Below, piece after piece: positions 1 to 64,000 of a stretch of DNA of 64,000 nucleotides; position 1 is the first letter of the stretch; each line of letters begins with the position of its first letter. This DNA comes from Capitulum mitella. Lineage: Eukaryota > Arthropoda > Thecostraca > Pollicipedomorpha > Pollicipedidae. The notes beneath the pieces are model-generated. The model did no database searches, was not told where the DNA came from, and was given only the letters and a program-made list of their open reading frames with translations. The translations under genes were made by a program, and so were the position numbers. The stretch is taken from assembly GCA_030062745.1 (NCBI GenBank), contig CP099849.1:20010144-20074143 (forward strand), written 5' to 3'.

Positions 1-2469
1 TCCGCCGCAAGAATGATCGATTCTACAGGTATACACGGTTGCTAAAGCCGAAGTATAGACGTGCCCATTGGTACACCATGTCTTTGCAAGTAAAATTCAG
101 TCTTTGTGAGAGATTCAAAAAAGTTAAACAACTGGCCTCAACGTCAGCGCTTGTTGGAAGCATTCTCTCAGTCTTGGAATTTAGTTTCGGGTTGGAACCG
201 ACAGATATGATGTCAGTTGTTCAATTAAAACTGATGCTGCAGACATGATGCCAGGTTCCTGATGTGCTCCATATGCATTGCTGACATGCCTATAAGTCTG
301 ATGTGCCCTATAGGTACTGTTGAAATGCCAGTATGTCTGATGTTGCATTTCAGCATGTAGGTATGCGCCATACGGCCAGTAACGGTGGAACCTCTGTGGA
401 GATGGGATGGCAAACGTGATTTTTATCTCGTTTCTTTCCATGCAGCTCAGTAGCGTTAATGTTAAATTTTGCCCAAAGTTGGGGGGCAGCTGCCCCTGCC
501 CTCCGGTTCCAACACCCTGCATTAAGACCACTGTTCCCGATCTGGGAGAAGCACGAGTCACTGCAGTTTTTAAAGTGCAGTCCCTATGGGTATGCGAGTA
601 CCGATTGATTTTCTGTTTTTGTAAAAGATTGACAGAGTTATTGTTACTAACTGTCGCATCTTACCATGTGTTTCTCTTCCTTGTACCATTAATGATTACA
701 AGAAATATCCGACTTTGCCTTTTTTGTGCAATATTAAGGACATGTGTTGTAATCAGAAATATTTTTATTCGCGCTTGTCGCGCCTTAAACGCGTAAGCTT
801 TCTCGCCGCCACCCAGTGCCTGTTGTTACTCCCCTCTGCAGTATAGAATGACTAGCCATGTTATACACAGTCAATGTGTGAACTACATACGCCTTTAAAA
901 AGCTTTGGTGTGCATATGTTTCACAACCGTATTGTTCTCATGCTTCTTCTCTTACCTCAGAGGAGTATTTTCCATTCTTTTTGAACTTGTACTTTTATGT
1001 GGATACTGTACGCTACTTTTTTGCCTGATGACCATGTCTATTGTATCTATATTGCGTTTCGCTCGCAACTGGATTTTTACGTATTTGTAATCATACAATA
1101 CGTGTGCAAATTTGCGATTTAAAACAGACTCGCTGTTGATCTCAAGTGAACTCCGTCATGGAAATTGATTTGAGGAGCTAATATGCTTTCATGATACATT
1201 TAGTTCCAGGTCGCATGGCAATCAGGAGCCATGATGTCACCATGAATCTTTACGTGTGTGTTGGAGGGGGAATGCACACTGGCGGAACCAAGCCTGACCT
1301 ATCCCTAATCTTATTTCTCTATCTTATGGGCCACTTAGTCTCACGTCACAATGTCATGTCAATCAATGTCAGATGCCATGGATGAATCTGCCAATCTGTT
1401 TCGTTTTAATTACTAGATAAGCAAACAGACAAGAACTAAAAAGGAGAGGCGGTACTAAAGAAATTTTGTTCCCCGCTCCTAAGTGAGGATAAGCACATAC
1501 GTGGGATACAAGGACTTCGCCCCATGTTTCCCACGTGGCGGAGCCCATGACTGGGAGCGTGATTCCGGATCCGGTGGTGTATCCACGAAACCTGAAGCCT
1601 CCTTGCCAGCATGGTACCGTGTCAAAGCCACCGATCTATAAGCATGGTGAAACACGGAAAGGTAATGTATCGGAACGCCCCGTCTTCACCGTTGTCTTAA
1701 ACAGCAATCCTTGATAACCCAGTCGTTGACCGTAGACAAATGTTTCCGGCCAGGGCTCCGATGGTTCCTACCTCCTGCCACGATGTTGTTTCTAGTTCGG
1801 CGTTATTGACAGCGTTAAAAATTATACCGTCACAAACACGCGTTTTGAACTCAACCCAGTTGTGGCTGGTGGTCTAAGAAATCGATTTAAGATACGCAAT
1901 GTTTGGAAACTCTGCGTCTTTTAGGAGTTTCAACAAGATTTCTTGCAAATTTATTCTGTTTCTTACATGTATGTGACCTATTGACAGCCATCGCTTGAAG
2001 ATACGAGCAGGCACAGGCAAATAAACGTTAGAAGGAGATTACATTTTGAGCTAACACTGACAGGTTAAGTCAGAATACACCGTTAGACTGGTTCTTATGA
2101 TTTTAGGTGTCTGCCACAACAGCGATTCCTGAAAGTGTGATTGGCGATTACTTCTGGACCAGCCAAATTGATTAAAAAAAAGCCGGGGCCGAGCATTCGC
2201 GTGGCCACGCAGCCATGCAGAACCCACTGTTCTCCAGTTACGTCAGTCGGTTCAGCAGTTACGCGAGGCGATGTGAGACACTCGTTGACTCTCGTCACAG
2301 CAATGATGGCCCATCAACTCCTGGGAGGGTTCTGCGGCCTGCAGAGGACGCGAAGCCGCAGGCTTGCTGGTGGGTCAGCCCTGACCGGCCCTGCCGGCGG
2401 CTCGCCTCCCCCCCCCCATTTCCAGGCCCTGCTGGTGGGTTTCGAATAGGGCTGAGGGTTCGGAATTGC
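1..2469. other. Intergenic, no gene recognised
   Basis: AT-rich DNA with short open frames only. At about 240-410 there are loosely repeated phrases (tctgatgtgccctataggta, tctgatgttgc). From about 2330 the sequence turns GC-rich (ctgctggtgggt appears twice, around a run of Cs at 2409). Confidence 0.6.
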
Positions 2470-2620
2470 AGGATTTGAATAGATTCGAATTTTGTGAATT
2501 TTCGAATCCGGAAAACTGAAAATCGAATGTGAACCTTGAAAATCAGGATTCGAAACGTAAAAACGACAGTCGAATCCTGAAAATCAGCATTCGGATCTGC
2601 AAACAAATGCATTGAAATGT
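2470..2620 (+). repeat. TTCGAA-rich simple repeat region
   Basis: Dense degenerate copies of gattcgaa, aatcgaat, attttcgaatcc. A related block, with gaatccgaatccgaatacga and tattcggatctactcgaatc, lies at 3060-3190. Confidence 0.7.
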
Positions 2621-3059
2621 GCCCTAGGCTCAAATTTTCTTCAAATAAACTAAATGTCACACATATACGTCGGTACCGCACCGGACTGAGGCGCCCATCC
2701 TTCGTTTTATTACATTGTATTAATTATTGCCGGACCCAGCTGCTGTGGTTACAGATTTTACACCGCCACCACCATGCAAAGATTTCATACGCGGCACGAT
2801 CATAAGCTTGTTGATGGGTCAGATATATACTATATGCACAGACAAGTATTTAATGGGAAGGTCGCTGTACCATACCCACCCTGTCGTATGCTTTCCCCAT
2901 TCCTGATCAAAAACCAAAACTTCGGCACTAACACAGACTGGTATTTGGCCGAGTTAGAAATGCGCCACTGCAAATGACAGAAGCGTTCAGAACAGTCAGC
3001 CAGAAACCAATGAAATCGGATGAAATGTGGGAACTACACGACGTTAAAAATCGCGACAT

Positions 3060-3190
3060 TTGATGCAAAGATTCGAGTCTATTCGGATCTACTCGAATCC
3101 CGAATCCGAATCCGAATACGAATCCAGTCACCCTGGCATTCGAGTCCCAAAATGCATGCGAATCTTCAGGTTTAGTCTCGAATCTCAGAC
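3060..3190 (+). repeat. ATTCGAATCC-type simple repeat region
   Basis: Degenerate gaatc/gattcg units, related to the block at 2470-2620. No coding potential is seen. Confidence 0.7.
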
Positions 3191-3410
3191 CCTTCCAGCT
3201 TGCATGCCAACCTGCAGCCTCATGACAGTCGTGTATGCTCTCAGCCTGTCTCAGGCGCTGCGTTCTTGTGCAGCCCAGCCGATCCGACGAGCTTGTTTCC
3301 ATGGCCTGGCAGTTTGTTCTCCATCAAGCCCTGCTGGCAGATCTACTCTCCGGACAGGCTGTGGTGACGAAATGGCCTCCACATGGGCCTGCTGTAGACA
3401 AGCCTTCTGA

Positions 3411-3555
3411 TCGGGCCTGCAGCAAATCAGTCCGAGGTCAAGCACTGTAGCAGGTCCCCTCAGCAGGTCAGCGTTCCGTCAGTTCCTGCGGCAGGTCAGT
3501 TACCGGTCAGGCCTTGCAGCAGGTCAGCTTCCCGCAGCAGGTCAGCTCCCTCCCA
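3411..3555 (+). repeat. Degenerate GCAGGTCAG minisatellite
   Basis: About eight irregularly spaced copies of gcaggtcag or related (gtagcaggtcccctcagcag, cttgcagcaggtcagcttcc). It resembles the AGGTCA array in APRT intron 3, but no neighbouring exon was recognised. Confidence 0.75.
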
Positions 3556-4300
3556 GACCAACCGGCCGGAGAATCACAACTCCGCCGTCGACTGGGCCGA
3601 GTTTTCCCCATTAATGTACGTAACTGGTGGCCGTTTGGCCGTGCTAATTCGCCCCCGGCGGCCGGGCGCCGGCGCCGCGTCCGTCTCGGGGCGTCATTAG
3701 TGCCGCTGGCTGGCCGGGCCGCGCCGCCGTCGCCGCGCGCCGCTCGTCAAACTCAAGTAATTAAGTTTGCACTGCAGACGGAGCCAATGGAGACCAGCTC
3801 GGATAGCAGTCCGCCGCCTATTGTCGGCGCCCAGCGTATAGCGAATAAAAATATAATTTACGACCGCATAATGCGCTTTTATGACCTCAATTTTAGCGTG
3901 AATATATTTCACCAGAACGACATTCAATTATTTTGAGTTTCACCGTAGCAAATATGTAATTACAAGTTGCCCTGTTAAGTCTGAAATAAACAGTTTACGA
4001 TGGAAGTGGCACACAATGCTCCCTGGATATAATAATGCTGGAAAAGTTGTCCGGCTATATCTGACATGCAATAGTCGTCCGTTGCACGGAATGGCCGCTC
4101 GATGCAATGAAAGATGGCAGTCTTCAGCGTGGGCGAGTCGCCGTTGCGGCAGTTCTGGCGCGCTGCGGGCTGGACGCCGCCGGCGTCAGGGCGTCAACGA
4201 CCGCCGCACGACACGACGACCGGCGTTCTCGGAAAGCCGCCATGTTTTTCTGCTCGCTGCAGTCAGCTGAGCGTAATAGCTGCGCGACATGATGGGGTTC
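3556..4300. other. CpG-rich patches, no gene recognised
   Basis: Two CpG-dense stretches (about 3600-3760 and 4105-4260) with an AT-rich piece between them that has homeodomain-type motifs (caagtaattaag, ataaaaatataattta, ttttatgacctcaatttt). This could be a promoter or enhancer of an unseen gene; no splice-consistent coding exon was found. Confidence 0.4.
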
Positions 4301-4836
4301 TAATGAGATTGCCGCCGCACCAGCAGGGAAAATTCACGTGATTTACAGTGGCGTTCTGTGTGCGCAAACTTGGGGTTTCACAACACCGAAGAAAGAGGTG
4401 AAATGGGCCCGATGAACACGGCGCAATATCCTCAGTGTGACCAGCTACATTAAAAGTTGACAGTAATGTCGCCCGCTCACACACCAAAGGGGATCGGCTG
4501 CACATGACACCTGTCAAAAGCACATAACGTAACAATTGTTCACTCTCCAAAGCGTTCATATTTTCATTGGGTGTTTCATGACAAAGCGACAGCCTAAGGG
4601 ATACAATGACATTTGCCAGTCAAATTTATCATAACTCCATCGGTGTGCTTTTTCACGGTTTAAGTTCCACCAGCGGTGTCGATTTCTGTAAATGATTGGG
4701 GGGACCGAGCCGAGGGCCAGACAACCTAGCCTCCTTCCAAATTTGCATTTCTCAACGGATTTGGCCCGTTTTATTTTGACCAAAGGAAATTTATGAGCTT
4801 TGTTACTAGCCATCACACAAAAAATGCATGTATCCC

Positions 4837-4875
4837 TATATCTATATCTATCTATCTATCTATATATATGTATAC
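4837..4875 (+). repeat. (TATC)n/(TA)n microsatellite
   Basis: Short run of tatctatctatc followed by tatatatatg, inside an otherwise plain AT-rich intergenic stretch. Confidence 0.85.
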
Positions 4876-5863
4876 AGATATAAAGAAAAGATGTATAGAA
4901 GATGGAAGACAGATAGATAGATTGCTTTAGACGTTATTGTTTATTTTCTGCCTATCTCCTATCTACTACGGCCGTTCTTCTAGTTTTTATTACTCATTTC
5001 CCTTTAAAACGGCAGAAAGTATTTGGGATCCAAACCAACATTGAGGGGGAGGGCAAAGCAGCAATGAGTGGGCCAGAACCCTCTCTGAAGAATACAAACC
5101 GACACCCCTAAGTTCCATTACAGTAGTCATTCTCGATGCGTTATTTTGCGAATATGGATGAAGCAGGCTATGACTTGATGGTCATCGACCCACCAACTTT
5201 GGGATTTTGACACGAGCCCAATGTTGAAACATGAAGGAAAACTAACCCAAAACTTCCCACCAACTTTAAGCACGTTTGTATGCCCGCCTCAAGAACGCAC
5301 GGCCCAAGAACGCCTTTTTTGTTCATCTTAATGACGATTTTCTGAAAGCTTAACATCAGACGTTGTATTGAATGGGACATATGAATTCAAAGGTAAAGAA
5401 ACGTTTTTTTCAGCGAGGAAAATGCTTGCTGGTTATCAGTATCCATGAATGGAGGTTGCAAACAGCCGCTTTGGCAGAAAAAAACAAGATAGACAGAAAA
5501 AATGATCACTTCATACAAATCATGGAACAAAAAAAGAAAGAAGTAATTTACAAACGATAGCTAACGAGTCAGTCTTGACCTCCGACCGCATTGTGCCGTG
5601 AAGTCTCAAGGAAAGATTTTGCACTGTTGAACCATTTCCCGTCCCTGTGCCTGTGGTCGTCGGGTGTTTTAAGCTCGGCCCAGTCTTGACCTTCTAGGCT
5701 TCTACCACGTCCATATGTGCCGTTTTCTGCGATCAGCTGGAGAATCTTCTCGCACTGCGCTGAATGCATCACGTTTTCTTCCAAATGGACCTTAGAAGTT
5801 CTTACTGCTGATGCTAACAGAGCACATTTTGGTAGAGAGGTGAGCTGTTCGAATTCGCTCATA

Positions 5864-5891
5864 ATGCGTACGTATACGCATACGTATGCGT
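5864..5891. other. 28-bp alternating purine-pyrimidine tract with palindromes
   Basis: Strict R-Y alternation from atgcgtacgtatacgcatac through gtatgcgt, including the perfect 16-bp palindrome acgcatacgtatgcgt. Such tracts can adopt Z-DNA or cruciform structure; no function is implied. Confidence 0.7.
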
Positions 5892-7828
5892 TCGTAATGC
5901 GTACGCACAAAAACATTCCGCCTTTCGCCTTCCTTGCAAGGTCCAGTAATTTTAAGGCAAGAACTCTTCGTCTTTGCTATGGGCTTTCCAGAACGGAAAA
6001 GAGAATATGTTCCCTCCTTCTTCGGGGCATCGATAGAAACGTCATAAAACTTGAATACACTCAACCATCGGCCTATGGAAGCCATATCTTGATCAATGTA
6101 TTTTGCAGCACGTAACTTTAACTTGCGAAAAACTGATTGCTTTAATTCAGATCCTGGGAAAGGGGTTCATTCATGCCTGAAAATCACAAAATCGAGCTGC
6201 CGTAAAGGGAAATAAATGAAAACGATAAGAGGTTTGCGGGACGATAAAATCGAACGTATCGAATGAATAAGCCTGGATTTGGCGTGAAATTGCAGCGAAT
6301 CTAGACATGGAATTGGACCACGCCGTACTTCCCATAGCCTCTTATTTCAAGATCCCTTCCTGGCCAGAGATCTCGAGGCTCAGTTCAAGATCGGTCAGCG
6401 ATCTGTCGTACCCCTTCACCACCGTCCGCGGGGCACAGAGGTGGGGCGCGGCGGCGGCTCGGTTTACGAGCGGGGCTCGCGTGCCGGCCAGAGGTGCCGC
6501 CGTACGGAATAACAGGCGCCACATCCGGCATGGGCCGCCGCTTTGTCCCAGTAATAGCAGCGACCGCCGGCGCCCCGCCCCCCGGCCGAGGCCCCGCCCC
6601 CGCCCGCCGGCCGGCGCCGCGGCGGCGGCGGCGGTGGCGGCAGCGGCGGCGGCACAGCCGAGAGGGTCTGGCGTTACCTCGCCAGCACGGGCTGTTAGGG
6701 CAAGCCGTGATGCCCTGCCGTAAGGCGGAAGCGGTTTGACGTAGTCGTCAACGTCGGGTGCAAAGATTCGGAGATGATTCGAGACTTGAGAAACCCCTCC
6801 ACGAGCAGGGACCGCGCGATGTCATCCTGTGCAGCGCAGTAACTTAACGTTACAAGTCAGGAATACTAGCACACTACACGGCAGTCGAGCGACGTGCGGA
6901 CAGTGTTGCAGACGTGCAGACGTGCAGACACAAACGTGCCTAACCGCCACCGCCAGTGGCAAGAGCGTGCAAAAACGCATACGTTTCGGCTCAGACCTCA
7001 AACAATCGCGGGGTACCCTGCCACCTTGGCCTCGTATCGACTAGTCGTTCTCAGTCGAAGTTTATGCATACGCACGACAGTCATAATCGCACGGATCAAT
7101 GGCGGTGCCGGACCCATGTGACAGTTCAGAGGCCCAGAACAAAAATACACGAATTATCACGAGACCAGACCGTGGAGGGGAAGCCAGTCCGTGCGCGCGG
7201 ACACTGTGGTGGAATGTCAGGCCTATTCAGCCGTTACAGTCAGCTTCGTTGCGGTGCGGGACCGCGCTTCAGTTTGGCTCAGCCGCCATTCAGGTGCCAG
7301 CACATGTCCGTGCTCGGCCCACAGTCACGCACTTACTTTCACCGTGCTAATTGTTTTCTGTATCATACTATTCGTATGCTGTCTTGTTCTTGGTCTGCCT
7401 TTATGGTACATCTCTGGTTAACAGAGCTACTTCAGACCGAGTTGCGAGAAAGCAGGCATACGCAGCCATACAGTCGATACAAAACAGAGTTCGGAATGTT
7501 TGCTTGCTTGCATGAATGCAATTCACAGATAACTCTTCCATTACATTTCCTTGGCCAACCCTCGCAGGGAAATATCTCTTGCTGTATGTTGTTTGTCTGA
7601 ATGTAATTCACAAATAACTCTTGGATTGTGCTTCCTGATCAACAGTCGAAGTGAGGTGTCTCAGGCCCATTCACTGCTTAGGCTAATTTCCCCCGACATT
7701 ATTTGACTTCTGTTTTGGTAGGCGAGGCGTGAAACAGACGTCGTGAGGAATTTGTCGATGGTTTCATTATGTACAACTGCTCACCAACTGGAATCGATGA
7801 GCTTCTTATAACTAATGTTTGCTATGAA

Positions 7829-7869
<41 letters not shown>
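7829..7869 (+). repeat. (TA)n microsatellite
   Basis: Uninterrupted TA dinucleotides just before the left PLE-flanking repeat. Similar tracts lie at 8116-8167, 8949-8965, 10378-10407 and 10797-10852, so the PLE complex is studded with TA runs. Confidence 0.95.
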
Positions 7870-7872
<3 letters not shown>

Positions 7873-7945
7873 ACCGATATATATGGAGAGAAATATATAG
7901 ATATACATACAAGTTTCGTTAAAAACAACAGCGTTTTCAACAAAA

Positions 7946-8112
7946 ACGTTTCTTAATTATAATGGCCCTAGGCAGCAGTCTAAACGAGCACATCAAATAA
8001 AGCAAAAAATACAATGCAAAAACTTGAATGCGCCTAAAAAAGGTAATTAACGCCGAATACGCTGTTGTTTTTTTTAGGAAACCTGCATGTCCAACAACCT
8101 GCTGCCTAAGTC

Positions 8113-8168
<56 letters not shown>
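7946..8168 (+). repeat. Left direct repeat flanking the Penelope-like complex
   Basis: It matches 10626-10852 in the same orientation (shared landmarks: tcttaattata, ctaggca, aaatacaatgc, aatacgctgttgttttt, gcctaagtc) and, like it, ends in a long (TA)n tract. It is probably a pseudo-LTR of the PLE; the similarity is by eye. Confidence 0.7.
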
Positions 8169-8169
<1 letters not shown>

Positions 8170-8171
<2 letters not shown>

Positions 8172-8882
8172 ATATGGGACTTTGGTAGTAGAAATCTAGT
8201 TTCAAGTGAATCGATGGTTGCGTTGTCTGACAGTTATGTGTGATGATGTTTTGCAGTGCTCGTTCGTCTGCTCTGTAGTTATGTGTGATGATGTTTTGCA
8301 GTGATCGTTCGTCTGCTCTGTATCCTGGTGACACGCTGTTTTTGTAGCACAGGTGATGGGAAGTGGCGTCTTGTGCGGGCTGTTTGGTAGGCTTTAGATG
8401 TTCGGTGATGACCTTTTGTATGTCGATGGAAGCTATGGTATAGCTGTTCGTGAGCGTTTGCTTTATCCTACGCTGTTCCTGGTGGACAAGGGGCCACGTG
8501 CTACAATGTTTTAAGGGTCCATTTACATAATGCCCTGATGACCCTGGTTTTATAGCGATTAGGGCATTTACTTGCCCCGTTCATGCACTTATCAGCGTTG
8601 GTTGGTTTCTGGTTTACGCTAGGTGATGTAGTCCGTATGTCGTGCGTTGATGTTGACGTCGAGGAAGCTGATGTTGTTCTTTACGCTCTCCTCGGCGGTA
8701 AATTGGAGTCCCGGTGTTTTTTCGTGGCGTGATTTCAGCTTGTTGAGTGCAGTCGTGTTTGTCACTTCGACCAGCATGTCGTCAATGTACCGCACGTGCG
8801 TATGGGGTCGGAAGTCTGTCATGTCCAGGACTTCATTCTCGATGGCTGTCATGAAGGCTTGTGCGGAATTCTGATGGAAGAT
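8170..8882 (-). pseudogene. Penelope-like element, 5'-truncated RT fragment (minus strand)
   Basis: Minus-strand reading gives AFMTAIENEVLDMTDFRPHT, then the RT catalytic core RYIDDMLVEV, TALNKLKS and NNISFLDVNI, which are typical of PLE reverse transcriptases. The frame breaks after DYIT. Further 3' it reads YRADERALQNIITHNCQTTQ, which matches the linker before the endonuclease in the plus-strand copy, but the endonuclease itself is missing. The YIDD active site is intact. Confidence 0.8.
8239..8328 (+). repeat. 45-bp tandem duplication inside the minus-strand PLE fragment
   Basis: Two near-identical copies of a unit containing gtgtgatgatgttttgcagt and tcgttcgtctgctctgt lie head to tail. 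They translate (minus) to YRADERSLQNIITHN followed by YRADERALQNIITHN. Confidence 0.8.
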
Positions 8883-9028
8883 TGTGATGTTACTTCTTTA
8901 TGATAATTCCATGATTATTTGCATCTTAATGCAATTATTATTTGCCAGTTATATATATATATATGTGTGTGTGTATATATTATCGATATCGATATTATTA
9001 ATCGACATGACAACCAAAACTTGCATCA

Positions 9029-10268
9029 CTCGACGTTGGCAATCTTTTCACCAGCGTGCCGATCGATCGCACAATCACCATTCTAAGCCGCTTCGCCTAC
9101 CACCACGAGTCAATGGCAGCACCAGAAATACCTGAGCACATCCTACGTGCCATGCTAAAATTATGCACGACCAAAGAGCCATTCACATGCTCCCCAAGGG
9201 AAACTCTGCCACCGAACCGACGGTATCGCAATGCGATCACCTCTGGGTGTTCTGTTTGCACAGACCTTCACGATCGCAATCGAGAACGAAGTCCTGGACG
9301 TGACAGACGTCCGGTCTCACATGTACGTGTGGTATACTGACGACATCCTGGTCGACGTCACAGACACCACTGCACTCAACAAACTGAAATCACACCTCGA
9401 AGAAACATCAAGGCTTCAATTCGCTGCTGAGGAGAACGTCAAGAACAACATCAGCTTTCCCGACGTCAGCATCAAGGCACGAGATACGGACTACATCAGC
9501 AGCGTAAACCAGAAACCAACCAACGCCGAGAAGTGCATGAACGGGGCAAGTGAGTGCCCTAAATGCTATAAAAGCCGGTTGCATCAGAACATATGTAAAT
9601 TGAGTCTTAAAACACTAGAGCACGTAGCCCCTCGTCCACCTCGTCCCGTACCATCACACAGACAGCGTAGGATAAGGCAAACTCACGAACAACAGGTACA
9701 CCAAAGCATCCATTGACAAACACGTACAGGAGGCCACCACCGAACACCTAAAACCCACCAAACAGTCCGAACAAGATACGACAACCTATCATCTATACTA
9801 CAAAAACACCATGACAACAAGATACAAAGTAGATAAACAAGCACTGCAGAGCATCATCAGACATAACTGTCGGGCAACAGAACCGTCGAATCGCTTGAAA
9901 CTAAATATCTGTTACCAAAGTTCCACCATATCATCACTGATCACCAAGAACAACACTGCTCACAACCCAGGAACACTGAAACAGACAAACGCCGTCTGCC
10001 ATTACAAATGCACGATAGGAAACTGTGCAGTCCTACCCAATTATGCTCACATTGGCTTCATAACCACAACATTCAGCAGACGACTCACTATGCATGCACA
10101 GAACAGCGTCCCACTCACACACATCAAGAAACACCACGACACACCACTAACCAGGAAAACACTAGCAGACAACACAAAGATCCTGGCTGAGACACAAAAC
10201 AAGCGGTTCCTCAACGCCCTGGGGCGATCTACATCAGAGAATATGACCCCATTATCAATAAGCAGATA
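9029..10268 (+). pseudogene. Penelope-like element, 5'-truncated RT plus GIY-YIG endonuclease (plus strand)
   Basis: It starts inside the RT at DVGNLFTSVPIDRTI. It shifts frame between about 9186 and 9225, then reads TDGIAMRSPLGVLFA and the active-site region WYTDDILVDV (Tyr-Ile replaced by Tyr-Thr before DD), LNKLKSHLEE and NNISFPDVSI. A stop at 9716 interrupts it. The 3' part (about 9811-10268) has a GIY-YIG-type endonuclease: CTIGNCAVLPNYAHIGF, TTTFSRRLTMHAQNSVPLTH. Frameshift and stop make it non-functional. Confidence 0.85.
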
Positions 10269-10368
10269 AACGTAAACGGCACACTGTCTTTGTATAGGTC
10301 TGCCGCCAGGCTGTAGCATATATAGGCGGTGGTAACCAGAACCCGTGAGCAACGAGAGTAAAATGTGT

Positions 10369-10409
<41 letters not shown>

Positions 10410-10625
10410 ATGTATGTGTGTGCGTGTGTAAATGTGTGTGCATTTACGGAAAAGGGTACCCAGGAGAGCGTTCAAATAGGAAAAATGTGTTGTACACATA
10501 GCGCGGGACGGCATACTGAATAATGTTAGAAAAACTTGGACACGATTTCTTATTTCTTGAAAATGCGATAAGACGAAACGTCGACATGAATATGAATATA
10601 GAAATAGAATGAAATACATAACTGT

Positions 10626-10801
10626 ACGGTTCTTAATTATAACGACGCTAGGCACCGTCCTAAACGAATACACCAATAAAGCGAAGAATACAATGCGAAA
10701 ACTTGACCGCACCCAGAAAAAAGATAACCAGTGCCAAATACGCTGTTGTTTTTAACGAATGATATTTATCCATCAGTCTGACGCCTAAGTCATGCATATA
10801 A

Positions 10802-10852
<51 letters not shown>
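10626..10852 (+). repeat. Right direct repeat flanking the Penelope-like complex
   Basis: Second copy of the repeat at 7946-8168, ending in (TA)n from about 10797. The direct orientation of the two copies around inverted coding fragments fits the pseudo-LTR arrangements known for Penelope-like elements. Confidence 0.7.
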
Positions 10853-10854
<2 letters not shown>

Positions 10855-13800
10855 TGTGCAAAAAACATAGGATATTTTACTTTACCTTCTTTCTTCTTCG
10901 TAAATGTATTTCCACCTACAGTCATTGGGTCTCTGCCAGTCATACTGCCTGATGGAAGATATGGAGCAAAACCAGTTGTTAAATCATTAACTCATATACC
11001 TGGCATGAATGTAGGAAGTTACATGAAACCAGCAGAGCAATGTAGCTATCAAAAATGCGCACAATGTCCCGTTTCTTGCACGGAGAATAGCGTATAGCGC
11101 AATGTAGTAATAGCGTAATATAGTAATAGCGTAGGGAGTTTTCGCGTGTGATTTACGATTTTTGTAGGGCTGGCAATGATCGGTGATACTGCAATGATTC
11201 GTAAGGTTTTTCTAGACGATTAAAATTCCCAGATACATGCATGTTATGGATTTGAACCTTGCCTAAGCGCTGAATGACATTGAGCTCCTTACCTGGGTAC
11301 CAAGACAGTTGATCAAGGAAGTATTATTCAAGAGTTATGTGCGAACTACACTTCAAGAATCAAGCAAGCGATCATTCGCAGCTTTGGTTTTTATCGATTT
11401 TATGGTGGCGCTCATTCGCTTCACTTGCTCCGTCAGAAAAAATAGTGAAAAGTGTACTTGTGTGGGAATTCTAACAATCATCTCGAAAAATCTCAGCGCA
11501 AATCACGAGAAAATTCCTGAGGTAACTCCCTCAGAAGAAACTAGGAATTCCGCATAGTTAAATTTAAAGGTGCTTTGTTCTGTTGACATAATGCATATTT
11601 TCTGTTCCCATGTTCCGAGTTCTTGCTTTGGCAGCCAGCCGATTTTGTGTGGCAGTTTCTCATCATAGGCTTGGCTGCTAGAGACCCAATGACTATAAAG
11701 GAAATAAATTCGCGGTAGAGGTTAAGTATCTTGCATTTAGAAACATACACCAGTTACCAGAATTCCACTGATTCAAACTGGGTCACCTGCCATGCATCAT
11801 TGGGTCATCGGGAACTTGCTCAAGACGTCTGTTTCATGTCATAAATGCCCCATTTAGTATTTTGGTTCCGAGCAGCTGTTTAAAAAAGTAATTGAAGGCC
11901 CTAATAAGCCCCCTTTTACCACTCAGCTTAAACCCGAAGTCTTACAAATATTATCTGTTATCCATAGTTTACAATGTGTATTTAAAAAAAAAACAATGAC
12001 ATGTCACGGTCAACATCAACAAAATCAGCCTCAGTAGCTGCTTATAGTCCAACGTGTGCACAAGCAGCTGCTGACCTATTGACCTTTCTTGGCGCTTTTA
12101 CAAAACGAGTTAAAACCGTGTCAAAAGAAAGATCTTAATGCACTATTACCCCCAGAGCTAATGCGAGCTGGGGTCAGTGCCAACGACCCATTAGGAGCCG
12201 TCATGAATCTTGCCATTGACATAGCGGACAGCGCAAATGCCATCGTCCTAGTCATGTCTTCCAGCTGCTGACTGCGCCTTCAAACAGCGGTGTTTAAAGT
12301 GATCTGGATTGGCACAGGAAGCCAGGCGGTGCACGGAAGACATCACGGGGAATCCATGGAACCCAAATAAAACCAAATGAAAGTGGCGGAGCAAATTGAC
12401 AGCCTTTATGGGCTAGGTAAACGGCGAGAAAGCCGTGGCTTCTCGTAAACCGGGGCAGAAGTAATGGCCTCTGATGTGTTGTCCCATAGTGGTGAGTCCG
12501 CAGGCACGAAAGAACCTGGTAACTGCTCTTTTATAAGACGTCTCCTCCTTAACAAGTGTCGTCCAATCTGAGAACGGTGTAAAAGATAGGTGGATGTGAG
12601 CCACTTGCTGAAGTCCCTGTAATCGTTTTACATGTTCAGCAAAAGGAAATATTTTGGACAAAAGAACAACGGTATTCACATCGTGGAACACAGTCCAAGT
12701 CGAACACAGACGTCCTGAAGGAGTACCATTAGGTAATGGTGTTGTTATTATCTGAAAAATTCAAACAAAATCGCGACCAAGTTCCGACGAGGAGTGATTG
12801 TCCAAGATCCACGTCTGTCCAGGGAAATTTTTGGTATATTTTTTTCAATGGCGCAGTGGTAACAGACATTACTACGAGCGCCGTAGTAATGTCGGTCTTT
12901 CGCTTTATATGACAGTTCCAAATGACAGGTATGGCTGGGAATCCAACCATTTTATTTTAATAAATAAGGTGGATCTAATGGTAGGACGGAAGGACATATC
13001 ATTGATACCTTAGATTCGCCGATATGCCGTTATTGCAAGCCAGTGTTATGGTGGAAAGGTGGGTTGGAGCTACGCACTATATCTTGAACGCTAGTGTGTG
13101 ATTTGAGCACGCTGTGAAATAGCTGTGGGTCATCTGCACATTATCAGGCCAGTTTCCGGTTTGCAGTGCCATGAAATAACCGTGGACCTTCTAAAGGGAT
13201 TATGATGTATATTTCTAGGGCGCATGGGCACCCTCAGCAATCTCAGAATTAAACATTGGACATATGGGCAATGCATGAGAAAATGGAGTGGTTGAGCACT
13301 CCCAATATGGTCACAAAACTGTGTTTGTAGGTCATCTGCAAATCATAAAACAATGAAGATCATTTAGTCGAGCCAGCCATGATATTGGAAGGCTGCATCA
13401 AAATGATAATTTGCGTCATGCATGGAGCTGAGTTTTTAACTGGAATATCAAACAACATTTGGCTTTGTGACATCTTTTAGCAGTTTGCTTGCAATAAGCT
13501 GTTCCAATTTTTTCCGAGAAATCAATGCTGCGTGCAGCCGATGTCTGATTCAGAGACTAGAAAATCATGGAAAAGTCGGAATTTGGATTCCGATAATCAA
13601 TGCTAATAGGTATTTTGGATTACATCAAACAGAAAAGGCTACAAATTTCCCGATACCCGTTCTGAAGAGCCAAGTTTCAGTCCTATATAAAGTGTGTTAA
13701 TTAGTGTCCTATTATATCACATGATGTGTAAAATATGATAATTAGCCGCCATCCGAGAGCAACACTCTAAGTGAAGTGAAGGATGAACGTCACGTTTCAC

Positions 13801-15334
13801 TTAAAATTCCACTTTGCCTGAGTTTCGGGTGTCATGACATAAGTTCATCACGTCGGCAGACTATGAGCGAACATTACTGCTAGGCAAACCGCTCCGGATG
13901 TAGAATTGCACGTCTCGGAAGAGGTGCTTACATGGTCCCCGCGGACGTCCAGGTAATTTGTTATGTTTACACCCCAGAGTGCCCCCTCGAGCTCCATCAG
14001 GCCCCGGCGGCAATCGCAATGTTCCTCTCGATGACACCTGACGGACCAACTTCAGCAGAACCGGCACAGGCGGAATGTGCACGTCTGTGTGAATACGCGC
14101 TGGTGGGTAGCCACCTAACGACATCATTGGCGCCAATATGTACCGGAATGGCTTTTTTGCGTGAGAAAGTCGTAATCTGTTTTCATTACGCACGCAACTA
14201 GATTCTAGCAAGTTCCTTTTGTTCGTCAAGGAATGAATTTTGGGCCAATATCATCCATTCCACGGCACTCTTGGAAGGTCGCCGTGTATTATTTTACTGC
14301 TACGCGGAAGCGCGTCTGGTCTTGGAGGTAATTAGGCATAAACCGGAACCTCAGCACCATCAGTGCCCATGTCGTCCAAGAGTTCCGTCACTAGCCAGGC
14401 CGGTGCTCGCTGGAACACAAGGTCCAGAATCAGCCGCCTGAGACTGGTCGTCGGGTAAAGCACAGGTCGAGAAAGATTGACAAATGTAATCGCAGGGCGG
14501 GGATGCAAATGGCGGTTTGAACGTCGCTTTATGTAACTATCAAATTGTTGTTATGTTCAGTCTACAGACGTATTCAGCTACTCACTTTTCCGGCGTGTAA
14601 TCCAAAAGCGCTACCCGGCGGCGGCGAAGTATCAAATTTAAGTGAAGGGTGAGAGATGAGAGGGCGGGGAGGGGCGCAGACCATTTTTCAATAATTTCTT
14701 GATAGTCATCTTTACAAGGTTAGTGTTAAATTTTGGTTTTCAAGGGGGAGCAAGCGTAGCGTCCCTGCTTTCCGTTGGTTCCGTCGCCCGTGGTGCTACC
14801 CATTTAATAGCAGCGACATGACAGATCTTGTTCAAAAAATTCACGAGAAAAGTGAATACCATGGTATACGACAATCCTACTAAATCAGGCCATCTGTCGG
14901 CTAAAACTATGACTAAGCCGGTCTCAGAGGCAGTTTAGGAAGTTCGGCTCGGGAGACACGAGACAACCGCGCATTTCGCTGACCACAGCATAATACACAT
15001 GTCTGATGTACGTATAGATTTTAACTCATTTTGTCACATTCTTTCTCTCGAAAAATACTCGACCCGGTTTTGCATTATATTGGACGTACGTTGTAATATA
15101 ATTTCGAAAATGCTTATGCAGATGCCCCTCTCTTTAATCCATGCTCACCTGTATTACTTTTCTTGTAGACGATCGTGATATGCTCTTCTTCATGAAGGCG
15201 TAAACGTAGCCGAAGACGTATATTTGGAATATTCACAATGTCCCTGTTGTCATTATGGCCCATCATCATAAAGATAAAACGGATGGTAGGAGTCAGCGAC
15301 GTCAAGCACACAACACGCAGTCCCTTATGTACGA
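10853..15334. other. Intergenic, no gene recognised
   Basis: AT-rich with scattered short frames. At 13860-14230 one frame on the minus strand reads VHIGANDVV, which recalls an SGNH-hydrolase motif of some LINE ORF1 proteins, but nothing around it supports the match. Confidence 0.5.
12865..12893. other. Perfect 12-bp stem hairpin
   Basis: Arms gacattactacg and cgtagtaatgtc around the 5-base loop agcgc. It is isolated in intergenic DNA, with no run of Ts or nearby gene to suggest termination. Confidence 0.75.
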
Positions 15335-15905
15335 TGATGATGATACGCCCGTCATGTATCGGACGGCTCACGCAGCATGTGGCGTTTCAGAGCGCGCCAG
15401 AATGGAGCGGCAGGTAAACGCGTCAGGTCACCCGGCAGCGCGTTGTACAGCGCGGGCCCGCGGGACGTGAAACGCTCGAGGAATGTATGTCACCATCTTG
15501 TTTGGTGTGTCGCTGGTGCACCTCATCGAAAGTGCGGATGCCGCTAGCCAGGACCATAGGTTCACCGGAACGCAGCACTTGTGGGGGAGGGTAGCAGTCT
15601 GGTGCCTCAGCAGATCTCCAGCCGATAGCCAGCCGAGTTTCTGAAGCAGGTCCGACACGTGGTCGATTTTTGCGCGTCCGAAAATTACTTTGGCCTCGTG
15701 GTTGACAATTGTCTGGATCCTAGACAAGCTGTGTTGTGTACCATTGCCGTAAACGGACCATTGCAGTACCGGACCTGCGACAGAATCAAAGCATCGACTG
15801 ACGTAATGGTAACGCTGGGTAGCTGGCAGTGGCTGCGAACATGGAAAAGCAAGCCAACGCGGCCGAGCCCGGGTATAAAAACAAACGGTTTCTTTTAGCT
15901 GCATG
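15335..15905 (-). pseudogene. Decayed non-LTR retrotransposon (LINE) reverse transcriptase C-terminus
   Basis: On the minus strand, pieces in different frames give the typical C-terminal LINE pattern: ALILSQVRYCN, VYGNGTQHSLSRIQTIVNHE, AKVIFGRAKIDHVSDLLQKL, GWLSAGDLLRHQTATL, KVLRSGEPMVLAS, and finally PALYNALPGDLTRLP with PFWRALKRHMLRE. At least two or three frameshifts separate them, so it is a relic. The catalytic part of the RT is absent. The clade (CR1/Jockey-like) is not certain. Confidence 0.75.
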
Positions 15906-18152
15906 TGATGTATATCGTTCTTTTCTGCGAACTAGCAATGGCGCAGAATATCAGTTCCGTGTGGAAGCTCCGGAGATATGTGACTATGTTGACCAAGCTG
16001 AGTTTCTCATGCAACAATCACGCTAGTGCCTGATTCACCTGAAGTGATCTAATCACTTTCAGGTTTCCAGAACAGGGAGTCGATTCCGATTCAGGTTCAA
16101 TACATTTTTTTTTAGGTTAATCGATTTAATGCGGGCCCAAAGCCATAAGTAAATTTGTTCAGTTTTGATGCAGTCCAGAACCATATGGGTGCCATTACAT
16201 ACATTTTTCTTGGATACCTGAATACAAACAACAAAAATGCAAAAAATGTAGAGATGTAAAAAAATGTGATCTGTTTAATTTGGCATTGTGCTTTCAAACT
16301 TCTCGGTGAGCTGATTCATGGCCGATCCTTCAGACAGGTTTGTTCAGTTCCGATTCTGATTCACTGCAGGTTTTAAATGAATTATTTCAGATTGCGATTT
16401 ACACGTGCTAAATTCCTGAGTCGGTTCAGTGTTTATCCGATTCCATTCACAATCAGGCATAAGCCTGGCAACAAAATTCGGCAAATGATTAATACTTGTA
16501 TCGCTCCAAAACCTTCGGTCTCATCGTGAATATTTCCGATTAAATGAATTACCATTTGCATAAAAACCCTTCCCCATGAGCTGTCAGTCAGCGGGTAGTT
16601 CCATTTTTTGCCTGCAGTGGGTGTTTTCCGTGACAATGTAAACGCGCACCCTGCGATGCGTCATCGCACCACTAAAAGCCCGCCGCTCGCTGCCAGCCTG
16701 CTACGAGCGGCGCCGGCCAGCGCGCCTGAGTTCGCCACCCCGCAGATCGAACCGCGCAACAATATGCGACACAATGCCCCATAAGCAGCATTGATGGCCG
16801 CCGCTGCAGGAAATATTTCCGCGCCGACTGACGTTTACGACGAGGTTCGTCATTGTCTCCGTCCTTCACTGGTGTGATGCAAATGCGACACATTCTTCGG
16901 CGGCGGCGGGCAGCAACAGTGCCATGATTCGTCGACCGCTGCCTGAATCATTCCGCCAGGCTATCATGACTGGCGACAGCCGGCAGGGAATCGCACGAGA
17001 GAGGACAGTGGCACCGGCGTGTTCTCAACCTCACGAACCACATCGGCCGCTCGCAGCAGAGGAGAGACCCGTGGGATGCACCAGCTATGTCCGCCGTCCG
17101 CCACCGGGGGGGGGGGGGGGCAGATTCGGATCACCGGGGCCCCGTGGAGAGCGAAGGGCGTCGTCCCCAGGTCGGCGGCAGTGAATGCTACACGGACGCT
17201 GTCGGCTGTCCGGTCATGTTGCACTAACGGCCGGCATCATGGTAATGGGAGCCGGCGCGGGCGCCGTCGCACCCGTCCCCCTTCGGAGTGTCCCGTCCGC
17301 AGATCGCGCTCGCAATGGCCGCTCACGGCTCGCAGTCGGAGCGCGGGGAGATTTACGAGACACTCGGTAAATGAGAAGGCCCCCGGCGTCCCGGAGAGGG
17401 CAGCCGATACGTAATCCAGTGGCCATCAAGGCCCCGTTTTATGTGTCGGGATGTTATTTTATGTTTTCAAACGTTCTCGGGCCGGCGCTCGGCCGGTTTA
17501 CTGCTGTCGCCGGTGCCCGGGAGCCGAGACACCTGTCGTGAGCCGCATTCCGGCGACCGGCTGGAGCGGCCGCGCCCGCTGTCGGCCAGCAGGCCCCGCA
17601 CTCTGCTCCCGCTCCGCACCGAGTCGGCCCGGAGGAGGTCAGCAACCGCCGGCCTACGACGAAACATCCGCGGAATTGCCCTTACTCCCGCTCATGGGAG
17701 CAGACAAAACTGGAGCGGTAATCCGCGCGGCTCTTTGTACAGTGTCCTCCGACGACAGGGATAACCAGTCGAAATCCCGATATGGACGAGTACATTATCT
17801 CAAGACAGAGTCATCCGATACTAAACGATCACGTTTGTGGAATGATTTATGGAATGTTCGGGCCAAATTCTTCACAAAATAACGAATCCCTTGAAATGCC
17901 CATGGCATGCATGGCAGTCATTAAGCAAAAGGAACAGCAAAATATAACATTCTTGCAGTTAATATCCAGTACACATAATCTATGACATCTTCCAGGCACT
18001 AACATTTCCATTTCCGAAAGTTGAGCCCCCGACAAAATTGCACGACAAAGCATCGGCATCATTTGCACATCTCGTCCGATATGTGATCTCGCATGACCTG
18101 TGGGAGGTCGGGTCCACGGGCCGAGCGGCGGCCCCCGTCCCCTCTCCGGCCT
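15906..18152. other. Intergenic, CpG-rich in 16.6-17.8 kb
   Basis: AT-rich to 16.6 kb with repeated gattcaggttc-like phrases, then CpG-rich to about 17.75 kb, including a run of 13 Gs at about 17107-17120. The CpG-rich part could be a promoter; no exon could be anchored. The final part is 3' flank of APRT. Confidence 0.4.
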
Positions 18153-21100
18153 CTAGTACTGGACGATGGCCTGGACGGGAGCGGACACCTTCTCCCGGCC
18201 GGCGAGCTCCCGCAGCTCTATCACCACCAGACAGCTGACGACGCCAGCTCCCAGCTCGGAGACCAGCTGGCAGGCCGCCGACATGGTGCCTGCGGCAGGT
18301 CAGGTTGGATCAGGTCAGAGGGTCAGGTCAGCACGGGTCAGGTCACAGCAGGTCAAACCAGAGCAGGTCAAGCCAGAGGTCCGGTCAGAGCTAGGCCACG
18401 CCAGAGCGAGTCAGGTCAGTGCCGGGGTGGAGAAGTGCAGTGTCACGTCACAGAGGGACAGTTCATTGCCAGATCAGGACACCGCGGGTCGGGTCAGTAC
18501 CAGTTCAGGTCAGAGAGAGTCAGGCCAGTAACGACCAGGATATGAAGGGTTAGTTTAGTGCCAGTTCAGGTCACAATGAGTCAGGTCGGTACCAGTTCAG
18601 GTCAGAGCAGACCAGGTCAGTAAGGTGACGAAGGGCTAAGCCAGTGCCAGTTCAGGTCACAATGGGTAAGGTCAACGTCATATCAGGTCCGAAAGTCAGA
18701 ACGGGTGAAGCTGGAACGGATAAGATTGCCGCCAGGCAGCAAAACTAACATGACCATGAGCAAAACACATACGCATGAACATCACCAGCAGCGAGCCATT
18801 CAGCGGGTCATCGCCGTCGTCGACCGGGGCGACGTTTGATCCACCTCACCGAAATCACAACACGCAGATCACGACATGGCAAGCCGGTCAGAGCAACACA
18901 ACACCCGGGTCAGCGTCATTACGACACGGGCCAGTCTGACATAAGACGCCGGTCAACGACCACAGACGCCAGTCAGGACAACAGAGGATGGAGGTCGACA
19001 CGGCAGCCGACCTGGTTCACCGCGTCAGTCGACTCAGGCCCGACCAGCCGAACCAGGCAGCTCAGAGAGATGTTAGTCGCTGTTTAGATCGACAGCCAAC
19101 ACTCCTGTTGACGCCCCGTCAAATCGGTTCGTTCAAATCAAATCAAATCGGTCCCTGCGTCCACTGAGCGGCCTCCAGGAATCGTAGCAGCATTGCCACA
19201 ACAATGCGGAACCCGAGCGACGAGGCTAATGCTGATATATTGAACGCATAAATAACATATGTCAAACTGGCAGTTGAAGGATTTTACTGCGCTCACATCC
19301 GAGTATCCGAGCAAGAAATATATGGTGGCAAACTCTGGTCTTTCAAGTCTAATGGTGCAGGTATGAGGAGCTGGGTCTTAATGCACTTGTCGGATCTGAA
19401 CTACACCAGTCAGAATGCATGATTTAGTGGTAAGCTGAGCGATCAATTGCAAGAATATCCGAGTGGCCACGGGTAGGCAAGGCTACAAGCATGCTGCCTT
19501 AAAGGCACGACTCGTCTGCCGCAATTTAAAGACTTTACCATGCTTACCACCTTCACTATATTAACAAAATAGTATTGCACCACGCTAAGTAGAAGTAAAA
19601 TATAGTATACGCCATTACTACTAAACGCAGATATCGATAGTACCTAAATCAAAATGTAACGTGATCCCAACAACTTAAACAGGGCTATACACATCACGTA
19701 GCAGGCATTCATTTCGCACCCTACAGCCGCTATCAGCACCTGCCCGGAGACAGAACGCGCCAGCCTGTCACAGGGCGGCCGTGTGGTTAAGTGCACGGCA
19801 CGATACACACACCCACCTCGTTTACAGTTCAGTGCCTGGGGCAAATCACAACACGTTTCCCAACACATGGGTAGATGGTTCAGCATTCATGCAAAAGGCT
19901 AGGCTCAGGAGGACTCCATCCGCCCTCCCATCCTCTGTAACCCCGATCTTTCTCAAAACCCCTTTCCAACACAATTAAGTGCCAGTCAAACCTGTTTCCT
20001 TCATCCCATAGCTCCGAAATGATCAGAATTGGTCGAAAGAACTCAGTCCAAAACCAAACCAATCAAATCAAGACGAACTCGGGTCAGGGCAACGTGCCTC
20101 AACAAATTCAGAAAAACACGAACGATCGCTACACATATAGCCGCCGTTTCATGCAGACCTGCGCAAGAGACGACATGCGACTACCGAACACCGCTAGCGG
20201 GCACCGTTAGACTGCAGAGCGCCAATAGCCTTGCCCAGACACGAAGCGCAGCAGCAGGCCGAACCGAGGGAACCCCGTGAGAAGGAAAGAGCAGACTCCA
20301 TCACGACAGGAACCGGGCGGCGAACCCACCGCCAGTAGCCAGCAGGTCGTCCACGATCAACACGTTCTGCCCCTCGGCGATGCTGCCCTCCTGGATTTCG
20401 AATGTGTCCTGAAGGAAGGCGATCGCAGCTGGTCAGAAGCCGTGAAACAATGGCGACGTCAAACCCAACAGATACGGCTGAATACGTGCAAATAAATCGT
20501 CCGTCAAAAACATCGTTTGGAACAGAAAAATAACACATAAAAAATGTTCTGCGGGTAGCAGCCAGCAATAGAAATGCAAACTGAGGTATCGTTTACATGC
20601 AGACCAGAGAACGCTAACCTGATTTTACGTGGCCGCGCCCGAGTCTGTGTTGTCGGCCCTTCCGATGGCAGGAAAACGTTGCCTTGAAGACACCGCGTGG
20701 CCAGATGGCGTTCTCACCATATCATGCATCTGCCTCACGGGACCTAGGATCACTAGCTGTACTTCAGAATTTCACATGGAGAACAACCCCCCCATTCTGT
20801 TGTCAGTATTTTTTGTCTGCCCAAGCTCATGGCCAAAAGATCCTCACCTTTTCCTGATCCTGAACTTATAGGTGACGCTTGTATCACCACATACACCGTA
20901 GTTGACCATCTACCCCACTCGAGTTGGTAAACGTCTAAGGATCATCGCATTCCTCCCTAGCGAACGAGGCGCAGTGCAACACCCACCTCTCCATACTCCA
21001 GCTTGTAGCAAACGCTGCGGACGGCACCGGGCAGTTTCCCGCGCTTTCGGATCGGAACAAAGGGCACGCCGAGCTCCAACGCCAGCAGCGGGCCGAACAG

Positions 21101-21998
21101 GAAGCCGCGCGCGTCCAGCGCCACGACGACGTCAACAGCCGGATCCAACTGGCGGGCACGCGCCACCAGGACATCCTTCAGCGCCGCCAAAGCCTCTGGC
21201 TGCAGCAACACGCTGAACACGTCCCTGAGGGCGAACCGAACGAATCAAGCGTTTGACAGGTACATGTTCGCGGTGTAACTGATCTACAAGGAGCTGGGAT
21301 AGATGCGCGTTTTTCAACGTGCAATTTACACGCGTATGCGCTGGAGTGGCAGCTGCAAAACGTGATGAATATCAAAGCCGCTGCCAGAGCTCGATCGTCT
21401 CAAAAACAACGTAGCAAAATTTCGATGCAGTCAACGACGACACAAAAATGAATCCGAAAAAATCATCCAACATAAGGTTTCTTGGTCACATTTAAAGTTC
21501 AATAAACTCTGCATTGCAGAATGACGCAGTATAATTTTGGCGTTACGTCCAACATCGGAAGCATTCAGAGTGGTCTTTGAACACAGTGAGGCAGACTTTC
21601 GAACATCATGATGTCCACAAAATGGCGGCAGCAATATGCAGTGATCGTCTTACAAATTTCAAGACTAAAATGCATTAGGATAGGATATGATTCCAGGTTA
21701 TCTAAAGGCCGTCAGTCGTTACTGTCTTGCAGCGCTACCGTTATATACATGTACGTACGCTATAGTTAAGGTACACAGTCATGTCGTAGCGTGTTTGGGA
21801 CTCATCTATTGCCAACGATCAGACGTTCCTAGATATCCCAACTAGCATGACAACAGGCTTATGACTTACGGCTTGAATTGCTTATTCCCAGCCACCAGCG
21901 TACATGAAAGCGACTCACCTGAATAACACACCTTTCCGCGGGAAGTCAGGATATGACTTTATTGCCTTTTCAATCGTTGCGATTTTGCCCTCCGACAT
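18153..21998 (-). CDS. APRT: Adenine phosphoribosyltransferase, 4 exons
   Basis: Purine salvage enzyme, cytosolic, condensing adenine with PRPP to give AMP and pyrophosphate. Exons in transcription order: 21998-21919, 21224-20987, 20408-20330, 18289-18153, all with GT-AG borders and compatible phases. They total 534 nt, 177 aa (human APRT is 180). Motifs: N-terminal [24 protein letters not shown] 62-72, IRKRGKLPG 85-93, the Glu103-Tyr104 pair aligned with the catalytic-loop Glu-Tyr of human APRT, and the PRPP-binding loop [13 protein letters not shown] 122-134. The last exon starts at the split Gly133 (GTMSAAC) and ends VQY-stop, like the human C-terminus. The start ATG is the only one that fits the family length. 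Intron 3 (2.04 kb) is filled at its 3' end by an AGGTCA-type array. The gene diverges from GART across about 5.7 kb. Confidence 0.95.
18290..18720 (+). repeat. Degenerate CAGGTCA minisatellite in APRT intron 3
   Basis: About 430 bp built from loosely spaced copies of caggtca / gtcaggtca with variable short linkers. Read on the minus strand (TGACCTG) it runs straight into the acceptor of APRT exon 4 (tgacctgccgcag). A more diverged gccggtca continuation reaches about 19075. The hexamer AGGTCA is the consensus nuclear-receptor half-site; whether it is bound is unknown. Confidence 0.85.
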
Positions 21999-24160
21999 AA
22001 TCGTTGTTTGGAATGTACTGCGAACAGGTTGAACAATATTACCAGAAGATCTGGCCGTAAAACATGATGCTGCCGGCTAACAGAAACGTATGAAAATATC
22101 ACCGTCTGTTACGCACGGTGCTGGAGTCCTGAAAACGGGCAAAGAAGTACGAAAATTCCTCCCGGGCCAAAACGAACCAAAAGGCCCTTCCATTAAAAGG
22201 AAACAACATTTGCATGTCCTGGTAACACCTGCCCATGAATTTTGGTATCCAGCCATAATATAAAAATGGCGCTTCTGCCTCTTTTATTGGATGTGTGCAC
22301 AGGGATGCACTAAGTCATCCAACAATGGTCTTATTAACCCCCGCCGAAATTCGCTATTTCGCCACCTTCGACAGTATGGGGGGGAGTGTGCGAACCCAAA
22401 GCCATTTCCAAATCTAAAGTGCTAGAGCGACGAAACAGAGACGAGTGTGCAGCGTGGTCTTATGGCTACGCAATGACACTCCCTTTAGCCATTTCAGGTC
22501 GCACAGTGGCCTTACACGCTGCCTCAAATGCGGTGACTTCGGTGGATTCTGGTTTTCGTTGGATCCTATGGAGTTTTCAGTTTGAACTTTCGTTTAATCT
22601 ACAGGGCGCTTTTAAGGGTCCCAAAGGGACTTTGAACAATGAAGCACTCAAACTAATATGTACATGCAGATCAGTATTTCCGATTACATCGCAACCCCCC
22701 TGAGGTCGATCAAAGGTCGAAAAACGTCAGCAGCCAACTCATGATATTATGAGATGACAATGATCACACGGCATTCAGAACAGCTATCATTTCATCAGAC
22801 CCATCACTGATACAATGGGTGATATTCATGTATAAGATACAGCAAGACTGAACATCGTAGACGCTTAAAATGTATGTTATCCAATGAAGAACGTCGCCGT
22901 AACGCAATTTCTTGGCGATGTGCCCTAAACCCTCAAGAAAAGTCATAGGTCAATGATCTGCAAAGGTAATGACCTCAAATTTTCAGTTAATGTGTAAAAA
23001 GATGCACCACCCAGGTACGCGAATGATCAGAGCGATCAAAGACGGCGTTCTGGGGCAACTTGCAAAAACATCAGGTGGGGGCGCACCCCACATGTACCGC
23101 TGGGGGTTAGTAAAATCTACTCGTCTGGTGGATCCTTCAGCATGAATTGTATAAATGACACTTGTTTTTGTACGAATACTTGTACGAACACTGTGATGTT
23201 ATTCACGGTAGTCATGGTCACGTGACATTCAAAATGGCCGGTCCCATGGCTTTGTAAAATGAATGCTGAATCTTGCTGAAACGCTCCACAGCGACTAGAT
23301 ATTCCCAAACAGAGATACTGCTGAAAACAGGGAGTTCTGGGCAGAGATGCATGTGCAATTGTGCAATATGGGGAAAATGTACGGAACTGAAAGTTTGGGA
23401 TGGGGTAGAAGTAGGGAGCAAGAATGAAACAGAGTTGGGAAATAGAGCCTTGTTCCACAGCTTGTAATTACTTTGCAGTATGCACATTTTTTTTTATTTT
23501 CTGCATATACCATGTTAATTCCCTGCAGGCATAGAAGATGATTCGCCATAAGTGTGGTAATCGGTTTGACATATGCCAAATGATCAGTTTGCTGTAGTTA
23601 TAGTTCTTGGTTATCATAGTTGCAGTAACTGGTTTTGGCTACCTGCATAACTGCATACATAACTGCATTGGCATAATTGCAGTAACTGGTTAATTACCAG
23701 GCTGTAAGCCTGGTAATTGGCTTTCTGTGGCCACTGAAATTAGTTTGCCATATAGTACTTGATTTCCCATAGGCATGGCAATCAGTTTCCATTAGGTGTA
23801 ATAATCTGTTTGCTGCCGGCATAGTAATGCTTTTTGAAAGGGTACGGTTCAGTTAAATTAAACTAAGTAAGGGTAGCTTAGGCTTGACTACTTACTGCTG
23901 GCAATAAAAGCTGCATTTTTGTTTCCTATATCTGATGTATTTTTGAGCTTCTACTAGTGCAATGTTTTATTCCTGTTTCAGTTACCTTGGATCACATGTG
24001 TTTTATTGATTACTTTACTGTTTTCAGTATGTGAAATTTGAGGAATTAATTTGTTTTCTGACATGATCACACAATTGCATTTTATTTGTTCACAGTATAG
24101 TTATGTAGTTTTACTCCAGTTCATTTTGCAATATTTCTGGTCACCACATTTCTGCATAAC
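21999..24160. other. Spacer upstream of APRT, no gene recognised
   Basis: The APRT promoter must lie here (minus strand), but no TATA box or other clear element is seen. The rest is AT-rich with the degenerate array at 23.56-23.83 kb. Confidence 0.5.
23560..23830 (+). repeat. Degenerate AT-rich array with a perfect hairpin
   Basis: Loosely repeated 20-30 bp phrases such as ctgcataactgcatacataa, ttgcagtaactggtt and ggcatggcaatcagtttcc. Inside it, 23692-23718 is a perfect 12-bp stem (aattaccaggct / agcctggtaatt) with a 3-base loop. Confidence 0.65.
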
Positions 24161-24552
24161 AAATTTGGTAATCCTTTAGAAGCGCGCGCCATAAACCAAG
24201 CACACTGGATGACACATATATGGCGCGCGTGGCAAAAGGAGACGTCAGCTGTTGCAAGAAACAACAACATTATGCACTGGAGCTCCAGGGTCGTGGATCA
24301 CCTACTATTCGCTAACCTAACCTAACCTAACCTAACCTAACCTAACCTTACCTAACCTAACCTAACCTAACCTAACCTAACCTACTGTGTAAAACAAGAG
24401 CGAATAGTAGGTGATCTACGACTTGGAGCTCCAGTGCATAATGTTGTTGTTTCTTGCAACAGCTGACGTCTCCTTTTGCCACGCGCGCCGTATATGTGTC
24501 ATCCAGTGTGCTTGGTTTATGGCGTGCGCTTCTAAAGGATTGCCACAAATTT
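24161..24552. mobile_element. Palindromic element with a CCTAA (TTAGG telomere-type) core
   Basis: Left arm about 24161-24312 and right arm about 24400-24552 are inverted copies of about 150 bp with only a handful of mismatches (for example tggtaatcctttagaagcg against its complement at the right end). Between them lies (CCTAA)n at 24313-24384, about 14 units with one cctta variant, plus 15 non-repeat bases. No protein is encoded. The outer borders and any target duplication are not clear. It could be a foldback-type element or a palindrome formed around an interstitial telomere repeat. Confidence 0.8.
24313..24384 (+). repeat. Interstitial telomere-like (CCTAA)n block
   Basis: About 14 near-perfect pentamers CCTAA, complement TTAGG, the telomere repeat of most arthropods. 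One unit is altered (ccttacctaa). It sits exactly at the apex of a long inverted repeat. Confidence 0.95.
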
Positions 24553-25981
24553 TCCATTTGTTTCTTGGTTACTTATAATTCTTGGTTTAATCAAGGAGCA
24601 TCAAGATGCACTGAACATTTCTTGCAAAACTGTGCGAAATCCCTCCGCAAATGAGGCATCCTTAGTGTTGACAGGTAGCATGGCAGTGACAAAAACAGCT
24701 ATCTTTCTGGGCAAAATATTGTATTTCTTACTTTCTTCCAGATAAAATTGTATGCAATACACCTTGCCATTCCATTGCCAATGTATATAGCTTATTAATG
24801 CCATTTGTTTACTCTAAAGTACGTTGTAGGTACACTTCTCATTGATGGCCAAATTAGGCCTCGTTTGTTCAGCACCATTTTGAGCTGCCCACCAGAACCA
24901 ACGGACGTATACATCACCCGATGTGTCAATGGTATCGTGGTGTATTTTATAGACACAGTGCGACTGCGACAAATTAACTGGTACGGAATCTCAACAGAAC
25001 ACGAGTAAAGAAAAAAAATATTTTCAGTTGATGAGCCAGTATGAGGTAAAATTAGCAAAAACATAGTCGAAGGCTTCCACATATGACGCTTACGACTGAA
25101 ATGTGGCACCTACAACGGACACTCAGCCCACAGAACACTCACAGGCACGGGTTTTGCATTTGAGAATGTTACCAAATTATGAGTTACGGTTTTCAGAAGG
25201 CACGGGAAAAAACGGAAGAAAGTATACTTTGATCAACTAAAATCATGAGGAATAACGTTTTGAGTTGTATCATACGTTAGATTAAGATGTTCTGATCCTT
25301 ATTTACTGTGAATCGGAGAGCTGACGAGCCTGTTGAAAGGCACATTTCCTGCTGGAATGATATGCTTAGAAAATTGGTAGCGCTCAATTAATTCAAAGAA
25401 GGCGCGTCTGATACAAAAGAGGTGGAGAGTTTCGTCCACTGAAATTCCATCCGGACGTCCGGACATTGAGGACATTCCGAGATCGGACTGATTCGAGCGG
25501 GACTTGGTGTCCACGTGCAGCTGGCGTGGTGAACGAGTGAGGAGTGATCGAGTTATCGTGGTAAGTAGGAGCCCCATTTCCCATACTGAGGGAGCATTTC
25601 ACGTAAGCGTGATGTTGCTGGAATGTGGACGTGAAGCAGAAAAGAATACTTGTTTCGTTTCCAAGACAGTGGAACTGTGGAGCAGCAGGGAAGCTGACCC
25701 TTGTCACTCTAGTGTGTAGGTTGGTTGGTTATTGGGGCTTAGGGGCGCACCGACTTGAAGGCCATTCGACGCCCAGCTAGTGTGTAGGGAAACTGGAGAT
25801 TGACCAAAGCTCGTGTGATGTTGCTATAAATGGGAAATAAGTAGCCTATGGCAAGATTAGCCCACATAACATTTACCTTGTCGTTAAATGGAAATTGACT
25901 GTAGCTTGTGTGATGTTGCCATAGATGGGAAATGAGTAGCCATTGGAGACACAAATCCCTGTGTAGTTTCGACAGTTCAAC
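24553..25981. other. Intergenic, no gene recognised
   Basis: Short frames on both strands without recognisable domains. It contains the two-copy repeat at 25.79-25.95 kb. Confidence 0.5.
25790..25945 (+). repeat. Two direct copies of a roughly 57-bp repeat
   Basis: The copy at about 25790-25850 (ggagattgaccaaagctcgt, gtgatgttgctataaatggg) recurs at about 25887-25945 (ggaaattgactgtagcttgt, gtgatgttgccatagatggg), with intervening unique sequence. Confidence 0.75.
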
Positions 25982-25985
25982 TTAA

Positions 25986-27184
25986 CCCTATTCCCGGAGG
26001 GCTAGACAGTATGGTCGATTCCCGGCAGGGGGGCGGATTCGGCCCCCCCTGAGATCTCGAGAACTACTTGTCCGATTTCATTGCAACAAACGGCAATCGA
26101 TTTGCCGTGACGTGAACTACATTTTTATAAAAAAATCTTCAAAATTTCGAAATTTGTGGATACAGGGGGGCAAAAAGGTCAAAATGGGGGGTACTTTTGG
26201 ACTTCTTTAACTCCGTCGTTTATGGACCAATTTCGATGAAACTGGCATCAATCGAGAGATTATGGATAGGGCTTTTACCATGGGTCCGCAAATGTGAAAT
26301 TTTGAGAAAATTCGTGGGCGTTCACAGGGTTTCAAAAATAGGAGGATTAGTTTTCTAACAACTGAATCAACAAAAGAGGCAAACACCCTTTTTTGGCTTC
26401 TGCTAGTCATGTTATACTAAAGAAGTACAAATCGCATTACAATGTTTGTATAACATTAGCATAGGCGGTGCCAGGGACATGAAAAAGGGGAACTGTCACG
26501 GTCACACTTTCTCAGATCAGCTTGTGACCTTTGGCCTTAAATGACCTCCAGTGACCTTGGGGTCACTTGGAATGATCTCGTGTGCATTTAATATTATCTG
26601 TCAATGTTTTCAATCGTTTGAATTCACTCTATTTCAAAAATTTCATTTTATGGCTATTGCGATATAGGGTATGCACACTGACATTTTAGGTCATATCTCC
26701 GTGACCCGACCTGATATCAAGCTGAAACGTGGTACACAAGTAGAGGGCAGCCTTCTACGTTACTTATGTTCCGGGTTTGGCATTTGAAAAAATGGCGCCG
26801 AAATTATAGCGAAAAAACAAATTTTGACTTTTGACCTTGACCTGACCTTGTAAAATGACCTCAGATAAACAAAATTATATCTGCACATTGCCTAACCATT
26901 TAGCTATACATCCATATAAAGTTTTAAGTTCTATCATTAAAACTCTGTTTTTGGCAGACATTTTCCTTTTACCCCGAACATGGCCAAAAATGGCATGAGG
27001 TGCCTCCCAAAAACGTGCCTGGCTCCGTCCCTGAGCAAAAAAGAATTTTGAAATTTTGTCACAGCACGAAGAAAGAATGGCTAGGAAAAGTCACCAAGTT
27101 TCGTGAAGCTGCGTTAAAAAGCCTGGAATTGGCAAGCAAAAAACCCGAGGGGGGGCGGAATCCGCCCCCCTGCCGGGAATAGGG
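25986..27184. mobile_element. Non-autonomous piggyBac-like element, copy 1
   Basis: 1199 bp bounded by TTAA on both sides (25982-25985 and 27185-27188), with terminal inverted repeats ccctattcccgg ... ccgggaatagggtt. TTAA target sites plus a CCC start are diagnostic of the piggyBac superfamily. Subterminal G/C blocks (caggggggcggattcgg and its complement) also pair. A roughly 22-bp piece duplicates part of the left end. There is no transposase reading frame, so it is mobilised in trans if at all. Copy 2 is at 41918-43126. Confidence 0.88.
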
Positions 27185-27188
27185 TTAA

Positions 27189-27742
27189 GGAATATGATGC
27201 TGCACAATAAGGAAAGGGCATGCCTGCTTTAACTGCAGTGATACACACATTCTCCTGCCACTGGGTTTTATGTAAAGATGTTCTGGGGTTTGTTCCCAAA
27301 CTTAGAGCATTCAGCCTTTTCAGTTTGTGTGATTTTATGAAAGCTGGCAACAAACTGACTTCTGATTGTGATTCAGATTGAAACTGATTGGAATCATGTG
27401 TAAAAGGAAATACTTGCATGAAAACATGCTGCCATGTTTGTAAATGTCTTTTTGTGAACATAAACTTCGGTTAATAGCAAAAAATACTACTACCTACCAT
27501 GACTGGTAACTCAGTTCAGTGCTGGACTCCAATTCCTAATAATGTAGGCCAGAGTCACTTGCATAATCATTATTTGACCCATGCATCACCCACCATTTAG
27601 TGCATGTCTCATTTCATTTTTATTTGTTTAGTTGACTTTGAATCAACTTTGATAAGGTAAAGTCCAGATAGTTTGTTTATTGAAAATTCAAGTGCTGTAT
27701 GCTCATTGCATCTGATGACATACATTTTTGATCTTTCTTTGC
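27189..27742. other. Upstream of GART, probably 5'UTR intron or promoter
   Basis: AT-rich sequence ending in the pyrimidine tract and acceptor before the GART start. The first exon and promoter are not identified. Confidence 0.5.
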
Positions 27743-27744
27743 AG
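27743..27744 (+). other. 3' splice acceptor of a 5'UTR intron of GART
   Basis: A strong acceptor (pyrimidine tract atctttctttgcag) lies two bases before the GART start codon. This implies at least one upstream non-coding exon, which I could not locate. The ATG at 27747 is chosen because it opens the conserved ATP-grasp N-terminus ([15 protein letters not shown]), matching the family start. Confidence 0.75.
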
Positions 27745-27746
27745 AT

Positions 27747-39754
<12,008 letters not shown>

Positions 39755-41913
39755 CCGGCCGATTGGGCAGCGGAGGACAGCTGGTCTGCCGGCCAAGGGG
39801 CCAGCTATCGCCGAGGAGGCGGTGTTCAGCTGGTCGGCGGACGGTGATTCTGCTGCTGGTGCTTCAGACTGGTAAACCGCGATTTTGGACTGCTGTACTG
39901 TCGGAGTGCTGGACTGACGAACTGACCGACTGACCGTCGGACTGTGCGTCTGCGGAGTGCTCAGACTGTTGGACTGTGGCACTGCCCAACCTTGTAGGCT
40001 TGACGTGGTGTCATCTGTACTGGCAAACTTCGGCCCTGCTGGACTGTCGAATATTGTGACCGATCTGAATGGCTGTCGAACACCGGGCCATAAGTTGATA
40101 TCAGATTCCTCCTGGGGGTTGAGTCAGACATCCAACTCTTCCCTTCTTCGGTTCTTGGTCATGAGTATGTACCTTGCACTTGAATGCGAACCTCCCCCCC
40201 TCCCCGGTTGCGATGTTCCATGTTGAAATTCACTTGGTTTCGTGAACCGGTTTAAGTGTATTCATTGCTACATCAATTGTACTTAACCACGTTTTGTGTG
40301 AACCAGTTGCAATATTGGAATCTCGTATGCGGGGTTTTTGACAAACGAGTCTTGTATCAGCTGCAGTATTCATATCCTTTCAGAAGGGGTTATTTATCAC
40401 CTTTTGTTGCATGAGAGGCGTTTGCATGGGGCATGCAGTTAAAGCCCATTTTGCCATTCCACGTATTATTCCAAAGACCGCAATATGCCAAACCACTTGA
40501 ATCAACCAGGTGCAATTTTTGGATCTCTTGCGAGGGCTTGCGGATGAAGTCCCTTTTGTGTGCTTTGTTTATGTCATAGTTAACTAGAAGGCAATTTTTA
40601 TGCATGCTTCTTACAGTGCGTATAGGTGGTCTTCCGTGACATATCGCTCACGAGAAGCAAGTACTCATTTGCGCGATGTTCGATGTTACGTAGTGCTAGA
40701 GAAACTTAGTCCTTATCCTTGCCATGGTCATTAATTAGTTTCCCACTCAGCAGTGAGTGATCAGCTGCCATTGTCACCTAGGAGTGCCTTTGTTTCGGCA
40801 GATGTACCACGACATCGTTAATGTACCACGTTGATGGGGTTTCTGACCGGTGTCCATGACCTCTGAGGAACTAGGACTCGTCGATCACGATTTCATTGAC
40901 ACTACTCTTGCAGCAATGGCCTGTCGCGGCATCGCCCGTAGCTCAGACGTTTACACCACGGGGCATGTGGGAACCCCAGCGAATTCTGTGGCTGCGTCGA
41001 CGATCGGATCTGTTGCACCATGGTTCTGCACAAGCGTCTTACAAGCATAAGGTGTCGTTGCGCCTGCATGTGCTGTATTTTTTCGGAAACTGCGTATTCC
41101 GTGACGTGGAGTGGGGGTGTTGTTGAGTTGCGGAAAATGAGCGGTACGGGGTACCCGGCTTGGAGCTGATGCGTCTGGTTGCCTTTCCGAACTACACAAG
41201 AACCTGGTGCAATTTGACGATCTTCATCGACGGCAACAGAGACCATTGTACTCAACGTGGTGACAGCCTTGTGCGATCTTGGGGCGAGAGACTGCCTGTT
41301 TGAAATTAGGATGTTGCATACCGGATTTGTCTAGATTATTTCCGCTAGTCACTACATCTTCAAATTTGTTTGTGGTTTTGGACTGTTTATATTTGTAATA
41401 AAATGGCAAGGCATCCGAGTCGTTTTTATATTGGGTTAATGGACACTCCATTTATCGTCTTGAAAGCTGGGAGTCGAAAAGTTGATTGATATTACTGCCA
41501 TGACGTAACGTGCGAGATATACGGATTCGAAAAAGTATATCGAATTGAATCCACGCATTCAAATGTTTTGCGACAACGGCTATTTTCTGACGAACTGTCT
41601 CAAAGCAACAGACATGAAGCCATGCGCTCCCACGCCCTTCTTTCCCTTCCTGGATCCTCACGTCCGAAAAACACGGAGAAAGGCGTCGATCACACAACAG
41701 GTGCGGCTTAGCGACGTATATTTACATCCTTGACATGCTGCCCCATTTAAACGTGTGAGCACTTGCCAAAACTAGCACATGATTCAGCTGTTACGAAAAC
41801 ATCCAAGTTACATTTTAGGAACCAGTCTGTGAGTTAGGACACAACCCCTTTGGTCCGGGGTCCAAGTCCTGTGTCACGGACATGGTCTCGCTGGTCGTCA
41901 TTCAGTCGTGTGT
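39755..41913. other. GART 3' flank and intergenic DNA
   Basis: Probable 3'UTR at first, including a run of actg-rich phrases (39890-39975: gactgctgtactgtcggagt, gactgacgaactgaccgact). Then ordinary AT-rich DNA with no recognised gene. Confidence 0.5.
41398..41403 (+). terminator. First canonical AATAAA downstream of GART
   Basis: This is the first AATAAA I see on the plus strand after the GART stop, about 1.6 kb downstream. It could be the poly(A) signal of a long 3'UTR, but a non-canonical nearer signal is equally possible. Confidence 0.3.
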
Positions 41914-41917
41914 TTAA

Positions 41918-43126
41918 CCCTATTCCCGGAGGGCTAGACGGTATGGTCGATTCCCGGCAGGGCGGGGGGGCGGATTCGGCCCCCCCCGAGATCTCGAGAA
42001 CTACTCGTCCGATTTCATCGCAACAAACGGCAATCGATTTGCCATGACGTGAACTACATTTTTATAAGAAAAAAATTTCAAAATTTTAAAATGTGTGGAT
42101 ACAGGGGGTTAAAAATGTCAAAATGGGGGTAGTTTTGGACTTCTTATAACTCCGTTGTTTATGGACCGATTTCGATGAAACTGGCATGAATCGAGAAGTT
42201 TTGGATAGGGCTTTTACCATGGGTACACAAAGCTGAAATTTTGAGAAAATTCATGGGCGTTCACAGGGTTTCAAAAATAGGAGGATTAATTTTTTAACAA
42301 CTGAATGAACAAAAGAGATAAAATCACCCTTTTTTACTTCTGCTAGTCATGTTATGCTACAGAAGTACAAATCGCATCACATTGTTTGGGTGATTTTAGC
42401 ATAGGCAGTGCTAGGAACATGAAAAAGGGGAAACTGTCAAGGTCACACATTCTTCCAACCTGTGACTTTTGACCTTAAATGACCTCCAGTGACCTTGGGG
42501 TCACTTGGAATAATCTTGTGTACATTGAATATTGTCTGTAAACGTTTTCAATCATTTGAATTCACTCTATTTAAAAAAAAAAATCATTTTATGGCCATTG
42601 CGATATGGGTACGCGCACTGACATTTTAGGTCATAGCTCAGTGACCCAATCTGATGTCAAGCTGAAACTTGGTACACAAGTAGAGGGCACCGTTCTACGT
42701 CATGTATATTCCGTGTTTGGCATTTGAAAAAACTGTGCTGAAATTATTGCAAAACAAAAACAAGTTTTGATTTTTGACCTTGACCTGACCTTGTAAAGTG
42801 ACCTCAGATAAAACAAATTATATCTGTACATTGTCCAACTATTTAGCTATACATCCATATAAAGTTTTAAGTGCTATCTTAAGAACTCTGCTTTTGGCAG
42901 ACATTTTCCTTTTACCCTGAACATGACCAAAAATGACTCAGGTGCCTCCCAAAAACGTTGCCTGGCTCCGCCCCTGAGCAAAATAGAGTTTTGAAATTTT
43001 GTCACAGCACGTAGAAATAATAGCTAGGAAAAGTCACCAAGTTTCGTGAGGCTGCGTTAAAAAGCCTGGAATTGGCAAGCAAAAAACCCGAGGGGGGCGG
43101 ATTCAGCCCCCCTGCCGGGAATAGGG
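41918..43126. mobile_element. Non-autonomous piggyBac-like element, copy 2
   Basis: 1209 bp in the same orientation as copy 1, again bounded by TTAA (41914-41917 and 43127-43130) with the same 12-bp terminal repeat. It aligns with copy 1 end to end, with scattered substitutions and small indels, so the two copies are not recent twins. It has no coding capacity. Confidence 0.88.
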
Positions 43127-43130
43127 TTAA

Positions 43131-45549
43131 GAACTAAACTGTTTAAGTTGTTTGTTTAAGATCTGTTGCTTGCGTGGTCTGTTCTATTTGTTGAAGAACT
43201 CGAACTGTTTAAGAACGGCACATTGTTTGGAAAAGTAAATATAGCTTTGGAGTGTAGATGACGTCAAACAGACGTAATAATTTTCTGCGTTAGGGCCGAC
43301 GCAAAGTTTTGGCCTCATACGCTCTAGCAATGCAGTGTGGTATAAAGCGTAGGTATATAGTATATATTTCTGATTTCAACCAATATTTTGAAATATTTTT
43401 CAAAGTTCTGAGATCGTTTTTTTGCGTAACGTTGTTAAAAAAATGTATATGAGTAAGAAAACTTAAGACCTGTTGTACATGGACTACTGATGTATGGCTA
43501 TTTACGAATATCACAGAGTGTGTTTTGGTATGACACTGAACGAAAGGTACTTCCTAGTACATTCTACCTGGTAACAACAGCGACGCCTACCTCCATCTTG
43601 GTTTCTGTTAAAACCATCCTCTGAGTTATCCGGAAACCGCCAATGCGCTACGAGGTTTGAATAACGTGAGGAGTCTGCTGCTCAACATTTTTTGCAGTGT
43701 CGTGTAGCTGTGGTTGAAAGGGTGATTATATTATTTTTTATGTTGATATTTTCGACTTTTTTTTCGGTTTTGACGTCGTGCATTCGAGACGAACTATGGA
43801 CGAACTATTTGTTTTATTTACCACTAAATGTTCGCTAGCGGACCAGGGTTACCTGGTGGTCACATGTCATGTCAGCATTAGTTTAATGAAGTGCTTGCCT
43901 TGAAGTTGCGCTGTGAATGAAGATAACCAAGCACATGGTCTGGAAGGTTGATTTGTAATGTAGAAGATGCCTCAGATTGGATGCACACAGTTTTAAAGCA
44001 ATTGTCCACATTTCCCCATGTCTTTTAAATGTGCCCCATTTTCATTTGCTGAGCTGAGTCCCACATGGGCCAAGTCTGATGGTTCATAAAAGGTCTGTGA
44101 TGCACTGGGGGTGGGATGTGTTTTTGCAAGGATGCACTGCTACTTTTCAAGTCATTTGTTTCAATGCAATGTGATAAGGTTGATATTAAATTTCACCAGT
44201 TGCAGGGGTATGGTGCTCCTGTGCCTCCCATTTTGTTGCCTGTGCTGCTATGCCATGTTGAACAAGAACTGTGGAAGGTAGTTTTTAACCAGTTACATTT
44301 TGTGGTGATTGCAGACATTTGTTTGGAAAATCAGCACAGTTAATCTATTCCACAGCATTTCTTCAGACCAACAAAGTTTGCTCGTGAAAAGCTAACGTGG
44401 GTGGAATGTTTGGTTTAAAGCATGCAGTATGGCAATATTTTGTGGGCTGATGGGTTTGACTATGTTGGGTTGTAGTGTGTTGTTCATCTCTGCTCAGTTA
44501 TAGATAATGATAATGTTCTTTTATTGCACAATGTTGAAGTTTATGATGTCTTCTGTTGGATAGAATTGGATATGTCAAAAATCCTAACATATGGCTTTAA
44601 AGAGGAGGTTTGCATTGTGAGTTAGGATTTTGTTTTATTTCCCCATCAGCTTATTCAGGTGGTGCCTTTGTCTAGTTTTTGTCTAGATTCATGTAATACT
44701 ATCCTATTTAGTACCATGCCTGTCATGTGTAAGGGAAGGAATGACCATAAGTCTGGGATCATTCCTTGAAAAGTGAAGATTTCCACACATTGAATTGTCA
44801 TGCATTTTAGTCACCCATGGGATCCAGTGCAGTGGCAGTTTTTTTTTTTGTTTGTCTGAAAACTGCAAATTTTATTAAAAAATAGAATGTGTCATGTTAT
44901 GAGGGCTGATGTGATGAGGCATAGTCTGTGCATCTTACAGGTTCTTTGCAGTCCTTTATGGCAAAGATCATGAGCATTGTCATAGTACTTCCCTTATCAA
45001 TCAGTTACTGCTGATTATACATACATGCTGTATCTAGATTTAGTTTTTTGTAATGGGGCTAGTAGTTTTGAGCTTATCATTAGGATTTGGTAGATGTGCT
45101 CATGTGGATTTATGATACTATGCATACTGAAAATGGAATGCCAGGAAAGTGATCTGATGCCAGACCTTGATGTTTTGTATGGGTCACATTTGATAGCTGA
45201 GATGCAGTTAACCAAGATACTAGATTAAAACTGCTCAACATTATACTGATAATTGGAGAAAGAGGTTTTTGTAATGTTCAAGTAATTAAGTGATTGCCAT
45301 TCTTGGGTAACATACTGTGAACTCACAAGCTCCACACACATCACAGACAGTGTATGCCATGTGAGTGTGAAAGGTCTTGGGACTCAGTTTTCCTAGCTTT
45401 TCAGCAAAGTCCCAAGAGCAACCATGTAATTTATTTGCTATCATTTTTGTGATCATTATGGTTTTGTGGTTTGTGAGATGTTCTATGGTCCTTCCTTACC
45501 TGAGTTTCCAATGGCAGTGCTAGACTCAATCTGATGTCTGTTTTGTTCC
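43131..45549. other. Upstream region or 5'UTR intron of the zinc-finger gene
   Basis: AT-rich with no coding exon. A possible first exon and donor (gaataacgtgagg at about 43660-43672) follows ctccatcttgg, a YY1-like sequence, but this is a guess. From 43.8 kb on the sequence looks intronic. Confidence 0.4.
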
Positions 45550-45551
45550 AG
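45550..45551 (+). other. 3' splice acceptor of a 5'UTR intron of the zinc-finger gene
   Basis: The sequence ctgttttgttccag lies 66 bases upstream of the ATG, after an AT-rich stretch typical of an intron. This suggests a non-coding first exon further upstream, possibly before 43.8 kb. Confidence 0.55.
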
Positions 45552-45616
45552 GCTGTAACATATTGACATCATCAGATCAAGATGTGCTTTGATGCAAGCA
45601 AAGATTGAGGCTGAAA

Positions 45617-48600
45617 ATGGCACCCAGTCCTAAGAGTCGTCTTGAGGCCTCTCTGTGTGAGAACTGTTATGAGGTGTTCTTCTCAAAGAAGGCCTTTGAC
45701 CATCATGGAAAGGTGTGCTCACAGTCGCAGACAGCGACGGAAGCAAGAGCCGCGATCAGCAGGAGCTCCGTGCTCTCGAAGTGCGACAAATGCCGACGGA
45801 TCTTCCTCGGCAAGGACAACCTGGCCCAGCATGTCACTAGGGAACACAACAAGAAGGTCTTTGTCCTCAAGTCAGTAGTGTCCTGCAACATCTGCAAAAA
45901 GCTGTTCATGGAGAACGGCCTGCTGGAGAAGCACCGGCGGCAGGCGCACCCAGAAGCGGAGGCGGCTATCGGCGCCGCCGTGCCTCTCTCCACCATCATC
46001 GCCTCGGCGGCCGTGGGGGCGCCCAAGGCTGACGGCGGTGGTTGTCGGAAGGCGGCAGCCTCGTCCGAGGGCGGCGCCGCCGCGCAGGCAGAGAGCGGTG
46101 AGCCGCCGCCGGCCGCGGCCGAGGCGGTCCCGGGCCCGGCCGCCGAGGCCGAGCCCGCGGCGGAGGCGGGGGCCGAGCCGGAGCGGTCGGTCGGAGCCGG
46201 CGGCGATGCTGTCGGCGGCCCGCGGGACGCCTCGGGCGGCGAGCGGCCGGCGGCGACAGAGGACGGCGCCGCGGTGCCGGCGGCGGCAGACAGTCCGGCT
46301 GAGAGCGACACGCCGCCAGCTGAAAAGGACAGTCAGGCCGAGAGAGACGCAGAGCCTGCTGAGGCAAACAGCCAGCCCGGGGGTGACGCCTCGCTAGGTG
46401 GAACAGACTGTCACACGGGTGATGCAGAGTCAGCTGAGACAAGCCGACAGGTCGATGGCGATGCAGATCCAATCCAGACAGAAAAACAGGCTGGTGACGA
46501 TGCAGAGTCAGCCAGGGCAGACAGTGAGGCTGGTGGCGACGCAAAGCCAGGCAAGACAGACGAACAGGCTGGTGGCGACGCAGAGCCAGCCAAGGCAGCC
46601 AGACAGGCCGGACGCGGCAAAATAGTGGGCAAGATGCTGGCCAAGGTCGGCGGTGAGGGCGTCTTGTTCGCGTGCGGCTCATGCAGCCTCATGGTCGACA
46701 ACAAGGACATGCTGATGAAGCACCTGATGGAGAAGCACGGCCACGGCGCGGTCGTCTCCACCGTCCCGAAGCCGCCGCCCTCGGCACAGGCCGCAGACTC
46801 CCAGACGCCTTCGAAGTCGGCCGCGGGCGTGGCCCAGGCCACCATGTTCGCGTGCGGCCTGTGCAACGCCAAATACGACACCGTCGAGCTGGTGCGCTAC
46901 CACATCACGTCGGCGCACGGCTCGGCGTCCAAGCTGCGCCTGGCGCTGGGCGGCAAAACGCCGCCGGCGCCGCCGACCCGGCCGGAGCCGGAGTCGGTCT
47001 GGTCGACGGTGGAGTGCGTCGTGTGCTCGAGCCTGTTCCGGCCGTCGGTGCGGCTTCGCGACGTGTTCATGAGCCTGGCCGAGTGGACGAGCCACTTCTA
47101 CGGCCGCCACCAGCGGCTGGACAAGGCGACGTCGCGCAAGCGGCTGGAGCTGCGGCCCTGCCACCGCTGCGGCCTCGTGTTCCTCAACAAGCTGACGCGC
47201 ATGCACCACAACGTGATCGCGCACAGCGGCCAGGACCCGGAGGAGGAGCTGAAGCAGCGGCAGCGCACCGAGATCACGGCCTCGCCGGCGGTCGCGCCGA
47301 CCGCGCAGATCGCGCCCAAGGCGCTGACGGCCAAGGCGCGCTCGCGCGTCATCGTGGACTCGCTGATGCGCGCCTCGCTGGTTTCGCGCTCGGCGCCGAC
47401 CGTCGTCATGGACCGCGAGACGGCGCGCCGCGTCCAGAAGCGCGTGTTCGCCGCGCACGCGACCGGCCAGCAGCGCGTCACCAACGTGGTGTTCAAGTGC
47501 AGCAAGTGCGGCGGCATGTTCCCGGACGACCCGTCGTTCGAGCGGCACGCGCGCGAGGCGCACCAGGGCGAGGGCAAGGCCAGGGGAAAGAGCGGCGGCG
47601 GCGGCGGCAGCGGCGGCGCGCCGGCCTCCTCGCCGTCGCCGCGGCCGCCCGACCCGCCGCCGGCCGTCGACACCGGACAGTGGAGCGTGCTGGACCAGCG
47701 CGAATGCGCCGAATGCTCCAAGCTGATGGAGTCGTGCCCGCGCTCGTTCGCGCTCTTCGTGCGCCGCGCCGTGTGGGAGCAACACGTGAACGAGGTGCAC
47801 GCGACCGGGCGCTGGCGGTGCACTGGCGAGCGGCTGCGGCTGCATCCTTGCGCCCAGTGCCCGCGCCTCTTCCTGCATCCGAGCACGCTGGAGGCGCACA
47901 AGACCAAGCTGCACGACACGATGGCCGGTGCCGTCACTCAGGCAGAGGCGGACGCCTGCGAGCTGCTGGCCACGATCGAGTGCAGCCGGTGCTCGCAGCT
48001 GGTGCAGAACGCCGACGGCATCCGCTTCGTGGAGCACAGCGCCTGGGAAAAGCACTTTCACGGCGACCACACGGAGCTGCTGCTCTGTGACGGCAGGGCC
48101 GGCGACTGGCAGCTCTTCCGCTGCGCCAAGTGTCCGCGGCTGTTCTTCAGCGAGCGGGACGTGGCCATGCACGAGGCGCGCCAGGCGTACATGCACATGC
48201 CGATGCCGATCAACGCCAAGGTGACGACGCTGAAGCTCGGCGGCCGCGGCGCGCAGGAGGAGACCGAGATCCTCTACCAGTGCGCCAACGGCGAGTGCCG
48301 CTTCACCAGCAAGGAACACGACGGCATGGTGGAGCACTTCCAGCAGTGCCGGCGGGACAACCCTGCCGAGACGGGCGAAACGCTGCTCTACAAGACGGTG
48401 CTGGTCAAGAAGGGCCCCAAGCGGCGGCCGCGCAAGACGTCCAGCGGCGCGCGCCGCACCAAGCCCAACCGGCGGTTAGAAAACGTGCTGAAGAAGCTGG
48501 ACCCGGGCCGGTCGGAGCCGGAGGGTGCCGCGGCCGAGGCGCCGCGGCCGGCGCCGGCCGACGGCCTGGCCGTGCTCGAGCTGGACCCGGTCACCAGCGA

Positions 48601-50776
48601 GCCACGCTCCAGCCACCCTGTGGTGCTGGCGGCCGAGGACGTGCCAGAAGCGGCCGCCGAAGAGGTGACGGTCGCCGCCGAGGAGGAGGTCTCAGCCGGC
48701 GAGGCGCCGGCCGATGGCGAGGCGGCTGGCCGCGGCGCCTTCCGCATGGACTTTGCCTGCAGCGTGTGCAGCATGCGCGGCTCCAGCAAAGAGGAGATCG
48801 CGCTGCACATCAAGCGCATGCACAAAGAGGCAGACGCCAGCGCCGTGCGTCGCGGCATGAGCGAACAGGAGCGGCAAAAGCAGGTGGACGGCTACAAGTC
48901 GGCCTACCTGTGCGCCGAGTGCAAGCGGATGGCCGAACCATGCGAACGCACGCGCGACCTCTACTTCGAGAAGGCGGCCTGGCTGCGCCACCTGAGCTCG
49001 TCGCACGAGCCGCTCGGCTTCTCCGAGCTGGACCGGCTGGAGCTGCACGAGTGCGACGACTGCGAGCGGCTCTTCCTCAGCGCCGCGTCGCTCAAGCGGC
49101 ATGCCAAGTGCTACCACGAGGAGGGCGCCGAGCATCGGGACTTCCGGCGGCCGGACCTTGAAGAACGGACGCCCAAGCACAAGTTCAGCTGCGTGGAAGA
49201 GGGTTGCGACTTCCAGTACCACCGGGTTACGCGGCTGCGCTCGCACCTGATCACGGAGCACAACTTTGACCTGGCCGTGCGCGAGGTGGTGTTCAAGACG
49301 GAGGACGACTTCCAAGAGTGGAAGAAGACGCTGGAGCTCAACACCAACGCCTTGTACATAATGCGCTCCAATGTGCAGGCCAAGCGGAAGAAGGGCACGT
49401 ACAACGTGCGCTACTTCGTGTGCTCGCGCGTCATGGCGCACCTACCCGCATACAAGGAGAACGGCAAGAAGAAGACGCAGCGGTGGCAGGTGAACCTGCT
49501 GAAGCGAGACATGGTGTGGCGCTGCCCGGCCTTCATGAAGGCCGAGGTCGCTGTGGGCCAGACGGATGAGCCGGGCATCCGCGTCTCCTTCTGCCCGAAC
49601 CACTACGGCCACGAGATGGACGCGTCGTTCGGCCGGCTCAGCGACCAGGACGAGGCCGAGATCGGCGGCATGCTGCGCGCCGGCATGAGCATCCCGGACG
49701 TGCTGAAGCGCATGCGCGAGGAGGGCCGCCAGCAGGGCACGCCCAACCGGAAGCAGCGCGTCACCGAGATGGAAATCAACCGCATCTACGAGAAGTACAT
49801 TGGGCTGCGCGCGCCCAAGGCCAAGCGGTTCGGCGGGGCGCTGGACCGACTGCGGGCACGCGGCGGCAAGGCGGCGGCAGCGGCGGCCGCCGTCGCCGCG
49901 GCCGGGGCAGGCCGCACCACGGTCAGCTGGAACGCCGAGCTGGTGGCCTCGGACGACGTGGGGGACGCCGAGCCGGAGACGTCGCTGGACGAGGCGGACC
50001 GCAGCGCCGACCTGGACGAGGAGGTGGCCGCGCCGGGCACGGGCGACTCGTGGCAGCGCGTCTGCGGCGAGGAGGACTGCCAGTTTACCACCAACAGCGT
50101 CGGTCACCTGCGCTACCACCTCCGCAGCCGGCACGGCTTCGCCATGCACATCGACTCGGCCGGCTTCGCCAACATGAAGGAGTTCACCAAGTGGAAGCGC
50201 AGCCTCGAGAAGCGCACGTGCGCCCGGTACACGTGTTACAAGTGCGTGTCGGCGTCCAGCCCGGACGACCCAGTCGACACGCGCTACTTCACCTGCCACC
50301 GGTCGGGCCTGAACTCGCTGAAGCGGTCGCCGGCGCAGGCGCCGGCTCCGCGCCGCCTCGTGCTCTGCACGGGTTACATGAAGGTGCGCTGCGACCGCGT
50401 GTCGGGCGAGGTGGCCTGCGAGTACTGCGCGAGCCACTACGGCCACGACGCGCGGCTTGTGGCCGGCCGGGCGCCGCCGCCGCTGCTGGAGGCCGACTAC
50501 GGCGCCGGCGAGGAAGAGGAGGCGGTGTCGCAGTCGCCGTCGCCGGTGCGGCGGTACAGCTACGTGCGCGCCGAGGAGGCGTACAGCCCGCCGTCGGCGG
50601 CGTCCACGCCGGAGCGGCCGCCGCGCCGCGGCCGCCCGCCCAAGAAGCGGCCGGCCGCGCCGCGCCGCAGTCGCGGAGGTAAGCGGCGCCGCTGGGAGGA
50701 GATGGAGGTGGACGAAGACGACGACGACGACGACTACCGGGAGGACGACGACGAGGCCATGTTCGAGTCGGACTAG
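45617..50776 (+). CDS. Large intronless multi-C2H2 zinc-finger protein with two transposase-derived modules
   Basis: 1719 aa, probably a nuclear DNA-binding protein; no named ortholog recognised. Start is ATG 45617, with an in-frame TGA at 45590 just upstream. From N to C: three fingers (Cys14, Cys56, Cys90), an Ala/Glu-rich low-complexity region 112-345 with 13-residue repeats (235-333), then about fifteen fingers at roughly 352, 412, 468, 515, 628, 697, 745, 789, 836, 889, 1048, 1099, 1146, 1192 and 1483. Some have a long spacer between Cys and His pairs, with a conserved Trp before the first His. After the fingers at 1192 and 1483 comes a similar module: an F..(D/E)F..WK.(T/S)LE segment, a Cys near Y-F-V/T-C, a CPAF/CTGY Cys, and a C-x2-HYGH motif. 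The first is followed by LSDQDEAEIGGMLRAGMSIP, typical of MULE/FAR1-like transposase N-termini. The C-terminus has an AT-hook-like RRGRPPKKRP, basic NLS-like stretches and an Asp/Glu tail. Codons are very GC-rich. Confidence 0.9.
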   Translation: MAPSPKSRLEASLCENCYEVFFSKKAFDHHGKVCSQSQTATEARAAISRSSVLSKCDKCRRIFLGKDNLAQHVTREHNKKVFVLKSVVSCNICKKLFMENGLLEKHRRQAHPEAEAAIGAAVPLSTIIASAAVGAPKADGGGCRKAAASSEGGAAAQAESGEPPPAAAEAVPGPAAEAEPAAEAGAEPERSVGAGGDAVGGPRDASGGERPAATEDGAAVPAAADSPAESDTPPAEKDSQAERDAEPAEANSQPGGDASLGGTDCHTGDAESAETSRQVDGDADPIQTEKQAGDDAESARADSEAGGDAKPGKTDEQAGGDAEPAKAARQAGRGKIVGKMLAKVGGEGVLFACGSCSLMVDNKDMLMKHLMEKHGHGAVVSTVPKPPPSAQAADSQTPSKSAAGVAQATMFACGLCNAKYDTVELVRYHITSAHGSASKLRLALGGKTPPAPPTRPEPESVWSTVECVVCSSLFRPSVRLRDVFMSLAEWTSHFYGRHQRLDKATSRKRLELRPCHRCGLVFLNKLTRMHHNVIAHSGQDPEEELKQRQRTEITASPAVAPTAQIAPKALTAKARSRVIVDSLMRASLVSRSAPTVVMDRETARRVQKRVFAAHATGQQRVTNVVFKCSKCGGMFPDDPSFERHAREAHQGEGKARGKSGGGGGSGGAPASSPSPRPPDPPPAVDTGQWSVLDQRECAECSKLMESCPRSFALFVRRAVWEQHVNEVHATGRWRCTGERLRLHPCAQCPRLFLHPSTLEAHKTKLHDTMAGAVTQAEADACELLATIECSRCSQLVQNADGIRFVEHSAWEKHFHGDHTELLLCDGRAGDWQLFRCAKCPRLFFSERDVAMHEARQAYMHMPMPINAKVTTLKLGGRGAQEETEILYQCANGECRFTSKEHDGMVEHFQQCRRDNPAETGETLLYKTVLVKKGPKRRPRKTSSGARRTKPNRRLENVLKKLDPGRSEPEGAAAEAPRPAPADGLAVLELDPVTSEPRSSHPVVLAAEDVPEAAAEEVTVAAEEEVSAGEAPADGEAAGRGAFRMDFACSVCSMRGSSKEEIALHIKRMHKEADASAVRRGMSEQERQKQVDGYKSAYLCAECKRMAEPCERTRDLYFEKAAWLRHLSSSHEPLGFSELDRLELHECDDCERLFLSAASLKRHAKCYHEEGAEHRDFRRPDLEERTPKHKFSCVEEGCDFQYHRVTRLRSHLITEHNFDLAVREVVFKTEDDFQEWKKTLELNTNALYIMRSNVQAKRKKGTYNVRYFVCSRVMAHLPAYKENGKKKTQRWQVNLLKRDMVWRCPAFMKAEVAVGQTDEPGIRVSFCPNHYGHEMDASFGRLSDQDEAEIGGMLRAGMSIPDVLKRMREEGRQQGTPNRKQRVTEMEINRIYEKYIGLRAPKAKRFGGALDRLRARGGKAAAAAAAVAAAGAGRTTVSWNAELVASDDVGDAEPETSLDEADRSADLDEEVAAPGTGDSWQRVCGEEDCQFTTNSVGHLRYHLRSRHGFAMHIDSAGFANMKEFTKWKRSLEKRTCARYTCYKCVSASSPDDPVDTRYFTCHRSGLNSLKRSPAQAPAPRRLVLCTGYMKVRCDRVSGEVACEYCASHYGHDARLVAGRAPPPLLEADYGAGEEEEAVSQSPSPVRRYSYVRAEEAYSPPSAASTPERPPRRGRPPKKRPAAPRRSRGGKRRRWEEMEVDEDDDDDDYREDDDEAMFESD
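46319..46613 (+). repeat. In-frame 39-bp (13-aa) coding repeat array in the zinc-finger gene
   Basis: About eight units of the pattern A(E/K)x(D/N)xQAGGDAEP, for example ARADSEAGGDAKP and GKTDEQAGGDAEP. One unit is a residue shorter (12 aa). The units code for an acidic, probably disordered linker between the N-terminal and the main finger clusters. Confidence 0.85.
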
Positions 50777-51012
50777 CGGCGCGGCGGGCCTCGGCCGACG
50801 CCTGTTTGCCTTGGTTGACTTTGTGCAGTGGCTTCGAGGTCATTCGGCCGCCGGCGTCGGTGGCGGCGTGCTGTGGTTTGCTCGGGGCGTCACGGACTGG
50901 CTGGCACCGCATGAACGACGTCGTGTCCGTGAGTTCTTGTTTGTAGCAATCAACCATTCATGTGCGAAGTGTGGGAAACGCATGACATTGAGCACTCGTT
51001 GAGAGAAGTTCA

Positions 51013-51018
51013 AATAAA
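51013..51018 (+). terminator. Poly(A) signal of the zinc-finger gene
   Basis: AATAAA followed by a T/G-rich stretch (gtttttgtttttgtccgtgg), about 240 bases after the stop codon at 50776. This is the classic signal and downstream element arrangement. Confidence 0.8.
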
Positions 51019-53538
51019 GTTTTTGTTTTTGTCCGTGGGAGCGTTGTTGTTTAATGTCAGTCGTAGCTGAACGGAAAGTGTCGCGTATAGAATATATTTT
51101 GCATCCATAAGTTCAGCCTGTGCAGATATTTACCTTTGAACGGTTGCCTCTCCCTGTACGCAGTCACTAGACTGTTTTGCCGTATGTGCGGGCAATTGGA
51201 TTGGAGGCGACATATGCTGAAGCGGACCTTGCCGAATATGCATTGCTTAACTAACCATCGTCGATGCAGAGTGATCCAAGCTACCAGTCCGGGTATACGC
51301 CTTGATCCGATGCCCCGGTCAGATGTGTCGCACTGATCCACGTTCCACAGTGCCGGTCCTGTCGACCAACGACTGTATCGATTTGACCTGACGCAGTAAT
51401 CCATACTGCCGGCCCTGGACAAGCAGTGACCCAGGCGCCCCCTTCTATTGCTCGAGGTGATGGGACGTCATGCTCCCTGACGACACGAGGTGATGTGACG
51501 TACCGCTCCGGTCCGACACGAGGTAATCTCACGTACCGCTCCGGTCCGAAGCGAGGTGACCTGACGTACCGGTCTGGTTCCCACACAACGTAATTCGACG
51601 TACCGTTCCGTGACGTCATGAGGTGATATGACGTAACGCTTTGGTCCACGGGCGCAGGGTTGATGTTCGCTCTAGCTTTGTTTACGAATGGCTGCGCTCA
51701 GAGCTGGCCGCCAGACGAACCAGAATGGCCACGTCTGGAGTTGTTCACCTGTGCTGAGGGACGCCTGGTGAGGAGCCGAAGTTCTTTGGAAACTGCTGCT
51801 GTCGTGTGAATGACGTGCGGGCGAGTTACTATAACGGGGAATGGGACATCGAAGAAGCTGGGCGTTGTGCAATGGCCGGCTGGGGCTTTGATGGGTCAGC
51901 AATGACTGGTGTGAGAGGTTCGCCATCCCCGATGTTTATCCTGCACCAGACGCGGGATGCCTGCAAGACATCCCAACATGTCCAAGAAGTGTTGGTCCGT
52001 CGTGCGTTTCTGCGCAGTACATCCCACCGGCGGTCTAGTCGAGCCCGACAGTGATAATAAATAATGGTGTTGTTTTCCGATGATTTACGACGTACCAGTG
52101 CGCCGCGTCGAGGAGCGTTGGGTGGAGAAAGCACAGGCTGATGGGGACGGGAAGCTGTGGGTTTCTATGCTGACAAATTTAAAATGAGCAGACTAGCTAT
52201 TCGATCGTTCGACGTCCTGCTGAAGACAGTCGTTCATGATGTTCGCTGGACGGCCAAACCCTGATTTACAACTAACGCCACCTATCGGTTGCGCCAGACG
52301 ACGCGACGACGACGCTTCGCAGGACCAACACAGGGTTCCAGCTTCGATAAATGCTACGTCCTCTCGGAAGTCTGCATTGAAAATTAATGGTTTCCACGGG
52401 TTCAATTACGGTGTTCTGCGCGAAAACCTAGTGCGAAGTCCGCTTTGCACCCTTAGTTTCAAACGAAGTCAAGTCCCGGACCAAATGCGCACAATTCAGC
52501 CAGCTCTGTGTATTCGTCCATACGATACAGCAGCTACCGGCCGGTGTATGTACAGCACTACAGCTACGTCTAAACTGGGTGTGTGCGGCTGGACGGCCGA
52601 CTGCCCGCTCCAGATCGCCGGAGGGCATCCCGGACACGGACAGCGGCCCAACGCGTCCGCCCGAGTTCTGTCACCTTATCAGTACACACCACACGGCCAT
52701 TCACGTAACACTTGTCATATGAGACACTGGGTATAGCTGTTTGCGCCCTGTAACAGGAGGGGCCGCTCCTAATGGGATATTCTGTAAAATATGCGTTCTT
52801 CGTAACAATTTTGGTGGTTGACGACCACAACGACCGGGCCTGGGAACAAAAATGAAAAGAAGCATAAAGCGCCACTGCACTGCAACCGTGTGCGCAGTGT
52901 ACAAGCGCATTGCGACATACGTAAGGCATACGCACATGGCCGAACGCGATCAGTCTGTGCATTATTCGACGGTAAAAGAATAGCAAGCGATGATATTTAC
53001 AATTTACGCAACCTGTTACGTATGCAAGCAGCAAAATTTAGCCTCCTTTCCAGCATCCTCCAGTTCAACCACCTTCGCCTTATCACGATGACTATGGTTT
53101 GTGGGAAGCAATCCGAATTAACAAACGAGAGGGCACTGGGCAGATTCCGCCCATTCTCAGAGTTAGTGACTGGATGACGATGCATACACACGAGTTAAAA
53201 CGTCGATACTGGTCCCTACGGGCGTGACACCCTAGGCGTCGTTCTGTCTGAACCAAGAGTCGCACCTGACGAAGAATCCGCGCGACATTTGGATGGCCAA
53301 CCTGTGCATCTCTCACGGAGAAGCCACCGTGGCGGGTACAACGGGACCCGCAGCTCTGACCGGGCGCTCCGCCAGGCACAGCGTCCACCAGAGGCCGACG
53401 TCTCCGTCGAAAAGTTCGCAAACGTCCTCTCGGTTCACCCGCGGGCATCCGCCAGCGTCGGTCGGGGCCCGTCGGAGGCACCACGTGACCGCGCAGGTCA
53501 AGCCAGGTCACGGCGCCGGGCCAGGTCACGTGACGCGC
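51019..53538. other. Intergenic between convergent genes
   Basis: It lies between the 3' ends of the zinc-finger gene (plus) and the cytochrome b561 gene (minus). It holds the 33-bp minisatellite and short frames only. AGGTCA-like phrases cluster at about 53490-53530. Confidence 0.5.
51452..51650 (+). repeat. 33-bp minisatellite downstream of the zinc-finger gene
   Basis: Six units of 33-34 bp with the consensus acgaggtgatgtgacgtacc, gctccggtccgac. Copies 2 and 3 are nearly identical; the outer copies are diverged. Confidence 0.85.
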
Positions 53539-53689
53539 TCAGAGGTCGGTGGCGATCACGGCGCGGCCGTGACTCTGGCGGAAGGCGCGCTGCGAGGTGA
53601 GGCAGGCCACCACCACGGCGGCGGCCACCAGCGCCATGGCCAGCGTGTTCACCACGATTCCTTCGTCCGGCAGCGAGGGGTACGTGTCC
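53539..53689 (-). CDS. Cytochrome b561 alternative last exon b (distal)
   Basis: It starts after acceptor gctgccggcag with the same phase as exon a and encodes 49 residues: DTYPSLPDEGIVVNTLAMAL, a transmembrane helix rich in Ala and Val, and tail FRQSHGRAVIATDL-stop. It matches exon a position by position (DTYPSL/STYSSL, VVN, LAMAL/FAMCL, FRQS), so the pair arose by tandem duplication. An AGGTCA-like cluster lies just beyond the stop (53490-53530). Confidence 0.85.
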
Positions 53690-56600
53690 CTGCCGGCAGC
53701 GGAGGGCCAGCGTGAACCCCCACCACCAAACCCCAGGCGACGATCAGGGGCGTGCAAGCAGTCGGGGAACAGCAGGACGCCCGCGCCGGCCGCCAGGGGT
53801 TATTCAAGCACTACGGAAGCGAGGTAGATCAGCCAGGTCCGTGGCGCCCGCTAGTCCGCTCCGCGCCCTGTTAGAGAGGCAGGCTGTCAGGCTGCAAAAG
53901 GCCCGCACAAGGCAGGTGAGATGCTGCGGTTAGTCGGGTCCTTTGTACAGAGCGGTTAGCCTCTACCGACCCGGGCCTGGTGGTGATATGGTATGTTCAG
54001 TGTGGGAAGACGCTATGCTTTCGCACTGGTCCTCTGTACAAGGACCAGTCTTCCTCTTGCAGGAGTGAGTTCCGCAACCGTGAGTTCCGCAAGCTCACCC
54101 AAGCGACAGAAACAGCTCGACGTCGTCCAAGCGATGGCCATCGACAATGTCTCTCGGTCATGTCTCGCGAACGCTCTACATCGAGATGATGCGTTCAAAC
54201 CACGATGAAGATGTGAACAAAAGAACTCCAATTAAAACCACGACACGCAACAAATGACAATAAAAAAATGCGACTCATTAGTCGCAGACTGCAAAATTTT
54301 GTTTGTTATTCTTCCCCACAAAAAAAAGAAAAATCACGAAGCCCGACGCGGTCGGCGGTGCATTCAACTGTTTCCAAGATGGCGGCGCCGTTCGGGGCGG
54401 CTCGCACCTTGGCGGCACGTTCAGGCGCCGTGCTGGCGCGTGACCACGATCAGGCGCTCGTTGCTCTGTCTGAATCTGTCCAGCAGCAGCAGGATCGACA
54501 TGACTATGGCGGTGCCCACCAGACACATGGCGAACACGTTCACCACCACCGGCTCCTCGCCCAGGCTCGAGTAGGTGGACCTGCAAACGATCCGCGGTCA
54601 GACGGCCGCTGGCGGCGCCACTGGCGCGGAGGAGAGGGCGAGGGGGACTCGTCATCGTCAGTCATCGCCGGTCAGGTGTCGCCGATCGCTGTAAGAAATG
54701 CCGGCCATCGTTCTTCCTGACGGACTCCGGATATCCTCGAAACTGGAAATGTCTCTGGCAGGTCAAGGTAGGTCTGCCCGTGCGGGCAGCGACGAGCCAA
54801 GTCGCGGACAGTCGGCCAGACGCAGTTCCAGGCACATCCAGTCACGATATAGTACAAGACGGATGCGCCGCATGACGCATTACATCGGTACGTTTAACTT
54901 GGCTGAGAGCATTCTTGTACATTCACAGAGACATTCAATCAAGGTTCGGAAAAATGCATGTTTTACATAGTGTGCGATAAGATAAGATAACCGACGTGAA
55001 GAAATCACGTAGGTTACGAAGCACACATAGGCAGCACATTTAAGGGGATGTATAAGGTACTTCAAGCATGTAAAGTACTTTATGTAAAATACTTCAAGCA
55101 TCCGGAGGGCCCTGAGAGGCAATAGTATGACTTAACGATGAACAGTGCATTATCAGGACAATCCTCAAATACCTGTGCTGTCAAAAGAACGGAAAACAAA
55201 AAAGAACAAAAACTAGTTAGTGATGTCCTCGCGTAACACACAAAGTTGATAAATATCAACACTATGATTACATGTCAAACATTTACTTTCCTGGACACTT
55301 GCACCGCAAGCTTTCAACATGATCTCAGGGAAATATGGAAAAATGTGAATGACCCACTTAATTCTGCCTATTCGTCTCATTGCTTTGCGCCCCTTTCGTA
55401 ACGTAACTTTGCCAATCAACGCTCGTGCACCTTGGGGAGAGAATGCATGCATCCCTATTTACCCCACAGCTGTGGGGTCAATTAAATTCAATAAGGAAAT
55501 TTTCAGGAGACCATGTCTTTCCCTTTCTTCGCCTGGCGCCACCTAGGTTACTTACTCCGACGCACCACCCCGGATAAAGCGACTACCACCTCACGAGAAC
55601 GGGTCACCACTGCCACCCCGACCTCTCGCCGCCGTCTCCCCCCCCCCCCCCCACTCGGATCGGAGCCCTCACGATAGCCGGCCGACTCCGGTCCGCCCGG
55701 GCCGAGACTGCTGTCATCTCAGACGTCAGTGGCAGGCGCCCAAGGCCGGCCCGCCGTCAATGGCACGTCACCCCCTTCCCCCTCCCCCGGCCCGGGCGGC
55801 GGGAAAACATCAGCGGCAGCCTGAGGTGGCGCAGCCCGCGCCGGAGCCGACACCGCCCGGGCCGCTACAACGCGCCCACCCAGACCACCACACCGCCACC
55901 AACGACATCACCCCCACCAGGACCGCCACATCAGCCCCGCCCGGACCGCCACACCGCCGCCACCCGGACCGCCACACCAGCCCCACCCAGACTGCCACAC
56001 CACCCCTTCCCAGAACGTCACATCACCCCCACCCGGGCCGCCTCACCTCCCCTATCTGGACCTCCACACTTCCCATCCGGACCGCTACACCACCCCCACC
56101 CAGACGACAACACCGCCCCCAACGACATCACCCCCACCAGGACCGCCACATCAGCCCCGCCCGGACCGCCACACCGCCGCCACCCAGACCGCCACATCAC
56201 CCCCACCCGGACCGCCACACCAGCCCCACCCAGACTGCCACATCAGCCCTTCCCAGAACGTCACATCACCCCCACCCGGACCGCCACACCACCCCTACCC
56301 GGTCCGCCACACCGCCCCTACCCGGACCGCCACACTATTCCTAACTGGACCGCCACACCATCCTCACCCGGACCGTCACACCACCCCCACCCGGACGACC
56401 ACACCGCCCCCATTCCGACGGCCACAGCGCTCCCACCCAGACCATCACTCCCCATCCGGCAACACACTGCCCCGGCGGCCACACTCACTTGATGGTGAAG
56501 AGCACCTTCTCGGTGAGGCCCGTCAGGCAGGTGGCCACGGCCAGGAAGAAGGTGGTGATGCCGAAGCTGCTGTGGACGGGCACCAGGGCGGCCCGGAACG

Positions 56601-59600
56601 AGGCGGTGCCCGTGTCGCAGCACAACAGGATCAAGAACGAGAAGAAGCCGACCACGAACTGAAACGGCACCGCCCGGTCAAACACCTGGCCGGCACCCGC
56701 AGGACAGGCCGCGCACGTGCTCATGCTGGAACGACTAGCATGTGGTCGAGGATCCATTGCAGCGTGTTACAAGGCAGGTCGGTGGATAAGGTTTGGAGCT
56801 GGCCTGACGTTCTTGCCCTATGATGCCCTTGGTGATAACAACACCGCGCATTTTCAGTTTTGGGGAAACATCAGCTGAGAGGGTAACGGTATGCATTCCA
56901 GGAAATACGACAGACATCGCGGAGTTTCTAAACGAATCCAACCCTAATCCCACGGACGGTGGCGTTTACATCAGGACCAAAGCAGACGGCGTGTACGGGC
57001 AGCAACGGCATGCCATCCGCCGCAGGCGTCAGGCGCAGGCGGCAGCTGCGTATTACTCTTCAACAAGCCGTTTTAGACCGTCAGCAGCGAGGCTATTGCC
57101 GACGAGAATGGAGGGCATCATTTCGCCAGCAACATAAGCTACAAAAGATTATGACGACTAGAAAACAGCAAAGAATTTGCCTTTAAAACGACAAACGTTC
57201 CAAATAGGGACTCATTTTACACCATGTCCAGGAGGCCAAAATAACTGGAAACAAAAAATTTGACGAAAACGAAACTGCCCAGTTGATTTCCTGGTCGCGC
57301 CACTGGTAACAACCCATTTCCTCATTGTTCTTGTTGGGATGGCACGAGCGGGATTAAGATGAACGAGCTGGAAACGTTTGTTGCCAGGGCCTTCCCCAAT
57401 CCAATTGCACTCTGCCAAACATAGTCAGTAACTAACCTCATTGTGCAACTGACTCATACCGCAGACAAATTTAGCGGAATCACCAGGCCAAATGGTAAAA
57501 AGACAAAGAACACAAAAGGACGAGATAACGAAGGACTTGCGGCGTCTAACAGACATAGCCTGTCTTTCATCACAATCCCGACACTGCGCCGAGTCCCGTC
57601 CACTAGATACAGAAGTACATACCACGCCATCAGGCTAAGATATACCATGAGGATTCTATATTGGCTAATGGCCGTACCGCAAAGGGCTGCAGTGCTGGCA
57701 TAAGCAAGCCAGTCGGACCACAGGCCCTGTTGGTCGGAATATTTCCCACTAGATTCTCAGAGAAATAGTTCAGCTGGGTTCGCGGTTTCGAACGTTTTCG
57801 GTGGGAGCCGGAAAACGACAGCGCCCCGGAAACTTCACTCGTAAACAAAACGATCAGCCATGGGAATACGGCCGATGTGCCAACGTATGATCGTGACCGC
57901 GTAGCCAGCAGGCGTGCCGTGGTCGACTGCTCCCACGTCACTCACAAAAACTCGCAGGAAGTGTCGGGAGTTATCCAACGTTACGCGTCACGTGGCGCTT
58001 ACAATGTCCGAGGGCAGGGAAAGGCCAGGGAGCGGAGTTAAACACCCTCGCTGACTGCCCTGGGAACACGGAACACCGACGGACAACGCGTCCGCCAGGG
58101 TCGAGGTCAAGTTTATTATGCAGTGCATATACCTACCATGCAAACCGCAACTGTTGGTGTAAAACGGCTTTCCGTGCTTACATGCAGATGCATAATGCAT
58201 CGTGCATACATACGAGCAGGGGTGTTGATCTGCATTCTTTTGAGAGGGCCCTGGCCCAGTCAATGTTGATTCGGGCTCATCCAATGTTGGTTTGGGCCCA
58301 CCCAATATTTTCTGCCAGTTTTAAAGAGAAATGAGTAATAACAAAGAAAAGCTATATACGAGCGGAAAGGCCATGTTGCTGCCAAAAAAGTATTTTTTTA
58401 TTCGGTAAATGGCAGCAAGAGTTGCGAATTTCGGTTGGTCAAAATAAACTGGGCTGAATCCGCTGAGAAACCCACATTTGGGGTTAGGTTGTCGGGCTCT
58501 CGGCTCGTCCCCCCCCGAATCATTTACAGAAATCGACGCCCCTGATACCGAGCTTGAAACAACTCAGAGGAATTACTACGCACTTGAACGGGCCTATAAA
58601 TAAATCTTGGCAAACGGGATTACTTTCAACTGACTGGCTTACACTAACACGTGATTACATCAGTATTCCGGTCACACGACAAACGTTCACGTCAAAATGT
58701 GGAATAACGCTGGACTCATGACTAGGAACACCGATGCTTCAGCTTGAACATGGACCGTGAAGGATCAGAGAGAACCCCATCTGTCACAAAACATTTAGAA
58801 CTTAAGACGTTATTTAAACATCACTATACGTATTTTTGTGAGGATTTTTCCAAATCGATGCATCATTTCAACCATGTGAAGTAAGGACCAGAGGTGAACA
58901 TGAAGCCTCACAGCAGCGGTCCGTCTAGCCGAAGCCGGAGCCTCAGTCTCACACTCGAGGTCCCTGCGACTGTGAGGAAGAGATTCGACATCGAAATGGT
59001 ATCCGATGTCCTGAAGCTCGTCTACTGGGGAATGACCGCAATAAGGTTTCTGAAGCAATTTGTAAGCGGCAATACAAACTCGGGCATGACAAAGGCCTGG
59101 GGTCGGGTGGCACAGAGGCCAACGGGGGAAGCAGCGGGGCCGAACAAATAGGAGCGGCATGACGTTCTGATCAACGACCCGTCGGCCACGCCGTCCTTGA
59201 GACAGTGGTACAGTCATGACAAATATCACTAACCAGTGTCCAATCAAGGGCAGGCAAACAGTACAGTTAGTCGACCAAGGCTACAAAACGGTTCCGACTC
59301 GACAAACAAACGGGCTCCATGCTTCTCTACCTACAGGCTCATTAGCATACCTCTCCCATCTACGCACCCCGGTTAGTCGCCGTCCGGTGCGTAGTACACG
59401 CGGTCACCGATAGATGCCGCTGGGAGCGCTATTTACCGCCGGGAGTACCTGTAGTCCGTAGAGGCCGACGGTGACGAGGCCCATCCAGGAGTGCAGCGAG
59501 TACAGGTTCGGGATCGGCGTCGGCTTGTTGTTGTTGTGGAAGTCGAAGACGGCGATCAGGCCGACGGCGATACAGGGGATTGCCATGATGTGGTAGAGCG

Positions 59601-60229
59601 TGTGCACCAGCTTGATGGTCGAGTGGTTGCAGCACCGCCACTGTCTATATGCCAGCATAGCTGAAACACAAAGCAATGATTAATGGGCTTTTGCTCACTG
59701 TTCAACATTTTCCACAAATTTAGAAGTGAATAACACATCGAAATAGATCACCGTCTGTTCAAAACAGCATGACCGTGACGCTACAGCACATGTAAAATAG
59801 TCTCTGTTTACTCAACACAAGGGCATAGCACCATGAAAACACCGAAAATAAACAACATGAATTCATAACCACTGACCAAAGCAATCATCAGGCCAGTTCG
59901 TCATTCACCATTTTTTAGTTTGCAACAATATCGATTATCTTTTGTATCTCCTCACTAGACAATGACATATCGACCATACGACGCTGAGACCACTGACTCA
60001 AACGCTGCCCAGAGCAGACCGCGCTTCACTGACCGTGTCCGGCGAAGAAGATGAGGCCGGTGACCATGAGCACCGGGTGCAGGTTGAACTGCAGCTTGGG
60101 GTCCTCGGTCCAGGCGAAGCCGCCGCGGTACTTGAGGCACCAGGCGACCACCAGAGCCACGCAGCCGAACAGCAGCACCTCGGCCAGCAGCGTGAGCAGC
60201 GAGAACCAGCAGCGCGACGCCGCAGTCAT
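53539..60229 (-). CDS. Cytochrome b561 family transmembrane ferric/ascorbate reductase, 4 exons with alternative last exons
   Basis: Six-helix diheme membrane protein that moves electrons across a membrane, usually from ascorbate. Exons: 60229-60034, 59660-59449, 56658-56489, then either 54580-54421 (isoform a, 245 aa) or 53689-53539 (isoform b, 242 aa). Phases match throughout. All four heme-ligand histidines of the family are present: His51 (QFNLHP), His85 (LVHTLYH), His122 (YSLHSW), His165 (VPVHSSFG). Helices appear in the expected order: LLTLLAEVLLFGCVALVVAW, the LMVTGLIFFAG segment, IMAIPCIAVGLIAVF, WMGLVTVGLYGLQ-FVVGFF, GITTFFLAVATCLTG, and the last helix in the terminal exon. The start is ATG 60229, the first Met before helix 1; the frame stays open a little upstream, but an acceptor at 60267-60268 suggests a 5'UTR exon joins there. 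An in-frame alternative acceptor would extend exon 3 to 56685 (+9 aa), but the family has no insertion there. Confidence 0.92.
54421..54580 (-). CDS. Cytochrome b561 alternative last exon a (proximal)
   Basis: It starts after acceptor gtttgcag, supplies the last base of the split Lys codon, and encodes 52 residues beginning STYSSLGEEPVVVNVFAMCL. The final transmembrane helix follows, then a polar tail ending RLIVVTRQHGA-stop. It aligns with the C-terminal helix region of animal cytochrome b561 (GGKYS...N segment). It has its own stop codon, so it can only be a terminal coding exon. I see no AATAAA or ATTAAA between it and exon b on the minus strand. Confidence 0.85.
55830..56470 (+). repeat. 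CCCCACCCGGACCGCCACA minisatellite in cytochrome b561 intron 3
   Basis: About 30 units of 18-24 bp (cccacccggaccgccacacc and variants). A longer block is repeated: 55906-56005 recurs at about 56124-56250 (acgacatcacccccaccagg, accgccacatcagccccgcc). On the minus strand it abuts the donor of exon 3 (gtgagtgtggccgccgg), whose intronic start resembles the repeat unit. The open Pro/Thr/His-rich frame across it is a repeat artefact. Confidence 0.9.
56686..59448. other. Cytochrome b561 intron 2, nothing else recognised
   Basis: A 2.8-kb intron on the minus strand. Short open frames on either strand show no domain. Confidence 0.6.
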
Positions 60230-60265
60230 CTCCACCTCCTCCTCGTGCACTTCGCGCCGGAATCG

Positions 60266-60268
60266 CCT
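60266..60268 (-). other. Probable 3' splice acceptor before the cytochrome b561 start codon
   Basis: On the minus strand the sequence ggctgccctcag precedes gcgattccgg, 38 bases before the ATG. This would place the start codon in the second exon of the transcript, after a non-coding first exon that is not identified. Confidence 0.45.
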
Positions 60269-63200
60269 GAGGGCAGCCGGTCCGTCAGCGGCAGGGTCCA
60301 AGGTCCGACCGTCCGGGGTCGGGCATGAGCGACTGCGATGAGTGATTGGGGTCTGCCGTCGCTGGGGTGACGCACGTGTTGAGAACGATTCGGAGTTATC
60401 TTGCAGGTCTCACGGGAATGAAAATTTTCGTTTGAATATCACGAAAGGGGGAACCCATCAATGATCATGGGAATCGATCAATGACGACGAATATCTCCAG
60501 TTTTGCGAGTAGATAATAGCGACATTGCACCAGTAGTTTCAAACTGTATCTCAGCAGAGGTTTACATTACTGCATTCGCCCAATCCATGTCAAACTAAAG
60601 CCTTCCAATTCACGCTACACGTTTCTCGCCCATCCACGCCCAGCTGTTCACAAATGCTCAAATTCAGTGAAACAGTTCCCCTTGACAACCACACAAGGGA
60701 TTTATTTTGACGGCATTACCACGTCAAAAACGATCACAAATCACTTCCATCGTCGGCAATAATTAGAACACCGCTGTTCATTCTGACCGCGTTAGCACTG
60801 CGTCACACTGCCAGTGTTCCAAGGCTTTCGGTCCTGCGGTGAGCAACAAAGTCACTCAAGCCTTGATGACAGACCTAACAGCCGTGGGTCGCGCCACACT
60901 TTCCACCTGCCCGGCGGTAAACCATCACACCTGAGCGCCCCTCCAGCCAAGTGCGGCGCACCGAGCCGCCCGCGCCGCCCGCGTCCCCACCAGGCGAGAC
61001 CCGGCCACGCCGACCCCGTCCGCCGGCCACCGGGTCACGCCAACCGTCACCCGGTGACCCCGGACCGTGACCTGGGCGGCGCCTCGGCCACCCGAGCGCC
61101 GCGCGGCGACCCTGCGGTGGCGATGACGTCACGCGCGGGGTGCGAGCGGGCCGCCGGGCTGCGGCGCCGTGGGCCTGCGGTTGTTAATCGGCTGTTTGCG
61201 CGCCCTCCATACGCGGCCGAGCGGGCAGCGCTCGACACGTGCTTATTACGAGCACCCGCAGCGAACCGGGAGAGCGTGAACTGGCGTCCGATGTCGGAGG
61301 ACGGTGCTCAACGCATGGCTTCCGATAGCAGTCGAGGATACTGAGTCGATGGTCTCGCGTTGTCTTCTGAATGTCGTCCAACGCGGACGAATGCATAGTT
61401 CACAGGCCACGTTCCAATGGTTTAAAGTTGCCGCAATGGAGGTCCTCATAGGCCTCATTGGTCCAACGTGGCAAGTTGCACTGATGGTGCCTAAGAGACC
61501 CGCAACATTTCCAGAGTTGGTGCAACAACTGCAGCTCATTAACATATGCCATTCGATGAACGATCATGGATCATGTTACAGCTAGCTCTCACAATGTCTG
61601 AACCTGAACTTAGAAAAAATTAAGCAGATGCGTTTGCTACCAAGAATCCACAGCTTCCCATCACAAGCTTACAGGCGCCGCGAGCTTAAGCAGATGGAAC
61701 AAAGACAATGTCGTTGTTTGAATGCGTCATAAGACATTTTTACCCAAAGTCGACAGCACCGCCAAGCCTTGAGCAAAGGGAAAGTGCAGCCTCAAACGAA
61801 AGACGCCTGTGCACTTTTACGCCACGGCCTTTCATCTTTATGACGTCATCAGCAGCTTCACACCCTCTGGCTTGGCCGTCATTCACTCACTGTGGGAACA
61901 ATGCCAGCCAGGACAACGACCCTCGCCACGGAGCGGTCTGGGGCAACGCGAACCAGAACCGGCTCGGGCTGGGCCACCCTAGCGCTCACAATGCCGCCCC
62001 TGCGAGTTCTCACGACGGACGACAGTTCTTTACAAATTGACGGCACTTTCACTGGACGAGTGACCATCATTCCTGGTGCGATCAGCGTTCGTCATTCCTT
62101 CTCAAAGCTTAGCAGCTTTGTTAGTCCAAGAGTCATGTTTACGTCTTACAGCATGCTGAGACGCCCGCAAAAATCAAGTTCGTGGGAACCTGACCTACCT
62201 TTGGAATGACATTCCCAAAACATTGAACACGCCCACGTCAAGGAAAAACCGCAGTCACGATGCACCGCGGCCATCCCTGTCCCCCGCTCCCCTCCCCATC
62301 ACGATCTGCACGAATTCGGCAATGTTTTCCCACGCTGCCCGCCCCGGGCGACACGGCGCACAGACCGGCCGATCGCCTGCTCGCATCATCATATGAACGT
62401 CTTCCCGTCACAGTCCGCATCAGTGCGAGGCGCCCGTTCGGTGTCACTGAGAGGCGCCACAGCCTGCAGTCACTGTGGCGGGTACTCAGGTGGTCGGAGC
62501 AGGCTTCAGAGACAGGCCCAGGTTACAGTTTCGTTGCCATCCCAAGTTAACCACCGTCCTCCACACAGCCGGCTTAACAGGCCAGTCGCGTTATCACCGC
62601 GCTGTTCGACTCGGTGGGCTTCCCAAAAGGCCTGTTTCCGTCAGCCGCCCAGGACAGGCTCCGGTCCCGCTCGCGGCCCGTCTGGACATTCCTGGCCACG
62701 ACCGCGCCGCCTGGCACGCCGCGTGTTCGAAATGCCGCACACCGGGCGCCGGGCGTCGGGGAAAATCTGAATGAGATCGATGGCGCGATGGGACTACCCT
62801 GCGTCGGTCCGGGTCCAAGTGTGTCGCGGCCGCTCTTCGGCGGATCTAACTGTGCCGGACGACGGCGCGGACTCTCTCGAACAGGTGGCGGACTTTCCAG
62901 CCAATCGCCGCCACTTAGCATGCGTGTTTCCACCACGGCGTCCAAAGAGGACGTCACGTTCTTCTGTCAGAGACGGTACACAAAAAGACTGCCGTTTTTA
63001 CGAGCCGTTACCAACGGTTCGCACAAATTCCCTTCAGACCGCACATCAAAACCTGTGTGGAGGCGACCACACAGCCAGCACTGACGGCAACGATGCACAC
63101 CCCTACAGTCATTGCACGTAGAAGAGTGTGCACTTCTCTTCAACATCAGTCTGTCAAAAGAACTCGTAGCCCGGGCACCAGGTTGCTCGGACTGAGGATG

Positions 63201-64000
63201 AACCACGCGCCATTCCTCTGGACCCTCATCCCCTGGCCGCGCTGTGATGTCGCCGGCGGCCACCCAGTGGGACGCCGCACCACGAACCGGGCCTCTCGGC
63301 CGCCGGCGAGCCGAGCTGGGCCGGCCGTAGCGTCCAGCCGCCGCCGCCCGTCCCCCGCCGGCCGCCACGGACCGTTTGCATCGGCGTGCACGCGAGGCGG
63401 CCGTCCGAACAGGGCGGCCCAGAGCCGCGGCCGCCGCCAGAAACGGCCGGTAATGGGCCGAGCCCGAGGTCTGAGCCGGCCCTGCCTCGGTCGGCGCCCG
63501 CTATCAGCCGGGGTGGCTTTCCTCAGGCCTGCTGGTGTTTACATGCCAAACCCGTGACATGAGCCCGGTCCGTCAGTACATCCAGCGAGAAGACTGTGTT
63601 TATACGGAACAAAGTGGGATGCGAAGAAAACTGACAAACTGACCTGTCCGACGGTGCCATACTTCATCGTGAAACAATGCGGGTCATGAGCGAGGTTTCA
63701 AGACGAGCCCGCCGGGGATGGCCAGACGATAAGCGCCTTCCCTAACGGTACATTCCGGCGCTCCAGCGGTTATCTTCTCGGCGAGACGGGGCCTCGTGCG
63801 GGCAAATCTCCCAATAAGCTCTCGCCGGAGATGAACCAGAGATATCCAGCCGCGTGAACGGTAAATCAGAGTGCTCTGTCCGACAGACGAACGGTCCGGC
63901 CGGTCCGCCGCCACAGACCGGGCCGCGTCTCCTCCGACGTCCGGTCCACTTCGGGAGCGTCACGGTCGTAACGGCGCGGCGTGACGCGGCGCGCAGGTGC
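60269..64000. other. Upstream of cytochrome b561, CpG-rich, no gene recognised
   Basis: CpG-dense stretches at about 60940-61240 and 63240-63540 could be promoters; the first would suit the minus-strand cytochrome b561 gene. The rest has short frames only. Confidence 0.4.

Follow-up and report, generated by a model that had tools for sequence, protein, structure and literature searches.

Border minisatellites in amphioxus and in the present window

The closest described system is that of the amphioxus 'mirages', minisatellite-like tandem duplications at intron–exon borders, found in Adh3, troponin C, the globins BflGb6 and BflGb9, and PGBD5; regular splicing is reported to be undisturbed there, with RT-PCR as evidence, and the repeats to show length polymorphism and somatic instability (PMC3087553, PMC3902484). 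The preliminary description of the DNA analyzed here, which knew of no comparable system, is mistaken on this point. Mirages and the present arrays both occur at 5' and 3' intron ends and vary in unit length. AG/GT signals lie in many mirage units, and here a branch point is found in 7 of 8 supported 3' arrays and a donor in two of the five supported 5' arrays. The present arrays come from an arthropod and not from a lancelet, and they mostly abut the border, whereas mirages are reported to span it. Mirages are not known to repeat the branch point within 3' arrays. RT-PCR results and length instability are reported for amphioxus, whereas the arrays here are known from the DNA of a single assembly. 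Arrays that repeat the branch point seem to be a new form of mirage-type border duplication, and no arthropod splice-border arrays were found among the matches listed in the open-licence PMC literature (titles and the starts of abstracts).

Intron gain by tandem duplication likewise copies a putative branch site and acceptor across an intron–exon border, but it yields a new intron, whereas here it is apparently existing introns that grow. Introner elements, too, associate repeats with the introns of numerous genes. They represent one sequence common to many introns, whereas the unit lengths and sequences reported here differ between introns and no shared element was seen, in line with the initial view of a recurring process at exon edges rather than one dispersed family.

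Position of the arrays relative to splice sites

Three genes were rebuilt in the window (the whole 64,000-nt stretch of Capitulum mitella DNA that was analyzed), with GT-AG borders at 22 of 22 introns. The GART gene (27747–39754, + strand; 17 coding exons, 16 introns) gave a joined in-frame translation of 1,022 aa that matched solved GART-domain chains (phmmer; E = 1.3e-129, 8.6e-91 and 1.8e-70). The gene at 18153–21998 on the − strand, which we take to be APRT, has four coding exons with a joined translation and TAG at 18153–18155, and the cytochrome b561 gene (CYB561; 54421–60229, − strand; four coding exons) was established from its joined translation and homology. The window also contains a TTAGG-type array (CTAAC) at 24312–24384, and in the genome 150 Chitin_bind_4 cuticle matches were scored among 627 candidates; both observations speak against amphioxus as the host, which the mirage literature had brought into consideration.

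TRF (2,3,5) was run on the 22 window introns with 60 nt of flank, and a row with a score of at least 140 was taken as an array. Seven intronic arrays were detected, four of which cross a splice site or end within 10 nt of one. The placement of arrays at or near exon borders in all three genes, as first noticed, was thus upheld, and the pattern extends outside the window. These four arrays lie in introns that had been named originally. In GART intron 2 (28660–29014, + strand) a 17-bp unit, CGTTACCCGGCTGACGT, which contains the branch-point-like CTGAC, is repeated in 21.6 copies (mean identity 0.74, wraparound alignment) and the array ends 5–10 nt upstream of the exon 3 acceptor (TRF, wraparound alignment). 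In GART intron 8 (33303–33480, + strand) the final copy of a 49-bp unit stops at the exon 9 acceptor (...gaccag|GTGG), and in GART intron 14 (36917–37088, + strand) a 45-bp unit spans the donor, so that the first copy includes the final 16 nt of exon 14. The APRT intron 3 array (18296–18699, − strand), of the CTGACCTG type, stops 6 nt before the acceptor of the last exon and contains 18 CTNAC matches vs 2.1 expected; its period is 15/31 bp, not the roughly 10 bp given at first.

In the other two named introns the strong part of the array keeps a greater distance. For GART intron 16 (38950–39543, + strand; unit of ~17 bp, TGTGTGACCCTGACCTC; CTNAC 14 vs 2.5 expected), the strong TRF rows (scores 143 and 167) fall short of the exon 17 acceptor by 126 and 211 nt, and degenerate copies only (row score 85; wraparound alignment) come within 19–22 nt of it. 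For CYB561 intron 3 (55877–56451, − strand), the unit GGTGTGGCGGTCCGGGTGGGGGT measures 23 bp rather than about 21 bp, and the strong part begins 37 nt past the exon 3 donor; a weak TRF row (score 55) starts 4 nt after the donor, and degenerate copies extend to 55554. GART intron 11 has a further strong array (35510–35608, + strand; 2.1 copies of 48 bp), absent from the original list of affected introns. It is not at a splice site, its distance to the acceptor being 133 nt, and is unrelated to the pattern.

Outside the window, we sampled 118 introns whose junctions were confirmed by gapless paralogue alignments. The gene finder at its first settings predicted too many tiny exons (with the lowest penalty 11–12 of the 25 known exons were predicted exactly, with higher ones 16–19), and for this reason junctions were counted only if paralogue-supported and predicted ones were kept apart. 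After self-training (penalty −12, weight 1.0) it recovered 18 of 25 exactly on its own training genes; these accuracy figures come from settings other than those used later (−12, 0.8). Cytochrome P450 rows were excluded from the intron set because 43 of 94 run without a break over more than 400 of the 462 positions.

In the 118 supported introns, eight of nine arrays (score ≥80) lay within 20 nt of a splice site, vs 2.0 expected by random placement and 3.7 under a generous seeding null, in which seeds could also span the border (P = 0.0013); in this sample the enrichment for which the preliminary description had proposed a test is therefore present. At higher score cuts the seeding-null P was 0.048 (5/6) and 0.044 (4/4), and for the window introns 0.073 (4/6). 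The full set of 226 introns predicted outside the window with exons of ≥60 nt on both sides, which includes the supported introns, gave 42 arrays, 25 of them near a splice site, with 13.7 expected (P = 1e-5). Dinucleotide-shuffled introns contained 0.2 arrays (score ≥80) per 140 introns, and the real set 15; the median length of the 140 supported introns was 466 nt. Array coverage per base was flat along introns (4.4% in the first 20 nt, 3.9% in the last 20 nt, 4.6% in the interior), indicating that the distinctive feature is where arrays start or stop.

Splice signals and exon sequence within the units

When the similarity of each unit to its own border was ranked against the borders of all other introns, p was below 0.05 in 8 of 13 anchored arrays (Fisher 3.6e-8); the expected excess over randomly paired introns was therefore found in the sample. 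For the window, where each unit had been said to contain or resemble its border, this applied to GART introns 8 and 14 (p = 0.007 each), 2 (p = 0.021) and 16 (p = 0.043) and not to APRT intron 3 (p = 0.107), and CYB561 intron 3 lay beyond the 20-nt cut and hence outside the ranking. The five anchored arrays that failed the rank test include L024_3 and L020_9, whose rows extend 19 and 48 nt into the exon and match their own border no better than others; these may be repeats of coding sequence.

In the 125 supported introns that lack an anchored array, CTNAC peaks 20–29 nt before the acceptor (41 matches vs 2–9 in farther bins). The eight supported 3' arrays, four of them in the window, contain 67 CTNAC matches vs 10.1 expected, with more than one copy in every array except L025_12, which has none. 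CTNAC was not found in the five supported 5' arrays, in which the donor-like GGTRNG occurs 13 times vs 2.2 expected, an excess confined to L010 (8) and GART intron 14 (4). Seven 3'-anchored arrays in predicted-only introns were without a branch-point excess (CTNAC 4, GTNAG 14).

Exon sequence is clearly present within only three arrays, those spanning the exon–intron border in GART intron 14 (16 nt of exon), L010_9 (23 nt) and L028_7 (12 nt). In the myosin VI gene (L010), the exon end GTGTGCTACCAGACG and the donor gtacgttaga form the core of a 32-bp unit with 16–21 copies in the intron, and VCY.T recurs unchanged in solved myosin VI. In the myosin I gene (L028), a 39-bp unit repeated ten times carries CTGAC (8 CTNAC matches), ctcag and a copy of the codons that open the exon, EEYV; the best solved match has the same EEY. 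Given that exon-edge codons recur inside the intron in these three genes, the exon border is their likely source. A clear exon copy is absent from APRT intron 3, GART introns 2, 8 and 16, and CYB561 intron 3, as well as from L025_12, L020_11, L026_8 and L032_1; the edges of the anchored arrays lacking one, in the window and outside, lie 0–37 nt from the splice site.

The genome (477 Mb, 16 contigs) was also searched with a CTGACC array by DNA similarity alone, which retrieved nine new places. In seven of them a coding exon acceptor follows 12–41 nt downstream of the array, compared with 7% for 3,000 positions drawn at random from gene-rich loci (P = 2.6e-7); four of these seven exons were called by coding score alone, and the exons identified include those of CDC20 (E = 3.9e-20) and dyskerin (E = 2.2e-34). 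At L044 and L048 no coding exon acceptor was found close downstream, the side examined at all nine places. In a separate earlier similarity search, three of three other loci were positive, one with a cytochrome b5 exon (E = 6.5e-11).

Origin of the arrays

We interpret the window and sampled arrays, with a probability of about 0.8, as splice-border minisatellites ('mirages') in which a segment with a splice signal was duplicated in tandem and the copies multiplied and diverged in the intron. Array location, unit content, copied exon codons and recurrence across unrelated genes are seen directly. The seed would be a short segment holding or adjoining a splice signal, which is the donor for arrays at 5' intron ends and the branch point with the acceptor for those at 3' ends, and its tandem duplication, by slippage or unequal exchange, may sometimes take along the last or first 12–23 nt of the exon before copies multiply and diverge within the intron. 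Splicing probably uses the outermost junction, meaning the first donor or the last acceptor, and the array would be tolerable because that junction still borders an unchanged exon. Decoy splicing, new exons or a buffering role, as suggested at first, would be possible further effects.

These could instead be ordinary intronic minisatellites in a genome rich in them and with short introns, arrays halting at exons through selection. The flat coverage along introns is consistent with this, as are the many further arrays in the same loci and the 18 of 47 arrays (score ≥80) that are interior in the predicted and window introns. We nevertheless consider it quite unlikely, since the supported introns are still enriched under the seeding null, and it leaves unexplained the copied exon codons, the branch-point content of the 3' arrays and the seven of nine places found by similarity. 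An array grows by adding copies without consuming its flanks, so an edge at a splice site marks the seeding point. Very improbable is a mobile or dispersed introner-like repeat inserting at splice sites: CTGACC-type arrays at unrelated genes do retrieve one another by DNA search, but this similarity is attributable to the shared branch-point motif, unit length (14–49 bp) and sequence vary from intron to intron, and the exon-derived parts of units are gene-specific.

Selection is a somewhat better alternative, though still doubtful; here extra branch points (and donors) would strengthen or buffer splicing, so that arrays near splice sites persist and others decay. The repetition of CTNAC in the supported 3' arrays points this way, and within units conservation is higher for the core than for other 5-mers (nine arrays; mean z 0.72, permutation P = 0.009), but the core excess is small, is reversed in L028 and is absent in L004. 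The upstream acceptor in L028, if used, would introduce in-frame stops, and the copied exon codons and the donor arrays are unexplained by such selection.

With the border arrays, what had been a curiosity of a handful of lancelet genes becomes a feature that can be measured in an arthropod genome. Mapping branch points is difficult, and arrays that repeat them offer a natural experiment on spliceosome choice between numerous equivalent signals. If the seeding is mutational, splicing or transcription would be tied to DNA duplication, which bears on intron lengthening and the origin of splice sites. An extension that we advance tentatively, at somewhat below even odds, is that tandem amplification has its hot spots at splice signals in this arthropod, such that several percent of introns carry donor- or branch point–acceptor-seeded arrays, with many consecutive branch points, through transcription- or splicing-linked duplication; if so, duplication could provide the material from which new splice sites arise. 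The proportion behind this proposal is 8 of 118 introns outside the window at a score of at least 80.

Tandem arrays in the introns of GART, APRT and CYB561

In the 477 Mb, 16-contig assembly of this arthropod host, GART was rebuilt as 17 exons encoding 1,022 aa, and the models of GART, APRT and CYB561 together hold 22 introns, every one GT-AG. A Tandem Repeats Finder scan of the introns plus 60 nt of flank, under a permissive scoring scheme (2, 3, 5), recovered seven arrays with a row score of at least 140, including all six intron arrays named in the preliminary description. Those of GART introns 2, 8 and 14 and APRT intron 3 either overrun a splice site or stop no more than 10 nt from one. 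In CYB561 intron 3 the array starts 37 nt 3' of the donor. The strong rows of GART intron 16 stop 126 and 211 nt short of the acceptor, and the repeat extends to 19-22 nt from it in a degenerate row and a wraparound alignment. The seventh array, two copies in GART intron 11, lies 133 nt away from a splice site. Per set of 140 introns, 15 arrays scoring at least 80 were detected in real sequences versus 0.2 in shuffled ones.

Array edges and splice sites outside the window

Myosin-head and SNF-transporter exons were found by Pfam search, and 32 regions were fetched around them. A small gene finder predicted 294 junctions at 34 loci in these regions and the two window flanks, and 118 junctions were supported by gapless paralogue alignment across the junction. 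Arrays in the supported introns were required to have a score ≥80, a period ≥8 and ≥2.5 copies. The enrichment near splice sites anticipated in the preliminary description was recovered here, outside the window: eight of nine arrays, four per intron end, were no farther than 20 nt from a splice site (hereafter, anchored arrays). Random placement predicts 2.0 such arrays, and a more generous null, which lets a two-copy seed cross the border and resets each intron to its length before expansion, predicts 3.7 (P = 0.0013). The observed counts tested against the generous null at other score cuts were 10/17 at 60 (P = 0.0009), 5/6 at 100 (P = 0.048) and 4/4 at 140 (P = 0.044). Among predicted introns beyond the window flanked on both sides by exons of ≥60 nt (n = 226), 25 of 42 arrays were anchored, versus 13.7 expected (P = 1e-5). 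For the window, which is the discovery set, 5/6 were near a splice site at score 80 (2.1 expected, P = 0.013) and 4/6 at both 100 and 140 (P = 0.07 each). Array coverage per base was even along introns (4.4% in the first 20 nt, 3.9% in the last 20 nt and 4.6% in the interior), and thus the signal is the position of array starts and ends.

A DNA search that predated the idea of a similarity test, using 601 bases of the APRT last exon and array, retrieved three other loci, and all three arrays stop 6 to 14 nt before the acceptor of a predicted same-strand coding exon, i.e., of cytochrome b5 (E 6.5e-11), a PROPPIN-like protein (E 1.1e-3, under the family cut-off) and a third called by coding score only. 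A search with the array of locus L004 returned 12 rows: two to itself, one to the APRT array and nine to new places, all of which were fetched on the downstream side only. Seven of the nine have a coding exon (score ≥20) with its acceptor 12-41 nt past the array, whereas the rate is 7% for 3,000 positions drawn at random from gene-rich loci (P = 2.6e-7), and L044 and L048 have no such exon on that side. The matches were CDC20 (E 3.9e-20), Tma16-like (E 1.1e-3, under the cut-off) and dyskerin (E 2.2e-34), with coding score as the sole basis for four of the seven exons.

Border sequence and splicing motifs within the units

The units had also been described as containing or resembling their own border. 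When each of 13 anchored arrays was compared with its own border and those of all other introns, this was upheld for eight (rank p < 0.05; Fisher combined 3.6e-8) but not for APRT intron 3, L020_11, L032_1, L024_3 and L020_9. Exon sequence lies inside the unit in three arrays. In the myosin VI gene of L010, the core of the 32-bp unit (16-21 copies, 8 of them retaining GGTRNG) consists of the exon's final 15 nt, GTG TGC TAC CAG ACG (VCYQT), plus the donor gtacgttaga, and VCY.T has the same residues in solved myosin VI. The 39-bp unit of the L028 myosin I array (10 copies) carries CTGAC (8 CTNAC matches), ctcag and GAGGAGTACGTG, the last of which duplicates the opening EEYV of the exon; EEY is the same in the best solved match. 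Reading on into upstream units introduces two stops per unit, and splicing to an acceptor there would therefore yield a truncated protein. The GART intron 14 array repeats the exon end ATACCCTCCCTG and its donor; we take the residues at this exon end to be conserved. The conservation of the myosin border codons makes the exon border the probable source of the repeated sequence and the array its copy.

A 57/50-bp array runs from L021:9567-9900 into L020:16-174 (gene orientation), over the cut that separates these fetched regions. It lacks paralogue support; its unit has an acceptor-like stretch and coding-looking RDAELASQ, and it is perhaps another border-spanning array. L007, adjoining the window, has more CAGG- and GAGGTGAG-type arrays at 528-676 and 2764-3149, of which the second begins 20 nt before a predicted exon ends and repeats donor-like sites.

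CTNAC is very likely the branch-point motif, given its maximum 20-29 nt upstream of the acceptor (41 matches in 125 supported introns that lack an anchored array; 12 in the adjoining bin before the peak, 2 to 9 in the bins beyond). Eight supported 3' arrays, four from the window, contain 67 CTNAC versus 10.1 in shuffles; seven have more than one and L025_12 has none. Per-array counts are safer here than motif counts, as copies share descent and are not independent. CTNAC is absent from the five supported 5' arrays, which have 13 donor-like GGTRNG versus 2.2, mainly from L010 (8) and GART intron 14 (4), and GGTRNG shows no excess in the eight 3' arrays (3 versus 4.9). The seven unsupported 3'-anchored arrays, with 4 CTNAC and 14 GTNAG, count against branch-point content. 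Unit cores were kept slightly better than other 5-mers (P 0.009, n = 9 arrays), with preservation lower in L028 and equal in L004.

Origin of the arrays, and other repeats and genes

Most likely, a short segment holding or adjoining a splice signal would be duplicated in tandem, and the copies would then expand and decay within the intron while the outermost junction goes on delimiting the exon. For arrays in which exon codons and donors are duplicated, a mutational bias is the simpler explanation, and selection for extra branch points may have contributed in addition to the survival of 3' arrays. Three arrays match the strict definition of the amphioxus 'mirages', a tandem duplication spanning the exon-intron border, as described in PMC3087553 and PMC3902484, whereas the remaining arrays abut the border. 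Most of those at 3' ends carry repeated branch points, a feature absent from the passages on mirages consulted in these papers. We therefore regard the arrays, within the open-licence literature searched, as a new variation on mirages in another phylum.

Elsewhere in the window, a 33/67-bp array at 51452-51647 with many TGACGTACC and GAGGTGAT, to which no adjoining gene was assigned, could mark an unrecognised splice site. A 39/78-bp minisatellite (46456-46622) lies in frame within a 1,727-aa open frame (45593-50776) with C2H2 zinc-finger matches and encodes repeated GDAE..AG peptides. A 73-bp (CTAAC)n array (24312-24384), far from a contig end, has the arthropod telomere repeat TTAGG in rotated form, and a reverse-transcriptase-like YTDD motif occurs in open frames at 9159-10269 that are perhaps a Penelope-like element. 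Genome-wide, a single stretch covers >400 of the 462 profile positions in 43 of 94 cytochrome P450 matches, so many of these genes appear to have one exon, and several are clustered (C9, C2, C15). The muscle-myosin-like genes of fetched regions L022-L027 (C16, C15, C14) have 2-4 adjacent exon copies at profile positions of about 377-436, which suggests mutually exclusive alternative exons.
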